Shown here in pieces: positions 1-64,000 of a stretch of 64,000 nucleotides of DNA. The DNA is taken from the NCBI RefSeq assembly GCF_001187915.1, contig NZ_LGIU01000043.1, positions 1 to 64,000 on the forward strand, in the 5' to 3' direction. The notes beneath the pieces are model-generated. The model was given only the letters and a program-made list of their open reading frames with translations, was not told the origin of the DNA and ran no database searches. Position 1 is the stretch's first letter. Each line of letters begins with the position of its first letter. A program made the position numbers and the translations under genes. This stretch comes from Arthrobacter sp. RIT-PI-e. GTDB taxonomy: Bacteria; Actinomycetota; Actinomycetes; Actinomycetales; Micrococcaceae.

Positions 1-203
1 CAACGGGAAAGTCGAACGCTACAACCGCACCCTCGCCGAAGAGCTCCTCTACGCCCGCGAGTGGACCTCAGAAGCACAGCGCACCAACGCGATTACCACC
101 TGGAACATCCACTACAACTACCATCGAGCACATACTGCGATCGGGAACCAACCCCCAGCCACACGCCTGCACGACAGCGTCGCCAACGTCATGACACAGA
201 ACA
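1..203 (+). mobile_element. Right end of an IS481-type insertion sequence
   Basis: Read on the minus strand, the element appears to begin at 203 with TGTTCTGTGTCAT, the 5'-TGT terminus typical of this family. It abuts CCTAGG at 204-209. IS481 of Bordetella is known to target NCTAGN and duplicate it. Only one end is visible, so the inverted-repeat partner and the target duplication cannot be confirmed here. Confidence 0.6.
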
Positions 204-208
204 CCTAG
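2..208 (+). CDS. Transposase C-terminal fragment (IS481-like, DDE/rve fold)
   Basis: This is the last 68 codons of a DDE transposase; the 5' part lies outside the window. The fragment starts with NGKVERYNRTL, the region of the third catalytic acidic residue (E in KVERYNRT), and continues with W-x(3)-YN-x-HRAHTAIG and PPATRL. These are the signature end of integrase-core transposases of the IS481/IS3 superfamily. The end at an NCTAGN-like site favours IS481. The TAG stop lies within the CTAG target, so the element borrows its stop codon from host DNA. The adjoining gene converges on it and overlaps by three bases. The assignment to a transposase is secure; the exact IS family is an inference. 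Confidence 0.85.
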   Translation, partial: NGKVERYNRTLAEELLYAREWTSEAQRTNAITTWNIHYNYHRAHTAIGNQPPATRLHDSVANVMTQNT

Positions 209-1362
209 GTGGAGCGCAGCGACTCCAGGTACCGCGTCTGCTCGGCCTCCTGCGCGCGCTTCGAGCGTTCGCGCCGGGCCCGGGTGGGCCAGGTGAGCAC
301 GAGCGTCAGGAGCGTCGCCACCGCCACCAGGAGCCCCACGACGACGGCGGAGTCCGTCCAGAACTGCTCGGGGAACAGGCGGATCAGGGTGTCGTCCACG
401 CGGAACGTCCACGTACCCTCCGGGAAGAAGAGTGCGTGCACCTGGGTGAAGAACGTCTCCCACGCGGTGACCGCGAGGACGGCGAGCGCCGCGATCCCCA
501 CGAGGGTGATCACCGCACCGGCGAACAGTGCGCGGCGGATCCCGCCCTTGTACCGCCGGGCCAGGTGGATGCAGGCGAGGACGGCCAGCACGAACATCAC
601 CAGGGCCACGGCGAAGGCCACCCCCAGCACGCCCTTCACGTCCGCCATGTGCCCCACCTCGGTCCCGAGGAACAGCGGGGCGCCGTCGGGGGTGGTGAGG
701 TCCCCGAGGTAGCGCGGTGGTGCGAAGTTCAGCACGTAGTCCAGGGCGTAGGAGCCGTAGGTCATGCGGTCCTCGAGCGAGAACCCGAAGCGGTCCGCGG
801 GGAACCCGGGCCGGTTGTACTCGATCCACAGGAACGACGACGTCGCCACGGCCCGCACGGCGGCGGCGAGCACGATCACCGGGAAGAACAGGGCCACCAC
901 CACCTGGAGGAAGCGGGAGAAGGGCGGCCTCGCCGTGATGACGCCGTCGCGGACGGCGGCACGCCGTGCGGCGTCGCGGTACAGGGCGGGGTCGGCGGTG
1001 GGCGGGCGCTCGCCGGCGGGCGCCGGGACGGGAGCCGCGGGAGGTGCATCACCCGCACTGCCGGTCCGGGGGGAGGCGACGTCGGCGGCGGCTGCGTCCG
1101 GGGGGGAACCGGCCACCGGCCCCCAGGCTGCGGAGGAGCCTGCGGGACCCGCCGGGGCTGTACCGCCGTCGGACTCCGGAACAGGAGGTGCGGTGACTGC
1201 GCCACCGGGGGTCGGCGTCGCCGCGTCTCCGGCCGCAGCGGGTGCCCCGGCACCTGCGCCGTGGCTCCCGGCGGTGGTGGAGGACGAGCCGGTGGTCACC
1301 GGCTCCGTCTCGGGAACCTGTTCGTCCGGGCCTGCCGGCGGGGTGCTGCGGGAATCTGCCAC
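205..1362 (-). CDS. TIGR01906-family integral membrane protein with disordered N-terminus
   Basis: A polytopic membrane protein of unknown function. The first ~175 residues are low-complexity, rich in Ala/Pro/Gly/Ser and probably cytoplasmic. Four hydrophobic segments follow, beginning FLQVVVALFFPVIVLAA, GVLGVAFAVALVMFVLA, ALFAGAVITLVGIAALA and SAVVVGLLVAVATLL, with a large loop holding the family-like YGSYALDYVLNFAPPRYLGDL. The GTG start at 1362 is chosen for its GAGGAGA Shine-Dalgarno about seven bases upstream; an open frame extends further up to 1458. The stop codon lies inside the CTAG at the IS junction, so the native C-terminus may have been spared or trimmed by a few residues. No function is assigned. 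Confidence 0.75.
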   Translation of the reverse strand: MADSRSTPPAGPDEQVPETEPVTTGSSSTTAGSHGAGAGAPAAAGDAATPTPGGAVTAPPVPESDGGTAPAGPAGSSAAWGPVAGSPPDAAAADVASPRTGSAGDAPPAAPVPAPAGERPPTADPALYRDAARRAAVRDGVITARPPFSRFLQVVVALFFPVIVLAAAVRAVATSSFLWIEYNRPGFPADRFGFSLEDRMTYGSYALDYVLNFAPPRYLGDLTTPDGAPLFLGTEVGHMADVKGVLGVAFAVALVMFVLAVLACIHLARRYKGGIRRALFAGAVITLVGIAALAVLAVTAWETFFTQVHALFFPEGTWTFRVDDTLIRLFPEQFWTDSAVVVGLLVAVATLLTLVLTWPTRARRERSKRAQEAEQTRYLESLRST

Positions 1363-1555
1363 TGCGCTGTCTCCTCGTGAGGTGCTCGCCGGCACTGGAC
1401 CCGGCGCGTCCGACACTACCGGCCCGCCGCACACTCCGCCCGTCGGCCCCCGCCCCACCCCGTGCCGGGCGAGAGCGTGCGCCGCCCGGTGAGCCGCGGT
1501 CGGACGGTGACGATCGGGCAGGGACGATCGGGCAGGGACGATCGGTCAGGGACGC

Positions 1556-2548
1556 TCAGGCGGTGACGACGGCGTCCCCGCGGTCGGCCACACCGAGGTC
1601 GCCCCGGTGGCCGGCGGCCACGGCCCGCCGGCCGAGCACCAGCGTGTACACCCAGTAGGCGGCGAAGACGAGGAGGCCGATGGTGATGCGCGCCCAGGTG
1701 GGCAGCGGGCTCGGCGTCACGAAACCCTCCACCAGCCCGGACACCAGGAGCACCAGGACCAGCCCCAGCGCCACCGTGATGAGGGCACGGCCCTCCTCGG
1801 CCAACGCCACCGAACGCGGCCTCCGACCGGGCGCCACCCAGGCCCAGAAGATGCGCAGACCCGCCGCGGTGGCGATGAAGATGGCGGTGAGCTCCATGAA
1901 ACCGTGCGGCAGGATGTAGGCGAAGAACACGTCGAGGCGGTCGTAGGAGGCCATCATGCCCGCCGCCATCCCGATGCCCTGGGCGTTCTGGTACAGGATG
2001 AACGCCGGCCAGATCCCCGTGACGCCGAAGGCGACGGCCTGGAGCGCGATCCACGCGTTGTTCGTCCAGACGAGTCCGGCGAAGGAGGCCGCCGGGTTCT
2101 CCGAGTAGTAGTCCACGAAGTCCTCCTCCACGTAGCGCCGGAGGTCCTCGTCGGGTCCGATCGCCTGGATCACGCCCGGCGTCTGCACCACCCACATCCC
2201 GTACAGCCAGGTCACCAGGAGGAAGACGAGGCCGACCACGACGGTGAGCCACCGGATCCGGTAGAAGGCCGCCGGCAGGGAGTGGACGAAGAAGCCGGCC
2301 ATGTCCTCCATGGCGTTGGAGCGGGCGCCGGTGAAACGGGTGCGGGCCCGCGAGAGCCGGGTGGAGAGGGAACCGGACACGGCGCTCTCGGGATCCACGG
2401 ACCGCAGGACGGACAGATGGGTGGACACCCGCTGGTAGAGCACCAGCAGTTCGTCGGCCTCCGCGCCGTCGAGCCTGCGCCGGCCCACCAGCTCGTCCAG
2501 CCGCTGCCAGTCGCCGCGGTGCACGGCGATGAAAGCATCCACATCCAT
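1556..2548 (-). CDS. Stage II sporulation protein M (SpoIIM/DUF95) family membrane protein
   Basis: A 330-residue protein. It has a soluble N-terminal segment of ~100 residues (starting MDVDAFIAVHRGDW, with a helical stretch YQRVSTHLSVLR) followed by several transmembrane helices and the DUF95-type motif FILPHGFMELTAIFIA-like ILPHGFMELTAIFIATAA. In non-sporulating actinobacteria this family accompanies RDD proteins and MoxR/DUF58 genes. An RDD gene lies divergently here, matching that association. Its cellular role is not established. The ATG at 2548 has TAGGGT exactly at -12 to -7, suggesting a leaderless transcript. Confidence 0.85.
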   Translation of the reverse strand: MDVDAFIAVHRGDWQRLDELVGRRRLDGAEADELLVLYQRVSTHLSVLRSVDPESAVSGSLSTRLSRARTRFTGARSNAMEDMAGFFVHSLPAAFYRIRWLTVVVGLVFLLVTWLYGMWVVQTPGVIQAIGPDEDLRRYVEEDFVDYYSENPAASFAGLVWTNNAWIALQAVAFGVTGIWPAFILYQNAQGIGMAAGMMASYDRLDVFFAYILPHGFMELTAIFIATAAGLRIFWAWVAPGRRPRSVALAEEGRALITVALGLVLVLLVSGLVEGFVTPSPLPTWARITIGLLVFAAYWVYTLVLGRRAVAAGHRGDLGVADRGDAVVTA

Positions 2549-2554
2549 GCGTTC

Positions 2555-2560
2555 ACCCTA
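2555..2560 (-). promoter_or_regulatory. Candidate leaderless -10 element of spoIIM-like gene
   Basis: TAGGGT, then six bases (GAACGC), then ATG. This spacing puts transcription initiation at or next to the start codon. Confidence 0.5.
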
Positions 2561-2735
2561 TAGTCACGGCTCCCCTCCCGGGCGTAGCCGCGGCGCTCCC
2601 GGGCGGGGCCCCCGGCCCAGGACCGGACCACCGGGGTCGATCACCGGCGGGCATACCGCGCGGCGGACCGCTCCGGCGCTAGGCTGGTCGGAGCGTCGAG
2701 GGGACGGGCACCGGAGGAACCGGGAGGGGAGCACC

Positions 2736-3536
2736 ATGAGTTCGATCGTGACCGGCGAGGCGGTGGTGCTCGAGCTCAGACCGGCCGGTTTCGCCGCGCG
2801 CGGGCTGAGCATCCTGATCGACATCGTGGCGCAGATCGTCCTCGCGATCCTGCTGGTGCTCCTGATCGGCAACGTGCTCGGCGGTGCCCTGGACCCGGCG
2901 CTCACCGGCGCGGTGGTGCTGATCAGCGTCGTCCTGCTCCTGCTGGTGATCCCCGTGACCGTGGAGACCCTCACCCGCGGGAAGTCCCTCGGCCGCCTCG
3001 TGACGGGCCTGCGGATCGTGCGCGACGACGGCGGTGCCATCCGCTTCCGCCACGCCTTCATCCGCGGCATGCTGGCGATCCTCGAGATCTACATCCTCGC
3101 GGGATCCCTGGCCTTCCTCGTCTCCCTGTTCAACGAGCGCTCCAAGCGCCTCGGGGACCTCCTGGCCGGCACCTACGCCATGCGGGAGCGCGTGGTGGTG
3201 CGTCCGCGTGCACTGGCCGTGCTTCCACCGCGCCTCACCCCGTGGGCGGCGACGGCGGACATCGGGCGCCTCCCGGACCCGCTGGCCCGCCGGATGTCGC
3301 AGTTCCTCGCGCAGGCCCCGCGGCTCACCCCGCAGGCACGCCACACGCTGTCGGTGGAGCTCGCCGCCGAGGCCGCGCAGCACGTGTCCCCTCCCCCGCC
3401 GGAGGGGACACGTCCGGAGGAGTTCCTGCACGGGGTGATCGCCTCGCGCCGGGACCGCGACTACGCGGCGATGATGCGGCAGCGCGAGCGCTCCGAGGCC
3501 ACGGCGGAGCGGCTCCACCGGCTGCCGTTCGGGTGA
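2736..3536 (+). CDS. RDD family membrane protein
   Basis: A 266-residue protein with an RDD domain in the first ~150 residues. The signature Arg and Asp residues appear in RPAGFAARGLSILIDIVAQ, and a third conserved element is GKSLGRLVTGLRIVRDDGG. Hydrophobic helices sit around residues 23-50, 55-80 and 115-135. The last ~100 residues are charged and soluble. The ATG at 2736 is preceded by GGGAGGGGAG. RDD proteins are proposed transport-related or membrane-remodelling proteins, but function here is unknown. The divergent SpoIIM-like neighbour is the usual partner. A TAGGCT about 55 bases upstream could be the -10 of a leadered transcript. Confidence 0.88.
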   Translation: MSSIVTGEAVVLELRPAGFAARGLSILIDIVAQIVLAILLVLLIGNVLGGALDPALTGAVVLISVVLLLLVIPVTVETLTRGKSLGRLVTGLRIVRDDGGAIRFRHAFIRGMLAILEIYILAGSLAFLVSLFNERSKRLGDLLAGTYAMRERVVVRPRALAVLPPRLTPWAATADIGRLPDPLARRMSQFLAQAPRLTPQARHTLSVELAAEAAQHVSPPPPEGTRPEEFLHGVIASRRDRDYAAMMRQRERSEATAERLHRLPFG

Positions 3537-3561
3537 TGCGCACCTGACCGTGCCGCCCCGG

Positions 3562-4881
3562 TCAGGGCTGGCTGGTCCATTCCTCCCAGGGTACATTCCA
3601 GTCCCCGAAGCCGTCCTCCACGTACATGGGCCCGTAGTCCGTGTTGAGGATCTGCACCACGTCCCCCGGACCGAAGGTGTCGTAGAAGTACGCGGCACCC
3701 TCCGGGGACATCCCCACGCAGCCGTGGGACACGTTGATGCTGCCCAGGGCCACCTGCGCCGCGGGGAGGGCCTCATGGACGAACGCCCCGCCCTTGCTCA
3801 GCCTGCTCGCGTGCTGCACCACGGTGGGCGGGTAGTAGGCGGCGTCGCCGGGCTCCAGACCGATCGACTCGGCGGTGAACCGCGTGGACGCGTACTTTTC
3901 CATGACCACCATGTACCCCTCGGTGGACGGCCACTCCTCGGTACCGAGCGTGATGGGGAACGTGCGGGTCAGCTTCCCGTCGATGTACACCTCCATGGTC
4001 TTGGTGAGGTTGTCCACCACGGCCAGGCGCGTGTCGTGCGTCCTGACGGTCAGCGTGCTGTCGCCGTTGCCGATCATGCCGTTGCCGAAGTCCACGCCGA
4101 ACAGGTCGGTGTCCACGGTGATGGTGCTGTTCGGGGCCCAGAACTCCTCGGGGCGGTACCGCACCTTCGTGTCGGAGATCCAGTAGAACGCACCGGGCTG
4201 GGCACTCGTGCTGGTCACCGTGATGGCGGCCTCCACGGCGTCGCGCTCGGTCACGGGCTCGCTGAAGGTGAACTCGAGCGGCTGCCCGGTCCCCACCGTG
4301 CTGCCGTCCCGGGGGAACATCGCGGCGTCCGCCTCGTTGGCCGGTTCCACGGTGGTGAACCCGGAGGTCCCGCTCCGGCTCTGCCCGTCCGCGTTCCGCA
4401 CCGTGTAGGAGAACGTGTAGCCGGTGTCGAAGGCGAGCCGCTCGGTGGCCACCCAGCCGGCGCCGTCCTCGGAGACCGTCCCGGCCACGGGCGCCCCTCC
4501 CGTGTCCGGGATCAGCGTGATGTCCTCCAGCGTGCCGCCCGTGACCGTCACGGCCGGCCGGGTCACGGGATTGACGCCGGAGGTGTCGCCCTCGGGGCTC
4601 ACGCGCACGGCGAGCTCACCGTCCGACGCCGCGATGGACGGTTCCGCAGGAACGCCGGTGCCGTCCGGGGCGGCCTGGGCGGTGGACGACGGCGGGACGG
4701 CCGACGGCACCCCGGAGGGCGACGACGTCGGCGACGCCGTGGGGGCGCCGTCGTCCTCCGACAGCACCGACGCGACGGCCATGCCTCCCCCGAGCACCAT
4801 CACCACCGCTGCACCGGCGGCCGCGATCCTCCAACCGTGCCGGAGTCCCCTACCCACGCCGGCGTCCTGCTTCCTGCTCAT
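3562..4881 (-). CDS. L,D-transpeptidase (YkuD) with Ig-like domains
   Basis: A 439-residue cell-wall enzyme that forms 3-3 peptidoglycan cross-links. It has a basic N-terminus and one membrane segment (AAAGAAVVMVLGGGMAVASV, residues ~20-40). A Ser/Thr/Pro-rich linker and two beta-sandwich (Big/CAD-like) domains over residues ~110-300 follow, then a C-terminal YkuD domain. The catalytic block is HEALPAAQ...SHGCVGMS, with the nucleophilic Cys in SHGC; the commoner SHGCIRM is here SHGCVGM. The architecture matches mycobacterial Ldt enzymes. It is preceded by a GGGGCAGGG ribosome-binding sequence and TAGGAT about 35 bases upstream. Beta-lactam relevance is family knowledge only. Confidence 0.9.
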   Translation of the reverse strand: MSRKQDAGVGRGLRHGWRIAAAGAAVVMVLGGGMAVASVLSEDDGAPTASPTSSPSGVPSAVPPSSTAQAAPDGTGVPAEPSIAASDGELAVRVSPEGDTSGVNPVTRPAVTVTGGTLEDITLIPDTGGAPVAGTVSEDGAGWVATERLAFDTGYTFSYTVRNADGQSRSGTSGFTTVEPANEADAAMFPRDGSTVGTGQPLEFTFSEPVTERDAVEAAITVTSTSAQPGAFYWISDTKVRYRPEEFWAPNSTITVDTDLFGVDFGNGMIGNGDSTLTVRTHDTRLAVVDNLTKTMEVYIDGKLTRTFPITLGTEEWPSTEGYMVVMEKYASTRFTAESIGLEPGDAAYYPPTVVQHASRLSKGGAFVHEALPAAQVALGSINVSHGCVGMSPEGAAYFYDTFGPGDVVQILNTDYGPMYVEDGFGDWNVPWEEWTSQP

Positions 4882-5026
4882 CCCTGCCCCTCACCGTGGA
4901 TTCCCTCCGGCGATCCTACGGCGGCGCTCCCCCGCCCGGCCCCCTCCGGGGGTGCGGATCGCACAACGATTGGGTGTCATCGCTCCCCGGCGTGTCGGAA
5001 CCGCTCCGGGCTCTGCGGAGATCGCG

Positions 5027-5599
5027 TCAGGATGCCGTGATCCGTGCGATCGCGGTCCGCACCTCGTGTGGGTCGCGGGTTCTGGAATCGAGGGCGCGGT
5101 GGATGCTGAGACCTTCGATGAGTGCGTCGAGGAGGCGGGCGGTCTCGGGGTCGAAATGCCGCTCCAGTGCTGCGCGGCTGCGTTCCATCCATGCGGTGGT
5201 GATGGATCGGTAGGCCGGGTCACGGGCGGCGAGCGTGTAGAGCTCGTGCGACAGCACGAGTTCACGGTCATCACCGAAGACGTCGTCGAGGATGATCGCG
5301 GCCACCGCCTCCCGCGCGCCGTCGGCATCGGACGCTCCTGCCATGCGGCGTTCGAACCTGTCGCTGATACCCGTGGCGAACCGGGTCAGGGCCGCCTGGA
5401 GGAGGTCGTCCATCCCGTCGAAGTAGTAGGTCATGGCACCCAGCGGGACGCAGGCCCGGGCGGCGACCTTCCGGTGGGAGGTGCCGGTCACCCCGGAGTG
5501 TGCGATGACCTCGAGGCAGGCGTCGATGATGCGGTCGCGTCGGTCGGGGTCGTTGCGACGACCGAGCCGGGAGCCCACGGGGCGGGGCTGCTCGGACAC
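5027..5599 (-). CDS. TetR/AcrR family transcriptional regulator
   Basis: A 190-residue regulator. Its N-terminal helix-turn-helix (residues ~15-65) contains RDRIIDACLEVIAHSGV and KVAARACVPLGAMTYYFDGM, the classic TetR recognition helix ending in YYF. The all-helical C-terminal half would bind the ligand. It is the second gene of an operon, four bases after the acetyltransferase stop, and lies divergent from an MFS transporter. The 12-bp palindrome in the divergent intergenic region is the likely operator. The implied circuit is ligand-controlled export or uptake plus acetylation of a small molecule; the ligand is unknown. Confidence 0.88.
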   Translation of the reverse strand: MSEQPRPVGSRLGRRNDPDRRDRIIDACLEVIAHSGVTGTSHRKVAARACVPLGAMTYYFDGMDDLLQAALTRFATGISDRFERRMAGASDADGAREAVAAIILDDVFGDDRELVLSHELYTLAARDPAYRSITTAWMERSRAALERHFDPETARLLDALIEGLSIHRALDSRTRDPHEVRTAIARITAS

Positions 5600-5603
5600 C
5601 GGG

Positions 5604-6188
5604 TCACCCGATCGTGCGGATCACACGGGCGGGGTTGCCGACGGCGAGGACGCCGGCCGGGATGTCCCTGGTGACCACCGCACCGGCGCCGATCACCGAG
5701 TTCGCCCCGATGGTCACGCCCGGGCACACGATCACCCCGCCACCGAGCCAGACGTTGTCCCCGATGGTGATCGGCTGTCCGGCTTCGAGCTTGTCCCGTC
5801 GCAGCTGCGGATCGATCGGGTGCGTGGGCGTCAGGAGCTGGACGTTCGGTCCGATCTGGCAGTCGTCACCGATGGTGATGGCCACGACGTCCAGGGCGGT
5901 GAGGTTGTAGTTGACGAAGGTACCGGCCCCGACGCGGATGTTCTCGCCGTAGTCCACGAACAGGGGCGGGGTGATGTGGGATCCCTCCCCGAGGCCGCCC
6001 AGGAGATCCACGAGGATCTCGCGCGCCCCTGGATCACCCGCCACGTCCGCGCGGTGATAGGCATCGGCGAGCTGGACCCCGCGCCGGTGGAGCCGTCCGC
6101 TCTCGGGGTCGTCGGCGATGTAGAGGTCCCCGGCGAGCATCCGCTCCCGGTTGCTCCGGGGGTCGCCGGTGAAGTAGTCCGTGGTCAT
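5604..6188 (-). CDS. Maltose/galactoside-type O-acetyltransferase (left-handed beta-helix)
   Basis: A 194-residue acetyl-CoA-dependent sugar acetyltransferase of the LacA/Maa/NodL type. The N-terminal Mac domain (SNRERMLAGDLYIADDPE) is followed by hexapeptide repeats, including ITIGDDCQIGPNVQLLTPTH, whose TPTHP block carries the conserved catalytic His, and ITIGDNVWLGGGVIVCPGV. Length is normal for the family. The ATG at 6188 has TAGATT at -12 to -7, so it is probably leaderless. It is followed at four bases by tetR and divergent from an MFS gene, suggesting a substrate-modification and transport module. Confidence 0.9.
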   Translation of the reverse strand: MTTDYFTGDPRSNRERMLAGDLYIADDPESGRLHRRGVQLADAYHRADVAGDPGAREILVDLLGGLGEGSHITPPLFVDYGENIRVGAGTFVNYNLTALDVVAITIGDDCQIGPNVQLLTPTHPIDPQLRRDKLEAGQPITIGDNVWLGGGVIVCPGVTIGANSVIGAGAVVTRDIPAGVLAVGNPARVIRTIG

Positions 6189-6194
6189 GGGGTG

Positions 6195-6200
6195 AATCTA
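6195..6200 (-). promoter_or_regulatory. Candidate leaderless -10 element of the acetyltransferase-tetR operon
   Basis: TAGATT, then CACCCC, then ATG on the minus strand. It lies 13 bases from the palindrome at 6213-6224, so a regulator bound there would occlude this promoter. Confidence 0.55.
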
Positions 6201-6212
6201 CCCCACATCTGG

Positions 6213-6224
6213 GTACGATCGTAC
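6213..6224. promoter_or_regulatory. 12-bp perfect palindrome, candidate TetR operator
   Basis: GTACGATCGTAC is its own reverse complement. It sits in the ~110-base divergent region between the acetyltransferase-tetR operon and the MFS gene. Position and symmetry fit an autoregulatory TetR operator; binding is an inference. Confidence 0.5.
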
Positions 6225-6299
6225 ATATACCGTGTGCCGTCGTCCTCGTGAGGTGCGATGCCCACCTGTGCCGTCCCGTGAAAGGCAGCCCACCGCGCC

Positions 6300-7550
6300 G
6301 TGTACTCGCTCCTCCTCGCGATCATCTACATCGCCTTCGTCAGTCTCGGCCTCCCCGACTCCCTCGTGGGTGCCGGGTGGCCCGCGATGCAGGAGGATCT
6401 CGGTGTGCCGGTCGCGTTCGCGGGCATCCTCACCATGATCATCGCCGCCGGCACCATCGTCTCGAGTCTCGCCTCCGATCGCCTCCCCCGCCGGTTCGGC
6501 GTCGGGAGGGTCACGGCGGTCAGCGTCGGCCTGACCGCTTCGGCCCTCCTCGGGGTCTCGGTCTCCGACTCGTTCTGGATGCTGTGCCTGTGGGCGGTCC
6601 CGTACGGGCTGGGGGCGGGGGCGGTCGACGCCGCACTGAACAACTACGTGGCGCTGCACTATGCGGCGCGGCACATGAACTGGCTGCACAGCTTCTGGGG
6701 TGTGGGTGCGTCCATCAGCCCGTTCATCATGAGTCACGCCCTCACCTCGGGGTACGAGTGGTCCAGCGCCTACCGCATCGTCGGACTCGCCCAGGTGGTC
6801 CTCACCTTCGCCCTGCTCGCCGGCCTCCCGCTGTGGGGGAAGGTCCACGCCGTCGTCCCGACCGGGCGGGCCGACGCGCCGGAGGAGGGACGGGGGAACG
6901 CGGAAGGGGCCGCGGACACCAGCGGGCGTCCTGTCCCGTTCGCACGGACACTCCGGATCCCCGGGGTCCTCCTGGTCCTCACCACCTTCTTCGCGTACTG
7001 CGCACTCGAGAGCACCTCGATCCTGTGGGCGTCGACCTACCTCGTCGGTGAGCGCGGCGTCGCGACCGCCACGGCTGCCGCGTTCGCCTCCCTCTTCCTG
7101 CTGGGCATCACCGCCGGACGCGTCCTGGCGGGCTTCTTCGCCGACCGGATCGGGGACCGGCGGCTGATCCGCGGCGGCTTCGTCACGGTCGGGATCGGAG
7201 GGGTGATGCTGGCCCTGCCCCTCGAGACCGGCGTGTTCGCCCTGGCCGGACTGGTGGTCGCAGGACTCGGATCGGCCCCGATCTACCCGGCGATCATCCA
7301 CTCGACGCCGGCCAACTTCGGACGCCGGAACTCCCGGGCCGTCATCGGCCTCCAGATGGCCGCCGCCTATCTCGGCTCCACGGTGGCGCCACCGGTGTTC
7401 GGTGTCCTGTCCGCCTGGACGGGGATGTGGATCTTCCCCCTCTTCGTCATCGCCCTCGCGGCCCTGGGCCTGCTCATGTCGGAGCGCCTGAATCGCCTCG
7501 TCCGTCCCGGTGCCCACCACCCCGACGGCGAGCTGTCGGCGCGGACCTGA
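6300..7550 (+). CDS. MFS transporter (FucP/YbjJ-like)
   Basis: A 416-residue major facilitator with twelve predicted helices. TM1 is LLAIIYIAFVSLGLPDSLVG; the GLPDSLVGAGWP motif resembles sugar/FucP-like and YbjJ-type MFS proteins. A charged loop between TM6 and TM7 (GRADAPEEGRGNAEGAADT) is the usual central loop. The GTG at 6300 is the first in-frame start that keeps TM1 intact; no strong ribosome-binding site is obvious. The gene is divergent from the acetyltransferase-tetR operon across the palindrome at 6213-6224. Substrate is unknown; a sugar or small drug is plausible. Confidence 0.83.
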   Translation: MYSLLLAIIYIAFVSLGLPDSLVGAGWPAMQEDLGVPVAFAGILTMIIAAGTIVSSLASDRLPRRFGVGRVTAVSVGLTASALLGVSVSDSFWMLCLWAVPYGLGAGAVDAALNNYVALHYAARHMNWLHSFWGVGASISPFIMSHALTSGYEWSSAYRIVGLAQVVLTFALLAGLPLWGKVHAVVPTGRADAPEEGRGNAEGAADTSGRPVPFARTLRIPGVLLVLTTFFAYCALESTSILWASTYLVGERGVATATAAAFASLFLLGITAGRVLAGFFADRIGDRRLIRGGFVTVGIGGVMLALPLETGVFALAGLVVAGLGSAPIYPAIIHSTPANFGRRNSRAVIGLQMAAAYLGSTVAPPVFGVLSAWTGMWIFPLFVIALAALGLLMSERLNRLVRPGAHHPDGELSART

Positions 7551-7602
7551 CCGGAGGCACCCGCTGCGGGCGACCGGTGGCTCGATGCCACCCGTCCGAC
7601 GC

Positions 7603-7631
7603 GGGGTGGGCCCGTGGCGCGGACCCACCCC
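7603..7631. terminator. Bidirectional hairpin between MFS gene and ahcY
   Basis: GGGGTGGGCCCG pairs with CGGACCCACCCC with one mismatch around a 5-base loop, between two convergent genes. There is no clear T tract, as is usual in actinobacteria. Confidence 0.45.
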
Positions 7632-7646
7632 TTCCGGCCTCGGCGA

Positions 7647-9146
7647 CTAGTAGCGGTACTGCTCCGACTTGAACGGGCCCGCCACGTCCACGTCCAGGTA
7701 CTCGGCCTGGCCCTTGGTGAGCTCGGTGAGCTCCACGCCCAGGGCGTCCAGGTGCAGGCGCGCCACCTTCTCGTCCAGGATCTTCGGCAGCACGTACACC
7801 TGGTTCTCGTACTCCCGCGTGCCCTCGGCGTCCTCCTGCTCGAACTTCGTGAACAGCTCGATCTGTGCGATGGTCTGGTTCGCGAAGGAGTTGCTCATCA
7901 CGAAGGAGGGGTGGCCGGTGGCGTTCCCGAGGTTCAGCAGGCGCCCTTCCGAGAGCATGATGATCGAATGCTGCTGCACGCCTGCGGACTCGTCCGCGGG
8001 GATCACCCACTCGTGGACCTGCGGCTTGATCTCGATCTTCTCCACGCCGGGGATGCGGGCGAGGCCCGCGATGTCGATCTCGTTGTCGAAGTGCCCGATG
8101 TTCCCCACGATGGCCTGGTGCTTCATCCCGGTCATGTGGCGCGCCATGATGACGTCCTTGTTACCCGTGGTGGTGATGAAGATGTCGCCCTGGGCCAGCA
8201 CGCTCTCCAGCTTGGCCACCTGGTACCCGTCCATCGCCGCCTGCAGCGCACAGATCGGGTCGATCTCGGTGACGATCACGCGCGCCCCCTGGCCCCGGAG
8301 TGCTTCCGCCGCACCCTTGCCCACGTCACCGTAGCCGCAGACCACGGCCACCTTGCCGCCGATCAGCACGTCGGTGGCCCGGTTCAGCCCGTCCGGCAGG
8401 GAGTGGCGGATGCCGTACTTGTTGTCGAACTTGGACTTCGTCACGGAGTCGTTGACGTTGATGGCCGGGAAGAGGAGCTTGCCCTGCGCCGCGAGCTGGT
8501 ACAGGCGCAGCACACCGGTGGTGGTCTCCTCCGTGACCCCGCGGAGACCGGCGGCGATCGTGGTCCACTTCTGCGGCTCGCTCTTGAAGGTGGAGCGGAC
8601 GGCGTCCAGGAAGATCGTGAACTCGTGGGAGTAGTCGGCGTCGCCCTCCTCGGGGTTCGCCGGCACCGATCCGAGCTTCTCGAACTCGGCGCCCTTGTGC
8701 ACCAGCATGGTGGCGTCGCCGCCGTCGTCGAGGATCATGTTGGGGCCGAGGCCCTCGGCCTGGCCCGGCCAGGTGAGGATCTGGGTGGCCGTCCACCAGT
8801 AGTCCTCGAGGGTCTCGTTCTTCCACGCGAAGACGGGTACGCCTGCCGGCTCCTCGACCGTCCCGGTACCCACCACGACGGCGGCCGCGGCCTCGTCCTG
8901 GGTGGAGAAGATGTTGCACGAGGCCCAGCGGACCTCGGCCCCGAGGGAGGTCAGCGTCTCGATGAGCACCGCCGTCTGCACGGTCATGTGCAGGGAGCCG
9001 GCGATCCTGGCGCCTGCGAGCGGCTGGGCGTCGGCGAACTCGCGGCGTAGGGCCATCAGCCCGGGCATCTCGTGCTCGGCGAGGCGGATCTGGTGGCGGC
9101 CGGCTTCCGCGAGGGAGAGATCGGCGACCCTGTGATCGAAAGTCAT
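7647..9146 (-). CDS. ahcY: Adenosylhomocysteinase (S-adenosyl-L-homocysteine hydrolase)
   Basis: A 499-residue cytosolic NAD-dependent enzyme. It reversibly splits S-adenosylhomocysteine to adenosine and homocysteine, closing the activated methyl cycle. Family blocks seen are [20 protein letters not shown] near the N-terminus, [14 protein letters not shown], the NAD-binding Rossmann segment [20 protein letters not shown], and the C-terminal KSEQYRY. The length matches actinobacterial forms with the ~40-residue insertion. The ATG at 9146 has AGGAA eight bases upstream. It is transcribed toward the hairpin at 7603-7631. The Trm112-like and DUF3499 genes upstream on the same strand may share a transcript. 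Confidence 0.97.
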
Positions 9147-9201
9147 GGTGGGGTTCCTAGCTGTGGTTCGGGGCTGTGGGGTGTGCGGCGGTCGGGTGCG
9201 G

Positions 9202-9393
9202 TCAGGTACGGAGGGTGTCCGCGGAGAGGTGTGCCGGCAGCAGGACCGGGATGCCCTCGTCGAGGACGTACCGGAGGGGTGCGCCGCCTGGGCCCGGTTC
9301 GGAGGAGACGAGGCCGGCCCCCTCCTGGGTGAGGGCGGAACCCGTCACGGGGCAGCGGAGCAGCTCGAGGAGCCGTGTGGGGAGATTCGCCAT
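9202..9393 (-). CDS. Trm112-like small protein
   Basis: A 63-residue protein resembling the Trm112/YcaR (UPF0434) zinc-ribbon-like family. It begins [20 protein letters not shown] and has the typical end [15 protein letters not shown]. Only one Cys remains (RCPVTG), as in many bacterial members that do not bind zinc. Eukaryotic Trm112 activates methyltransferases; a bacterial role as methyltransferase partner is only suggested. Location just upstream of ahcY, which removes the methyltransferase by-product SAH, is suggestive. The ATG at 9393 gives the correct family length; a longer open frame upstream to 9642 is spurious. Confidence 0.82.
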
Positions 9394-9484
9394 GGTGTGC
9401 CTGTCCTCGGATCGGGTGCGACGTCTGGATCCAGCGTACCGCCGGGCGCCGACGCCCCCGCGTGCCGTGCCGGCCGTCCCCGCC

Positions 9485-9868
9485 TCAGGGCTCGCGGAGG
9501 ATCCTGAGGTGCCCGCGCCGCGGACCCTGGGCGCCGGGGGGCGGTTCCATGGGTGCCGTGCTGCCGCGCCGGCCCTGTGCTGCGTCGGGAGCAGACTCGG
9601 CCGCTGTCTCGCGCGCTGCGCCCGGAGGCGCCGACGGATCATTCACGCTGCGCTCCGGGGCGGCGTCCGGGAGGGCCAGGCGGACGACCTCCCACCCACG
9701 GGGAACGGTCAGGCGTTCGGCATGCACGGCGCACAGATCGTAGGTGTGGGGTTCGGCGTAGGTGGCGAGCGGGCCGAGGACGGCCGTGGAATCGGCGTAG
9801 ACATAGGTGAGCGTGGCCACCGCCGGCCCCTGGCAGGCTGATCTGGAGCATTGACGGAGGGATTCCAC
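9485..9868 (-). CDS. DUF3499 domain protein
   Basis: An actinobacterial protein of unknown function. The conserved core is RQCSRSACQGPAVATLTYVY, followed by ADSTAVLGPLATYAEPHTYD and LCAVHAERLTVPRGWEVV. The two Cys pairs and His look like a small metal-binding fold. The C-terminal ~50 residues are low-complexity. The GTG at 9868 is preferred because family members start just before RQCSRSAC and because TAGGCT lies 14 bases upstream; an in-frame GTG at 9901 is the alternative. It is divergent from the zincin-like gene, its usual neighbour in this phylum. Confidence 0.82.
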   Translation of the reverse strand: MESLRQCSRSACQGPAVATLTYVYADSTAVLGPLATYAEPHTYDLCAVHAERLTVPRGWEVVRLALPDAAPERSVNDPSAPPGAARETAAESAPDAAQGRRGSTAPMEPPPGAQGPRRGHLRILREP

Positions 9869-9975
9869 GATCGGCAAGCCTACCGGGGTTTCGGGTGCCA
9901 CGGGAGCCAGGCCCTCCGGCGTGGCAGGCGAACGCGCCGTGGTCGGGGAGGAGTGCGGGAGGCTCCCTCAAGGCT

Positions 9976-9981
9976 TAGAGT
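9976..9981 (+). promoter_or_regulatory. Candidate leaderless -10 element of zincin-like gene
   Basis: TAGAGT, six bases (TTCCGT), then the ATG at 9988. Confidence 0.5.
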
Positions 9982-9987
9982 TTCCGT

Positions 9988-10482
9988 ATGCAGGATGCTT
10001 CGAGCTTCTCGGTGGAGCTGGACGACCCGACGGCGCAGCCGGGCCGTGGATCCCGTTCGTTCTACGAGCGGCGGCGCAACCGCCGCGGGCGGGGCCTGCG
10101 CGGAGAGTTGCTGCCGCGGCACCTCCCCGGCTCGCGCTCACGCTCCGAGCAGTTCGACGACTGGGTGATGGAGTCCGCCCAGCGCCTCGAGCGCCTGTGG
10201 GGCGAGCGCATCCAGGATCTCCAGATCGTGGTGCAGGAGATCCCCGACGGGCTCGAGGACATGAGTCCCCGGACCCTGCGCGGGCTCCGGGGTTCCTCCC
10301 GGCCCGCCGCTCCGGGGAGCCCCGCCGTCATCCCCGTCTACCGGCACCCGGTTCTCATGGCGGCCCGCTCGCTGATGCCGGTGAACGAACTGGTCCACGA
10401 CGTGGTGGTGGAACAGACCGCCGAACTGATGGGGCTGTCACCGGAGGCGGTGGACCCCGCCTACGGTCGCTCGCAGGCCTGA
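9988..10482 (+). CDS. Metallopeptidase-family (zincin-like) protein with altered HExxH motif
   Basis: A 164-residue protein of the small zincin family (PF06262 type) that lies beside DUF3499 in actinobacteria. The N-terminal ~55 residues are Arg-rich and probably disordered. The core follows from FDDWVMESAQRLERLWGER through LQIVVQEIPDG. Where canonical members have HExxH, this protein reads VHDVVVEQTAELMGLSPE, so the zinc motif is not intact and peptidase activity is doubtful. The ATG at 9988 has TAGAGT at -12 to -7 and no leader. Confidence 0.8.
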   Translation: MQDASSFSVELDDPTAQPGRGSRSFYERRRNRRGRGLRGELLPRHLPGSRSRSEQFDDWVMESAQRLERLWGERIQDLQIVVQEIPDGLEDMSPRTLRGLRGSSRPAAPGSPAVIPVYRHPVLMAARSLMPVNELVHDVVVEQTAELMGLSPEAVDPAYGRSQA

Positions 10483-10502
10483 GGCACCGCCCCCGGTGCG
10501 GG

Positions 10503-10553
10503 CGGACCCGGGCCACGGCTTCCGGTGAGGGAAGGCCCGACCCACCGGGTCCG
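10503..10553. terminator. Possible weak hairpin between zincin-like gene and whiB
   Basis: CGGACCCG at 10503-10510 can pair with CGGGTCCG at 10546-10553 between the two convergent genes. The loop is long (35 bases), so support is modest. Confidence 0.25.
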
Positions 10554-10592
10554 GTCAGCCGGGCCGGCACGACCGCCGTCGACGGAGGCGGA

Positions 10593-11162
10593 TCAGACCG
10601 CCTGCTTGCGCAACCTGCGGCGCTCACGCTCGGACATGCCGCCCCAGATGCCGAAGCGCTCGTCGTTCTCCAGCGCGTACTCGAGGCACTCGGACCTCAC
10701 CATGCACGCACCGCAGACCTTCTTGGCATCACGTGTGGAACCGCCCTTCTCGGGGAAGAACGCCTCCGGGTCCGTCTGGGCACACAGGGCGTCCCCCTGC
10801 CAGGAGAGTTCGCCGTCGTCGTCGAGGTCACCCTGCACCAGGGGTTCCGCGCTCCACGCGGGCTGACCCAGGGGGACGAAGTCCGCCCGCGGATCCTGCT
10901 GCTCCGCGGTCCGCGGGTCCGCGACCGGCAGGAAGAGGAGTGAGCTCTGCCCCTCGGGGACCGCCGCCGGGGTGTCGCGCTCCGCGAGGTAGGCGGTGGC
11001 CTGGTCCTCGAGCGTGGTGGGTGTCCTGTCGCGGTACCGCTCGGTGGCGAGCGGATCGGCCGGGTCGAGGAACCAGTCGGCGGGGACGCCCCTGTGCCCG
11101 TAGTGCACCGATGCCTGCGCGGCGATCTCCGGTCGTGTGTGTACGCGTTCTGCCTGCCCCAT
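10593..11162 (-). CDS. WhiB-family iron-sulfur transcriptional regulator (WhiB2-like)
   Basis: A 189-residue protein. The C-terminal ~75 residues are a full Wbl domain: the four cluster-ligating cysteines are in ALCAQTDPEAFFPEKGG, CGACMVRSEC and the C-x2-C-x5-C spacing between them. The glycine turn GIWGGMSERERRR and a basic tail bind sigma/DNA. WhiB2 (WhmD) controls septation in mycobacteria and streptomycetes; that role is inferred by similarity. The ~110-residue acidic N-terminal extension is unusual. The ATG at 11162 has GGAGGGG upstream and a near-consensus promoter at 11245-11273. Confidence 0.93.
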   Translation of the reverse strand: MGQAERVHTRPEIAAQASVHYGHRGVPADWFLDPADPLATERYRDRTPTTLEDQATAYLAERDTPAAVPEGQSSLLFLPVADPRTAEQQDPRADFVPLGQPAWSAEPLVQGDLDDDGELSWQGDALCAQTDPEAFFPEKGGSTRDAKKVCGACMVRSECLEYALENDERFGIWGGMSERERRRLRKQAV

Positions 11163-11244
11163 GTCAGCCCCTCCGATGTCGCCGTTCCGAGATCAGCAGT
11201 GGGCGGCCCTCGCGCCCCGCTGCTGGAACAGATTCGATGTCTAA

Positions 11245-11273
11245 TTACACGGGTGTGACACACGCTCGTCAAG
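11245..11273 (-). promoter_or_regulatory. Near-consensus vegetative promoter for whiB
   Basis: On the minus strand, -35 TTGACG (11273-11268) and -10 TGTAAT (11250-11245) are separated by exactly 17 bases, one mismatch each from consensus. Initiation near 11238 would give a leader of about 75 bases. Confidence 0.7.
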
Positions 11274-11400
11274 CGGGAGCCGCAATCTTATAGAGTCGAG
11301 GACGAACAATCACGGGCGCCACGCCTGGTCGACTACCTGTCTTCATAGGCGCGTCGGTACGTACTACCTACAGCTAACTACTCGTAAAGCAGGAGGAAAC

Positions 11401-12167
11401 ATGCGCAGTGTCCCCACCCCCGACGCCCTGCTCACCCGCATGAGGACGATCGACGCGTCTTCCCCCCGCCTGATCTGGCACGGCTCCGAGGGCAGGATCG
11501 AACTGTCGGGTCGCGTCTTCGACAACTGGGTGGCGAAGTCCTCGAACCTCCTGGCGGACGAGCTCGACGTCGTCGAGGGGAGCGTGCTGGCCTTCGACCT
11601 GCCCGTGCACTGGAAGACCCTGGCCCTGGCCTTCGCGTGCTGGCAGACCGGGGGCGTGGTGCTCCTGCCGCCGGGCGCCCCGGCCCCGGCCCCGGCCCCG
11701 GGCGGCATCCTCTGGCAGGACGCCGCGGCCGTGGTCCTCTGCTCCGGCGGGTGCCCGAGGTCCGGCCGCCGCGCCTGCTGGTGGGCGTGGCCCTGGGCTC
11801 GCTGGCGCTGGGCTGGGACGGCGCCCCGCTGCCCTCCGGCGCCGTGGACTTCGCCGCGGAGGTACGAGCGCAGGGAGACGTCTACCTCGGCACACCTGAG
11901 TACGACGCCGGGTCGCCACTCGTGCGTACGGGTGACCGCGGACTCACGCATGGGGACCTGATGGAGGACTCGCTGCTCGAGGACCCCGCTCCTGCGAGCG
12001 GGGCGACGGTGCTCCTCGAACCCGGCACCGGGCTCCTGGAGGTCCTCGCCACCGCCTGCTCCATGTGGGAGCGGGAGGGCGCGATCGTGCTCGTGGAGGA
12101 GGGCGTGCCGGTGACCGACAGCCTGCTGACCGGCGAGCGCGTCACTATCCGGCCGGGGAGTGCCTGA
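11401..12167 (+). pseudogene. TIGR03089-family protein, frameshifted
   Basis: An actinobacterial family related to the N-terminal part of acyl-CoA synthetases, function unknown. Residues 1-~115 read in the frame starting at 11401 (MRSVPTPDALLTRMRTID; LAFDLPVHWKTLALAFACWQ). Family sequence then continues in another frame from about 11745 (RRVPEVRPPRLLVGVALGSL, ending DSLLTGERVTIRPGSA at 12167). The shift lies shortly after a (CCCCGG) repeat at about 11680-11701 and is equivalent to loss of one base. The ATG has a strong AGGAGG. The 3' end overlaps convergent gtrA by 23 bases. It is either a true pseudogene or a sequence error. Confidence 0.7.
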
Positions 12168-12705
12168 CCTGCTCACCCTCGGACGTCGTCGACCCCGGGC
12201 CCGGGGTGGGAGCGGGATCCTGCTGGAGGACGTCCCGGTCCTCGGGGCCGAACTCCGGCTCGGCCTCGAGCTCGACGTTGAACACCCAGAAGCGGTAGGC
12301 CAGGAAGCGCACCACGGTGGCCAGGACGGTCCCGAAGACACCCACCAGGAAGAGCGGACCCGGTTCGGTGACGTCGAGGAAGTACTTGGCCACCGCCACG
12401 CAGCCGGCGGCGATCCCCATGCCGATCACGTTGATGAGCACGAACATCACGAGCTCCCGGACCGCGTTGGGCTGGCGGCGGTGCCGGAAGGTCCAGTACC
12501 GGTTGGCCACCCAGGCGAAGACCGTGGCGATCCCCGCGGACACGAATCGGGCCTTGACCTCGCTGCCGCTCATGGGACCGTGGATCAGGTACCAGTACAG
12601 GCCGTTGTCGATGACGAACGCCACCCCGCCCACCGCGCCGAACTTCGCGACCTCGCGCCAGAAGAGGGAGGCAAGGCCCCTGATCCGATCCATGAGTGAC
12701 GCCAC
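12145..12705 (-). CDS. GtrA-family membrane protein
   Basis: A ~186-residue protein with four transmembrane helices of the GtrA/PF04138 type: FGAVGGVAFVIDNGLYWYL, SAGIATVFAWVANRYWTF, LVMFVLINVIGMGIAAGC and VLATVVRFLAYRFWVF. The conserved NRYWTF and RFLAYRFWVF blocks are diagnostic. Members are thought to flip polyprenyl-linked sugars for glycan or teichoic-acid glycosylation. The acidic C-terminal tail is disordered. The GTG at 12705 is chosen for GGAGG five bases upstream; ATG 12693 is an alternative. It is divergent from purK-purE-LCP, another cell-envelope unit, and convergent with the TIGR03089 gene. Confidence 0.88.
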   Translation of the reverse strand: MASLMDRIRGLASLFWREVAKFGAVGGVAFVIDNGLYWYLIHGPMSGSEVKARFVSAGIATVFAWVANRYWTFRHRRQPNAVRELVMFVLINVIGMGIAAGCVAVAKYFLDVTEPGPLFLVGVFGTVLATVVRFLAYRFWVFNVELEAEPEFGPEDRDVLQQDPAPTPGPGSTTSEGEQVRHSPAG

Positions 12706-12972
12706 TGCAACCTCCGCTGTCTGTCGAGGACGCCGTCCGGTGCGGAGGAGATGCCTCCGGCGGGCGCACGGCACCGATCAGGAGGGCCGCCGCGGCGGGC
12801 CACCCAGGCGGACCGTCGCAAGGCGTGATCCCCCTACTTTACGACGCCGGTCCGGGGAACGTCCTGCCGATCGGTGGTCCGCGCCCTGGGAATCGGCCGG
12901 AAGTGTGCTCCATGCACCCCGGGGCGGGGAGCGGACGCCCGGCCGGTGTGCGGAGGCGGGCCGCACCCTGGG

Positions 12973-12978
12973 TACCCT
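12973..12978 (+). promoter_or_regulatory. Candidate leaderless -10 element of purK
   Basis: TACCCT, six bases, then GTG at 12985. Measured to the ATG at 12982 the gap is only three bases, so this element favours the GTG as the real start. Confidence 0.4.
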
Positions 12979-12981
12979 GTG

Positions 12982-14178
12982 ATGGTGACTTCTCCCGTGA
13001 TAGGTGTGGTGGGCGGCGGCCAGCTGGCGCGCATGATGGCGAGCCCGGCGATCGAGCTCGGCTTCGGGCTCCGCGTCCTGGCGGAAGGGCCCGGGGTGTC
13101 CGCCGTCGCCGCCGTGGCGTCCGCCACCGTGGGCGACTACCGCGACGCCGACACGCTGCGCGCGTTCGCCGCGGGCGTGGACGTGGTGACCTTCGACCAC
13201 GAGCACGTCCCGGGCGAGCTGCTCGAGCAGCTCACCCGGGAGGGCGTTCGCGTCCATCCCTCCCCCGCAGCACTCCGCCACGCACAGGACAAGCTGGTGA
13301 TGCGGCGTGCCGTCGAGGAGCTCGGCCTGCCCAACCCGCGGTGGGCCGCGGTCCGGGACGCCTCCGGCGTCGAGGCCTTCGCGGCCTCCGTGGGCTGGCC
13401 CGTGGTGCTGAAGACGCCGCGTGGCGGGTACGACGGCAAGGGAGTGCTGGTCCTGCGCGACACCGCGGCCCTGGCCGCCGCGGAGAGCTGGTTCTCGCAC
13501 GAAGAGCTCCTCGTGGAGCAGTTCGTCCCGTTCAGCCGGGAACTCTCGGTGCTGGTGGCCCGGCGCGCTTCGGGTGAGTCCGCCGCCTGGCCCGTGGTGG
13601 AGTCCATCCAGGTGGACAGCGTGTGCGACGAGGTGATCGCCCCCGCCCCCGACCTGCCCGCGGACGTGGCTGCCCGCGTGACGGAGGCCGCGCTGAAACT
13701 GGCCGAGGAACTCGACGTCACCGGCGTCATGGCGGTGGAGCTCTTCGAGGTACCCGGCTCCGGTGCCGGCTACCTCGTCAACGAACTCGCCATGCGACCC
13801 CACAACTCCGGGCACTGGACCATGGACGGCGCGGTGACCGGGCAGTTCGAGCAGCACCTGCGGGCCGTCCTGGACCTCCCGCTCGGCTCGACCGACCTCG
13901 TGGGCCCCTGCGCCGTGATGAAGAACGTGCTGGGCGGACGCAACGAGGACCTCCACGCCGCCTACGGTGCAGCGCTGGCCGCGGACCCCGCCGCCAAGGT
14001 GCACGTCTACGGGAAGGACGTACGCCCGGGCCGGAAGATCGGTCACGTGAACGCCCTGGCGGGTCCCGGTGAATCCGTGGACTCCGTGCGTGCCAGGGCC
14101 ACGCGGGTGGCCGCGCTGCTGCGCGAGGGCGCACAGGACCTCCCCACCGGAAACGCAGGACGAAAGGGTGCACAGTGA
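12982..14178 (+). CDS. purK: 5-(carboxyamino)imidazole ribonucleotide synthase
   Basis: A 398-residue ATP-grasp enzyme of purine biosynthesis converting AIR, bicarbonate and ATP to N5-CAIR. The N-terminus [17 protein letters not shown] is the family hallmark. ATP-grasp elements include [19 protein letters not shown] and the metal-site region [19 protein letters not shown]. The start is ATG 12982 or GTG 12985; the latter lies twelve bases from TACCCT and may be leaderless. The stop overlaps the purE start as GTGA, indicating translational coupling; purE uses the product. Confidence 0.97.
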
Positions 14179-14717
14179 CGAACGCACAGGTGGGCCTCGT
14201 GATGGGCTCGGACTCGGACTGGCCGGTGATGGAGGCCGCCGCGGCCGCACTGGCCGAGTTCTCCGTGCCGTACGAGGCCGACGTCGTCTCCGCGCACCGC
14301 ATGCCCGCAGCCATGATCGAGTACGGCCGCAGCGCCCACGAGCGCGGACTCCGCGTGATCATCGCCGGCGCCGGTGGCGCGGCCCACCTCCCCGGGATGC
14401 TGGCCTCGGTGACGCCCCTCCCGGTGATCGGCGTGCCGGTACCGCTGCGCTACCTGGACGGCATGGACTCCCTGCTCTCGATCGTGCAGATGCCCGCGGG
14501 CGTACCCGTGGCCACAGTCTCGATCGGCGGGGCACGGAACGCCGGGCTCCTCGCCGTGCGCATGCTCGCGGCCGGCACGGACCAGCAGGCACTCGCCCTC
14601 CGCGGGCAGCTCGTGGAGTTCGCCGACGCCCTCCGAGCCACGGCGGAGCGGAAGGGCGCCGATCTGCGCGCCCGCATCGCGGGCCCGACCACGGATCCCG
14701 CAGCGGATCAGGCGTGA
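14175..14717 (+). CDS. purE: 5-(carboxyamino)imidazole ribonucleotide mutase
   Basis: A 180-residue class I PurE that rearranges N5-CAIR to CAIR. The family motif [18 protein letters not shown] is at the N-terminus, [14 protein letters not shown] carries the substrate-binding His, and [13 protein letters not shown] follows. The length is normal. The GTG start overlaps the purK stop (GTGA), and its own stop overlaps the next gene's GTG in the same way, giving a tightly coupled purK-purE-LCP unit. Confidence 0.97.
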
Positions 14718-16312
14718 CCACGGGGACGCAGCTGCGCGGACCCGACGGGACGGGCCACCACCGCACGGGAGCCGGAGCCACCGACCCCGTGCGGTACCCG
14801 CAGGCGGCGTCGCCCGCGGTCCGCACCCGGCGCGCCTTCGTCCTGCTGATCCTCACCCTCCTGCTGCCCGGTGCCGCGCAGGTGGTGGCCGGTGACCGGA
14901 GGCTGGGCCGCCGGGCGCTGCGCACCACCTTCCTATGCTGGGGCCTGGTGCTCCTCGGGGTGGTCCTCGCCCTGACCGACCGATCCCTCCTGGTGGGCGC
15001 GGTGACGCACCGCTGGTGGTCGCTGGTGCTGATCATCGCCCTGCTGGGGCTCGCCGCCGGCTGGGCGCTCCTGTTCGTCAACACGCTGCGCCTGATCCGG
15101 ATGTCGCTACTCGCGCCGGGGGCCCGCCCCCTCGTGGCGGGGGCGCTCGCCGTCCTCATGGTGCTCACCAGCGGCTCCCTCGCCTACGGGGCGTACCTGC
15201 TGGGGGTGGGCAGATCCACGGTGGGCTCCATCTTCGGTGCAGGACCGGCCTTCGACCCGGTGGACGGCCGCTACAACTTCCTGCTCATGGGCGGCGACGC
15301 CGGCGAGGACCGCGCCGGACGCCGGCCGGACAGCATCTCGGTGATCAGCGTGGACGCCGCCACGGGGGCGACGATCACCTTCAGCATCCCGCGGAACTTC
15401 CAGAACGCCGAGTTCTCGGACGGCTCCCCGCTCTGGGACGTCTACCCCGGCGGGTACGACTGCGGCGACCCCTGCATCATCAACAGCCTCTACACCGAGG
15501 TGACCCAGGACCACCCCGAGCTGTACCCGGGGGCGGAGGACCCCGGCGCCGAGGCCATGAAGGACGCCGCCGGCGGGGTACTGGGGCTGGAGATCCAGGC
15601 GTACCTCCTGATCGACATGAACGGGTTCGAGGAGCTCGTGGACGCGATGGGCGGCATCCGGATGGACGTGGGCGGCTGGGTGCCCATCACCGCCGGGGAG
15701 ATCCCGGGGACGGACCCCATCCGCCACTACCCGCCCGACGGCTGGATCAGGCCCGGCGTGCAGACCCTCGACGGCTACCATGCCCTCTGGTACGCGCGGT
15801 CGCGGGAGTTCGTCACCGACTACCACCGCGTGTCCCGTCAGCAGTGCGTCCAGCAGGCCATGATCGCCCAGCTGGACCCGGGCACCGTGCTCACCCGCTT
15901 CCAGTCCATCGCCGCCGCCGGTACGCAGATCGTGGAGACCGACATCCCGCAGGACCAGCTGGCGAGCTTCGTGGACCTGGGGCTGAAGGCGCAGGGGCAG
16001 GAGACCCGCAGGCTCACCATCGGCCCGCCCGACTTCGGGACGCCCGCGGACAACTTCCCCACCTATCCCGACTTCGGTGAGATCCACGACCGCGTGCAGG
16101 GCATGATCGCCGAGGACGCCCGGGCGGCCGCCGACGGGGCGGTGCTGCACCTGGACCGCGCGGTGACCACGAGCAGGCTCCCGGCCCAGCTCACGGACGA
16201 CCAGCCCACCGACGGCATCACCGAGGAGTACCTGCAGGAGCTCGCCACGATCGGCGACGACCTCACCCTCGGTTCCCTGCTCTCCGACAACGGCGAGTGC
16301 TCCCCCGCCTGA
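14714..16312 (+). CDS. LytR-CpsA-Psr (LCP) family cell-wall ligase
   Basis: A 532-residue membrane enzyme of the family that attaches phosphodiester-linked glycopolymers (teichoic acid or arabinogalactan) to peptidoglycan. Residues ~1-40 are cytoplasmic; three to four helices follow over ~41-165 ([58 protein letters not shown]). The extracellular LCP domain begins [19 protein letters not shown], whose Arg and Asp residues bind polyprenyl phosphate and metal, and continues with ADTISV-like [14 protein letters not shown]. The GTG at 14714 overlaps the purE stop. More membrane helices than the usual one is notable. Coupling to purine genes is positional and probably conserved. Confidence 0.9.
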
Positions 16313-16359
16313 CCCCGCCCTCCACCGAGCACCTCCCGCCGAGCCGAAGGACGCGCACG

Positions 16360-17742
16360 ATGTACCTCCTGGACAACACCCTCCGCCCCTACGCCTGGGG
16401 CTCCGAGCACGCGATCGCCGAACTGCTCGGCAGGGAACCCTCCGGCGGCCCCGAGGCGGAGCTGTGGGTGGGGGCGCACCCGGGCTCCCCCTCGCAGGTG
16501 CTCCTCGCGGACGGCAGCCGGTGCGGCCTCGACGAGCTGATCGGCTCCGACCCGGAGGCCCTCCTCGGCCCGGTGGTGGCCGCGCGCTTCGACGGACGCC
16601 TGCCCTTCCTGCTCAAGGTGCTGGCCGCGGGCTCCGCGCTCTCCCTCCAGGTCCATCCGAGCCTGGAGCAGGCAGCTGCGGGGTACGACGCCGAGGAGGC
16701 CGCAGGGGTGCCACGGGACGCACCGCACCGCAACTACCGCGACCGGAACCACAAGCCCGAGATGATCTTCGCGCTGACGCCCTTCGAGGCGCTCTGCGGG
16801 TTCCGCCCGCTCGCCGGGGCCCGGGCCGCCTTCGCGTTCCTGGCAGGGCTGGTGGATGCCGGCACGCCGGCCCGCGAGCTGCTCGACGCCGTGGCCGGCA
16901 CCCTCGGCGAGGACGCCGCCGAGACCTCTGCCGAGAACCCCACCGGGGACGTGGCAGCACCTGCATCCGCCGCCCTGCAGTCCGCCTTCCGGCGCCTGCT
17001 CGAGACGCCGGAGGACGTGGTGACCGCGGTGACCACGGCTGCGGGCGGGCAGCACGGCACCGCGGACGATGCGGGAGGCAGCCGGGCCGGGACACTGGCC
17101 ACCGTCGCCGAGCTGTCCCGCCAGTACCCGGGGGACCCCGGCGTGCTGGTGGCGCTGCTGCTGAACCGGGTGTCCCTGCAGCCGGGGCAGGCCCTCCATC
17201 TCCCCGCCGGCAACATCCACGCCTACCTCGGCGGGCTGGGCATCGAGGTCATGGCGTCCTCGGACAACGTGCTGCGCGGGGGCCTGACGCCCAAGCACGT
17301 GGACACCGGGGAGTTGCTGGACACCGTGGTGTTCGAGCCGCTGGCCCCGCCGGCCCTGGAGGCGCAGTTCACGTTCCTCGACCAGGAACTGTACCGGCCG
17401 CCGTTCGACGAGTTCCTGCTCCAGCGGATGCTCCTGGGGGACCCGGCGGCGGACGGCACGGGTACCGGATCCGCGGCGGAGGGCAGCCGCGCGCCCGCGC
17501 ACTGCCCTGTGCTGCAGAACGGGCCGGTGGTGGTGCTCGCGGTCAGCGGCGCGATCCTCCTCGACACCCCGAACTCCAGTCTCCTGGTACCCCGCGGGGG
17601 CAGCGCCTTCGTGGCGGCCTCGGAGGCGCCGCTGCTGGCCCGCCCGGCGGCGGACCACGACGGCGCCACCGACGGCCCGGTCCTCGCCTTCGCGGTCACG
17701 GTGGGCGGGGACGTCCCCACTGCCATGACGAGGAACAGCTAG
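16360..17742 (+). CDS. manA: Mannose-6-phosphate isomerase, class I
   Basis: A 460-residue cytosolic zinc enzyme interconverting mannose-6-phosphate and fructose-6-phosphate, feeding GDP-mannose. The zinc-site blocks are visible: LSLQVHPSLEQA, NHKPEMIFALTPFEALCGF and LHLPAGNIHAYLGGLGIEVM, followed by SSDNVLRGGLTPKHVD. ATG 16360 follows GAAGGA at eight bases; a longer frame from 16297 lacks support. It lies 47 bases after the LCP gene and is co-oriented, so a shared transcript for envelope glycan synthesis is plausible. An insertion around residues 185-250 is low-complexity. Confidence 0.95.
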   Translation: MYLLDNTLRPYAWGSEHAIAELLGREPSGGPEAELWVGAHPGSPSQVLLADGSRCGLDELIGSDPEALLGPVVAARFDGRLPFLLKVLAAGSALSLQVHPSLEQAAAGYDAEEAAGVPRDAPHRNYRDRNHKPEMIFALTPFEALCGFRPLAGARAAFAFLAGLVDAGTPARELLDAVAGTLGEDAAETSAENPTGDVAAPASAALQSAFRRLLETPEDVVTAVTTAAGGQHGTADDAGGSRAGTLATVAELSRQYPGDPGVLVALLLNRVSLQPGQALHLPAGNIHAYLGGLGIEVMASSDNVLRGGLTPKHVDTGELLDTVVFEPLAPPALEAQFTFLDQELYRPPFDEFLLQRMLLGDPAADGTGTGSAAEGSRAPAHCPVLQNGPVVVLAVSGAILLDTPNSSLLVPRGGSAFVAASEAPLLARPAADHDGATDGPVLAFAVTVGGDVPTAMTRNS

Positions 17743-17822
17743 GACCCGACCCGGTGCTGCCGGCGAGGACCGGCCCACGGCGCTCCCGGGGACGGGCGGA
17801 CGGGACGCCGCCTCCCCCCGCT

Positions 17823-18863
17823 CTAGGCGCGGGCGCGCACCCTCCGCGCCAGGTCGACGGCGCGTCCGGCCTGCCGGCGTCCGAGCTGCATCCCGCGCTT
17901 GGCGAGCGGCAGCGCCCTGCTGAACAGCGGGTAGAGGGGTGAGAGCGGGAGGTCCCAGGTGCCTGCGAGCTGGTCCTCGTGCTGCGCCCAGCCCATCTTG
18001 AAGCGTGAGACGCCGTCGTTGAGCAGTCCGTTGAAGTCGTAGCGCTGCACCCCGCGCGCCTTCATCTCGAGGATCGCGAACCACTTCAGGGCGTAGTTGG
18101 CGCGCAGGCGCTCCCCCTCCTCGGTCATCCCGCCGTAGAGCTCGAAGGAGGTGGAGCCGGTCGCGGAGAGCCACAGGAAGGCGACGACGTCGGTGCCCCG
18201 GAACGCCGCGTACACGGGCGAGGCCTCACCGAGGTTGTCCGCGATGTCGTGGTAGTAGGAGCTCTCGTGGATCCCGAAGCCCGCGCGCTCCGCGGTCAGC
18301 CGGTAGACCGCGAGGCAGGCGTCGATCTCGCCGCGCTCCACCCTGCGGATGTCCAGGCCCTCGCGGCCGGACTTCCGGATGTACTGGCGGTGCTTCTTGG
18401 TCATGTCCGCGAGCAGGTCCTCCTCGGACCGGCGGAGGTCCAGGATCAGCGTGCGCCCGATCAGGATGGTGTTCTCGCTGGGCCTCCACCCTGCCGCGGG
18501 CAGGGCCCGCACGGCGGTGGCTCCCGCGTCCCAGTCCGGCTCGATCGAGAGCGCCACCGAGCGGTGGGCGGCCCGCACGTACCCGGCGATCGCCCGGAGC
18601 ACCTCGACCTCGCGCCCGGGAACCGTCTGCGGCCCGCGAGGCGCGTAGGCCAGGCTCCGCAGGGGCAGCGGAAGGGACTTCAGGACCAGCTGCGCCGATC
18701 CGATCACCTCGCCCGCCTCGGAGACGATCACGCGGTCGGCCGTCCACCCGTGGGAGGCCTTGGTGGCACCCCACCCCCACAGCTGCTGGGGATGGCCCGC
18801 GAGCCCGTCGACGGTGCTGTCCCAGAGGACGGGGTCGGAGCAGGGCGACACGGTGAGACTCAT
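17823..18863 (-). CDS. FemX/FemAB-type peptidoglycan bridge aminoacyltransferase
   Basis: A 346-residue GNAT-fold transferase of the FemABX family, which adds amino acids from aminoacyl-tRNA to the lipid II stem peptide. Recognisable blocks are QLWGWGATKASHGW, LRSLAYAPRGP, DMTKKHRQYIRKSGREG, AFLWLSATGSTSFELYGGM and YDFNGLLNDGVSRFKMGWA, the last being the typical end of the second GNAT domain. A basic C-terminal tail follows. The amino acid transferred cannot be told. The ATG at 18863 has TAGGCT at -12 to -7 with no leader. The upstream glpX terminator (18878-18914) makes this an independent unit. Confidence 0.88.
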   Translation of the reverse strand: MSLTVSPCSDPVLWDSTVDGLAGHPQQLWGWGATKASHGWTADRVIVSEAGEVIGSAQLVLKSLPLPLRSLAYAPRGPQTVPGREVEVLRAIAGYVRAAHRSVALSIEPDWDAGATAVRALPAAGWRPSENTILIGRTLILDLRRSEEDLLADMTKKHRQYIRKSGREGLDIRRVERGEIDACLAVYRLTAERAGFGIHESSYYHDIADNLGEASPVYAAFRGTDVVAFLWLSATGSTSFELYGGMTEEGERLRANYALKWFAILEMKARGVQRYDFNGLLNDGVSRFKMGWAQHEDQLAGTWDLPLSPLYPLFSRALPLAKRGMQLGRRQAGRAVDLARRVRARA

Positions 18864-18869
18864 CGGACC

Positions 18870-18875
18870 AGCCTA
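18870..18875 (-). promoter_or_regulatory. Candidate leaderless -10 element of femX-like gene
   Basis: TAGGCT, six bases (GGTCCG), then ATG on the minus strand. Confidence 0.55.
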
Positions 18876-18877
18876 TA

Positions 18878-18914
18878 GGTGCACCACCGGCGTCCTGGAC
18901 CCCGGCGGTGCACC
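18878..18914 (-). terminator. Terminator hairpin after glpX
   Basis: GGTGCACCACCGG and CCGGCGGTGCACC pair with one mismatch around an 11-base loop, eleven bases past the glpX stop. Confidence 0.6.
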
Positions 18915-18924
18915 CGCCCGGGTG

Positions 18925-19965
18925 CTACTCCTTGATGCGGGCGTAGGTCTCCCACTTGTGGGCCTGGTGCTCGCCGTCGACCACGCGGATGGTCCCGGAC
19001 TTCGAGCGCATCACCATGGACTGGGTGAGCACCTTGTCCTTGCTGTACCGCACACCGCGCAGCAGGTCGCCGTCGGTGATGCCGGTGGCGGCGAAGTAGC
19101 AGTTGTCGCTCGTGACGAGGTCGTTGGTGGAGAGCACGCGGTCGAGGTCGTGGCCGGCGTCCAGTGCCTTCTGCTTCTCGTCGTCGCTCGTGGGCCACAG
19201 CCGCCCCTGGATCACCCCGCCCAGGGACTTGATGGCGCACGCCGCGACGATGCCCTCGGGGGTACCGCCGATCCCCATCAGTGCATCCACGTCCGTGCCC
19301 TCCCGGGCAGCGGCGATGGCACCCGCGACATCGCCGTCCATGAGGAACTTGGTGCGCGCCCCGGCGGCGCGGATCTCCTCGACGAGCGGCTTGTGGCGGG
19401 CGCGGTCCAGGATCATGACGTTGAGCTGGCTGACCTTCTTGTTGGACGCCTTCGCGATCAGGTGCAGGTTCTGCTTCACCGGCAGGCGCAGGTCCACCAT
19501 GTCGGCGGCCTCGGGACCGGTGACCAGCTTCTCCATGTAGAACACGGCGGAGGGGTCGAACATGGAACCGCGCTCCGCGACGGCGAGCACCGCGAGCGCG
19601 TTGTTGATGCCCAGCGCGGTCAGGCGGGTGCCGTCGATCGGGTCCACGGCGACGTCGCACTCCGGCCCGCTGCCGTCACCCACGCGCTCGCCGTTGAAGA
19701 GCATGGGCGCCTCGTCCTTCTCGCCCTCGCCGATCACCACCACGCCGTTGAAGTGGACCGTCTGCAGGAGGGAGCGCATCGCGTCCACGGCCGCGCCGTC
19801 GGCCAGGTTCTTGTCCCCGAAGCCCACCCAGTGCCCGCCGGCGATCGCGGCGGCCTCGGTGACGCGCACCAGTTCCAGCGCGAGGTTCCGGTCCGGCTCG
19901 TCGTCCCCCACGGCGAGGGCCGTCGAGAGCGTCGAGTACTGGGCGTTCTGGCTCTTGTTGGACAC
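18925..19965 (-). CDS. glpX: Class II fructose-1,6-bisphosphatase
   Basis: A 346-residue gluconeogenic phosphatase of the GlpX type, the only FBPase class in most actinobacteria. The metal/phosphate sites GEGEKDEAPMLFNGE and DPIDGTRLTALG are intact, as are KNLADGAAVDAMR and GIGGTPEGIVAACA. The GTG at 19965 has GAGGA five bases upstream; an in-frame ATG at 19977 has no ribosome-binding site. It is transcribed into the hairpin at 18878-18914. Regulation is not evident. Confidence 0.95.
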   Translation of the reverse strand: MSNKSQNAQYSTLSTALAVGDDEPDRNLALELVRVTEAAAIAGGHWVGFGDKNLADGAAVDAMRSLLQTVHFNGVVVIGEGEKDEAPMLFNGERVGDGSGPECDVAVDPIDGTRLTALGINNALAVLAVAERGSMFDPSAVFYMEKLVTGPEAADMVDLRLPVKQNLHLIAKASNKKVSQLNVMILDRARHKPLVEEIRAAGARTKFLMDGDVAGAIAAAREGTDVDALMGIGGTPEGIVAACAIKSLGGVIQGRLWPTSDDEKQKALDAGHDLDRVLSTNDLVTSDNCYFAATGITDGDLLRGVRYSKDKVLTQSMVMRSKSGTIRVVDGEHQAHKWETYARIKE

Positions 19966-20103
19966 GTCTATCCTCATCGTCGAAGGGAGGTCTGTACGGG
20001 GCGTACGTCCTGCTCCCTGCAGTCTAGGCGTCCACGGTGGGGACGGGGCATGATGACGTCCGGGGAGCTGACGGTCCGGTTAGGCGGCGCGGCCGGCATC
20101 GGC

Positions 20104-20109
20104 GAAAAT
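20104..20109 (+). promoter_or_regulatory. Candidate leaderless -10 element of DUF4245 gene
   Basis: GAAAAT, six bases, then GTG at 20116. It deviates from TANNNT at the first base but has the same spacing as the other candidates. Confidence 0.35.
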
Positions 20110-20115
20110 GGAGGG

Positions 20116-20865
20116 GTGAGTGATCAAGGCGACGAGCGCAGTCCATCGACCCCCCGCGACTCCCCCGCGGACGGGCGTCCGGTTCCCGGTGGTGCGGACG
20201 GACGTGCGGGCGAACGTGCTGCGGCGGAGGCACGGCTGCGTGCGGAACTGTACGACGACGCACCCCCCATCTCCCTCACCGCGAACCAGGCCAAGCGTCT
20301 CAGCGCCACTGCGCGAGGCATGCTCCTGGCCACCGGGGCGACGCTCGCCGTCGTCCTCCCCGTGTACTTCCTGAACCCCACCCACACCGCGGAGACCTAC
20401 CGCCAGGACATCGACGTGGCCAACGTGGCGCGGCAGGCCGCGGGGGACGCCGGGTACCTGCCGGCCGCCCCCGAGCTCCCGGAGGGCTGGTCCTCGAACT
20501 ACGCACGCTGGAACACCGGCAGCTCCGACGGGGTGGCCTTCTGGGAGGTCGGGTACCTGACCGGGGACGACGGGTTCATCGAGCTCACGCAGACCGACCG
20601 GGCGAACCCCACCTGGGAGGCCCGGCGCATCGGGAGCGCCCAGGTCTCGGGGTCCCGGACCATCGGCGGGGAGGACTGGGAACTGCTCGACGCGAGCAAC
20701 GGCGACACGGTGCTCCGGACGGACCTGGACGGCGCCACGATCATCCTGAAGGGCCCCGCCGAGCTCACCGATTTCGACACCCTGGGCGAGGCGGTGACGC
20801 AGGAGGTGGCGCAGAACGCCGTCGACGAGGCCGAGCGGCTCTCCTCCGACGGAGCGGGCGGCTGA
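20116..20865 (+). CDS. DUF4245 domain membrane-anchored protein
   Basis: A 249-residue actinobacterial protein. A disordered N-terminus (~55 residues) precedes one membrane helix (ATARGMLLATGATLAVVLPV) followed by YFLNPTHTAETYRQDIDV, the typical DUF4245 entry. The extracytoplasmic domain contains AAPELPEGWSSNYARWN and WEVGYLTGDDGFIELTQT. Function unknown. GTG 20116 is chosen from the GAAAAT element twelve bases upstream; in-frame ATGs at 20050 and 20053 are less likely. Carbonic anhydrase starts 18 bases downstream; the order DUF4245-carbonic anhydrase-fumC beside glpX looks like conserved central-metabolism context. Confidence 0.85.
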   Translation: MSDQGDERSPSTPRDSPADGRPVPGGADGRAGERAAAEARLRAELYDDAPPISLTANQAKRLSATARGMLLATGATLAVVLPVYFLNPTHTAETYRQDIDVANVARQAAGDAGYLPAAPELPEGWSSNYARWNTGSSDGVAFWEVGYLTGDDGFIELTQTDRANPTWEARRIGSAQVSGSRTIGGEDWELLDASNGDTVLRTDLDGATIILKGPAELTDFDTLGEAVTQEVAQNAVDEAERLSSDGAGG

Positions 20866-20871
20866 ACCCAG

Positions 20872-20877
20872 TACAGT
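20872..20877 (+). promoter_or_regulatory. Candidate leaderless -10 element of carbonic anhydrase gene
   Basis: TACAGT, six bases, then GTG at 20884. It would allow transcription independent of the DUF4245 gene, which ends seven bases before it. Confidence 0.45.
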
Positions 20878-20883
20878 GAGCAC

Positions 20884-21498
20884 GTGACGACACGATCGAC
20901 GCCCGGCGAGGCCTGGCTCCGCCTCCAGGAGGGCAACGCGCGCTTCGTGGGGGCGCAGGTCTCCCACCCCAACCAGGACGCGTCCCGGCGGACGGCCCTG
21001 GTCAACGACCAGCACCCGTTCGCGGTCATCTTCGGCTGCTCGGACTCGCGGCTGGCCGCGGAGATCATCTTCGACCTCGGCCTCGGCGACGTGTTCGTGG
21101 TGAGGACGGCGGGCCAGGTGATCGACGACGCCGTGCTCGGTTCCCTGGAGTACAGCGTGAGCGTGCTGAAGGTCCCGCTGATCGTGATCCTCGGTCACGA
21201 CAGCTGCGGTGCGGTGATGGCCACCATGAACGCCCTCGACAGCGGCGACATGCCCACCGGGTTCCTGCGGGACCTCGTGGAGCGGATCACCCCGTCCGTG
21301 CTCACGGCGCGCCGCACCGGTGTCACCGATGTGAACTCGACGGTGATCGAGCACACGAAGCAGACCTCCAAGCGCCTGATCGACAGCTCACGGGTGATCG
21401 CCGAGGCCGTGGCGGAGGGCTCGGTGGCCGTGGTGGGCGTGTCCTACCGGCTCGACGAGGGCAAGGCGGTGCTCGTCTCGGGATTTGGTGCACTGTAG
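20884..21498 (+). CDS. Beta-class carbonic anhydrase
   Basis: A 204-residue zinc enzyme hydrating CO2 to bicarbonate. The beta-class signature is complete: [15 protein letters not shown] supplies the first Cys and the Asp-Arg dyad, and [15 protein letters not shown] supplies the His and second Cys. The length is standard and there is no signal peptide, so it is cytosolic. Bicarbonate supply for carboxylases, including the purK step, is a plausible role. It starts with GTG 20884 behind TACAGT and is followed 23 bases later by fumC. Confidence 0.93.
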
Positions 21499-21509
21499 AT
21501 CCCTGGTGC

Positions 21510-21515
21510 GAGAAT
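21510..21515 (+). promoter_or_regulatory. Candidate leaderless -10 element of fumC
   Basis: GAGAAT, six bases, then ATG at 21522. It has the same spacing but a G in place of the first T. Confidence 0.35.
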
Positions 21516-21521
21516 TGCGCC

Positions 21522-22979
21522 ATGACTCCGACGACTGCAGCCAGCCCTGATCCCAGCTCCCCCACCGGCGACGCCGGGTACCGCATCGAGCACGACACCA
21601 TGGGCGAGGTGCGGGTCCCCGTGAACGCCCTGTACCGGGCGCAGACCCAGCGCGCGGTGGAGAACTTCCCCATCTCCGGAACCACGCTGGAGCGCGCGCA
21701 CATCGAGGCCCTGGCACGGATCAAGAAGGCCGCGGCCACGGCGAACGCCGAGCTGGGCGTGCTCGACGACGAGCGGGCCCGCGCCATCGAGGCCGCCGCG
21801 GAGGACGTGGCCTCGGGCCGGTACGACGGCGACTTCCCGGTGGACATCTACCAGACCGGCTCCGGGACCTCCTCGAACATGAACGCCAACGAGGTGATCG
21901 CCACCCTGGCGAGCCGCGCCCTGGAGAGCGCCGGCAGCAGCACCACGGTGCACCCGAACGACCACGTGAACGCCTCGCAGTCCTCCAACGACGTCTTCCC
22001 CACCTCCGTGCACGTCGCTGCCACGTCCGCGCTGGTGAAGGACCTCGTGCCCGCCCTGACGCATCTCGCCGAGGCCCTGGAGCGCAAGGCGACGGAATTC
22101 GCCACGGTGGTGAAGTCCGGGCGCACCCACCTCATGGACGCGACCCCCGTGACCCTCGGCCAGGAGTTCGGCGGGTACGCGGCGCAGGTGCGCTACGGCA
22201 TCGAGCGGATCCACGCCTCCCTGGCCCGCGTGGCCGAGGTGCCCCTCGGCGGCACGGCCGTGGGCACGGGCATCAACACGCCCGCCGGTTTCTCCGCCCG
22301 CGTGATCGAGCTCCTCGCCGAGGACACCGGGCTGCCGCTCACGGAGGCCCGCGACCACTTCGAGGCCCAGGCCAACCGGGATTCCCTCGTGGAGATCTCC
22401 GGCATGCTGCGCACCATCGCGGTGTCCCTGACCAAGATCCACAACGACCTGCGCTGGCTCGGCTCCGGCCCCAACACGGGTCTCGGCGAGATCGCCCTGC
22501 CGGACCTGCAGCCCGGGTCGTCGATCATGCCCGGGAAGGTGAACCCGGTGATCGCCGAGGCCGTCATCATGGTCTGCGCGCAGGTGGTGGGCAACGACGC
22601 CACCGTGGCGTGGTCCGGGACCAACGGTGCGTTCGAGCTCAACGTGGGCATCCCCGTCATCGCGCGCAACGTCCTCGAGTCCATCCGGCTCCTCAGCAAC
22701 TCCACCCGGGTGTCCGCGGACCGCATGGTCGACGGCATCACCGCCAACGTGGAGCGTGCCCGCTTCCTCGCCGAGGCCTCCCCCTCGATCGTGACGCCGC
22801 TCAACAAGTACATCGGCTACGAGAACGCCGCGAAGATCGCGAAGAAGGCCGTGGCCGAGGGCCTCACGGTGCGCGAGGCCGTCGTCGCCCTCGGGTTCGT
22901 GGAGCGCGGCGAGCTCACCGAGGAGCAGCTGGACTCGGCCCTCGACGTCCTGTCGATGACCCGGCCGCCGCAGGCCTGA
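21522..22979 (+). CDS. fumC: Class II fumarate hydratase
   Basis: A 485-residue tetrameric TCA-cycle enzyme converting fumarate and malate. The superfamily signature [16 protein letters not shown] is present. [14 protein letters not shown] and [17 protein letters not shown] are the other two conserved regions that build the active site. The length is typical. There is no ribosome-binding sequence; GAGAAT lies at -12 to -7. Two hairpins follow the stop (22989-23012 and 23022-23056). Confidence 0.97.
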
Positions 22980-22988
22980 TCCTCCCCG

Positions 22989-23056
22989 GCGCTGCCCCGT
23001 GAGGCAGCGCCACCGGCTCCGGGAGGGACGCACCCGCACAGGGTGCGTCCCTCCCG
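22989..23056 (+). terminator. Tandem terminator hairpins after fumC
   Basis: The first stem is GGCGCTGCC/GGCAGCGCC (22989-23012). The second is a perfect 15-bp stem, GGGAGGGACGCACCC/GGGTGCGTCCCTCCC, with a 5-base loop (23022-23056). The second is strong enough to insulate the tetR operon. Confidence 0.75.
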
Positions 23057-23084
23057 TGCGTCCGGATCCGGCGCCCCATCACAC

Positions 23085-23114
23085 TATTTGCACTGTTACA
23101 TTAGAAGTGCAAAT

Positions 23115-23115
<1 letters not shown>
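23085..23115. promoter_or_regulatory. 10-bp inverted repeat over the tetR promoter, candidate operator
   Basis: TATTTGCACT at 23085-23094 and AGTGCAAATA at 23106-23115 are perfect inverted repeats separated by 11 bases. The right arm reaches the tetR start codon, and the spacer holds TACATT, a possible -10. A regulator bound here would block initiation. The AT-rich block stands out from its GC-rich surroundings. Confidence 0.6.
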
Positions 23116-25498
<2,383 letters not shown>

Positions 25499-25513
25499 CC
25501 CGCCCATGCCGTG

Positions 25514-25560
25514 ACGAGGGAGGGCCCGGACGGTTCGAGGACTGGGCGGGCCCTCCGTCG
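25514..25560. terminator. Terminator between DHA2 exporter and NUDIX gene
   Basis: GGAGGGCCCG at 25519-25528 pairs perfectly with CGGGCCCTCC at 25547-25556 around an 18-base loop. It lies between convergent genes. Confidence 0.6.
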
Positions 25561-25583
25561 TCGCGGTGCTCGCGTGCGGTGGG

Positions 25584-26083
25584 TCAGTGCGAGCGGGGCG
25601 GGCGCCGACCGCCCATCGGACGAACCGGGTGACGCCGTCGAACCCGCCCGCCCCGAGCACGAGGGCCCGGGGCCGCGGGGTGAGCTCGGGGAGGTCGTCG
25701 AGCGGGAACCAGCGCACGTCGAGGGACTCGTCGTCGTTCACGCGTGCCGTGCCGCTGACGAACCTGCAGCGGAAGTCGAGGTTGAGGAACGTGCAGACAT
25801 CCCCGTTGGGGAAGGTGATGGGGCCCACGACGCCGGTGTCCAGCAGCACCTCCACCTCCGCCACCACGCCGGTCTCCTCCTCGATCTCCCGCTTCAGGGC
25901 CACCGCGGGTTCCTCGCCGGGCTCCACCATGCCGGTGATGATGGTCCAGTGGCCGTTGTCCGCACGCCGTCCGAGGAGCACCCGGCCGTCGTCGTCGAAC
26001 ACCACGCCGCCCACGCCGGGGAGCCACAGCGGGTCATGGCCGATCTTCTGCCGCAGGGCGACGACGAACTCGGGGGTAGGCAC
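25584..26083 (-). CDS. NUDIX hydrolase with displaced 3' frame
   Basis: A NUDIX pyrophosphohydrolase of about 165 residues. The Nudix box GMVEPGEEPAVALKREIEEE, followed by TGV, is complete. Upstream is LPGVGGVVFDDDGRVLLGRR and downstream DDESLDVRWFPLDDLPEL. GTG 26083 is chosen because MPTPEFVVALRQKIGHDP is the usual start. In this frame no stop occurs before position 23687, far inside the convergent exporter. A TGA in a neighbouring frame at 25584-25586 gives a normal-length protein, so a one-base indel near 25590-25640 is suspected. The end given assumes that shift. The substrate is not predictable. Confidence 0.65.
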
Positions 26084-26088
26084 GGGTT

Positions 26089-26595
26089 TCAGCGTAGTAC
26101 AGCGAGCGCCAGGGCCGCCCCGAGGATCAGGAACGGCCCGAACGCCACGGCGGACCCGAGACCGGCCCTGCCCGTGAGCACGAGCCCGAGGCTCCAGAGA
26201 CCGCCCAGCAGGATCGCGAAGCACGGCCCCCACCACAACTCCTGCCACCCCGCGAAGCCGAGGTAGAGCCCCAGCAGGCCCGCCAGCTTGACGTCGCCGA
26301 ACCCGAGGCCGCGCCGGTCGAGAAGATGCAGCAGCTCGAAGCCGACCCAGAGCACCGCGCAGCCCACCAGCATGCCGAGGATCCGGTGCCACTGCCCGGC
26401 GAGCGCGGCGGCCGCCCCGAGCAGCACGGCGACCCAGGGGTAGGAGGGCAGGACGATCCGGTTCGGCAGCCGGTGCGTCCGCGCATCGATCACGCTCAGC
26501 AGCGCCCCCACCCCGACGAACCCCGCGAGCGCGACGGTGAGGAGGAACCCCGCGACAGGGACCTCGATCCAGTAGGAGGTCAGGACCGTGAGCAC
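26089..26595 (-). CDS. Prepilin-peptidase-like (A24) aspartic protease
   Basis: A 168-residue polytopic membrane protein of the type IV prepilin peptidase/preflagellin family. Both catalytic Asp motifs are visible: SVIDARTHRLPN, and the GxGD-type block GLGFGDVKLAGLLG. It lacks the N-terminal methylase domain, as do actinobacterial TadV-like forms. No pilin, tad or com gene lies in the window. The GTG at 26595 has TAGCGT at -12 to -7. The NUDIX gene starts five bases after its stop, so the two are probably co-transcribed. Confidence 0.85.
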   Translation of the reverse strand: MLTVLTSYWIEVPVAGFLLTVALAGFVGVGALLSVIDARTHRLPNRIVLPSYPWVAVLLGAAAALAGQWHRILGMLVGCAVLWVGFELLHLLDRRGLGFGDVKLAGLLGLYLGFAGWQELWWGPCFAILLGGLWSLGLVLTGRAGLGSAVAFGPFLILGAALALAVLR

Positions 26596-26601
26596 GCCCC
26601 C

Positions 26602-26607
26602 ACGCTA
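26602..26607 (-). promoter_or_regulatory. Candidate leaderless -10 element of prepilin-peptidase gene
   Basis: TAGCGT, six bases (GGGGGC), then GTG on the minus strand. Confidence 0.45.
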
Positions 26608-26641
26608 CGCGACGCCCGCGGACGGTGAGGAGGCCCGTGGC

Positions 26642-26647
26642 TAGACT
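26642..26647 (+). promoter_or_regulatory. Candidate leaderless -10 element of the hypothetical gene at 26654
   Basis: TAGACT, six bases (GTGGAG), then ATG at 26654. It selects ATG 26654 over the in-frame GTG at 26648. Confidence 0.5.
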
Positions 26648-26653
26648 GTGGAG

Positions 26654-27409
26654 ATGTCGGCCCAGCGAAGCCCCCTTCCCGCGGAGACGTTCCGCTCCCT
26701 GGCGCGCTCCTCCCCCTGGCGCTGGGAGAGTCTGCGCTTCGCCATCTCCTGGCGTGGCACCGCAGGGGGTGGGGCCCGGCCCGCCCAGCCGCTGCTGGCG
26801 TGGCTCCGCAGACCCGCAGCACTGCGGGTGGAGGACGCGGACGGCACCCTGCTCCACTGCTCCACGGGGAACGAGGGCTCGCGCGACGCGCTCTACGTGA
26901 GCTCCACCCGGAAGTCCTGGCTCGTGGCCCCCCGGCTCGTGACCCCCGTGTACGACGACGCCGGGCTGGTGCGGCGCAGACCCGAGGCGGCCTACGGCGA
27001 GGCGGTGTTCGGCGACCCCCGCTGGTCCTCCGTGCTGGACCCCGTGGAACTGGCCGGGAACGCCCCGGTGGCCATGGAGTTCCCGGGGGCCAACCGGGTG
27101 GAGCTCTCCGACCTCGCGGAGGAGCGGTTCGCCGGGCGGCCGGTCCTCGCGGCGACCGTGGTCCCCAACCACACCTACCTCCCCACCGCCGCGGGCCACC
27201 CCCTGGTGGGCCCCGGGCACACCCGCGTCCTGGTGGACACGGGGACCGGGATCTGCGTGTCCACGACCGCACTGGACGGAGCGCACCCGGGGGCCGGCCA
27301 CGAGCTGCGGATCCTCGCCGTGGACGAGTACCTGACGGACGACCACTTCCAGGCGGCTCCGCCCGAGCTCAGTGACGTCAGCGTCCACGTCCCCTGGATC
27401 GTGGGCTGA
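26654..27409 (+). CDS. Hypothetical soluble protein, no recognised family
   Basis: A 251-residue protein I do not recognise. There is no signal peptide or convincing membrane helix. It is rich in charged residues, with segments such as RWESLRFAISWRGTAG and LYVSSTRKSWLVAPRLVTPV. A C-terminal half has regular hydrophobic/charged spacing (VLAATVVPNHTYLPTAAGHP) suggesting a beta-rich fold. Codon use and GC look like its neighbours, and the leaderless start and length argue for a real gene. It stands alone between the divergent prepilin peptidase and convergent phoH. Confidence 0.7.
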   Translation: MSAQRSPLPAETFRSLARSSPWRWESLRFAISWRGTAGGGARPAQPLLAWLRRPAALRVEDADGTLLHCSTGNEGSRDALYVSSTRKSWLVAPRLVTPVYDDAGLVRRRPEAAYGEAVFGDPRWSSVLDPVELAGNAPVAMEFPGANRVELSDLAEERFAGRPVLAATVVPNHTYLPTAAGHPLVGPGHTRVLVDTGTGICVSTTALDGAHPGAGHELRILAVDEYLTDDHFQAAPPELSDVSVHVPWIVG

Positions 27410-27436
27410 GCGGATCCGGGGGACACGGGCACTCGG

Positions 27437-28783
27437 TCAGATCTCCGCGCCCTCCAGCAGGTCCGTGACCAGGGCCGCGATCGGCGAGCGCTCGGACCGC
27501 GTCAGCGTGACGTGACCGAACAGGGGGTGTCCCTTCAGGGTCTCCACCACCGCGGCGATGCCGTCGTGCCGGCCCACCCGCAGGTTGTCGCGCTGGGCGA
27601 CGTCGTGGGTGAGGACGATCTTGGAGTTCTGCCCGATCCGGCTCATGACGGTGAGGAGCACGTTCTTCTCGAGCGACTGCGCCTCGTCCACGATCACGTA
27701 GGAGTCGTGCAGGCTCCGCCCGCGGATGTGCGTGAGGGGCAGCACCTCGAGCATGCCCCGATCCATCACCTCCTCCACCACCTCCTGCGACACGAGGGCA
27801 CCGAGGGTGTCGAAGACGGCCTGCGCCCACGGGTTCATCTTCTCGCTCTCGCTCCCGGGCAGGTAGCCGAGCTCCTGCCCGCCGACGGCGTAGAGGGGGC
27901 GGAACACCACCACCTTGCGGTGCTCGCGCCGCTCCAGGACGGCCTCGAGACCGGCGCAGAGCGCGAGCGCCGACTTGCCCGTGCCCGCCCGTCCGCCGAG
28001 GGAGACGATGCCCACCTCGGGGTCGAGGAGGAGATCGATCGCGAGGCGCTGCTCCGCCGAGCGGCCGTGCAGCCCGAAGACGTCGCGGTCACCGCGCACC
28101 AGCCGGATCTGCTTGTCCGCACCCACCCGCCCGAGCGCGGAGCCGCGCGGCGAGAGCATGATCACCCCGGTGTTCACCGGCTGCTCCGCGCCCTCGGCGG
28201 AGAACACGCTCCCGGCGTCGTACAGGCCGTTGACCTCCTCGGCGGTGGCGTCCAGTTCCACGACGCCGGTCCACCCCGAGTCCTTGACGAACTCGTTCCG
28301 GTACTCGTCGGCCTGCAACCCCATGGCGGAGGCCTTGACCCGCAGGGGCAGGTCCTTGGACACCACGGTGACGTCGCGCCCCTCCACGGCCAGGTTCTTC
28401 GCGACCGCGAGGATCCTCGAATCGTTGTCCCCGCTCCGGAAGGCGATCGGGAGCACCTCGGGCGAGACGTGGTTGAGCTCCACGCGCAGCCTCCCTCCCC
28501 CGTCACCGAGGGGTACCGGGGTGTCGAGCCCGCCGTGCTGCACGCGCAGGTCGTCCAGCAGCCGGAGGGCCTTCCGTGCGAAGTACCCGAGCTCGGGGTC
28601 ATGGCGTTTGCCCTCGAGCTCGGAGATCACGATCACGGGGAGGATCACCTCGTGCTCCGCGAAGCGCAGGATCGCACGCGGGTCGGACAGCAGCACCGAG
28701 GTGTCGATCACGTAGCTGCGCGCGGTGAGCACCGCGGTGTCGTCGGTGTCGTCGGTGTGCCGGGGGGAGCTGGTGTCAGCCAC
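27437..28783 (-). CDS. PIN-PhoH fusion ATPase (PhoH2 type)
   Basis: A 448-residue protein with two domains. The N-terminal PIN ribonuclease (residues ~22-150) includes [29 protein letters not shown] and [15 protein letters not shown], which supply the acidic triad. The C-terminal PhoH ATPase has Walker [17 protein letters not shown] and Walker [15 protein letters not shown]. PhoH2 of mycobacteria is a sequence-specific RNA helicase/RNase paired with a small antitoxin, PhoAT. No such antitoxin ORF is evident upstream here. GTG 28783 has ACGGAG six bases before it. The 28784-29022 interval is non-coding as far as I can see. Confidence 0.93.
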
Positions 28784-29022
28784 GGGGAACTCCGTTCCGG
28801 GGTGGATCCACCCCGAAGTGGTAGGGACGTCGGGAGTGCTGTCCGGCCCGGAGGCCGGGCGGCCTCCCCGATCCCCGCGCGATGCCGGTGAAGCATCCTC
28901 GGTGTCATCAGCGGCCTTCCGTCGGCGGGTCTGGACTGCCGCCGATGGCTAGACCCTACTCCGTGCGCACCCCGAGCCGCAGGTGGACAGGCCGGTGCGG
29001 GACATGAAGCGCGGACGCACGC

Positions 29023-29790
29023 TCAGGAACCGAAGCGGCGTTGACGGCGCCCGAAGTCCCGGAGCGCGCGGAGGAAGTCCACGCGACGGAAGTCCGGCCA
29101 CAAGGCCTCGCAGAAGTAGAACTCGCTGTAGGCGCTCTGCCACATGAGGAAGCCGGACAACCGCTGCTCCCCCGAGGTACGGATCACCAGGTCGGGGTCC
29201 TGCTGCCCCCGCGTGTAGAGGAAGGAGGAGATGTGCTGGTCGGTCAGTTCCCCGGCGAGGGACTCGAGCGACTTGCCCTGGTGGGCGGCGCCGAGCAGCA
29301 GCTCCTTGACGGCGCCCACGATCCCGCGCCGCCCGCCGTACCCCACGGCCACGTTCACGTGCAGACCGTCGATGCCCTGGGTGGAGGACGCCAGACCCAC
29401 CAGTTTGGCGCCGAGGTCCGCCGGGAGCAGATCGAGCGCCCCCACGGGCTGCACCCGCACGCGGTTGCTCCCGCCGAGGCGGTCGACGGTGTCGGCGATG
29501 ATGCCGAGCAGCTGGTCGATCTCCTCCTGGGGGCGGCCCATGTTGTCCGTGGAGAGCATGTAGAGCGTCACCACCTTCACCCCGAGCTCCTCGCACCAGC
29601 CCAGGAACTCGTGGATCTTGTCGGCACCGGCCCGGTGCCCGTGGCTCGTGGGCGCCCCGGCGAGGCGGGCCCAGCGACGATTGCCGTCCACCATGACACC
29701 GATGTGGTGCGGGATCCGCTCAGGGACGAGATTCCGCTGCAGCCTGCGCTCGTAGAAGCTGTAGCCGAGATCGGGGAACGTCCACGTCAC
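29023..29790 (-). CDS. Isoprenyl transferase (cis-prenyltransferase, UppS family)
   Basis: A 255-residue enzyme adding cis-isoprene units to make polyprenyl diphosphate carriers. Motifs: HIGVMVDGNRRWAR (the catalytic Asp and Asn-Arg), LSTDNMGRPQEEID, and the C-terminal DLVIRTSGEQRLSGFLMWQ and SEFYFCEALWPDF. Actinobacteria carry two or more paralogues of different chain length; which one this is cannot be told. GTG 29790 with GGAGGG upstream is chosen over the longer frame to 29913. It is divergent from trhA, a common adjacency in Micrococcales. Confidence 0.92.
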   Translation of the reverse strand: MTWTFPDLGYSFYERRLQRNLVPERIPHHIGVMVDGNRRWARLAGAPTSHGHRAGADKIHEFLGWCEELGVKVVTLYMLSTDNMGRPQEEIDQLLGIIADTVDRLGGSNRVRVQPVGALDLLPADLGAKLVGLASSTQGIDGLHVNVAVGYGGRRGIVGAVKELLLGAAHQGKSLESLAGELTDQHISSFLYTRGQQDPDLVIRTSGEQRLSGFLMWQSAYSEFYFCEALWPDFRRVDFLRALRDFGRRQRRFGS

Positions 29791-29965
29791 GCTTGACCAC
29801 CCTCCCTGGTCCGGATCCGGCACCTGCCGGAGGAATACGATCCGGCAAGCGCCCGCGCCCCGGCTATGTTCATACCGTACCGGCACCCCCGGGCAAAGCA
29901 CCGACGCAGCCACGGCAGGACCCGCCAGCCCGGCAGCGGCACCGTGGGGAGCCTGCGTGGTGGGC

Positions 29966-29971
29966 TAGAAT
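29966..29971 (+). promoter_or_regulatory. Candidate leaderless -10 element of trhA
   Basis: TAGAAT, six bases (CCGGAC), then ATG at 29978. This is one of the best matches among the leaderless candidates. Confidence 0.6.
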
Positions 29972-29977
29972 CCGGAC

Positions 29978-31237
29978 ATGATCTCGCGCTCCTCGGGCCC
30001 GTCAGCAGGTTCCTCGACCCCCCCGGACCGGCAGGGATCGAGGTTCGAGGACGCCGTGGACACGGTGGCCGGGCCGCTGGCGGACGCCCTGGCGGCGAAA
30101 CCGCTCTGGCGGGGATGGATCCACGCCGTCGCCACCCCCTTCGCCGTCGCCGCGGGCATCGTGCTCGTGGCACTGGCCCCCACCACCGGGCTGAAGATCG
30201 CCTCCGCGGTCTACGCACTGACCGGGATCCTGCTGTTCGGTGTGAGTGCGGTCTACCACCGGGGGAACTGGGGCCCGGGCGCCAGGGCCGTCCTGAAGCG
30301 CGTGGACCACACGAACATCATGCTGGTGATCGCCGGTTCCTACACGCCCCTGGCCTGGGCCCTGCTGGAGAGGGACAAGGCGGTCACGCTGCTCTGGGTG
30401 ATCTGGGGCGGAGCGGTGGCCGGCGTCCTGTTCCGGAACCTGTGGGTCGATGCCCCCCGATGGCTCTACGTGCCCATCTACGTGGCGCTCGGTCTCGGGG
30501 CCCTGTTCTACCTGCCCGACTTCTTCCGGGCCAGCATCGCCGCCGCGGTGCTGATCTGCGCCGGCGGCGCCCTCTACATCGCCGGGGCCGTGTTCTACGG
30601 CATCAAGCGGCCGAACTTCTCGCTCCGCGTCTTCGGTTTCCACGAACTGTTCCACGCGTTCACCGTGGCCGCGTTTGCCGCGCACTTCATCGCGATCATG
30701 CTCGGCGTGCTGAACCCCCTGCACGCCTGCCCCGCCGGCCGGCCGGTCCGCCCGCCTCAGCGGTTGCCGCACCCGCCTCAGCGGTTGTCCGGGCCGTGCT
30801 TCCCGCCCCGGGGCGGGTGGACCGTGGAGGTCGGATCGTCCGGCCGACGGTACCCGGCGGTGCCGCCGTCCGGCCCCTGCCGGATACCGGGGCCCGGACC
30901 GGGGGAGCCGTCCGCCCGCCGGCGCTGCAGGCGATTCTGCTCCGCCTCCGCGGTGTACCGCGCCCGCCGTCCCCGCTTGACCATGTCGCGGATGAGGAGG
31001 ATCACCGCCACCACCACGAGCAGCGTGGCCAGGAAGCCGACGAGGCCCGGTGTCACCGATGCCGGATCGAGGCCGGGCCGCAGGGTTGGATCGTCCGACG
31101 GCGCGGTCTGTGCGGCGAGGTGGGGCAGGGGGAACACGCGGGTACCACTTTCGGAGATCACATTTCGAAGACCACAGCGGGCCGGATGTCCCGTCACCCG
31201 CAATTCTACGCGGCGCAGAACATGCGCCGGGACCTAG
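29978..31237 (+). CDS. trhA: Hemolysin III / TrhA family membrane protein with run-on 3' frame
   Basis: A seven-helix PAQR-type protein. The conserved region covers residues ~45-250: WRGWIHAVATPFAVAAGIV, VSAVYHRGNW, KRVDHTNIMLVIAGSYTPLA and FHELFHAFTVAAFAAHFIAI; the His and Asp residues form the metal site. In this frame there is no stop after the last helix (~30725). It runs on through the whole convergent gene to 31237, giving a Pro/Arg-rich tail that has no family counterpart. A TGA one frame over at 30711-30713 suggests a lost or shifted stop. The real C-terminus is uncertain. The start is leaderless. Confidence 0.75.
   Translation: MISRSSGPSAGSSTPPDRQGSRFEDAVDTVAGPLADALAAKPLWRGWIHAVATPFAVAAGIVLVALAPTTGLKIASAVYALTGILLFGVSAVYHRGNWGPGARAVLKRVDHTNIMLVIAGSYTPLAWALLERDKAVTLLWVIWGGAVAGVLFRNLWVDAPRWLYVPIYVALGLGALFYLPDFFRASIAAAVLICAGGALYIAGAVFYGIKRPNFSLRVFGFHELFHAFTVAAFAAHFIAIMLGVLNPLHACPAGRPVRPPQRLPHPPQRLSGPCFPPRGGWTVEVGSSGRRYPAVPPSGPCRIPGPGPGEPSARRRCRRFCSASAVYRARRPRLTMSRMRRITATTTSSVARKPTRPGVTDAGSRPGRRVGSSDGAVCAARWGRGNTRVPLSEITFRRPQRAGCPVTRNSTRRRTCAGT
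30751..30787. repeat. Tandem 16-bp repeat, 21-bp period, covering a stop codon
   Basis: CCCGCCTCAGCGGTTG occurs at 30751-30766 and again at 30772-30787. On the minus strand the copy at 30772 holds the TGA stop of the small membrane gene, so its last codons and stop are duplicated just downstream. Confidence 0.7.
30778..31161 (-). CDS. Small single-pass membrane protein next to mca
   Basis: A protein of ~127 residues with one strong transmembrane helix (VTPGLVGFLATLLVVVAVIL) followed by a basic stretch RDMVKRGRRARYTAEAEQ and a Pro/Gly-rich cytoplasmic tail. Similar small proteins of the pattern VTPGxxGF-TM-basic tail accompany mca in actinobacteria; function is unknown. GTG 31161 is preferred, and an ATG at 31203 would add 14 residues. 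It follows mca on the same strand. It lies entirely opposite the run-on part of the trhA frame, which argues that the run-on is not normally coding. Confidence 0.7.
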   Translation of the reverse strand: MISESGTRVFPLPHLAAQTAPSDDPTLRPGLDPASVTPGLVGFLATLLVVVAVILLIRDMVKRGRRARYTAEAEQNRLQRRRADGSPGPGPGIRQGPDGGTAGYRRPDDPTSTVHPPRGGKHGPDNR

Positions 31238-32160
31238 GTCCCGGGCGTCAGACCGGCGAAGAAGTCGTTCTCCGGCAGCGTCGTGTCCACGCGGGAGGTG
31301 ATCAGCGAGTAGTCCTCCCAGGGCCACACCTCCTGCTGGAGCTCGAGGGAGACGGCGAAGAAGAAGCCCTCCGGGTCCACCTGCGTGCGGTGGGCCTTCA
31401 GTGCCCGCTCACGGTGGCCGAAGTAGGCGGAGCACTCGATCTGCGTGGTGGTGGGGTGCAGCGGTGCCGGTGGCTGGTTGCCCTCCGCGTCCGCCTCCAA
31501 CCACTGGGCGAGCCGCTCCGCGTAGGGCGACTCCAGGCCGGCCTCCTCGAGCGCCGTGTGCAGTGCCCGGAAGCGCTCCGGGTTGAACGCGCGGTCGTAG
31601 TAGAGCTTGGACACGCTCCAGGCCTCGCCGGTGCCCGGGTACCTGTCCGGGTCCCCGGCCGCCTCGAAGGCCTCCACGGTGACGCGGTGGGACATGATGT
31701 GGTCGGGGTGCGGGTAGCCACCCTTCTCGTCGTAGCTGATGATCACGTGCGGGCGGAACTCGCGCACGAGCCTCACGAGGGGCACCGAGGCCCGTTCGAG
31801 GGGCTGGACGGCGAAGCAGTCGGACGGCAGGTCCGGCAGGGGATCGCCCTCGGGCAGCCCCGAATCGGTGAAACCGAGCCACCGGTGCCGGATACCGAGC
31901 TGTTCGGCAGCGCGCGCCATCTCGAGGCGGCGGAGTCCGGTCAGGTCCCGCTTGGCGTGGGGGTCCTCGTTCATCGCCGCGTTGAGGATGTCGCCGCGCT
32001 CACCACCCGTGCACGTGGCCACCATGACCTCGGCCCCTGCGGCCACGTAGGCGGCCATCATGGCCGCACCCTTGCTGGACTCGTCGTCGGGGTGGGCGTG
32101 GACCGCGAGGAGGCGCAAGCCCTTCCGCGACACGCTGGATGGATCCTGGGTTGGCAACAC
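31234..32160 (-). CDS. mca: Mycothiol S-conjugate amidase
   Basis: A 308-residue zinc amidase of the LmbE/PIG-L fold that cleaves mycothiol-toxin conjugates to release mercapturates. The zinc motif AVHAHPDDESSKGAAMMA is at the N-terminus (H-P-D-D). GGERGDILNAAM, YDEKGGYPHPDHIMSHRV and the C-terminal Mca-type region TTQIECSAYFGHRERALKAH distinguish it from MshB. It implies a mycothiol-producing actinobacterium. GTG 32160 has AGGAG upstream. It is divergent from DUF4307. Confidence 0.93.
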   Translation of the reverse strand: MLPTQDPSSVSRKGLRLLAVHAHPDDESSKGAAMMAAYVAAGAEVMVATCTGGERGDILNAAMNEDPHAKRDLTGLRRLEMARAAEQLGIRHRWLGFTDSGLPEGDPLPDLPSDCFAVQPLERASVPLVRLVREFRPHVIISYDEKGGYPHPDHIMSHRVTVEAFEAAGDPDRYPGTGEAWSVSKLYYDRAFNPERFRALHTALEEAGLESPYAERLAQWLEADAEGNQPPAPLHPTTTQIECSAYFGHRERALKAHRTQVDPEGFFFAVSLELQQEVWPWEDYSLITSRVDTTLPENDFFAGLTPGT

Positions 32161-32219
32161 GTGCTCCTGGCTCTGCGGGGGGAAGGATGCGGCTGGGTCG
32201 GACCGCCGGGGGCGGACGG

Positions 32220-32225
32220 TAAAAT
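32220..32225 (+). promoter_or_regulatory. Leaderless promoter of the DUF4307 gene
   Basis: TAAAAT, six bases (GGAGCG), then GTG at 32232. A TCGGAC 16 bases further upstream may serve as -35. Confidence 0.6.
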
Positions 32226-32231
32226 GGAGCG

Positions 32232-32681
32232 GTGAGCTCCGCCGATGCACCATCACCAAGAGTAGCCAATCGTTACGGCACCCCAAAGCCGAGGCAACCA
32301 CGGGGGCGCGTGCGCCTCCTGGTGGTCTCGATGCTCCTGGCCGCGATCGCCGCCGTCGCCGTGGTCGCGCTGACCACGGGGAGCCCGCGCGTCACCTACA
32401 AGGACGTCGGGTTCGCCGTCGGGGAGAACGGCAGGGCCGGCGTGGACTTCGAGGTCACCAAGGACGCCCGGGACACCGCGCAGTGCGCGGTGCAGGCCCT
32501 GAGCGAGAACTTCGCCGTGGTGGGCTGGAGCGTGGTCACGATCGGACCCACGGGCCCCGAGGACGGGCCCGACGGCGGGCGCACCACGGCGCACCGCACG
32601 GACCTCCGCACCGACTCCCCCGCGGTCTCCGGCGGGGTGGAGTCCTGCTGGATTCTCGAGGAGGCCCCGCAGCAGGCCTGA
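32232..32681 (+). CDS. DUF4307 domain membrane-anchored protein
   Basis: A 149-residue actinobacterial protein with an N-terminal cytoplasmic segment (RVANRYGTPKPRQPRGR), one membrane helix (LLVVSMLLAAIAAVAVVAL) and a small extracytoplasmic beta domain. The domain contains VTYKDVGFAVGENGRAGVDF, VTKDARDTAQCAVQALSE and SCWIL; the two cysteines could form a disulfide. Function is unknown. It is regularly found between mca and greA, as here. The start is fixed by the leaderless TAAAAT element. Confidence 0.87.
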   Translation: MSSADAPSPRVANRYGTPKPRQPRGRVRLLVVSMLLAAIAAVAVVALTTGSPRVTYKDVGFAVGENGRAGVDFEVTKDARDTAQCAVQALSENFAVVGWSVVTIGPTGPEDGPDGGRTTAHRTDLRTDSPAVSGGVESCWILEEAPQQA

Positions 32682-32697
32682 TCCCCCGGGGCCTGCT
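32671..32697 (+). terminator. Hairpin at the DUF4307 stop codon
   Basis: AGCAGGCC at 32671-32678 pairs with GGCCTGCT at 32690-32697. The stem overlaps the last codons and stop. Confidence 0.45.
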
Positions 32698-32710
32698 CCA
32701 CCGGATCTCC

Positions 32711-32739
32711 TTGGGTTAACACCGCGATCCCCCTAGGAT
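32711..32739 (+). promoter_or_regulatory. Putative greA promoter
   Basis: TTGGGT (32711-32716) and TAGGAT (32734-32739) are separated by 17 bases. Initiation near 32746 would give a leader of about 150 bases. Confidence 0.5.
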
Positions 32740-32744
32740 GGACG

Positions 32745-32895
32745 GATACGTATCGCCCCGCTTCACCGGCGTACCGGGCAACCGGTCCCACGAGGCGGGG
32801 TGTTTGCTTGCCGGAGCAGGTGATGTCCGCCGTCCTCGGTCGAGCGACCATGCGCCCCACCCTGACGGTGCGGGCCGTACCTAAGGAGTTATCCC
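32745..32895 (+). ncRNA. Structured 5' leader of greA (unclassified)
   Basis: The predicted leader begins with the palindrome GATACGTATC (32745-32754). It then has CCCCGC (32756-32761) able to pair with GCGGGG (32795-32800), followed by TGTTTGCTTG, which resembles an attenuator arm plus T-rich tail. I could not match it to a known riboswitch class. It may be only an untranslated leader. Confidence 0.3.
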
Positions 32896-33387
32896 GTGTC
32901 CACTAACAGCGCCCCTGTCGCCTGGCTCACGCAGGAGTCCTACGACCGCCTCAAGGCCGAGCTCGACCACCTCTCCGGTGCCGGCCGCGCGGAGATCGTC
33001 GCCCGGATCGAACAGGCCCGTTCCGAGGGTGACCTGAAGGAGAACGGCGGGTACCACGCCGCCAAGGAGGAGCAGGGCAAGGCGGAGGCACGTATCCGCC
33101 AGCTCACCGCCCTGCTCGAGAGCGCCCACGTGGGCGAGGCCCCGGCGGACAACGGCGTGGTGGAGCCGGGCATGATGGTCTCCGCGAAGATCGCCGGCGA
33201 CGTCGAGAACTTCCTCCTGGGCAGCCGGGAGGTGGCCGGCGACACCGACATCGACGTCTACAGCGAGAAGTCCCCGCTGGGAGCCGCGATCCAGGGCAAG
33301 AAGGCCGGTGACGCCGTCACCTACACCGCACCCAACGGCAAGCAGATCGCGGTCGAGATCATCTCGGCCACCCCGTACGTGGGCTAG
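32896..33387 (+). CDS. greA: Transcription elongation factor GreA
   Basis: A 163-residue factor that enters the RNA polymerase secondary channel and stimulates cleavage of backtracked RNA. The N-terminal coiled coil carries the acidic tip region ARSEGDLKENGGYHAAKEEQ. The C-terminal FKBP-like domain includes DVYSEKSPLGAAIQGKKAGD. The GTG at 32896 follows AAGGAG at seven bases. The start region WLTQESYDRLKAELDHL is typical of actinobacterial GreA. The stop shares a CTAG with the convergent rhomboid gene, with no terminator between them. Confidence 0.96.
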   Translation: MSTNSAPVAWLTQESYDRLKAELDHLSGAGRAEIVARIEQARSEGDLKENGGYHAAKEEQGKAEARIRQLTALLESAHVGEAPADNGVVEPGMMVSAKIAGDVENFLLGSREVAGDTDIDVYSEKSPLGAAIQGKKAGDAVTYTAPNGKQIAVEIISATPYVG

Positions 33388-33986
33388 GCACCGAGCCCGA
33401 AGCGGTCCGTCCCCGGTGCGGGGGCGGACCGTCTCCGTCTGAGCAGAAAGGCGGCGAGGAGGCCGCCGAGGGCCCCGAAGAAGTGCGCCTGCCACGAGAT
33501 GTTCGAACCCATCACCGGCAGCACCCCCCAGAGGATGGACCCGTAGGCGGCGAACAGGATCACCGCGAGCAGGATCTGCAGCCAGTTCCGGTTGTAGAAG
33601 CCGCGGACGGTCAGGTAGGTGAACAGGCCGAACACCACCCCGGACGCCCCGATGGTGAGTCCTCCGCCGAAGACCCAGGTCCCGAGACCCGAGACCGACC
33701 AGCTGAGGCCGATCGCCACCGCGAAACGCCGGGCCCCCTCGAGGAAGGCGACGAAGCCGAGCACCAGCAGCGGCAGGCTGTTGCTGGCGAGATGCCCGAT
33801 GCCCGAGTGCAGGAGCGGCGCGAAGAGCACGCCGTCGAGCCCGGAGAGCTGCCGCGGGGCTATCCCCAGGTTCCGCACCAGGCTGTTGCCCAGCAGCGAG
33901 TTGAGCAGGAAGACCGCCCACATCACCACCACGAGGCCTCCGACGGTGATGAGACCGGTCTGCGCCCTTCTCGCCAGAGGTGCCAT
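33384..33986 (-). CDS. Rhomboid-family intramembrane serine protease
   Basis: A 200-residue six-helix rhomboid. The catalytic Ser is in GASGVVFGLFTYL and the His in NISWQAHFFGALGGLLAAF. HLASNSLPLLVLG provides the conserved His/Asn of the oxyanion region. The typical WR motif of loop 1 is not obvious. The ATG at 33986 lies two bases after the ilvA stop, so the pair is co-transcribed. The stop overlaps greA by four bases (CTAG). The substrate is unknown. Confidence 0.9.
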   Translation of the reverse strand: MAPLARRAQTGLITVGGLVVVMWAVFLLNSLLGNSLVRNLGIAPRQLSGLDGVLFAPLLHSGIGHLASNSLPLLVLGFVAFLEGARRFAVAIGLSWSVSGLGTWVFGGGLTIGASGVVFGLFTYLTVRGFYNRNWLQILLAVILFAAYGSILWGVLPVMGSNISWQAHFFGALGGLLAAFLLRRRRSAPAPGTDRFGLGA

Positions 33987-33988
33987 GA

Positions 33989-35287
33989 TCAGCCCGGGAC
34001 CACCATGGGCTGGAAGCCCTCGGCGCGCAGGTTGCTCAGCACCTGTTCGCAGTGCTCGTCGCCCTTGGTCTCCATGTTGATGGTGATCGCCACGTCCCCC
34101 ATGCTGATGGAACCACCCACCCTGGTGTGGTCGACCCCCGTCACGTTCGCGTCCGATTCCGCGATGATCCGCGAGATGGTGGCCAGCGAGCCCGGGCGGT
34201 CATCGAGGAGCATGCGCACCACGAGGTACCTGCCGGCCGCCGCGAGACCGCGCTGGATGACCTTCAGCATGAGCATCGGGTCGATGTTGCCGCCCGAGAG
34301 GACCACCACCGTGTTGCCGGGATCGACGCCGTCCTCCGTGAGCTTCCCGTCCAGCAGGGCCGCGACGCCCACGGCACCGGCCGGCTCCACCACCATCTTG
34401 GAGCGCTCCAGGAGGAAGATCAGCGCGCGGGCGAGGGAGTCCTCGCTGACGGTGACGACGTCGTCCACCAGTTCCCGGATGATCGAGAACGGGAGCTGGC
34501 CGGGGCGTCCGACGGCGATGCCGTCCGCGATGGTGGACACCCGGGTCAGCGGGACGAGGGCGTCCGCCGCGAGGGACGGCGGGTAGGCTGCGGCGTTCTC
34601 CGCCTGGACGCCGATGATGCGGATGTCCCGGCCGAGTTCCGCGGCCCGGGCCTTCACGGCCACGGCCACGCCGGCCAGGAGGCCGCCACCACCGACCCCC
34701 ATGAGGATGGTGTCGACGTCGGGCACCTGCTCCAGGATCTCCAGGCCGAGGGTGCCCTGCCCGGCCACCACGTCCACGTCGTCGAAGGGGTGCACGAAGA
34801 CCGCGCCGGTCTCGTCGGCGTACCTGCGCGCCTCGGCGAGCGCCTCGTCCACGTTGGTGCCGTGCAGCACCACCTCCGCCCCGTGCCCGCGGGTGGCCGC
34901 CAGCTTGGGCAGGGCCACACCGAGCGGCATGTAGCTGCGCGCGGAGATCCCGCGGCCCGCCGCGGCCACCGCGACACCCTGGGCGTGGTTGCCGGCCGGG
35001 GCGGCCACCACGCCGCGGGGACGCTCCTCCGCGGTGAGCTTGGACATGCGGTTGTACGCACCACGGACCTTGAAGGAACCCGCACGCTGGAGGTTCTCGC
35101 ACTTGAAGGACACCGGTGAGCCGGTGAGCCGGGCCAGGGCGCGCGACTGCTCGATCGGGGTGCGGGCGATCACTCCCTCGAGCGTACGGTGCGCAGCCTG
35201 GACGTCGGCCAGGGTGACGGGGAGCGCAGCATCGGGGGCGAGGTCCAGCACGGTGGTGCGGGGTGTGGTGAGGGTCTGCTCGGTCAT
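33989..35287 (-). CDS. ilvA: Threonine ammonia-lyase (threonine dehydratase) with ACT domain
   Basis: A 432-residue PLP enzyme deaminating threonine to 2-oxobutyrate, the first step to isoleucine. The PLP lysine lies in AGSFKVRGAYNR; the glycine-rich phosphate loop is MGVGGGGLLAGVAVA. A single ACT-like C-terminal domain (LVVRMLLDDRPGSLATISRI) follows, as in the shorter TdcB-like/actinobacterial IlvA, so allosteric control by isoleucine or valine is possible. It is first in an operon with rhomboid. The 263-base upstream region has a hairpin at 35313-35329 but no gene. Confidence 0.94.
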   Translation of the reverse strand: MTEQTLTTPRTTVLDLAPDAALPVTLADVQAAHRTLEGVIARTPIEQSRALARLTGSPVSFKCENLQRAGSFKVRGAYNRMSKLTAEERPRGVVAAPAGNHAQGVAVAAAGRGISARSYMPLGVALPKLAATRGHGAEVVLHGTNVDEALAEARRYADETGAVFVHPFDDVDVVAGQGTLGLEILEQVPDVDTILMGVGGGGLLAGVAVAVKARAAELGRDIRIIGVQAENAAAYPPSLAADALVPLTRVSTIADGIAVGRPGQLPFSIIRELVDDVVTVSEDSLARALIFLLERSKMVVEPAGAVGVAALLDGKLTEDGVDPGNTVVVLSGGNIDPMLMLKVIQRGLAAAGRYLVVRMLLDDRPGSLATISRIIAESDANVTGVDHTRVGGSISMGDVAITINMETKGDEHCEQVLSNLRAEGFQPMVVPG

Positions 35288-35312
35288 GGGAGGTCTCTTC
35301 CTGGAGGGCTGA

Positions 35313-35339
35313 CACCGCCTCGGGCGGTGGGGATGTCAG
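35313..35339 (-). other. Hairpin in the ilvA 5' region
   Basis: CACCGCC and GGCGGTG form a 7-bp stem with a 3-base loop (35313-35329). CTGACA/TGTCAG can extend it across a small bulge to 35339. It lies 26-52 bases upstream of the ilvA start. No leader peptide or T-box features were recognised. Confidence 0.3.
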
Positions 35340-35550
35340 GGGTGCTGGCCGACGAACGCCTCAGGTTCCGTACCCTGGGGTCGTCGGCCTGCTAATGCCC
35401 GGTCCAGGATCCCGCAGCCGGCGGCCCTCCGCGGGCGTGCCGGCATGCGCCGACCCCCGCGGGGCCGGGCCGTGCGGCAGTGCCCGTACGGCTTCCGCTC
35501 CCCGGAGAGACTCCATGGTCCAATCCTCCCACAGGAGGCCCCGGCGCCGG

Positions 35551-36464
35551 CTACCCGAGTGAGGGCAGGATGCCCCAGCGGGCGGAGAACGTCTCGCCGG
35601 GTGCGAGCCGGCGCAGCCCCTCCCCCGTGTTGAACGCGTTGGCGGGAGCCGTCATGGGCTCCACCGCCACGGCCCTGCTGACTCCGGGGTAGATGGTGCT
35701 GATGTACACGTGCACGTACTCGAAGGCGGGATCGGCCCACAGGGTCACGGTGCGGCCGTCCGGGGCTGCGAGGACGTGCTCGTGGCGCTCGGAGCCGGAG
35801 GGCAGACCGGTGAACGGGGAGTCGAACTCGATGTCCCCGATCCGCCGACCCGCGCGCAGATCCCGCTGCCCGGAGACCGCCACCTTGGCCGTGGGGATCG
35901 ACCTCTCGTCCGTATCGAAGACCTCGTCCGCGAGGACCGTGAGCACGAGGTCCTCGGTGGGGACGTCGGAGATCTTCAGGTACGGGTGCGCGCCGAGCGC
36001 GAAGGGTGCCGCGGTGGCGGAGAGATTGGTGAGCTCCTGCGTGACCGTGAGCTGCTCCTGAGTGAGGTGGTACGTGGCGCGGTGCACGAGGTGGAACGGG
36101 TACCCGTGCTGCGGGAAGATCTCACCCTCGAGGACCACCTCGGCGTCCCCCACGTGCACCGGGCGGTACCCGGTGTTGCGCAGCAGTCCGTGGCTCGCGT
36201 TCCCCAGGGAGGGCTCGGTGATGTCCAGGCGCTGCTCCTCGCCCTCCAGCGTCCACCGTCCGTCGGCGATGCGGTTGGGCCAGGGGGCCGGCAGGATCTC
36301 GGCCCCGCCCGCGGGGATGGAATCGTCCCCCCAGGCCCCCGCCACCGCCCCCCCCCCCTGCTCGTACGGGCGCGGCGGGGGGGCGGACTGGCCCCCCCCC
36401 CGGGGGAGGCCCCCGCCGTGAGGACGTAGTTCGTACCACTGGGGGGGCGGCTCGAGGGTGTCAT
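35551..36464 (-). CDS. galM: Aldose 1-epimerase (galactose mutarotase-like), 5' end corrupted
   Basis: This enzyme interconverts alpha and beta aldohexose anomers, supplying alpha-galactose to GalK. From ~36310 downward the body is intact: ILPAPWPNRIADGRW, NASHGLLRNTGYRPV (His), GAHPYLKISDVPTEDLV (His) and VAVEPMTAPANAFNTGEGL (Glu base). The likely start is ATG 36464, twelve bases after TAGCAT, giving MTPSSRPPSGTNYVLTAG. That frame differs from the body frame, and the intervening ~36340-36430 is a block of long G and C runs reading as nonsense in every frame. At least one frameshift is present. It is divergent from deoR-galT-galK. Confidence 0.8.
36346..36430. other. Anomalous poly-G/poly-C block inside galM
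   Basis: The stretch contains several runs of seven or more C or G within less than 90 bases, unlike normal coding sequence here. It coincides with loss of the galM reading frame and of the conserved epimerase N-terminal strands. Confidence 0.7.
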
Positions 36465-36470
36465 GCTGCG

Positions 36471-36476
36471 ATGCTA
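36471..36476 (-). promoter_or_regulatory. Candidate leaderless -10 element of galM
   Basis: TAGCAT, six bases (CGCAGC), then ATG at 36464 on the minus strand. It independently supports 36464 as the start. Confidence 0.55.
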
Positions 36477-36532
36477 TCCCCCGCATCCGCCGCTGACCGG
36501 GTACCGGATCCCCGGGATCTGCCCTATGGTAG

Positions 36533-36553
36533 TTTTTGTTCGTTTCGGTTCGG
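36533..36553 (+). promoter_or_regulatory. Direct-repeat candidate operator for the DeoR regulator
   Basis: GTTCGTTTCG at 36538 is followed by GTTCGG at 36548, a 10-base direct repeat preceded by a T5 tract. A possible -10, TATGGT, lies at 36525-36530. DeoR-family proteins commonly bind such direct repeats. Confidence 0.4.
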
Positions 36554-36592
36554 AAGCGTACGAAGAGGTTGTACCACGTGGAGGAGGGGATC

Positions 36593-37393
36593 GTGCTCGC
36601 AGCCGAGCGTCATGCCGCGATCCTCCGGGAGCTCGCCGTCCGCTCCGCGGTCCGGGTCACCGCCCTGGCCCGCACCCTCGGCGTCTCGGAGATGACGGTA
36701 CGCCGTGACATCGACGCGCTCGAGGCCCGCGGCGCACTCCTGCGGGTGCACGGCGGGGCGGTCCCGGTGGGCAGCCCGAGCGCGGAGGAGCCGGGGTTCG
36801 ACGTCAACCGGACCCGTGCCGGAGCGGCCAAGCGGGCCATCGCGGCGGCTGCGGTCACCCTGCTGGCACCCGGCATGACGGTCTCGGTCACGGGTGGCAC
36901 CACCACCTACGCCCTGGCCCCGCTGCTGTCGCGGCTCCGGGGCCTGACGGTGATCCCCAACTCGCTGCCCCTCGCGGACGAACTGCACCGGCTCGGCGCC
37001 GGCGCACCGGCCGGTACCGCACCGCAGGTGCTGCTCTCGGGGGGCAGCCTGACGCCGTCCAAGGCCCTCGTGGGCCCGCTCGCCACCGCCACCGTCTCCT
37101 CGCTGCACGCCGACGTCTGCTTCATGGGCGCCCACGGCGTGGACCTCGCGGCAGGGATCACCACCCCGAACCCCGCCGAGGCGGGCACCAACCGGGCGTT
37201 CGCCGGCACGTGCGCCACCCACGCCGTGCTCGCCGACGCCGGCAAGCTCGGCGTGGTGGGCCTGGCGAGGGTGGTCGCCCTCGAAGGCGTGTCCGTCCTG
37301 GTCACCGACCACCCGCCCGACGCCGGGTACGCCGCGCGTACCCGCATCCTGCCCGCCACCGAACCGCACCCCTCCCCGGAAGACTCCCCATGA
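36593..37393 (+). CDS. DeoR/GlpR-family regulator of galactose genes
   Basis: A 266-residue repressor. The N-terminal HTH_DeoR reads AAERHAAILRELAVRSAVRV and VSEMTVRRDIDALEARGALL, the family signature, followed by RVHGGAV. The C-terminal sugar-phosphate-binding (DeoRC) domain includes VSVTGGTTTYALAPLL and FMGAHGVDLAAGITTPNP. GTG 36593 is chosen for the GAGGAGGGG just upstream and because homologues begin shortly before AERH. GTG 36578 is an alternative. Its stop overlaps galT (ATGA). A galactose-derived phosphate ester is the probable effector, by context. Confidence 0.9.
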   Translation: MLAAERHAAILRELAVRSAVRVTALARTLGVSEMTVRRDIDALEARGALLRVHGGAVPVGSPSAEEPGFDVNRTRAGAAKRAIAAAAVTLLAPGMTVSVTGGTTTYALAPLLSRLRGLTVIPNSLPLADELHRLGAGAPAGTAPQVLLSGGSLTPSKALVGPLATATVSSLHADVCFMGAHGVDLAAGITTPNPAEAGTNRAFAGTCATHAVLADAGKLGVVGLARVVALEGVSVLVTDHPPDAGYAARTRILPATEPHPSPEDSP

Positions 37394-38520
37394 CCCACAT
37401 CACCCCTACGCACCTGGCCGACGGGCGCGACCTGATCTACTTCGACACCGACGAGGCCGCCGCCGCACGCCACCGCGACCCGGAGCTCACCCGCGACACC
37501 CGCGAGCTGCCGCCCCGCGGACCGGCCGGGACCGCCCGCTACGACGCCTTGACGGGTGAGTGGATCGCCGTCGCCGCCCACCGGCAGAGCCGCACGCATC
37601 TGCCCCCGGCGGACCAGTGCCCCCTGTGCCCCACCACCGCCACGAACCTCTCGGAGGTCCCCGCCGCCGACTACGAGGTGGTGGTCTTCGAGAACCGCTT
37701 CTCCTCCTTCGGCCCTGACCTCGGCCTCCTCCCGGCCGACCCGGCCTGGGGCACGACGACGACGGCCTACGGGCGTTGCGAGGTGGTGGCCTTCGACTCC
37801 GCGCACGAGGGTTCCTTCGGCTCGCTCGGGTTCCGGCGGGCACGCACGGTCATGGACGCGTGGGCGCAGCGCACCGAAGCCCTCTCCGCACTCCCGGGGA
37901 TCAAGCAGGTCTTCTGCTTCGAGAACCGCGGTGCGGACATCGGCGTCACGCTGCTGCACCCCCACGGGCAGATCTACGCCTACCCCTTCGTCCCGCCCCG
38001 GGCAGCCGCGCTCGCGCAGCGCGCGGCCGCGTTCTTCGAGGCCTCCGGCGGGCGGCGGACGCTCCTGGGCTCGGCCCTGGCGTCCGAACGGTCCGCCGGT
38101 GAGCGGATGGTCGTGGAGGGAGAGCTCGTCAGCGCCTTCGTGCCGTTCGCCGCCCGCTGGCCGCTCGAGGTCCACGTGGTCCCCCACCGGCAGGTCGCGG
38201 ACATCGCCGGGCTCACCGGGGCGGAGCGCGACGAGTTCACCGAGGTGTACCTCGACGTGCTCGGCAGGCTCGCCGCCCTGTACCCCACCCCCCCCCCGCA
38301 CATCGCGGCGTGGCAGCAGGCGCCGATCGCCGACGCCCTGCGGCCCGCGCGCTACCTGCACCTGCAGGTGACCTCCCCGCGCCGGGCTGCCGACAAACTG
38401 AAGTTCCTGGCCGGTTCCGAGGCGGCCATGGGTGCGTTCATCAACGACACCACCCCGGAGCAGGTCGCCGACGCCCTCCGCACAGTACGTCCCACCCGAG
38501 CACGGAAGGCCTACGCATGA
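37390..38520 (+). CDS. galT: Galactose-1-phosphate uridylyltransferase
   Basis: A 376-residue Leloir enzyme swapping UMP between UDP-glucose and galactose-1-phosphate. The active-site His-Pro-His is in GVTLLHPHGQIYAYP. DQCPLCPTTATNLSEVP supplies the zinc cysteines, YEVVVFENRFSSFGP the substrate loop, and WPLEVHVVPHRQVADIAG the second HIT-like half. ATG 37390 overlaps the deoR stop, and its own stop overlaps galK (ATGA), forming a tight deoR-galT-galK operon. No galE is present in the window. Confidence 0.96.
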   Translation: MTHITPTHLADGRDLIYFDTDEAAAARHRDPELTRDTRELPPRGPAGTARYDALTGEWIAVAAHRQSRTHLPPADQCPLCPTTATNLSEVPAADYEVVVFENRFSSFGPDLGLLPADPAWGTTTTAYGRCEVVAFDSAHEGSFGSLGFRRARTVMDAWAQRTEALSALPGIKQVFCFENRGADIGVTLLHPHGQIYAYPFVPPRAAALAQRAAAFFEASGGRRTLLGSALASERSAGERMVVEGELVSAFVPFAARWPLEVHVVPHRQVADIAGLTGAERDEFTEVYLDVLGRLAALYPTPPPHIAAWQQAPIADALRPARYLHLQVTSPRRAADKLKFLAGSEAAMGAFINDTTPEQVADALRTVRPTRARKAYA

Positions 38521-39674
38521 ACTCCACACCCCACGACCTGGCGGCACGCTTCACCGAGTTGTTCGGCGGTGAACCGGACGGCCTGTGGTCGGCTCCGGGC
38601 CGCGTCAACCTGATCGGCGAGCACACCGACTACAACGACGGCTTCGTGCTGCCGTTCGCCATCACCCATTCCACCGTGGTGGCGGCCGCCGCCCGGGCCG
38701 ACCGGACGGTCCGGGTGGCCTCCACGTTCGCACCCGAGGAGGCCCCCCTGACCGTGGGCCTCGACGACCTCGAACCCGGCGGCGTCGAGGGGTGGGCGGC
38801 CTATCCGCTCGGGGTCCTCTGGGCGCTCGAGCAGTCGGGGTACCGCTGCCCGGGCCTGGACCTGCTCGTCGATTCCTCCGTACCGGTGGGGGCCGGCCTC
38901 TCCTCCTCGGCCGCACTCGAGTGCTCGGTGGCCCTCGCCGCCGCCGAGCTCTCGGGTGCCGACGTGTCCCGCAGTGATCTCGCGGCGATCGGGCAGCTCG
39001 CCGAGAACCGCATGGTGGGGGCACCCACCGGCATCATGGACCAGTCGGCCTCCCTCCTCGGCGAGGCCGGGCACGCCGTGTTCTTGGACTGCCGGTCGGG
39101 GAGCTCACGGCTGGTGCCCTTGGATCTCGAGGCGGACGGCCTGGAACTCCTGGTCATCGACACGAGGGTCTCCCACACGCACTCCACCGGCGGGTACGCG
39201 GAGCGTCGACGTTCCTGCGAGCTCGGGGCGGAACTGATGGGCGTCGCCGCGCTCCGGGACCTCTCCGTGAAGGACCTCGCGGAGGCGGCGGGCGTGCTCG
39301 ACGAGGAGACCTTCCGGCGGGTGCGCCACATCGTCACGGAGAACGCCCGGGTGGAGGACACCGTGGACGTGCTGACGAAGAAGGGCCCGTCGGCGCTCGG
39401 CCCCCTGCTGGTGGCCAGCCACGCGTCCATGCGCGACGACTTCGAGATCTCCTGCCCGGAGCTGGACACCGCGGTGAACGCCGCGCTCGATGCCGGAGCC
39501 GTCGGGGCCCGGATGACCGGCGGCGGTTTCGGCGGCTCGGCGATCGCCCTCACGAGGTCGGCGGACGCCCCCGCCGTCCGTGCCGCCGTGGAGGGGGCGT
39601 TCTCCGCCGCGGGCTTCCACCCACCCGTGGTCTTCAGCGTGCTCCCCGGGGCGGGAGCCGCTCGCATCGCCTAA
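38517..39674 (+). CDS. galK: Galactokinase
   Basis: A 385-residue GHMP kinase phosphorylating alpha-galactose at C1. The galactokinase signature GRVNLIGEHTDYNDGFVLP, the GHMP ATP loop PVGAGLSSSAALECSVALA, the catalytic-Asp region GAPTGIMDQSASLL and the third motif MTGGGFGGSAIAL are all intact. The length is normal. It overlaps galT by four bases. A terminator hairpin follows at 39715-39743. Confidence 0.97.
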   Translation: MNSTPHDLAARFTELFGGEPDGLWSAPGRVNLIGEHTDYNDGFVLPFAITHSTVVAAAARADRTVRVASTFAPEEAPLTVGLDDLEPGGVEGWAAYPLGVLWALEQSGYRCPGLDLLVDSSVPVGAGLSSSAALECSVALAAAELSGADVSRSDLAAIGQLAENRMVGAPTGIMDQSASLLGEAGHAVFLDCRSGSSRLVPLDLEADGLELLVIDTRVSHTHSTGGYAERRRSCELGAELMGVAALRDLSVKDLAEAAGVLDEETFRRVRHIVTENARVEDTVDVLTKKGPSALGPLLVASHASMRDDFEISCPELDTAVNAALDAGAVGARMTGGGFGGSAIALTRSADAPAVRAAVEGAFSAAGFHPPVVFSVLPGAGAARIA

Positions 39675-39714
39675 TCTGCCGACGAACAGCAGGAACAGGA
39701 CAGGAAGAGGAAGA

Positions 39715-39743
39715 GGGACCCGCAACCGATGGTCGCGGGTCCC
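39715..39743 (+). terminator. Terminator after galK
   Basis: GGGACCCGC at 39715-39723 pairs perfectly with GCGGGTCCC at 39735-39743 (11-base loop). Flanking AGGAAG/CTTCCT purine-pyrimidine tracts can extend the stem. Confidence 0.65.
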
Positions 39744-39783
39744 TTCCTCGCTGTGATCACCCGCCGCCGGGGCGGGGCGGGTA

Positions 39784-40638
39784 CTAGTCGCTGCCGCGGA
39801 GGATCGCGATGAGGCGGAGGATCTCCACGTACAGCCAGATGAGCGTGACCGTGAGGCCGAAGGCCGCGGTCCAGGAGTACTTCTGCGGTGCGCCGGCGCG
39901 GACGCCGTCGCTGATCGAGGTGAAGTCCACGATCAGGGAGAAGGCGGCCAGGCCGATGGCCAGGAGACCGATGACGACGCCGAAGGGGATGTCCGTGCCC
40001 GGGATGCTCGCACCGCGCAGGCCCCAGGGGTCGTTCGTCACACCGAAGAGCATGAGGCCGAGGTTCACGAGCGAGAACAGCGCGTAGCTGATCATCGCGA
40101 TCATGAAGAACTTCATGGCCTTGGGCGTCGCGCGCACCTTGCCGCTCTTGAACAGCGCGAGGGTGACGCCGAACACCACGAGGGTACCGAGGACGGCCTG
40201 GAGGGCGATCCCGGGGTACAGCGCCTCGAGGAACATGGTCAGCCCGCCGATGAACAGACCCTGCAGCGCCGCGTAGGCGAGGATCAGACCGGGTACCGGC
40301 TCGCGCTTGAACGCGTTGACCAGGCCGAGGACCAGGCCACCGATCATCCCGAGCACCATCAGCGGTGCGGCCAGGCCCGGCAGGAGGAACGCGGGGACCG
40401 CAGCACCGAGCAGCACCACGCCCAGGCAGAGCACGGTCTTGACGATCACGTCGTCGAACGTCATGCGACCCGTCTGCGACGGGCCCGCGGAGGGCTGGTT
40501 GTACATGTGCTCCAGCTGCTGCTGGTCCGCGTAGGTCTGGCCCGCGTACGTCGCCGTACCGAACCCTGCCGTCTGGTTGCCTCGTGTCGCCGAACGGAAG
40601 TTCTTCCCGTTGAAGACCGGATTACCGCCTGCTGCCAT
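39784..40638 (-). CDS. Bax inhibitor-1 / YccA family membrane protein
   Basis: A 284-residue protein with seven hydrophobic helices from about residue 65 on (VIVKTVLCLGVVLLGAAVPA through LTVTLIWLYVEILRLIAIL). Family marks are the helix with FLEALYPGIALQAVLGTLVV and the terminal YVEILRLIAILRG. The cytoplasmic N-terminus (~60 residues) is Gln/Tyr/Gly-rich. Bacterial BI-1 proteins are pH-sensitive calcium-leak or protease-modulating proteins; the physiological role here is unknown. ATG 40638 has GGAGG nine bases upstream. Two TTGCAAC copies, 15 bases apart, lie upstream at 40674 and 40689. Confidence 0.9.
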   Translation of the reverse strand: MAAGGNPVFNGKNFRSATRGNQTAGFGTATYAGQTYADQQQLEHMYNQPSAGPSQTGRMTFDDVIVKTVLCLGVVLLGAAVPAFLLPGLAAPLMVLGMIGGLVLGLVNAFKREPVPGLILAYAALQGLFIGGLTMFLEALYPGIALQAVLGTLVVFGVTLALFKSGKVRATPKAMKFFMIAMISYALFSLVNLGLMLFGVTNDPWGLRGASIPGTDIPFGVVIGLLAIGLAAFSLIVDFTSISDGVRAGAPQKYSWTAAFGLTVTLIWLYVEILRLIAILRGSD

Positions 40639-40853
40639 TGTGCTGGTCCTCCAGAATAGGGGGCTGAGTGGTCTTGCAACCCTACCAATTGCAACGCTTC
40701 GCCCGGATTTTCGTTCCCGGGCGCACACTCGGCACCGGTTCCGGATTTCAACCCCGCGGCCACTCGGTAAAACTTTTGTTACCGAATCGCTACTCGAAGT
40801 GGTTCGGTTTGCGATGAGCGGAAACATCCCACGAGTAACATGAGCCCCACGTC

Positions 40854-40869
40854 AGTGACAGCTGTCACA
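40854..40869. promoter_or_regulatory. CRP/GlxR-type operator upstream of livH
   Basis: AGTGACAGCTGTCACA contains a perfect 14-bp palindrome (40855-40868) and fits TGTGA-N6-TCACA with one mismatch. It lies 56 bases upstream of the livH start. The 13-base core ACAGCTGTCACAT is repeated exactly upstream of the binding-protein gene at 47663-47675. Confidence 0.65.
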
Positions 40870-40925
40870 TCCCCTGCTCCCGATGGCTCGCCGTCGGGCC
40901 TGCCCCCATCGTGGAGGTTCCCACC

Positions 40926-42263
40926 GTGATCACCCTCTCGACGCCTGCGCGGATCAGGAGGACCCTGCTGCTGGTACTGGGCCTCCTCCTCGCCGTGCTG
41001 CTCGGCGCCCCCGCGGCGCAGGCGTCCCCGCACCTGCCCGCACCGCCGCCCCAGCAGAGCCTCCCGGCCGCCGTGCAGGCACAACAGTTCGACTACCGGA
41101 TCGGCGGTGTGCTCCGCGGGGTGGACGGCCCGATCGCCGACGTCACCGTCACCGCGAGCGGCAACGGGTTCGAGGGCGAGGTGACCTCCGGCCCCAACGG
41201 CGCCTGGAGCATCGGCGTCCCCGAGCAGGGCACCTACGAGGTGACCCTCGACGAGGAGACCCTCCCCGAGGGGATCGCACTGGCGGAGGGGCAGGAGAAC
41301 CCGCGCGAGGTCACCTTCGCGAACACCTCGAGCGCCACCACGCTCTTCCTCTTCGGTGAGGGCATCGTCACCACCCAGGCCTCCTTCCTGGACACCCTGG
41401 CCGAGCGGGCGGTGGCCGGTTTCAGCTTCGGCCTGCTCCTGGCCCTCAGCGCCGTAGGGCTCTCCCTGATCTTCGGGACCACCGGGCTCACCAACTTCGC
41501 CCACGGCGAGATGGTCACCTTCGGCGCCGTCCTCGCCTTCGCCTTCGCGGGCGCGGGTCTCCCGATCGCCGTCGCGATCGTCCTGGCGGTCGTCGGAGGC
41601 GGGCTGCTCGGGTACGCGCAGGACGCCGGTCTCTGGAAGCCGCTGCGCAGGCGCGGCACCGGGCTGGTGCCCATGATGATCGTCAGCATCGGTTTCGCCC
41701 TGGCCCTGCGCTACGTGATCCAGTTCTACTTCGGCGGCGCCACGCAGCAGCTGCCCGGGTCGCAGAGCCAGATGATCGACATCGGCTCGGTGTCCATCTC
41801 CCGCAACAACCTCACCTCGCTCGCGGTGAGTCTGGTGATCATCCTCCTCGTCGCGTTCCTCCTGCTGCGCACCCGCATCGGCAAGGCCACCCGCGCCGTC
41901 GCCGACAACGCCGCGCTCGCCGCGGCCTCGGGGATCGACGTGGACCGCGTGATCCGGATCGTCTGGGTGGTGGGCGGCATGCTCGCCGCGCTCGGCGGGA
42001 TCCTCTGGGCCTACTACCGCCCGGGGGTGTCCTACAACATGGGGCAGCAGATCCTGCTGCTCATCTTCGCCGGCGTCACACTCGGAGGGCTGGGCACCGT
42101 GTTCGGTGCCCTGGTCGGCTCCATCATCGTGGGCCTCTTCGTCGAGATCTCCACGATCTGGCTGGAGGCGGACCTCAAGTACGTGGGAGCGCTGCTGATC
42201 TTGATCCTCGTGCTCCTGTTCAGGCCGCAGGGCATCCTGGGCCGCAAAGAGCGCATAGGTTAG
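40926..42263 (+). CDS. livH: Branched-chain amino acid-type ABC permease (LivH) with secreted N-terminal Ig-like domain
   Basis: A 445-residue inner-membrane permease. Residues 1-35 form a Sec signal (RIRRTLLLVLGLLLAVLLGA then AQA-S). Residues ~60-125 are a carboxypeptidase-regulatory/Ig-like beta sandwich (YRIGGVLRGVDGPIADVTVT, GPNGAWSIGVPEQGTYEVTL). The LivH core follows with LALSAVGLSLIFGTTGLTNF and FAHGEMVTFGA. Normal LivH proteins are ~290-300 residues, so the exported domain is an addition, perhaps docking the binding protein. GTG 40926 with GGAGG at eight bases. First of a livHMGF operon under a CRP-type site. Confidence 0.92.
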   Translation: MITLSTPARIRRTLLLVLGLLLAVLLGAPAAQASPHLPAPPPQQSLPAAVQAQQFDYRIGGVLRGVDGPIADVTVTASGNGFEGEVTSGPNGAWSIGVPEQGTYEVTLDEETLPEGIALAEGQENPREVTFANTSSATTLFLFGEGIVTTQASFLDTLAERAVAGFSFGLLLALSAVGLSLIFGTTGLTNFAHGEMVTFGAVLAFAFAGAGLPIAVAIVLAVVGGGLLGYAQDAGLWKPLRRRGTGLVPMMIVSIGFALALRYVIQFYFGGATQQLPGSQSQMIDIGSVSISRNNLTSLAVSLVIILLVAFLLLRTRIGKATRAVADNAALAAASGIDVDRVIRIVWVVGGMLAALGGILWAYYRPGVSYNMGQQILLLIFAGVTLGGLGTVFGALVGSIIVGLFVEISTIWLEADLKYVGALLILILVLLFRPQGILGRKERIG

Positions 42264-42272
42264 GGGCTCGTC

Positions 42273-43253
42273 ATGGACTTCGGAAACATTCTCGTCAACG
42301 CTCTCGGTGAGCTGATCAGCCCCACCACGGCAGCGTACGCGCTCGCCGCACTGGGCCTCGCCGTGCACTTCGGGTACGCGGGTCTGCTGAACTTCGGGCA
42401 GGCCGGCTTCATGGCCGTGGGCGCCTACGGCTTCGCGATCCCCACACTGAGCTTCAACGCACCGCTCCCCGTGGCCGTGCTCATCGCGGTGCTGTCCTCG
42501 GTGGTCTTCGCGATCGTGCTGGGCATCCCCACCCTCCGCCTCCGGGCGGACTACCTGGCCATCGTGACCATCGCCGCCGCGGAGATCATCCGCTACGTGG
42601 TCACCACGAACGGGCTCACGAACGTGACCGGTTCGGCCAACGGACTGGCGGCCTTCGAGGGCGGGTTCTTCGGCCTCAACCCCTTCCCCGCACGGACCTA
42701 CCAGCTGGGCCCGCTCTCCATGAACGAGCGCGACCTGTGGATCCGGATCGTGGGCTGGAGCGTCGTGGTGTTCGCCTGCCTCGTGGTGTGGCTCCTGATG
42801 CGCAGCCCCTGGGGCCGCGTGCTCAAGGGCATCCGCGAGGACGAGAACGCGGTGCGCTCGCTCGGGAAGAACGTGTACGCGTACAAGATGCAGGCCCTCG
42901 TGATCGGCGGGATCCTCGGTTCGCTCGCGGGCATCATCTTCACGCTGCCGCGCGGTGCGGTGCAGCCCGCCAACTACGCCACGGAGCTGACCTTCTTCCT
43001 CTACACGTGCCTGCTCCTCGGGGGCATGGCCACGGTGCTCGGACCCGTGATCGGGGCCATGATCTTCTGGGTGGTGCTCTCCCTCACCCAGGGCATCCTG
43101 TACGGGGCGATCGAGGTGGGTGCCATCACCTTCCTGTCCAACGCGCAGGCGGGCCAGCTGCGCTACATCCTGGTGGGTGTGGCCCTGATGCTGCTCATGA
43201 TCTTCAGGCCGCAGGGCGTCCTGGGTAACAAGAAGGAGTTGGCGTTCGCATGA
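42273..43253 (+). CDS. livM: Branched-chain amino acid-type ABC permease (LivM)
   Basis: A 326-residue permease partner of LivH. The LivM pattern is clear: HFGYAGLLNFGQAGFMAVGA near the N-terminus, IPTLRLRADYLAIVTIAAAE, the EAA-like cytoplasmic loop WGRVLKGIREDENAVRSLGK, and the end IFRPQGVLGNKKELA. About eight to nine helices. It starts nine bases after livH, and its stop overlaps livG (ATGA). Confidence 0.94.
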   Translation: MDFGNILVNALGELISPTTAAYALAALGLAVHFGYAGLLNFGQAGFMAVGAYGFAIPTLSFNAPLPVAVLIAVLSSVVFAIVLGIPTLRLRADYLAIVTIAAAEIIRYVVTTNGLTNVTGSANGLAAFEGGFFGLNPFPARTYQLGPLSMNERDLWIRIVGWSVVVFACLVVWLLMRSPWGRVLKGIREDENAVRSLGKNVYAYKMQALVIGGILGSLAGIIFTLPRGAVQPANYATELTFFLYTCLLLGGMATVLGPVIGAMIFWVVLSLTQGILYGAIEVGAITFLSNAQAGQLRYILVGVALMLLMIFRPQGVLGNKKELAFA

Positions 43254-44320
43254 GCGAGAACACCGTGAACGGCACCGGCACCCCTGCGACGGGCAGCCAC
43301 GCCGTGGACGCACCGGGCGGCGCCCCGGCGCACGAGTACGACGACGGACCGATCGCCAGCGGGGAGACCGGGCCCGGGTGCAGCAAGCGGGACCCGATCG
43401 TGGTCGCCCGGAACGTGACCCGCAGCTTCGGCGGGGTGAACGCCGTGGACGTGGAGCACCTGGAGATCCCGCGCCACCGCATCACGGCGCTGATCGGCCC
43501 CAACGGGGCCGGGAAGACCACCCTGTTCAACCTGCTCACCGGCTTCGACGTCCCCAACAGCGGTGAGTGGGAGTTCGACGGCACACCGCTGGCGAAGGTG
43601 GCCTCGCACAAGGTGGCCCGCCTCGGCATGGTGCGCACGTTCCAGCTGACCAAGGTCATGGGCAAGCTCACCGTCATGGAGAACATGCGCCTCGGCGCCA
43701 CGGAACAACCCGGCGAGAGCCTCGCACGTGCGCTCTTCAAGAACATCTGGGGCGGCCGCGAGCGGGAGATCACCGAGCAGGCCGAGGTGCTCCTCGCCAA
43801 GTTCAAGCTGGACGCCAAGAAGGACGACTACGCGGCGTCGCTCTCCGGCGGCCAGCGCAAGCTCCTCGAGATGGCGCGCGCCCTCATGGTCCGCCCGCGG
43901 CTCGTGATGCTCGACGAGCCCATGGCGGGGGTCAACCCCGCGCTCACGCAGTCGCTCCTGGACCACATCAAGAACCTGAAGTCCGAGGGCATGACCGTCC
44001 TGTTCGTGGAGCACGACATGCACATGGTGCGCCACATCGCCGACTGGGTGGTGGTCATGGCCGAGGGCAAGGTGGTGGCCGAGGGTCCGCCGGACGTCGT
44101 CATGAAGGACCAGGCGGTGATCGACGCGTACCTGGGTGCGCACCACGACGTCGACCTGGGTGACTCCACGGGGATCGAGCGCCTCGAGGAGGAACTCGCC
44201 CAGGACGAGGACTCGGTGGTGGGCACCGCGGACGAGGGCATCCTCGGGCACGGTGTCACCGAGGTCGGCGGCGCGCATGCCGCCGGTTCAACGCGCGAGG
44301 ACGAGGAGAGGAAGCCATGA
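43250..44320 (+). CDS. livG: ABC transporter ATPase (LivG)
   Basis: A 356-residue ATPase. Walker A is LIGPNGAGKTTLFNLLTG (residues ~82-99), signature SLSGGQRKLLEMARALM, Walker B RLVMLDEPMAGVNP and the H-loop LFVEHDMHMV. It carries ~45 extra N-terminal and ~55 extra acidic C-terminal residues relative to ordinary LivG, both apparently disordered. It overlaps livM and livF by four bases each and energises the LivHM channel. Confidence 0.94.
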   Translation: MSENTVNGTGTPATGSHAVDAPGGAPAHEYDDGPIASGETGPGCSKRDPIVVARNVTRSFGGVNAVDVEHLEIPRHRITALIGPNGAGKTTLFNLLTGFDVPNSGEWEFDGTPLAKVASHKVARLGMVRTFQLTKVMGKLTVMENMRLGATEQPGESLARALFKNIWGGREREITEQAEVLLAKFKLDAKKDDYAASLSGGQRKLLEMARALMVRPRLVMLDEPMAGVNPALTQSLLDHIKNLKSEGMTVLFVEHDMHMVRHIADWVVVMAEGKVVAEGPPDVVMKDQAVIDAYLGAHHDVDLGDSTGIERLEEELAQDEDSVVGTADEGILGHGVTEVGGAHAAGSTREDEERKP

Positions 44321-45063
44321 CCGAGGCAGCATTCGAGGGCGACTCCGTCGTCAAGGTCACCGATCTCGTCGCCGGCTACCTCCCGGGCGTCAACATCCTC
44401 AACGGCTGCAGCATCGAGGCCCGCCGGGGCGAGCTGATCGGCATCATCGGGCCCAACGGCGCGGGCAAGTCCACCCTCCTGAAGGCGATGTTCGGGCTGG
44501 TCAAGGTCCACTCCGGCACCGTGGTGGTGCGGGGTCAGGACCTCACGGGGCTGAAGGCGAACCGGCTCGTGAGCCGCGGGGTCGGATTCGTGCCGCAGAA
44601 CAACAACGTCTTCGGCACCCTGACCATCGAGGAGAACCTCCAGATGGGCATGTACCAGCGGCCCAAGGACTTCCGTGAGCGTTTCGACTTCGTCACCGGG
44701 CTGTTCCCGGAGCTCGGCAAGCGGCGGGCGCAGCGGGCGGGCTCGCTCTCCGGTGGCGAGCGGCAGATGGTGGCCATGGGTCGGGCCCTGATGATGGATC
44801 CGGCCGTGCTGCTCCTCGACGAGCCCTCCGCCGGCCTCTCCCCCGTCAAGCAGGACGAGACGTTCCTGCGCGTCCACGAGATCAACCGGGCGGGGGTCTC
44901 GGTGATCATGGTGGAGCAGAACGCGCGCCGCTGCCTGCAGATCTGCGATCGCGCCTACGTGCTGGACCAGGGCAAGGACGCGTACACGGGGACCGGTCGT
45001 GAGCTCATGAAGGATCCGAAGGTCATCCAGCTGTACCTCGGCACCCTGGCGGACACCGCCTGA
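44317..45063 (+). CDS. livF: ABC transporter ATPase (LivF)
   Basis: A 248-residue second ATPase of the Liv-type importer. Walker A IIGPNGAGKSTLLKAMFG, signature SLSGGERQMVAMGRAL, Walker B VLLLDEPSAGLSPV, H-loop IMVEQNARRCL. The LivF-type ending RELMKDPKVIQLYLGTLA is present. Last gene of the operon; a strong terminator follows at 45147-45188. Substrate specificity rests with the separate binding protein and is not determined. Confidence 0.95.
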   Translation: MTEAAFEGDSVVKVTDLVAGYLPGVNILNGCSIEARRGELIGIIGPNGAGKSTLLKAMFGLVKVHSGTVVVRGQDLTGLKANRLVSRGVGFVPQNNNVFGTLTIEENLQMGMYQRPKDFRERFDFVTGLFPELGKRRAQRAGSLSGGERQMVAMGRALMMDPAVLLLDEPSAGLSPVKQDETFLRVHEINRAGVSVIMVEQNARRCLQICDRAYVLDQGKDAYTGTGRELMKDPKVIQLYLGTLADTA

Positions 45064-45146
45064 GGCGAACCGGTCCGAGGACCCGGGCGAAGGGACCATG
45101 GGTCCTGCACCGTCCCCGGGGCTCGGAGCGGGTCCGGGCGTGGGAT

Positions 45147-45188
45147 GCAAGGGAGGGCGGAACCGCAACCGGCTCCGCCCTCCCTTGC
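45147..45188 (+). terminator. Terminator after livF
   Basis: A perfect 15-bp stem, GCAAGGGAGGGCGGA with TCCGCCCTCCCTTGC, with a 12-base loop. Confidence 0.8.
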
Positions 45189-45278
45189 CGTGTACCCGCT
45201 AGGTTGGGGGCGGGGGACCGAGGCCTGCAGGGATCTTCGGCCCCGTGGACCCGCACCCGAGGAGAGGAAGCCCGGCCA

Positions 45279-45986
45279 GTGGCAGGTACGACCAGCACGG
45301 TGATCGGCAGGGGCTTCGAGGTGATGTTCAGGGGCATCAAGCGCGTGCGTCCGCATCGTCCGCTCCACCCCCGCGGGTTCCGGCTCGAGGGGACCGTGAG
45401 GATCCACGAGCACGGCGCGGGGAGCGGTATCGCCTGGCTCGACCAGCCCGGGGAAGCACCGGTGACGGCGCGCGTCTCCAGGTCCGCGGGCACACCGGAC
45501 GGCCTGCCCGACGTCGTGGGCCTGGCCCTGCGCTTCCACCACCCGGAGACCGGTCCGGGCCCCTCCACCTCCGACGTCCTGCTGTCCTCCACCGGCTGGA
45601 CGTTCCCGAGCCGGTTCCTCCTGATCCCGAGGCTCTCCGTCTCGAAGGCCCCGCTGACCACGATGATGCCCTACCGCGGCGGTGCTGGTCCCGTGCTCCT
45701 CGGTGCCCGCACCGTGGTTCCCGGGCGGCTGCCCCTCTCGCTGCGCGGGTTCCAGGACGCGCTCGGGGTCACCCCGTGGACGCTGAAGCTGTTCTTCGCC
45801 GCTCCCCGCGGCCCGTGGCGGCAGTTCGGGCTCCTCACCCTCCGCCTGGACCCGGAGGGTGAGGAGAGGGAGCTGCGTTTCGACCCGATCCTGCATCCCC
45901 TCCCGGGCGCCCGCACCTACGAGTGGGCACGGCAGGTACGTGAACCGTCCTACGCCCTGTCCCGCCGCGAGCCCGGCGACGCCTGA
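45279..45986 (+). CDS. Hypothetical protein, possible catalase-like fold
   Basis: A 235-residue soluble protein. Segments such as RPHRPLHPRGFRLEGTVRIH, LDQPGEAPVTARVSRSAGTP and DGLPDVVGLALRFHHPETG resemble the N-terminal beta-barrel of small catalase-superfamily proteins often left as hypothetical in actinobacteria. The heme-ligand Tyr motif and the catalytic His context were not seen with confidence. Activity is therefore not claimed. GTG 45279 has GAGGAGAGGAAG about ten bases upstream. It is a single-gene unit flanked by terminators, between livF and the convergent binding-protein gene. Confidence 0.6.
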   Translation: MAGTTSTVIGRGFEVMFRGIKRVRPHRPLHPRGFRLEGTVRIHEHGAGSGIAWLDQPGEAPVTARVSRSAGTPDGLPDVVGLALRFHHPETGPGPSTSDVLLSSTGWTFPSRFLLIPRLSVSKAPLTTMMPYRGGAGPVLLGARTVVPGRLPLSLRGFQDALGVTPWTLKLFFAAPRGPWRQFGLLTLRLDPEGEERELRFDPILHPLPGARTYEWARQVREPSYALSRREPGDA

Positions 45987-46006
45987 GCAGGTTTGGAGCC
46001 TCCTGC

Positions 46007-46056
46007 ACCGGGAAAGCCCCGGACACCCTGTACGGGGCGTCCGGGGCTTTCCCGGT
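46007..46056. terminator. Strong bidirectional terminator
   Basis: Two perfect 18-base arms (46007-46024 and 46039-46056) beginning ACCGGGAAAGCCCC, with a 14-base loop. It lies between convergent genes. Confidence 0.85.
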
Positions 46057-46083
46057 ACTCGGTCCTTCGGTGTGCAGTTCTAC

Positions 46084-46122
46084 GGTGTGCAGCCTCGGGC
46101 GAGTGCCGGGAGGCTGCACACC
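46084..46122 (-). terminator. Second hairpin after the binding-protein gene
   Basis: GGTGTGCAGCCTC (46084-46096) pairs perfectly with GAGGCTGCACACC (46110-46122), twelve bases past the binding-protein stop. With the hairpin at 46007 it makes a double terminator. Confidence 0.7.
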
Positions 46123-46134
46123 GGGAGGAACTTC

Positions 46135-47539
46135 CTAGAGCTGTCCGACCTCGGAGCGGCTCGGCTGCGGCCGGTTGTCGGCGTCGTACCGGTAGATGCC
46201 GATGGCGGCCTCGGTCGGGTCACCGTTCTCGTCGAAGGAGATCGGGCCGGAGATGCCGTCGTAGTCGATGTCCTCGCCGTCGCGCAGCAGGGTGACGCAG
46301 CCGGCGAAGTCGTAGCACTTGGTGCCGTCCTTCGACACGCCCTCGAGCTCGGCGGCGATCGCCGTCCCGTCCACGCTTCCGGCTGCCTCGGCGGCCAGGG
46401 CGATCAGGGTGACGGCGTCGTAGCTCTCACCGGAGTACGCGTAGCTGGTGAGGTCCGGGTTGACCGTGGCCAGCGCGTCCTGGAACGCGGTGCCCGTGAA
46501 GGGGCCGGGGATGGTGCCCTGCGCTCCTTCGAGGGTCCCGGGATCGAAGTCCGCGCTGAAGTCCGAGGTGTTGCCGTCCACCATGAAGAGGGTGCTCGGG
46601 TCGATCCCCTTGGCGGTGAGCAGCGGGATGATGCTCTTGGCCTCGTCGAAGCTGATCAGGACGATCGCGTCGGGCTCGGCCGCGGCCACCGCGTCTACCT
46701 GGCTGGAGAACTGGGAGTCACCGGTGTTGAACATCTCGTTGGCCACCACCTGGCCACCGGCTGCTTCCACGGTCTCCTGGATGTTGCCCTGGAGACCCGT
46801 CCCGTAGGAGTCGTTGAGGGTGATCATGCCCACGGTCTGGGCACCGCACTCCATGATGTAGCTGCCGAGGGTACGGCCCTGGAGGACGTCGGAGGGAGCG
46901 GTGCGCCAGTAGAGCCCGTTGTCGTCCCAGTCGGTGAACTCGGGGGACGTGTTGGCGGGCGAGAACTGGATGACGCCGGCGCCGGTGATCTGGTTGATGA
47001 CGGTCTTCGAGACACCGGAGGATGCTGCGCCCACGATGGCGTTGACGTTCTGGGACAGGAGATCCGTGACGGACTGCGTGGCGATGTCCGTGGTGGTGTC
47101 GCCGGAGTCGCGGTGCGTGATGGTGACGTCCTGGCCGAGCACCCCACCGGCAGCGTTGATCTCGTTGACGGCGAGGTCCACACCCGCGATCTCGGGCGGG
47201 CCGAGGAAGGCGAGGGTGCCGGTGGTCGGGAGGATCGAGCCGATCCGCAGGGGCTCGGGACTCGTGGTCTCGCTCGCGGGGACGGCCGAGGGGTCGGTCG
47301 TCTCCCGGGCCTCCCCGTCCGAGCCGGCGTCGGGTTCGGGGCAGGCCAGCGCCGACGTCGCCGCCGCGCTCGTGGCGGGGTGGGGGGGCCCCCCCCCGGC
47401 GCCCCGTTGCCGCGCCCTCGCCGCCCCCCCCGCAGCCGCTGGCGAAGAGTGCGATCCCCAGACCCAGGGCGGCGACCCTCGCCGCGCGCGGGACACCCCT
47501 ACCGGTGCCGACCCGCGCGGAGTTGCGTGTTGCAATCAT
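46135..47539 (-). CDS. Branched-chain amino acid-type ABC substrate-binding lipoprotein, frameshifted near the lipobox
   Basis: The body (from ~47340) is a Peripla_BP_6 receptor: RIGSILPTTGTLAFLGPPEI, VNEINAAGGVLGQDVTI, NAIVGAASSGVSKTVINQI, SPEFTDWDDNGLYWRTAPSD and YSGESYDAVTLIALAAEAA. The true start is ATG 47539, preceded by GAGGAG. It gives a lipoprotein signal ending ALGLGIALFASGCGGGG, with the modified Cys at about residue 36. Signal and body are in different frames; the switch falls in the G7/C9 run at 47382-47397. An uninterrupted frame to 47535 exists but encodes no signal. It most likely serves LivHMGF; both have the same CRP-type site. Confidence 0.82.
47382..47431. other. G/C homopolymer block at the binding-protein frame switch
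   Basis: Runs of 7 G (47382-47388), 9 C (47389-47397) and 8 C (47424-47431) lie between the lipobox and the mature domain. This is exactly where the reading frame changes. Confidence 0.75.
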
Positions 47540-47585
47540 GAATTAGTCTCCTCGACCGAAAGGCTCTGGCGCCTCAGACGCGATC

Positions 47586-47601
47586 GCCAGGTGTTCCTGG
47601 C
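47586..47601 (-). other. Hairpin in the binding-protein mRNA leader
   Basis: GCCAGG-TGTT-CCTGGC forms a compact stem-loop about 50 bases before the start. A CTGGCG sequence nearby (about 47570) could alternatively pair with the CGCCAG overlapping the left arm, so two exclusive structures are possible. Confidence 0.35.
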
Positions 47602-47658
47602 TTGTAGGAAAAGCTAATGCAATTTTGTGTCCGAGATAAGGGGAATGGGTTACAAGCG

Positions 47659-47674
47659 TGTAACAGCTGTCACA
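47659..47674. promoter_or_regulatory. CRP/GlxR-type operator upstream of the binding-protein gene
   Basis: On the minus strand this reads TGTGACAGCTGTTACA, one mismatch from TGTGA-N6-TCACA. It is 119 bases upstream of the start. It shares the 13-base string ACAGCTGTCACAT, including the normally free spacer, with the livH site. Confidence 0.65.
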
Positions 47675-47796
47675 TAGTGGCTCCGGCGATCTTGACACCG
47701 CCCCTGGCGGGGCATGACCGGCGGGGTACGGTCACCGTGGGGTCGGCGGACCGCGGACGGGTCACCGGGAGGAGGACACCGCACGGACGGCGGAGG

Positions 47797-47873
47797 TGGT
47801 GCCCCAGCAGGGACTCGAACCCTGACTGAGCAGATTTTAAGTCTGCTGCCTCTGCCGATTGGGCTACTGGGGC
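47797..47873 (-). tRNA. tRNA-Leu (anticodon UAA), with encoded CCA
   Basis: Minus-strand cloverleaf. The acceptor GCCCCAG pairs with CTGGGGC. The anticodon stem GCAGA/TCTGC has the 7-base loop CTTAAAA (anticodon TAA). The variable loop TCAGT is short. The T arm is CAGGG-TTCGAGT-CCCTG. Discriminator A is followed by CCA at 47799-47797. It would read the rare UUA codon. Bacterial tRNA-Leu normally has a long variable arm, so the 5-base variable loop is noteworthy. It stands alone between ndh and the binding-protein gene. Confidence 0.9.
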
Positions 47874-47976
47874 TGGCCCGGCTCCTCCAGCGTAGCGCGG
47901 AGCACCGGGTGCGGGTCGCCCCGGCCACGCGAGCGCCGCGGGAGGACGACGGCGTACAGGAGGAGCCACGGAAGAC

Positions 47977-48016
47977 AGGACGACGGCGACCACCTGAGGC
48001 TGGTCGCCGTCGTCCT
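47977..48016 (-). terminator. Terminator after ndh
   Basis: AGGACGACGGCGACCA (47977-47992) pairs perfectly with TGGTCGCCGTCGTCCT (48001-48016) around an 8-base loop. Confidence 0.8.
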
Positions 48017-48033
48017 GGTGCTGCGGGGTGCCC

Positions 48034-49473
48034 TCAGGCCGAGGTCTTCGCCGCCGCGACCTTCCCTGCGGGCGTGGGCGGCTGGCTCTGCAGCGCGGTG
48101 TCCTTCTTCGGCGGCGGCGTGGCCGCCTCGCGGAACTGGCGGCGCGGCTCCTGGAGATCGGACACGGGGGCGAGGTCGCGGCCGAACAGGAAGCTCATGC
48201 TCCAGTTGACGATCACGCGGGCCTTGCGCTCGTACATGGGCATCGCGAAGCCGTGGTAGCCACGGTGCGCGAGCCAGGCCGGGAAGCCCTTCATGCCGAA
48301 GCCCATGATGTTGGCGACACCCTTGAACTGACCGAAGCCCGCGACGGCACCGAGGTTCGTGTGCCGGTACTCCGTGACCTCGCCGTCGCCGTAGTTGGCG
48401 GCGAGGAGATTGGCCGCGAGGTGCTTGGCCTGGCGTACCGCGTGCTGGGCGTTCGGGACGCAGAATCCGCCCACTCCCCCGCCGGTGAGGTCGGGGACGG
48501 CGGCGACGTCGCCCGCGGTCCAGGCGTTCTGGAGGGGACCGTCGTCGCCGGTGATCCGCAGTTCCGCGGAGGCTCGGACGCGGCCGCGCTCGTCCACCGG
48601 GAAGTCGGTGGAGCGGGCCACGGGGTTGGCCTGCACACCCGCGGTCCAGATAAGGGTGTCGGTCCCGAACTCGTCCGCCGGGGTCTTGTCCGGCATGTTG
48701 ATGAGCTTGAGCGTCCCGTCCACGGCGCTGGAGAGCGAGGTGTTGAGGAGGACCTCGATCTGGCGTGAGCGGAGGTGCCCCACCACCCACTCCGCCTGCT
48801 CGGCGGTGACCTCGGGCATGATCCGGCCCATGGCCTCGACCAGGACGAAGCGCAGGTCCGAACGGGACAGGCGGGGGTTGGTCTTCACGGCATCACGGGC
48901 CGCGTCCTCCATCTCGGTGATGGTCTCGATGCCGGCGAAGCCACCGCCCACCACCACGAAGGTCAGTGCGCGGTCGCGCTCGGGGCCCTCGCCCATGAGC
49001 GAGGCGGTCTCGATGCGCTCCAGCATCTGGTCCCGCAGGGCCACGGCCTCCTCGATGGTCTTCAGGCCGATGCCCTGGTCCTTCAGACCGTCGATCGGGA
49101 AGGTGCGCGTGATGGAGCCGGCGGCCACGACGACGTCGGTGTACCCGAGCTCGAAGGACTCACCGCCGTCCGCGGGTGCGATCGTGGCGGTACGGCCCGC
49201 GTGGTCGATCGAGGTCACCTTGCCGGAGATCAGCTCGGTCTTCCTCAGGTGCTTGCGGTGGGACACGATCGCGTGACGCGGCTCGATGCTCCCGGCTGCC
49301 ACCTCGGGCAGGAAGGGCTGATAGGTCATGTAGGGCAGGGGGTCCACCAGGGTGACGATGCCGCCGTGGTCCCTGACCTTTTTCTGCAGCCTGTGCGCGA
49401 CGTACAGGCCTACGTAGCCACCGCCGACGACGAGGACGCGCGGGCGATCGGAGAAGTGTGCTGTGGATGCCAT
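48034..49473 (-). CDS. ndh: Type II NADH dehydrogenase (NDH-2)
   Basis: A 479-residue single-subunit flavoenzyme transferring electrons from NADH to menaquinone without proton pumping. The FAD-binding VLVVGGGYVGLYVAHRLQ is at the N-terminus, and the NADH-binding VVVGGGFAGIETITEMEDA lies near residue 185. LIWTAGVQANPVA and AWTAGDVAAVPDL are typical NDH-2 blocks. The C-terminal GYHGFAMPMYERKARVIVNW region has the membrane-binding amphipathic helix. The ATG at 49473 begins MASTAHFSDRPRVLVVGG. It is monocistronic, ending in the hairpin at 47977-48016. Confidence 0.93.
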   Translation of the reverse strand: MASTAHFSDRPRVLVVGGGYVGLYVAHRLQKKVRDHGGIVTLVDPLPYMTYQPFLPEVAAGSIEPRHAIVSHRKHLRKTELISGKVTSIDHAGRTATIAPADGGESFELGYTDVVVAAGSITRTFPIDGLKDQGIGLKTIEEAVALRDQMLERIETASLMGEGPERDRALTFVVVGGGFAGIETITEMEDAARDAVKTNPRLSRSDLRFVLVEAMGRIMPEVTAEQAEWVVGHLRSRQIEVLLNTSLSSAVDGTLKLINMPDKTPADEFGTDTLIWTAGVQANPVARSTDFPVDERGRVRASAELRITGDDGPLQNAWTAGDVAAVPDLTGGGVGGFCVPNAQHAVRQAKHLAANLLAANYGDGEVTEYRHTNLGAVAGFGQFKGVANIMGFGMKGFPAWLAHRGYHGFAMPMYERKARVIVNWSMSFLFGRDLAPVSDLQEPRRQFREAATPPPKKDTALQSQPPTPAGKVAAAKTSA

Positions 49474-49544
49474 GCCTCGATGCTACCCGCCTTTGTGAAT
49501 ATCTTCACTAGCTCCGCCGCGCCGGGGGGAACGATCCCGGCGAC

Positions 49545-50882
49545 CTACTCGTTGCGCGTGCGCGGGCGGCGGAGCACGCGCACCACGTGGAGCGTCCCGC
49601 CGGTCACGACGAGCAGCAGCAGGCCCGCGGCGCCGAGGACCACGGTCGCGGCGGTGGTGCTTCCCGGTCGCAACGGGTCCTCCGCCACGGGCGCCGGTGG
49701 GGCGGCGAGGGCCTGCGGCGGAGGGGCGCTGGGCGTCGCAGGGGCAGGGGCGGGGCTCTGCCCGCCCCTGCGGTAGAGCTGGATCCACTCGGCCATGCCG
49801 CCCAGGCGGCTCACGCTGGGCACCCGCACGCCGTCGGACACCGCCGCGGCGACATCCAGCACACCGTAGCCGTACAGGGTGTCGAAACCGGGAGGGCCCG
49901 CGTCGCGTGCCGTGTCCACGATCCGGTTGACCACCTCGGCGGCGGAGCGCTCCGGGTACCTGGAGCGGATCAGGGCGGCCACCCCGGAGACGCTCGGCGC
50001 GGCACCCGAGGTACCGGACCAGTCCGCGTAGGAGCCTCCGGGCAGCCCGCCCCCCAGGTACTCGGACGGCGCGGCGACCGCGATGCTGATCCCCTCCGAG
50101 GAGGCCTCGGCGCTCGCCGCCCCGGAGCGGTCCAGGCCGGCCACCGCGAGCACACCGGGGATGGTGGCGGGGGCACCCACCTGGGTCAGGCCGCCCGCAC
50201 GGTTGCCGGCCGCGGCCACGATCACGACGTCGTTCTCCTCCGCGTACAGGAAGGCGTCGTCCCAGCTCTCGGGCCAGTCGGTGCTGTTGCTGCCGAGGGA
50301 CATGTTGATCACGTCGGCGCCGTGGTCCACGGACCAGCGGACGGCGGCGGGGATCTGCTCGTCGACGCTGACCCCGGCCGGGTTCGGTCCGCTCGTGGCG
50401 CCCTCGATCCACACGGAGACGGCGAGGAGCTCCGCTCTCGGCGCCACGCCGATCACGCCGTCGGGACCGTCCCCGAACGCACCGGTGGATGCGGGTGCAG
50501 GCGTCGGGGTGGTGCCGGCCGTGGGACCGGTGTCGGCCGTGTGCCCGCGCCCCGCGAGCAGGGTGCCCACGAGCGTTCCGTGGGGCGGCACCTCACCCAG
50601 TCCGAGCTGCCCGTCCGGGGCGCCGGCACCCGAGACGTCGGTCCCGCCGACCACGGCACCGGCGAGATCCGGGTGGGTGCCGTCGATGCCGCTGTCGATC
50701 ACGGCCACCGTGACGCCCTCACCCTGCGTGGTGGCCCAGGCGTCCGTGATCCCGTAGTCCTCCAGCCAGTACTCCTTCTCGCGCACCGCGTCCGCCGAGG
50801 CCGGGAGCGCCCCGGGCGGCAGGACGGCCGGGCACGGGCCGACGGCGGCCGCGCGCGCGCCGCCCCGCCGCGCGCTCCTCAC
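49545..50882 (-). CDS. S8 (subtilisin/mycosin-like) serine protease with C-terminal membrane anchor
   Basis: A ~445-residue protease. The catalytic triad is visible: Asp in VAVIDSGIDGTHPDL, His in PPHGTLVGTLLAGRG, Ser in SGTSGAAPSVSGVAAL. An Ala/Pro-rich linker and a terminal helix (TTAATVVLGAAGLLLLVVTG) with a basic tail resemble mycosins of type VII secretion, but no ESX genes are nearby. The GTG at 50882 overlaps the ppx stop (GTGA). The expected signal peptide is weak: AAAVGPCPAVLPPGALPASA has prolines instead of a hydrophobic core, so export is uncertain or the 5' sequence is faulty. Confidence 0.85.
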   Translation of the reverse strand: MRSARRGGARAAAVGPCPAVLPPGALPASADAVREKEYWLEDYGITDAWATTQGEGVTVAVIDSGIDGTHPDLAGAVVGGTDVSGAGAPDGQLGLGEVPPHGTLVGTLLAGRGHTADTGPTAGTTPTPAPASTGAFGDGPDGVIGVAPRAELLAVSVWIEGATSGPNPAGVSVDEQIPAAVRWSVDHGADVINMSLGSNSTDWPESWDDAFLYAEENDVVIVAAAGNRAGGLTQVGAPATIPGVLAVAGLDRSGAASAEASSEGISIAVAAPSEYLGGGLPGGSYADWSGTSGAAPSVSGVAALIRSRYPERSAAEVVNRIVDTARDAGPPGFDTLYGYGVLDVAAAVSDGVRVPSVSRLGGMAEWIQLYRRGGQSPAPAPATPSAPPPQALAAPPAPVAEDPLRPGSTTAATVVLGAAGLLLLVVTGGTLHVVRVLRRPRTRNE

Positions 50883-51832
50883 GGCGCTCCGCCGTTCCGC
50901 TCCGCGACGCTGAGCGCGATGCCGTCGAGGATGTCGTGCTCGCTCGTGACGGCAGCGGACACCCTGCCTCCCGTGACGGCGGCCATGCGTTCCACGATGC
51001 ATTTCCAGATCAGCGCCCCGGCACCGATCACATCCACGCGTCCGGGGTGCATGTAGGGCAGTGCCGCGCGTTCCTCGCGCGTGGCGTGGAGGAGGTCCGA
51101 TGCCGCGGCGGTGATCTCGGCGACGGGCAGCTCTGCCCCGTGGAGGCGGGACGCCGAGTACTCGGGCAGCTCCAGGGCGTGGGCGGTCACCGTGGTGATG
51201 CTCCCGGCGACACCCACCACCCTGGTCACGCGCTCGAGGGGGACCTCCGCCGCGGCCTGGTCCAGCATCCGGCCCACCTCCGTCTCCATGGCCCCGATCT
51301 GCTCGGCCGACGGCGGGTCGGCCTGCAGGAAGCGTTCGGTGTACCGGACGCAGCCCATGTCCGTGCTGCGCGCGGCCAGCAGACCGTCCGTGGTGCCGGC
51401 CACGAATTCCGTGCTGCCGCCACCGAGATCCACCACGAGGACGGTCTCCCCGGCTGCGGTCGCCAGGACGCTGACGGCGCCCTCGAAGGAGAGCCGGGCC
51501 TCCTCGTCCCCGCTGATCACCTCGGGCGTCACCCCGAGCCGGGCCCGGATGCCGTCCACGAAGTCCTGGCGGTTCTCCGCGTCGCGCGAGGCGGAGGTGG
51601 CCACGAAGCGCACGGGCGGGCTGCCGTGCTTCCCGAGGAGGACGGCGTACTCCTCGGCGGCGGCGAACGTGCGCTCGAGCGCGGCGTCGGAGAGGCGTCC
51701 GGTGGCGTCCACGCCCTCGCCGAGGCGCACGACGCGCATCAGACGCTCGACGTCGGTCAGCACGCCGTCCTCGACGTCGGCGATGAGCAACCGGATCGAG
51801 TTGGTCCCGCAGTCGATGGCGGCTGTACGCAT
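50879..51832 (-). CDS. ppx: Ppx/GppA-family exopolyphosphatase
   Basis: A 317-residue phosphatase of the ASKHA fold acting on polyphosphate and/or pppGpp. The N-terminal phosphate loop is AAIDCGTNSIRLLIADV. FVATSASRDAENRQDFV, ISGDEEARLSFEGAVSVL and VLVVDLGGGSTEFVAG are the other family motifs. It is a short Ppx1-like form without the C-terminal HD domain. ATG 51832 overlaps the DUF501 stop by one base (TGATG), and the stop overlaps the protease start. Confidence 0.94.
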   Translation of the reverse strand: MRTAAIDCGTNSIRLLIADVEDGVLTDVERLMRVVRLGEGVDATGRLSDAALERTFAAAEEYAVLLGKHGSPPVRFVATSASRDAENRQDFVDGIRARLGVTPEVISGDEEARLSFEGAVSVLATAAGETVLVVDLGGGSTEFVAGTTDGLLAARSTDMGCVRYTERFLQADPPSAEQIGAMETEVGRMLDQAAAEVPLERVTRVVGVAGSITTVTAHALELPEYSASRLHGAELPVAEITAAASDLLHATREERAALPYMHPGRVDVIGAGALIWKCIVERMAAVTGGRVSAAVTSEHDILDGIALSVAERNGGAP

Positions 51833-52593
51833 CAGGTCTCCTCGAGTGGTACGCGGTCGGTGGGGTGGTCGGCAGCTTCCGGGTGCGGGCCGTCTCCGGG
51901 GTCCTGTGCGGTGCCGGTCGCGGGTGCCGCCCCGGTGGCGGGGGGACGACGCCGTTCCGCTCGCTTCGCCTCGAGCTCCTCCGGGGTCAGCCCCTGGGTC
52001 CGGGTGTGCCTGCTGAGATCCGCGTCGGGTGCCCGCCCGGTGGTGTCCCAGGCGCCGCCGCAGTAGCAGCGGTCGGCGGTCCACCACGGGGAGATCCGGG
52101 CGATCGCCTCGTCCCCGAGGGGGTTGACGCCCGCACCCGCCGCGAGGGCGTGGCCCACGAGCACGTGCAGACACTTGACGCGGGAGGGCATCCCGCCCGC
52201 GGACACGCCGTCGATCTCGGGGACGGCCCCGGTGCCGGCGCGCTCCCCCACGGCCTCGCGGGCCGCGAGGTAGGCCTCGTGCGCCGCGAGGTAGTGCTCG
52301 GCCAGGGATGCATCCGAGGCGAGGCGCTCGGTCATCTCCGTCATGACGCCGTCGGCCTCCAGCCTGGACACGGCCGCCGTGATCACCGGGTGGGCGAGGT
52401 AGTACGTGGTGGGGAACGGGATGCCGTTGGACAGCCGCGGCGCGGTGGTGGCCACGAGCGGGTTGCCGCACACGCACCGCGCCCCGATCTCGACGACGTC
52501 CCGTACCGGGCGCCCCAGCTGCCTGCTGAGGACGTCGAGGTCCAGCGTGCTCGGGATCCTCGGGTCCGGGCCCTGCTGCTCCTGCTGGGTCAC
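51832..52593 (-). CDS. DUF501 domain protein
   Basis: A 253-residue actinobacterial protein of unknown function, always found between divIC and ppx. The core includes LSRQLGRPVRDVVEIGARCV, CGNPLVATTAPRLSNGIPFP, TTYYLAHPVITAAVSRLEA and PSRVKCLHVLVGHALAAG. Conserved Cys and His residues hint at a metal site. The C-terminal ~60 residues are disordered. GTG 52593 has AAGGA upstream. Translationally coupled to ppx. Confidence 0.9.
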   Translation of the reverse strand: MTQQEQQGPDPRIPSTLDLDVLSRQLGRPVRDVVEIGARCVCGNPLVATTAPRLSNGIPFPTTYYLAHPVITAAVSRLEADGVMTEMTERLASDASLAEHYLAAHEAYLAAREAVGERAGTGAVPEIDGVSAGGMPSRVKCLHVLVGHALAAGAGVNPLGDEAIARISPWWTADRCYCGGAWDTTGRAPDADLSRHTRTQGLTPEELEAKRAERRRPPATGAAPATGTAQDPGDGPHPEAADHPTDRVPLEET

Positions 52594-52669
52594 ACTGTTC
52601 CTTCCTGGACGCCCCGCCGGGGCGTCGGGCACGGCTCGTTGCAGCGCGCGGGTGCTGCGGATGCGCCGC

Positions 52670-53479
52670 TCAATCGGTGGCGGCGCGGGTGATGGAGTTC
52701 CACAGGGAGTCCACCCAGGGCAGCTCCGCGGGGCCGGCCGCGGAGCCCTCGCCCGTGCTCTCCTCGATCCCCTCGGCCCCCTTGACCAGGTACCTGGTCT
52801 CGCCGGGCATCACGAGGAAGATCCGCTCACGCGCCTGCTGCCGGACGAACGCGGGGTCCTCCCACCGGGCCAGCTCCGACCGGTAAGCGGCCTGGTCCTG
52901 CTGCTGCACGGCGATCTCCGCCCGCAGCGCGTCGAGCTCCGATTCCTGCTGGACGTAACGGCTCACCGACGGCGCCAGCATCACGATGACGGCCACGAGG
53001 ACCACGGCGAGGGCCAGGAGCCTGCCGGAGAAGGACCTCGCCGGGATGGGCGTGGCGTCCTCGGCCGGCTGGATGGCCGTCTCGACGCGCCTGGCGCCGA
53101 GACGCCCGCGCCGGATGCTCGGTGCGAGCTGGGAACGCTCGGCGGCCCGGGCCTCGGACGCCGAGGCCGGACGGCCCTTCCCGGGCCCTCCCCCGGGACC
53201 CGGCCTGCGGGGTGAGGTCGTGACGGACCGGGGGTCCTTCGTGGCCGAGGGTCCCGGCGTCCTGCTCCCGCCCGCCGAGCGTGCATCGGCCTTGACCACG
53301 TGGGCCTGGCCCGAGCGCGTGGGTGCGGAACCGTGGCCGGGGCCCACCACCCTCGCCCCGGCCGGTCCCGCAGGTCGGCGGTCGGAGGGCGGTACCGGCG
53401 ACGCACCGCGTGCCGGCTGGTCCCCCGCCGGCGGCGCCGGCGGGCCGGCACGGGGCACGTGGGGGCGGCGGGCGGTCAT
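52670..53479 (-). CDS. Septum formation initiator (DivIC/FtsB) family protein
   Basis: A 269-residue bitopic division protein. The first ~150 residues are a long basic, Pro/Gly/Ser-rich cytoplasmic region. The membrane helix is RLLALAVVLVAVIVMLAPSV, followed by the extracytoplasmic coiled coil YVQQESELDALRAEIAVQQQ and the typical RWEDPAFVRQQARERIFLVM then PGE. DivIC proteins scaffold the FtsQLB complex. ATG 53479 has GAGGAG four bases upstream. It lies between eno and DUF501, the conserved actinobacterial order. Confidence 0.92.
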   Translation of the reverse strand: MTARRPHVPRAGPPAPPAGDQPARGASPVPPSDRRPAGPAGARVVGPGHGSAPTRSGQAHVVKADARSAGGSRTPGPSATKDPRSVTTSPRRPGPGGGPGKGRPASASEARAAERSQLAPSIRRGRLGARRVETAIQPAEDATPIPARSFSGRLLALAVVLVAVIVMLAPSVSRYVQQESELDALRAEIAVQQQDQAAYRSELARWEDPAFVRQQARERIFLVMPGETRYLVKGAEGIEESTGEGSAAGPAELPWVDSLWNSITRAATD

Positions 53480-53574
53480 GGAGCTCCTCGTGGTCTCTCT
53501 CACGGTGTCGCGTCAGGTCCCGCGCGGGAACCTTCTAACGAGGGTAACCGTCCGCACGCCCCGCGGCGATCCGG

Positions 53575-54858
<1,284 letters not shown>

Positions 54859-54982
54859 TCAGCTCCTCTTCGTTGGAGTGTGGGGGTTCGGTCTCGTACT
54901 GGGACGTCGTCGTCTCGAGCAACGGAGGTGTTGCTCCCAGCCTAGTTCACGCCGGTGCTGCCCGTCCCTCCGACGGGCGGCG

Positions 54983-55717
54983 TCAGGTGCCGGTGGAGGA
55001 CGGTTCCGCGGGGCCTTCCAGCTCGTCCCGGTGGATGAGGACGGCACGGCGCAACGCCCGTTCCGGGTCCACCCCGGCGGCCAGGGACCGGCGGACGAGA
55101 TCCAGGAGCTCGCGCCCCAGCACGCCCTCGTCGTCGGTGCTCCCGTCAGCGGTGCTCCCACCGGCGGGAAGGAGGTCCGACACACGGGGCTCCCCGGCCC
55201 GCTGGAGGGTCTTCGCCGCGAGCGCGAGCGCCGGCAATCCGTGCGGGATGCCGTCGAAAACGGACGTGCGCGCCGGATGCTCGGCCCGCTTCACCTGCTG
55301 CCAGGTGTCCACGATCTCCTTCACCGACGCCGGGAACGCCTCCCGCAGGGAGCCGTCGGGGGCGAAGACGTGCGGGTTCCGGCGGACGAGCTTGGCGGTC
55401 AGCGTCCCGGCGACGTCGGCGAGGCCGAACGTGCCCGACTCCTGCTGCAGCCGGGCATGGAGGACCACCTGGAAGAGCACGTCCCCGAGCTCCCCGCAAA
55501 GATGCGCGAGGGCCTCCTCGGAGGGCTCGCGAGCGCGTGTCACCTCATCGACGGCCTCGTAGAGCTCGTACGTCTCCTCGACGAGGTACGTCAGCAGGGA
55601 GGCGTGGTCCAGTGCCGCCGTCCACGGGCAATGGCGGCGCAGGAGCTCCACCACCTGCACCAGCCGTTCCACGGCATCCCCCGTTCCGGGGACCCCCGGA
55701 GGAGGCGCGCCGACCAT
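54983..55717 (-). CDS. mazG: MazG-family nucleoside triphosphate pyrophosphohydrolase
   Basis: A 244-residue house-cleaning NTP pyrophosphatase. The single MazG domain has the EExxE...ExxD motif in YLVEETYELYEAVDEVTRA and ELGDVLFQVVLHARLQQESG. RRNPHVFAPDGSL and ALALAAKTLQRAG match the actinobacterial MazG C-terminal region. The WTAALDHASLL segment replaces the commoner W-x(2)-QTHxSL. ATG 55717 overlaps the add stop by one base (TGATG). Confidence 0.92.
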   Translation of the reverse strand: MVGAPPPGVPGTGDAVERLVQVVELLRRHCPWTAALDHASLLTYLVEETYELYEAVDEVTRAREPSEEALAHLCGELGDVLFQVVLHARLQQESGTFGLADVAGTLTAKLVRRNPHVFAPDGSLREAFPASVKEIVDTWQQVKRAEHPARTSVFDGIPHGLPALALAAKTLQRAGEPRVSDLLPAGGSTADGSTDDEGVLGRELLDLVRRSLAAGVDPERALRRAVLIHRDELEGPAEPSSTGT

Positions 55718-56871
55718 CAGGAGTCCAGGCCGGCTGCCCTGTCGAAACTGAGCGTGACGTGCTCGGCGAGGGCATCGCGGTCCTCGAGCGGCAGGAAGGC
55801 GGCATCCACCGCGTTGAGGGTGAGCTCGAGCAGGTCCGCGAGGTCGTAGCCGAACGTGTCCACGAGCAGTTCGAACTCGCTCGTCAGGCTCACCCCGCTC
55901 ATGAGGCGGTTGTCCGTGTTCACCGTGACCTTGAAGCCCAGCTGGTACAGCAGGTCGAAGGGGTGGGATTCCACCCCGGTGCCGAAACTCGCGATGGCGC
56001 CGGTCTGCAGGTTCGAGGACGGGCAGAGCTCCAGGGGGATCCTGCGGTCGCGGATCCACGAGGCCAGCAGGCCGAGGTTCGCGACGCCGATCTCCTCGCC
56101 CTCGGGGGCGTCCTCGTCGGCGGACTCCTCGATCTCGATGTCCTCGGCGATCCGCACCCCGTGCCCGATCCGCAGCGCACGCCCGGCCACGAGCGCGTCG
56201 CGGATGCTCTCCAGCCCGGCGGCCTCGCCGGCGTGGACGGTCACGGGGAACTGCTCGGAGGCGAGGAAGGTGAAGGCGTCCGCGAACCGTGAGGGCGGGA
56301 AGCCGTCCTCGGCACCCGCGATGTCGAAGCCCACCGCACCTCGGTTCCGGTGGCGTACCGCCAGCTCGGCGATCTCCTGCCCGCGGTCGCCGTGGCGCAT
56401 GGCCGTGATCAGCTGACCCACCTGGATGACCCGGCCCGCGGTGATGGCGGCTGCCGCGCCCGCCTCGAGTCCCTCCTGGACGGCCTCCACGGCCTCGTCG
56501 AGGGTCAGCCCGCGCTGCGTGTGCTGTTCGGGCGCCCAGCGCACCTCCCCGTAGACGACGCCGTCCGCGGCGAGGTCCTCGACGAACTCGCGGGCCACCC
56601 GGATCAGGTGCTCGCGCGTCTGCATCACGGCGATGGTGTGGTCGAAGGTCTCGAGGTAGCGGGGCAGGGAGCCGGAGTCGGCGGACTCACGGAACCAGGC
56701 TCCGAGCGACCCGGCGTCGCCGGCCGGCAGCTCGTGCCCGATCTCGGCGGCGAGTTCGAGGACGGTGGCCGGCCGGAGCCCGCCGTCGAGGTGGTCGTGG
56801 AGGGAGACCTTCGGGAGGCTCCGGATGTCGATGGCGGTGTCCTGGGCGGTGTCGTTCTGCGTCTGTGTCAC
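55717..56871 (-). CDS. add: Adenosine deaminase
   Basis: A 384-residue zinc hydrolase converting adenosine to inosine. The metal motif is LPKVSLHDHLDGGLRPATVL (HxH). VTVHAGEAAGLESIRDALVA has the catalytic His-Ala-Gly-Glu, RIGHGVRIAEDIEIEE the third His, and VTVNTDNRLMSGVSLTSEF the terminal Asp site. An acidic insertion follows RIAEDIE. GTG 56871 is preferred to the in-frame GTG at 56892. It sits in a nucleoside uptake/salvage run and also serves the adenosine made by AhcY. Confidence 0.95.
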   Translation of the reverse strand: MTQTQNDTAQDTAIDIRSLPKVSLHDHLDGGLRPATVLELAAEIGHELPAGDAGSLGAWFRESADSGSLPRYLETFDHTIAVMQTREHLIRVAREFVEDLAADGVVYGEVRWAPEQHTQRGLTLDEAVEAVQEGLEAGAAAAITAGRVIQVGQLITAMRHGDRGQEIAELAVRHRNRGAVGFDIAGAEDGFPPSRFADAFTFLASEQFPVTVHAGEAAGLESIRDALVAGRALRIGHGVRIAEDIEIEESADEDAPEGEEIGVANLGLLASWIRDRRIPLELCPSSNLQTGAIASFGTGVESHPFDLLYQLGFKVTVNTDNRLMSGVSLTSEFELLVDTFGYDLADLLELTLNAVDAAFLPLEDRDALAEHVTLSFDRAAGLDS

Positions 56872-56895
56872 GTCCCCCAGCCTACGCGACACCCC

Positions 56896-57579
56896 TCATG
56901 CGGTCCCGTGCTCCCGGGCCTCCCCGGCCTCGGAGCCCGGGGCCTCGACGACCTCGTTGAGCGGCGTGTTGCCGCGGACGATGACGATCAGGCGATCGAC
57001 GATGAACCCGAGCACGATGGCGATGCCCACCGCCACGACCACGCCGAGGAGGTGGTTCTCCTCGAACCAGCTGCCGGCCACCGCGCCGATCCCCACGGAG
57101 TAGCCGGCCCACACCACACCGGAGATGACCGTGAGCAGGACGAAGCGCTTCCGCGGGTAGCCGGTGGCACCCGCGGTGAGGTTGACGGCCACGCGCCCGA
57201 TCGGGATGAAGCGGGCCACGAGGATCAGCGAGGCGGCCCGCTTCGCGAGCTCCCGGCCCGCCCACGCGAACGAGCGCTGCATCCGCGGGCGCCGCATCCA
57301 GCGGAACCGGGTGGTCCCGATGGCCCGTCCGATGAGATAGGCGATGTTGTCCCCGAGGAAGGCCCCGAGCGCGGCCACCAGGATCAGCAGCCACGGGTTG
57401 GGCACCCCCTGGGAGATCACCAGGGAGGCGAGACCCACCACCACGGACTCGCTGGGCACGGGAGGGAAGAACCCGTCCACGAGGCACAGCAGCAGCACCA
57501 CGAGGTACACCCAGGGCTGCTCCGCGGCGGACAGGACGAGGTCGCTCAGACCGTTCGCCGCGCTCGTGATCCCTTCCAT
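56896..57579 (-). CDS. DedA-family membrane protein
   Basis: A 227-residue polytopic protein of the DedA/VTT (SNARE-associated) family, several of which flip undecaprenyl phosphate or phospholipids. The family motif is LVDGFFPPVPSESVVVGLAS (with the conserved PPxPSE); GAFLGDNIAYLIGRAIG and the reentrant ARFIPIGRVAVNLTAGATGY follow. It begins two bases after the deoA stop and lies inside the nucleoside operon, so it is probably co-expressed with it; a functional link is not known. Confidence 0.92.
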   Translation of the reverse strand: MEGITSAANGLSDLVLSAAEQPWVYLVVLLLCLVDGFFPPVPSESVVVGLASLVISQGVPNPWLLILVAALGAFLGDNIAYLIGRAIGTTRFRWMRRPRMQRSFAWAGRELAKRAASLILVARFIPIGRVAVNLTAGATGYPRKRFVLLTVISGVVWAGYSVGIGAVAGSWFEENHLLGVVVAVGIAIVLGFIVDRLIVIVRGNTPLNEVVEAPGSEAGEAREHGTA

Positions 57580-57581
57580 CC

Positions 57582-58868
57582 TCAGGCGATGCGGTCGATG
57601 ATGAGCTGCTGCGCCGGGCCGGATCCCTCCGGTGCGATCACGACGGCGTCCGCGAGGGCGTCCCGCGCGCGGTCGAACCTGTCGGATGTGTCGGTCAGCA
57701 GGGTCAGGAGAGGTTCACCCTTCCGCACGCGTGCCCCGGGCTTGGCGTGCATCCGCACCCCGGCCCCGGCCTGCACCGCATCCTCCTTGCGGGCCCTGCC
57801 CGCACCGAGGCGCCAGGCGGCCACGCCGACGGACAGGGCATCGAGCTCCACGAGCACGCCGTCGGCCGGTGCCAGGACCACCTCGGACTCCTTCGCCACG
57901 GGCAGCTCCGCACGCGGGTTCCCGCCCTGCGCCTCGATCATCCGGTTCCAGACGTCCATGGCGCGGCCGTCGCGCAGCGCCGCGGCAGGATCGGCGTCGT
58001 GCACACCGGCTGCGGCCAGCATCTCCTCGGCGAGGCGGACGGTGAGCTCGACGACGTCGGCCGGGCCACCACCGGCGAGGACCTCCACGGACTCCTCCAC
58101 CTCGATCGCGTTGCCCGCGGTGAGACCGAGCGGCGTGCTCATGTCCGTCAGCAGGGCCACCGTGTTCACCCCGGCGTCGAGACCGAGAGCCACCATGGTC
58201 TCCGCCAGCTCCCGTGCCTGCGTCACGTCCTTCATGAACGCACCGCTGCCCACCTTCACGTCCAGCACCAGCGAACCCGTGCCCTCGGCGATCTTCTTGC
58301 TCATGATGGAGGACGCGATGAGCGGGATCGCCTCGACCGTACCGGTGACGTCACGCAGCGCGTAGAGCTTCTTGTCCGCCGGCGCCAGTCCGGAGCCCGC
58401 GGCGCAGATGACCGCCCCGACGTCGGCGAGCTGGCGCATCATGGCCTCGTTGCTCAGGTACGCCTGCCAGCCCGGGATCGATTCGAGCTTGTCGAGGGTG
58501 CCACCGGTGTGGCCGAGGCCGCGCCCGGAGAGCTGGGGTACGGCCACCCCGAACACCGCCACGAGCGGAGCCAGCGGCAGGGTGATCTTGTCCCCCACAC
58601 CTCCGGTGGAGTGCTTGTCGCTCGTGGGGCGGCCCAGCGAGGAGAAGTCCATGCGCTCCCCCGAGGCGATCATGGCGGCGGTCCAGCGCGAGATCTCGGC
58701 GCGGTCCATGCCGTTGAGGAGGATCGCCATGTTCAGGGCGGACATCTGCTCGTCGGCGATGGCACCGCGCGTGTAGGCGTCGATGGTCCAGTCGATCTGC
58801 TCGGGCGAGAGGGTACCGCGGTCCCGTTTGATGCGGATGATGTCGACGGCGTCGAAGGCTTCGGTCAT
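57582..58868 (-). CDS. deoA: Thymidine (pyrimidine-nucleoside) phosphorylase
   Basis: A 428-residue enzyme splitting thymidine or deoxyuridine with phosphate. The signature SGRGLGHTGGTLDKLESIPG is intact. KHSTGGVGDKITLPLAPLVA is the phosphate-binding loop, and VTGTVEAIPLIASSIMSKKI follows. The C-terminal alpha/beta domain has KPGARVRKGEPLLTLLT. ATG 58868 is followed by the usual FDAVDIIRIKRDRGTLS. It lies 87 bases after cdd on the same strand. Confidence 0.97.
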   Translation of the reverse strand: MTEAFDAVDIIRIKRDRGTLSPEQIDWTIDAYTRGAIADEQMSALNMAILLNGMDRAEISRWTAAMIASGERMDFSSLGRPTSDKHSTGGVGDKITLPLAPLVAVFGVAVPQLSGRGLGHTGGTLDKLESIPGWQAYLSNEAMMRQLADVGAVICAAGSGLAPADKKLYALRDVTGTVEAIPLIASSIMSKKIAEGTGSLVLDVKVGSGAFMKDVTQARELAETMVALGLDAGVNTVALLTDMSTPLGLTAGNAIEVEESVEVLAGGGPADVVELTVRLAEEMLAAAGVHDADPAAALRDGRAMDVWNRMIEAQGGNPRAELPVAKESEVVLAPADGVLVELDALSVGVAAWRLGAGRARKEDAVQAGAGVRMHAKPGARVRKGEPLLTLLTDTSDRFDRARDALADAVVIAPEGSGPAQQLIIDRIA

Positions 58869-58955
58869 GGGATGTCCTCGCGTTGTGCGTACGGGCCCGC
58901 AGGGGGCCGGATGGTCGGGGTGGTACCGGGCCGGGTGGTGCCGGGCGGAAGCGCG

Positions 58956-59351
58956 TCAGGTGAGGTGCTGCGGGCCGAAGGCGTCCGGCAGCACCTCGTC
59001 CATGGTGCGGATGCCGCTCACGGTCAGCAGCAGCATGTCCGGTGCGCGGAACTCGTAGAGCAGCTGGCGGCAGCGCCCGCACGGCATGAGCGCGTTGCCC
59101 TCGCCGTCCACGCAGGCGAAGGCCCGGATCCGCCCGCCGCCCGTCATGGCGAGGGCGCTGACCAGCGTGCACTCGGCGCACAGGGTCAGGCCGTAGGAGG
59201 CGTTCTCCACGTTGCAGCCGGAGACGATCCGGCCGTCGTCGATCAGTGCCGCGGCCCCCACGGGGAACCTCGAGTACGGGACGTACGCCTTCGTCATGGC
59301 CTGCCGGGCCGTGTCGGTGAGCGTGTCCCAGGGAATCTCCTGGTCCGTCAT
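58956..59351 (-). CDS. cdd: Cytidine deaminase
   Basis: A 131-residue tetrameric zinc deaminase. CNVENASYGLTLCAECTLVS holds the catalytic Glu and first Cys, and ALMPCGRCRQLLYEF the PCxxC pair. PYSRFPVGAAAL is the family N-terminal motif. Note that the usual CAExxA is CAECTLVSA here. ATG 59351 is preceded by GGAG at nine bases. It starts eleven bases after the permease gene, tying pyrimidine salvage to nucleoside uptake. Confidence 0.95.
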   Translation of the reverse strand: MTDQEIPWDTLTDTARQAMTKAYVPYSRFPVGAAALIDDGRIVSGCNVENASYGLTLCAECTLVSALAMTGGGRIRAFACVDGEGNALMPCGRCRQLLYEFRAPDMLLLTVSGIRTMDEVLPDAFGPQHLT

Positions 59352-59362
59352 GTCCTGTGCTC

Positions 59363-60658
59363 CTAACCCTTGATGTACGGGATGCCGCTGGCACCCGGTG
59401 CCCTGGAACGGCCCACGAGACCGGCGACGGCGAACACCGTCACCACGTAGGGCAGCATGCGCAGGAACTGGTCCGGTACGGGTGTCCCGAGCAGGCTGAG
59501 CACGTTCGAGAGGTTGGTGGCGAACCCGAACAGGAGCGCCGCGAAGAACGCCCCGATGGGGTTCCACCGCCCGAAGATCAGCGCCGCGAGGGCGATGTAG
59601 CCCTGGCCCGCGGTCATGTCCCGGTTGAAGCCGGATACGGCCACGAGGGTGAAGAAGGAGCCACCCACACCCGCCACCACTCCCGCAAGCAGCACGTTGG
59701 TGAAGCGCATGCGGTTGACGTTGACGCCGAGGGTGTCGGCGGCCTTGGGGTGCTCGCCCACCGCGCGGGTCCGCAGACCCCACCGGGAGTGGTAGAGCGC
59801 GACGTAGATGACGGCGACCGCCACGTACATGAGGTAGCCCACGATGGTCTGCTCGAACAGGATCGGGCCGATCACGGGGATGTCCGCGAGGACGGGGATC
59901 TCGATGACGGGCAGCCGGGGCGGGGAGTTCCAGCGCTGGGAATCGCTCGTGAGCACCGCGGAGTACAGGAAGCCGGTGAGCCCGGAGACCAGCACGTTGA
60001 GCACCACGCCCACGATCACCTGGTTGACCACGTAGCGGATGCTGAACACGGCGAGCACCAGGGACACCAGCACTCCGGCCACCGCGGCGGCGAGCAGGCC
60101 CACGAAGGCGTTGCCGGTGAGCGATCCCGCCACCGCGGCGGCGAAGGCTCCGAAGAGCAGCTGGCCCTCGATGGCGATGTTCACCACGCCGGAACGTTCA
60201 CAGAGCACACCCGAGAGCGAGCCGAAGATCAGCGGCACCGCGAGGGTCACGGACCCGGCGAGGAGCCCGTACAGGGCCACGTTCGGCGTGCGGGCGCTGC
60301 CCACCACCCAGGTGAGGAAGGCGATGAGGAAGACGACCGAGAACAGGGCCAGCAACCAGACGGGGATCCGGCGTCCGGCGCGCGTGAACAGCACGGCCAG
60401 CACCGCGAGGGCGAGCAGCACCAGGGCGGCGATCCAGCCGATCAGCGGCCCGCTGACCACGATCGGCGGCAGGACGATCGCATCGCCCTGCTCGGACAGC
60501 CGGAATGTCACGTCGTTGGCCGGCGCACCGATCGCGAAGACGAGGAGCGCGATGACGGAGAGGACGGACAGGATGATCGGGTTCTTCCAGCTCCGGACGC
60601 CCTGCTCCTCCGGAGGGCTGCCGGGAGTGGTGGGTGCGCTGGCGGTTGCTGTGCTCAT
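59363..60658 (-). CDS. Nucleoside-type ABC permease (second subunit)
   Basis: A 431-residue BPD_transp_2 permease of the BMP/nucleoside (NupQ/YufQ) class. After a short disordered N-terminus it has about ten helices. SLSGVLCERSGVVNIAIEGQ is the family hallmark, and AVGEHPKAADTLGVNVNRMR is the coupling-helix region. GFNRDMTAGQGYIALAALIF and WNPIGAFFAALLFGF end the conserved core. ATG 60658 overlaps the previous permease stop (ATGA). It works with the neighbouring permease, the double ATPase and the BMP lipoprotein. Confidence 0.93.
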   Translation of the reverse strand: MSTATASAPTTPGSPPEEQGVRSWKNPIILSVLSVIALLVFAIGAPANDVTFRLSEQGDAIVLPPIVVSGPLIGWIAALVLLALAVLAVLFTRAGRRIPVWLLALFSVVFLIAFLTWVVGSARTPNVALYGLLAGSVTLAVPLIFGSLSGVLCERSGVVNIAIEGQLLFGAFAAAVAGSLTGNAFVGLLAAAVAGVLVSLVLAVFSIRYVVNQVIVGVVLNVLVSGLTGFLYSAVLTSDSQRWNSPPRLPVIEIPVLADIPVIGPILFEQTIVGYLMYVAVAVIYVALYHSRWGLRTRAVGEHPKAADTLGVNVNRMRFTNVLLAGVVAGVGGSFFTLVAVSGFNRDMTAGQGYIALAALIFGRWNPIGAFFAALLFGFATNLSNVLSLLGTPVPDQFLRMLPYVVTVFAVAGLVGRSRAPGASGIPYIKG

Positions 60659-62067
60659 GCTGCTGCTCCGGTCGAGGCTGAGGTGCGGTTCGTCGAGCGG
60701 CCGCGCCTCTGTGACCGCGGCGCCCCCGGCGCCGGGAGCCGGAAGAGTGCGCGGATCAGGGGTGGTGCGGCGATGAAGAGGACGATCAGCGACTGCACCA
60801 CGAGCACGATGTCGATGCTCGTGCCGGTGGAGGCCTGCATGGTCACCCCGCCGGCGCGGAAGGCGCCGAAGAGCAGTCCCGCGGCGAAGGTCCCCCACGG
60901 CGAGGAGCGTCCCAGCAGGGCAACGGTGATGGCGTCGAAGCCGAAGCTCGCCGCCACGCCCGAGGTCAGCACCCGCTCGGTACCGGCCACCTGCGCCACA
61001 CCGGCGAGCCCCGCAAGGCCTCCAGCGACCGCCATGGCCACCATGTACCCGCGGTTCACGTTGATGCCGGCCGTGCGGGCGGCGCTGGGGTTGGCGCCCA
61101 CGGCGCGCAGCTCGAAGCCCACGGTGGAGCGGTTGAGCAACCACCAGACGAACACGGTGGCGACGACCGCCACCACGAAGCCCCAGTGGAGGCGGAACTG
61201 CGAGCCGAGCAGCAGCGGGTACACCGCGGTGGAGTCGAGCTGGGGGCTGATCGGGTTCGTGGATCCGGGCCGCTGGAAGCCGGGGGTGGTGAGCAGGTAC
61301 AGCACCAGGTTGGTGGCGATGTAGTTGAACATGATCGTGAGGATCACCTCGTGGGCACCCGTGCGGGCCTTGAGCAGGCCCACCAGTCCACCCCACAGGG
61401 CCCCCCCGACCACGCCGGCGAGGATCACCAGCAGGAGGTGGAGCCCCACCGGCAGGTGCAGGGTGAAGCCCACCCAGGCGGCGAACGTGGCGCCGATGAG
61501 GATCTGGCCCTGGGCGCCGATGTTGAAGAGCCCGGCACGGAAGGCGAGCGCCACGCCGAGTCCCGCGCAGATCAGGGGCGTGGCCACCGTCAGCGTCTGG
61601 GTCAGGGGGTAGATCATCCGGGAGAAGGAGTCCGCCTCGAAGTTGATGATCGAGCCCTGGAAGAGCGCGATGTAGGCGCCGGAGGCGGCGGACCAGGCGG
61701 CCCCGAGCAGATCCTGCGGGCGCCCCAAGAAGTACGACGACGTCCGCGCGACCTCCGGGTCGGTGAGTGCGATGAGCAGGCCGCCGATGATCAGGGAGAG
61801 CACCACGGAGAGGAACGCCACCAGCGCGTTGCCGGTCATGACACGTTCCAGGAGTGATGCCTCGGACGCCTCGTCGGTGGTGCGGCTCGCCGCGCTGACG
61901 GGAGCTGCCGGCGGCGGGATCTCCCCGCCCGCCGTCTCGACCTCGTTCTCCTGCCGGACCTCGTCCTGGCGTGCGGTCGCGCGGGCCTGCCTGCGGGTCG
62001 GGCTCCCCCCGCCGTCGTCCTTCGGTTCTGCGTTGTCCGGAACCGGACGGTCCTCCTGCGGGCTCAC
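60655..62067 (-). CDS. Nucleoside-type ABC permease (first subunit)
   Basis: A 470-residue permease of the NupP/YufP class. The N-terminal ~80 residues are charged and disordered (Gln/Arg/Glu-rich). Conserved blocks: ALAFRAGLFNIGAQGQILIG, GAHEVILTIMFNYIATNLVL, FELRAVGANPSAARTAGINV and GFDAITVALLGRSSPWGTFA. The GTG at 62067 overlaps the ATPase stop (GTGA), and the ORF overlaps the next permease, so ATPase and both channel subunits are translationally coupled. Confidence 0.93.
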   Translation of the reverse strand: MSPQEDRPVPDNAEPKDDGGGSPTRRQARATARQDEVRQENEVETAGGEIPPPAAPVSAASRTTDEASEASLLERVMTGNALVAFLSVVLSLIIGGLLIALTDPEVARTSSYFLGRPQDLLGAAWSAASGAYIALFQGSIINFEADSFSRMIYPLTQTLTVATPLICAGLGVALAFRAGLFNIGAQGQILIGATFAAWVGFTLHLPVGLHLLLVILAGVVGGALWGGLVGLLKARTGAHEVILTIMFNYIATNLVLYLLTTPGFQRPGSTNPISPQLDSTAVYPLLLGSQFRLHWGFVVAVVATVFVWWLLNRSTVGFELRAVGANPSAARTAGINVNRGYMVAMAVAGGLAGLAGVAQVAGTERVLTSGVAASFGFDAITVALLGRSSPWGTFAAGLLFGAFRAGGVTMQASTGTSIDIVLVVQSLIVLFIAAPPLIRALFRLPAPGAPRSQRRGRSTNRTSASTGAAA

Positions 62068-63608
62068 AGGTTTCCTCCTCGAACGTCGTCGAACTGGGCC
62101 AGCGCCTCGTCGGCGGGCATGCCGGCCATCATGAGGCCGAGGACGTCACGGGAGACGGTGCCGGGCACGATCCCCATGAGTCTGCCGCGGTAGAGCACCG
62201 CGATGCGGTCGGCGAGCTCCAGGACCTCGTCGAGTTCCGTGGAGACGATGATCACCGGCGTGCCACCGTCGCGCTCCGCCACGATCCGGCGGTGCAGGAA
62301 CTCGATGGAACCCACGTCCACGCCGCGGGTGGGCTGGGAGGCGATGAAGAGCTCGAGCGGACGCGAGAACTCCCGCGCCATGACCACCTTCTGCTGGTTG
62401 CCTCCGGAGAGCGTCCCGGCGGCGGCCGACGCCGACTGCGTCCGGACGTCGTACTCGGCGATCTTCTCCCCCGCGTTGCGGTCCACCGCCGTCGGTGACA
62501 TGGACAGGCCCTTCGCGAAGGGGGCGGTGTCGTAGCGGTTGAGCACCAGGTTCTCCGCCACGGTGAACGTGCCCACGAGCCCTTCGACGCTGCGGTCCTC
62601 GGGGACGAACCCCACACCGGCGCGGATGATCTGCTTCACGCTCCGGCCTACGAGCTCGTCGCCGCCGAGGGTGACGGAGCCGCTCACGTGGTCCTGCAGG
62701 CCCATGATCGCCTCGGTGAGCTCCGTCTGCCCGTTGCCCTGCACGCCGGCGACGGCGAGGATCTCGCCCCTCGCGACGTCGAAGCTGAGGTCGTCGACCA
62801 CGCGCTGGCCGTTCGCGGCGTGCACGGTGAGGTTGCGGACCCGGAAGGTCGTCTCCCCGGGCGCGGCGGGCTGCTTGTCCAGTGTCAGGCTCACGGAGCG
62901 CCCCACCATGAGGGAGGCCAGTTCCGTGGTGGAGGCCGTGGGGTCGGCGGTACCCACCACCTTGCCACGCCGCACCACGGTGATCACGTCGGAGACCGCC
63001 TTCACCTCGCGCAGCTTGTGGGAGATGAACACGATCGACTTCCCGTCCGCCTTCAGCTGCCCCATGATGCCGAGCAGCTCGTCGGTCTCCTTGGGGGTGA
63101 GCACGGCGGTGGGCTCGTCGAGGATCAGCACCTCGGCGTCGCGCACCAGGGCCTTGATGATCTCCACCCGCTGCTGCACGCCGACGGGGAGGTCCTCGAC
63201 CACGGCGTCGGGATCGACGTCGAACCCGTACTGGTCGGAGATCTCGCGGATCCGGGCGCGGGTCTCGCGCAGGTTCAGCATCCCGGCGGTGCGTGTCGCC
63301 TCGTTGCCGAGCGCCACGTTCTCGGCCCCGGTGAACACCGGCACCAGCATGAAGTGCTGGTGCACCATCCCGATCCCGGCCGCCATCGCGTCCCCGGGGC
63401 CCTTGAAGGTGACGGGGGAATCGTTCACGAGGATCTGACCATCCGTGGGGTCGTACAGCCCGTACAGCACGTTCATGAGGGTGGATTTACCGGCCCCGTT
63501 CTCCCCGAGCAGGCTGTGCACCTGTCCGGGTTCCACGACGAGGTCGATGGAGTCGTTGGCCACGAGCGATCCGAAACGCTTCGTGATGCCGATCAGTTCG
63601 AGTTTCAC
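62064..63608 (-). CDS. Nucleoside-type ABC transporter, double ATPase
   Basis: A 514-residue protein with two ABC domains, as in NupO/YufO and ribose-type ATPases. Domain 1: Walker A LGENGAGKSTLMNVLYG, signature-like LPVGVQQRVEIIKALVR, Walker B VLILDEPTAVLTP. Domain 2: degenerate P-loop VAGVQGNGQTELTEAIMG, signature LSGGNQQKVVMAREFSR. Such asymmetry is normal in this family. It starts with GTG 63608. A 21-bp hairpin between it and the upstream BMP gene may lower its expression relative to the binding protein. Confidence 0.95.
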   Translation of the reverse strand: MKLELIGITKRFGSLVANDSIDLVVEPGQVHSLLGENGAGKSTLMNVLYGLYDPTDGQILVNDSPVTFKGPGDAMAAGIGMVHQHFMLVPVFTGAENVALGNEATRTAGMLNLRETRARIREISDQYGFDVDPDAVVEDLPVGVQQRVEIIKALVRDAEVLILDEPTAVLTPKETDELLGIMGQLKADGKSIVFISHKLREVKAVSDVITVVRRGKVVGTADPTASTTELASLMVGRSVSLTLDKQPAAPGETTFRVRNLTVHAANGQRVVDDLSFDVARGEILAVAGVQGNGQTELTEAIMGLQDHVSGSVTLGGDELVGRSVKQIIRAGVGFVPEDRSVEGLVGTFTVAENLVLNRYDTAPFAKGLSMSPTAVDRNAGEKIAEYDVRTQSASAAAGTLSGGNQQKVVMAREFSRPLELFIASQPTRGVDVGSIEFLHRRIVAERDGGTPVIIVSTELDEVLELADRIAVLYRGRLMGIVPGTVSRDVLGLMMAGMPADEALAQFDDVRGGNL

Positions 63609-63697
63609 AACTCAGCCAGCCTGTTCTCTTCTGTTCAGTTCGCGGAAGTCCTCGTGAAGGATATCGGGTGTACCTCGGTGCCCCGTACCGGCGGGCA

Positions 63698-63743
63698 CAC
63701 AGGACCGCCTCCCTCCCCGGGTGGGGAGGGAGGCGGTCCTGTG
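63698..63743 (-). terminator. 21-bp perfect hairpin between the BMP gene and the ATPase gene
   Basis: Two perfect 21-base arms (63698-63718 and 63723-63743; outer bases CACAGGACCG) with a 4-base loop. It lies 19 bases past the BMP-lipoprotein stop and 90 bases before the ATPase start. A partial terminator or 3'-stabilising structure would allow more binding protein than transporter. Confidence 0.8.
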
Positions 63744-63761
63744 GTCGGGAGACAGCCGGAG

Positions 63762-64000
63762 CTACTGGGGGCTCGCCGTCGAGTCCACGGTGATCTCACC
63801 GGAGATGATCTGCTCGCGCAGGTCGTCCAGCGTGCCCTGGAGATCGGCCGGGACGTTGGCCTCCTGGTCGTGGAAGGGCGCCAGTGCCACCCCGCCGTTC
63901 TCCAGGGTGCCCACGTACGGGGTGCTGTCGAAGTTCCCGTCGAGGTCGCTGGAGACGACGTCCTCCACGGCTTCGCCCATGAGCTTCATGACCGAGGTGA
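63762..64000 (-). CDS. BMP-family nucleoside-binding lipoprotein, C-terminal part
   Basis: The last ~79 codons of a basic membrane protein (PF02608) receptor; the rest lies beyond the window. Visible: VMKLMGEAVEDVVSSDLDGN, YVGTLENGGVALAPFHDQEA and LREQIISGEITVDSTASPQ. The last is the standard BMP ending (EQIISGEITV). Its position at the head of the ATPase-permease-permease run identifies the import system as nucleoside-type. Confidence 0.88.
   Translation of the reverse strand, partial: TSVMKLMGEAVEDVVSSDLDGNFDSTPYVGTLENGGVALAPFHDQEANVPADLQGTLDDLREQIISGEITVDSTASPQ

Follow-up and report, generated by a model that had tools for sequence, protein, structure and literature searches.

A recurrent -10-like hexamer 12 or 13 bases before start codons points to leaderless transcripts in Arthrobacter sp. 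RIT-PI-e

The window, a stretch of 64,000 nucleotides of contig NZ_LGIU01000043.1 of Arthrobacter sp. RIT-PI-e, raises the question of whether a hexamer that recurs at a set distance before start codons is a promoter element giving mRNAs without a leader, or whether its position reflects the way in which the start codons were chosen. The first-pass annotation had listed 13 genes with a -10-like hexamer at -12 to -7 of the start codon, eleven of them fitting TANNNT, and both counts hold. Specifically, a direct check of the sequence placed all 13 hexamers at -12 to -7, with TANNNT exactly at -12 in 11 genes and GAAAAT and GAGAAT in that place in the DUF4245 gene and fumC, respectively. The genes are:

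1556-2548 (-), SpoIIM-family gene (Pfam PF01944); TAGGGT at 2555..2560, 12 bases before ATG 2548
5604-6188 (-), hexapeptide acetyltransferase gene (Pfam Hexapep/Mac); TAGATT at 6195..6200 before ATG 6188
9988-10482 (+), zincin-like protease gene (PF06262); TAGAGT at 9976..9981 before ATG 9988
12985-14178 (+), purK (Pfam match); TACCCT at 12973..12978 before GTG 12985
17823-18863 (-), femX-like gene (PF02388); TAGGCT at 18870..18875 before ATG 18863
20116-20865 (+), DUF4245 gene (PF14030); variant GAAAAT at 20104..20109 before GTG 20116
20884-21498 (+), carbonic anhydrase gene (PF00484); TACAGT at 20872..20877 before GTG 20884
21522-22979 (+), fumC (Pfam match); variant GAGAAT at 21510..21515 before ATG 21522
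26089-26595 (-), prepilin-peptidase-like gene (PF01478); TAGCGT at 26602..26607 before GTG 26595
26654-27409 (+), uncharacterised gene, divergent from the prepilin-peptidase gene, its product having no Pfam match; TAGACT at 26642..26647 before ATG 26654
29978-31237 (+), trhA, HlyIII family (PF03006); TAGAAT at 29966..29971 before ATG 29978
32232-32681 (+), DUF4307 gene (PF14155); TAAAAT at 32220..32225 before GTG 32232
(-), galM; TAGCAT at 36471..36476 before ATG 36464, the frame being lost downstream in this assembly

To set these positions against a larger sample, we used 744 kb that included the window and made up 21.5% of the genome, called starts there blind to the upstream sequence, and took the 410 genes whose neighbour was divergent or whose gap was 60 bases or more. 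TANNNT stood at -12 in 28 of the 410, compared with a mean of 1.95 and a maximum of 5 per control offset (-60 to -21), giving a Poisson P of about 7e-23; in the window alone, five of 37 promoter-blind starts had it, compared with 0.275 (P about 1e-5). Enrichment at -12 over shifted positions, which the first-pass annotation had named as a check on its reading, was thus found in the 744 kb sample, and its view that so fixed a spacing is unlikely by chance in such GC-rich DNA was borne out. A scan that used no gene calls, counting TANNNT-Nn-ATG with spacers of 0 to 20, gave 60 occurrences at N6 and 34 at N7, whereas the remaining 19 spacers averaged 14.5, and over the whole genome TANNNT-N6-ATG occurred 295 times and the reversed pattern 107 times. 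No such spacing peak was found for GTG in the scan without gene calls, with 38 occurrences at N6 and a range of 19-42 at other spacers.

A free-spacing model of 622 genes, started from TANNNT with a flat position, placed the hexamer mainly at -12 (0.69) and -13 (0.24), and learned the matrix T0.75 A0.89 G0.58/C0.24 N N T0.95. It assigned 105 of the 622 genes to the hexamer class. When the upstream DNA was shuffled once, the second class of the model was also filled (28%), without a positional peak at -12; because the shuffled control also fills the class, the genome share of 16% is soft, and the case therefore rests on the positions and the orthologues. Two further cases in the window lie beyond the 13 genes, the former, a clear one, outside the span of the first-pass annotation:

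48034-49473 (-), pyridine-nucleotide oxidoreductase gene (PF07992); TAGCAT at 49480..49485 before ATG 49473, model probability 0.97
(-), GTG 56871, preceded in the -13 register by TAGGCT at 56879..56884, model probability 0.94

The hexamer is conserved across the genus. For eight listed genes, compared by hand tally in ten congeners with the start of each window gene taken as in the first-pass annotation, TANNNT at -12 or -13 was present in 68 of 71 aligned orthologues, whereas 20 other called genes had it in 1 of 151 orthologues, counts that are not independent because the congeners are partly close relatives (G009/G012 and G008/G010). By gene, the hexamer was found at -12 in 10/10 orthologues of purK and 9/9 of the 26654 gene, and at -12 or -13 in 7/7 aligned orthologues of the zincin-like protease gene (one unaligned), 9/9 of femX (one unaligned), 8/8 of the prepilin-peptidase-like gene (one unaligned) and 8/8 of trhA (two unaligned). 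All ten carbonic anhydrase orthologues had it, four at -12 and six at -13, and in one of 17 congeners it lay one base beyond -13; outside the genus it was absent in the seven relatives examined. For the DUF4307 gene, seven of ten orthologues had it at -12 or -13 and the other three had TAAAAT or TAAACT at -14. Among 29 order-level loci of purK, 14 (one being a congener) had the hexamer, four more had it at other in-frame starts, seven had none and in four no start was found.

The hexamers of SpoIIM, galM, DUF4245 and fumC were likewise conserved among relatives. TANNNT at -12 or -13 was present in 18 of the 19 SpoIIM loci examined in relatives (17/17 congeners), and TAGCAT preceded the matching N-terminus of galM at -12 or -13 in the 12 closest of 19 loci, any in-frame start being accepted. 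Of 19 acetyltransferase loci examined, the four nearest in sequence (60-72% identity) had TANNNT at -12 or -13; of the other 15, ten had unaligned N-termini, one had no start and four had no hexamer. In the ten congeneric genomes (raw counts, any upstream in-frame start accepted), DUF4245 had an in-frame GTG with GAAAAT or GACAAT at -12 in 10/10, and fumC had NANNNT at -12 or -13 in 10/10 (eight GAGAAT, one AAGAAT and one CACAAT). Taken together, 18 of the 20 sites in relatives were GANAAT, the other two being AAGAAT and CACAAT, with NANNNT at -12 or -13 in 20/20, TANNNT in 0/20 and T never at position 1. It is conceivable, if rather unlikely, that this GANAAT sub-type represents deliberately weakened leaderless promoters or promoters of another sigma factor.

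Both the hexamer and its register are kept across the genus, whereas the DNA upstream is kept much less. Column identity was 0.71-1.00 within the hexamer, whose positions 1, 2 and 6 the search itself fixed. It was 0.57-0.76 over the five preceding bases and 0.31-0.50 beyond these. Shine-Dalgarno-like 4-mers were nearly absent, occurring in 2 of the 71 orthologues of the eight genes compared with 96 of the 151 of the other called genes; by model class the figures were 10/87 in the hexamer class and 255/293, a comparison that is partly circular, as the classes compete. The first-pass annotation had the hexamer exactly 12 bases before the start codon. Twelve is indeed the main spacing, but 13 is a regular second register, used in 10 of the 410 genes of the 744 kb sample and in 19 of the 68 conserved orthologues.

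It was also claimed that the 13 genes lead transcription units, which goes too far as a statement on all of them and seems clear for the ten that have a divergent neighbour. The femX-like gene, 61 bases after a same-strand gene, is borderline, and carbonic anhydrase and fumC, at 18 and 23 bases, do not clearly lead units; these two may be read as part of an operon upstream as well.

The pattern might be suspected of being an artefact of selection, the starts having been picked so as to satisfy the rule, with TAG at -12 being no more than the stop codon, in the same frame, at which the reading frame opens. An in-frame stop does lie exactly at -12 in nine of the 13 genes, the first-pass annotation itself stated that the rule had decided some starts, and only the five of 37 noted above had the hexamer among promoter-blind starts in the window. 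However, TACNNT, which is not a stop, also peaked at -12 (10/410, compared with 0-2 at the other 14 listed offsets), whereas TGA showed no peak (2 at -12, as many as 6 at other offsets), and there was no rise at the frame-compatible offsets -6, -9, -15 and -18. In orthologues, moreover, the hexamer is retained even where it has moved to -13 and so into another frame. The TAC/TGA comparison and the -13 register in orthologues rule the artefact out as the main cause, and we regard it as very improbable. G at position 3 was as common in the -13 class (14/21) as at -12 (36/65), which speaks against the artefact and lends no support to an in-frame TAG stop as a selected function.

The hexamers could also be real promoters, but with another codon as the true start or with transcription beginning mostly elsewhere, leaving short or long leaders in many genes. 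Carbonic anhydrase and fumC, so close behind same-strand genes, would fit such a view, as would the preference of the gene model for other starts of purK, DUF4245, DUF4307 and galM. For most genes, however, orthologous N-termini line up at the same start; the hexamer also keeps 6-7 bases from the start codon, and Shine-Dalgarno-like sequence is nearly absent. We give this explanation only a slight chance. As to the claim that the -10 rule decides start codons, the orthologues back its choice for purK, DUF4245, trhA and galM, but in this assembly galM start 36464 and the Pfam-matching rest of galM are in different frames. Least probable of all, to the point of being negligible, is a role of the hexamer as an A/T-rich signal for translation, a thought suggested by its lying near the usual ribosome-binding distance; the learned matrix, TANNNT with a nearly free middle, is the actinobacterial -10 consensus (PMC3160421, PMC3898074). 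The hexamer also occurred in a larger share of the genes that have a divergent neighbour (51/194) than of the same-strand genes whose gap is 60 bases or more (31/216).

We therefore favour, with a probability of roughly 94%, the reading that the hexamers are -10 elements giving leaderless mRNA, with a predicted +1 that falls on the first base of the start codon or no more than one base away; judged computationally, the original proposal holds, -12 to -7 being the canonical place of a -10 element for a +1 at the start codon. The promoters would be of the ordinary, presumably sigma-A, type, at which RNA polymerase would read mainly a -10 box T-A-G/C-N-N-T, G-rich just downstream, with no fixed -35. 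Transcription would start 6-7 bases past the box, yielding an mRNA with neither leader nor Shine-Dalgarno site, on which the ribosome would begin at a 5'-terminal AUG or GUG. The -35 boxes, which had been described as mostly poor, are so: in the 65 genes of the -12 class no clear -35 consensus or TTGACA-like enrichment was seen, sequences with at least four matches peaking at 4/65 at -35, compared with 0-3 elsewhere. Nor did a consensus for a hidden -35 or an extended -10 stand out clearly, TG preceding the hexamer in 6/65 genes of the -12 class and 0/21 of the -13 class. C at -1 was discarded as support for the +1, as it was no more frequent (0.59) than before Shine-Dalgarno starts (0.56).

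In mycobacterial reporters, a 5'-terminal ATG or GTG sufficed and TTG was poor (PMC4633059, presumably Shell et al. 2015). Similarly, the 105 hexamer-class genes, with inferred leaderless starts, had 74 ATG, 31 GTG and 0 TTG, although TTG was rare in the other model classes too (8/517); that study rests on reporters and ribosome profiling, whereas the starts here come from sequence. Leaderless genes are reported from 86 of 89 genomes of actinobacteria, at about 20% (Zheng et al. 2011, PMC3160421). In Mycobacterium tuberculosis, 26% of those genes that have a primary start site are reported as leaderless (Cortes et al. 2013, PMC3898074). The TA-led genes of Zheng et al., for which high-GC actinobacteria carry TAnnnT some 10 bases ahead of the start codon, resemble those described here, and nothing substantial differs, except that the -12/-13 register shift is here shown for named genes. 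M. tuberculosis likewise has a TANNNT -10 and no -35 consensus, but its 5' ends were measured. By title and abstract opening, no published 5'-end mapping in a close relative was apparent for Brachybacterium/Micrococcales.

The pattern is thus real but already well documented in Actinobacteria, and it is ordinary because TAnnnT leaderless genes, at about 20% of genes, have been published for them; the understanding of leaderless expression is unchanged. What is added is a genus-wide set of conserved, probably leaderless genes, including purK, whose layout recurs at 14 of 29 order-level loci. The -10 rule, at -12 or -13, is of use in annotation: it fixes starts that a codon-usage gene caller missed, and the orthologues agree.

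All 13 of the -10-like hexamers listed by the first-pass annotation were read in the sequence at -12 to -7 of the proposed starts, and 11 of them fit TANNNT, the other two being those of DUF4245 (GAAAAT) and fumC (GAGAAT). In nine of the 13 genes an in-frame stop lies exactly at -12 because the TAG or TAA of the hexamer is in frame, and no start further upstream is therefore possible for these nine. Pfam matches back the names SpoIIM, acetyltransferase, zincin, purK, FemAB, DUF4245, carbonic anhydrase, fumarase, prepilin peptidase, HlyIII (trhA), DUF4307 and aldose epimerase (galM, 35551-36486 frame), and no Pfam match was found for the 26654 gene.

Enrichment of TANNNT at -12 over shifted positions was assessed on 744 kb of the 3.46 Mb genome (680 kb of stretches plus the window), with genes called by codon usage alone and starts set by coding score, blind to upstream sequence. 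Of 642 genes called, 622 were kept after those lacking an upstream neighbour in their own stretch had been dropped; 410 had a divergent neighbour or a gap of at least 60 (gap class), leaving 212 others. We found that the predicted excess was present, the hexamer beginning at -12 in 28 and at -13 in 10 of the 410 gap-class genes, against a mean of 1.95 and a maximum of 5 at control offsets -60 to -21, and in 8 and 2, respectively, of the 212 other genes, against a mean of 0.3. The window alone gave 5 of 37 at -12 versus 0.275; this falls short of the 11 first listed because several genes were given a different start by the caller and because two of these 11 or more genes lie outside the gap class. 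When the 744 kb were scanned without gene calls, TANNNT-N6-ATG and TANNNT-N7-ATG occurred at 60 and 34 sites, versus an average of 14.5 for other spacers; GTG showed no peak at N6 (38, inside the 19-42 range of other spacers), nor did TTG, CTG, ATC or GTC. The whole genome holds 295 TANNNT-N6-ATG sites versus 107 for the reversed pattern.

This pattern could also arise from a stop codon at -12, an explanation countered by the following: TACNNT, which is not a stop, peaks at -12 (10/410 versus 0-2 at other listed offsets), and upstream of the called genes TGA has no peak at -12 and offsets -6, -9, -15 and -18 show no rise. A mixture model of three classes (Shine-Dalgarno, TANNNT-like, no signal) was initialised with TANNNT and a position prior flat from -40 to -6; it converged on -12 (0.69) and -13 (0.24) with the matrix T0.75 A0.89 G0.58/C0.24 N N T0.95; upstream DNA shuffled once gave a diffuse class without a positional peak. 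The TANNNT-like class comprised 105 of 622 genes (82 among the 410 of the gap class), starting with ATG in 74, GTG in 31 and TTG in none. Neither a clear -35 consensus nor an extended -10 was detected, and the two bases after the hexamer were G-rich in the -12 class (0.58 and 0.55).

Ten congeneric genomes, some close to one another, were compared across the region, taking as orthologue start the in-frame start codon nearest the position aligned with the window's start (for listed genes, that of the first-pass annotation) and ignoring the hexamer.

Orthologues with TANNNT at -12 or -13
zincin: 7/7 (1 unaligned N-terminus left out)
purK: 10/10
femX: 9/9 (1 unaligned left out)
carbonic anhydrase: 10/10
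prepilin peptidase: 8/8 (1 unaligned left out)
26654 gene: 9/9
trhA: 8/8 (2 unaligned left out)
DUF4307: 7/10

Together, 68 of 71 orthologues carried the hexamer, 49 at -12 and 19 at -13, after exclusion of five with unaligned N-termini. For the other 20 genes called in the region that had orthologues, the count was 1/151, these including galM under a wrong downstream start, which adds one orthologue, and possibly a few more genes with misplaced starts. The spacing of exactly 12 first proposed stands as the main register, not as a rule, because the position in a given gene can shift between -12 and -13 from species to species (-13 in 19/68 orthologues).

TANNNT was absent from DUF4245 (0 of 4 aligned, 6 unaligned) and fumC (0/10) orthologues, as expected from their window hexamers; accepting any upstream in-frame start, NANNNT was present at -12/-13 in 10/10 relatives for each. 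The SpoIIM hexamer was found in 18/19 loci examined (congeners 17/17, outside the genus 1/2), and that of carbonic anhydrase in 16/17 congeners and 0/7 relatives outside the genus. For the acetyltransferase it was found in the four closest of 19 loci, the other 15 comprising 10 unaligned N-termini, one without a start and four without the hexamer. Across the order, 14 of 29 purK loci had it, plus four at other in-frame starts, with seven lacking it and four having no start found.

For galM, the hexamer was present in the 12/12 closest loci (any in-frame start accepted; seven more distant loci outside the count). The first ~20 residues of the frame from ATG 36464 resemble the N-termini of relatives, in which the gene is intact, and the Pfam match lies in a different frame; in this assembly galM is either broken or misread. 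Many G and C runs lie at about 36300-36420, between the two frames, and the frame loss there likely reflects an error in sequencing or assembly, or else a broken gene. At 20050-20116, DUF4245 has alternative in-frame ATGs upstream; the model favoured ATG 20050, with a Shine-Dalgarno-like site (probability 0.42), and the -10-like box before the GTG is conserved in ten relatives.

Two predicted leaderless genes diverge at 26595-26654, 59 bases apart, a layout kept in 9/10 relatives, the nine with both genes (56-66 bases start to start); the model assigned both genes as leaderless in 10 of 97 divergent pairs of the 744 kb. Directly 5' of the trhA -10, six of ten relatives have a TTAC-N6-GTAA inverted repeat that looks like an operator; TTAC-N5to8-GTAA sites total 15 in 380 kb, and the repeat was not found in window 29750-29990. 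A palindrome, GTACGATCGTAC, lies at 6213-6224 upstream of the acetyltransferase -10 and is a possible operator; GTAC-N4-GTAC sites overlap this -10 in three congeners.

A TAnnnT signal some 10 bases ahead of the start in actinobacteria is in print, in a source that also reports leaderless genes for 86 of 89 actinobacterial genomes, with a share of around 20% (PMC3160421). In Mycobacterium tuberculosis, promoters are described as having TANNNT but no -35 consensus, and 26% of the genes with a primary start as leaderless (PMC3898074), and in mycobacteria mRNAs starting with ATG or GTG are reported to be translated, those with TTG poorly (PMC4633059). The architecture found here is a clean instance of this known phenomenon, whose consequence for start calling in Actinobacteria has already been published (PMC9581028).
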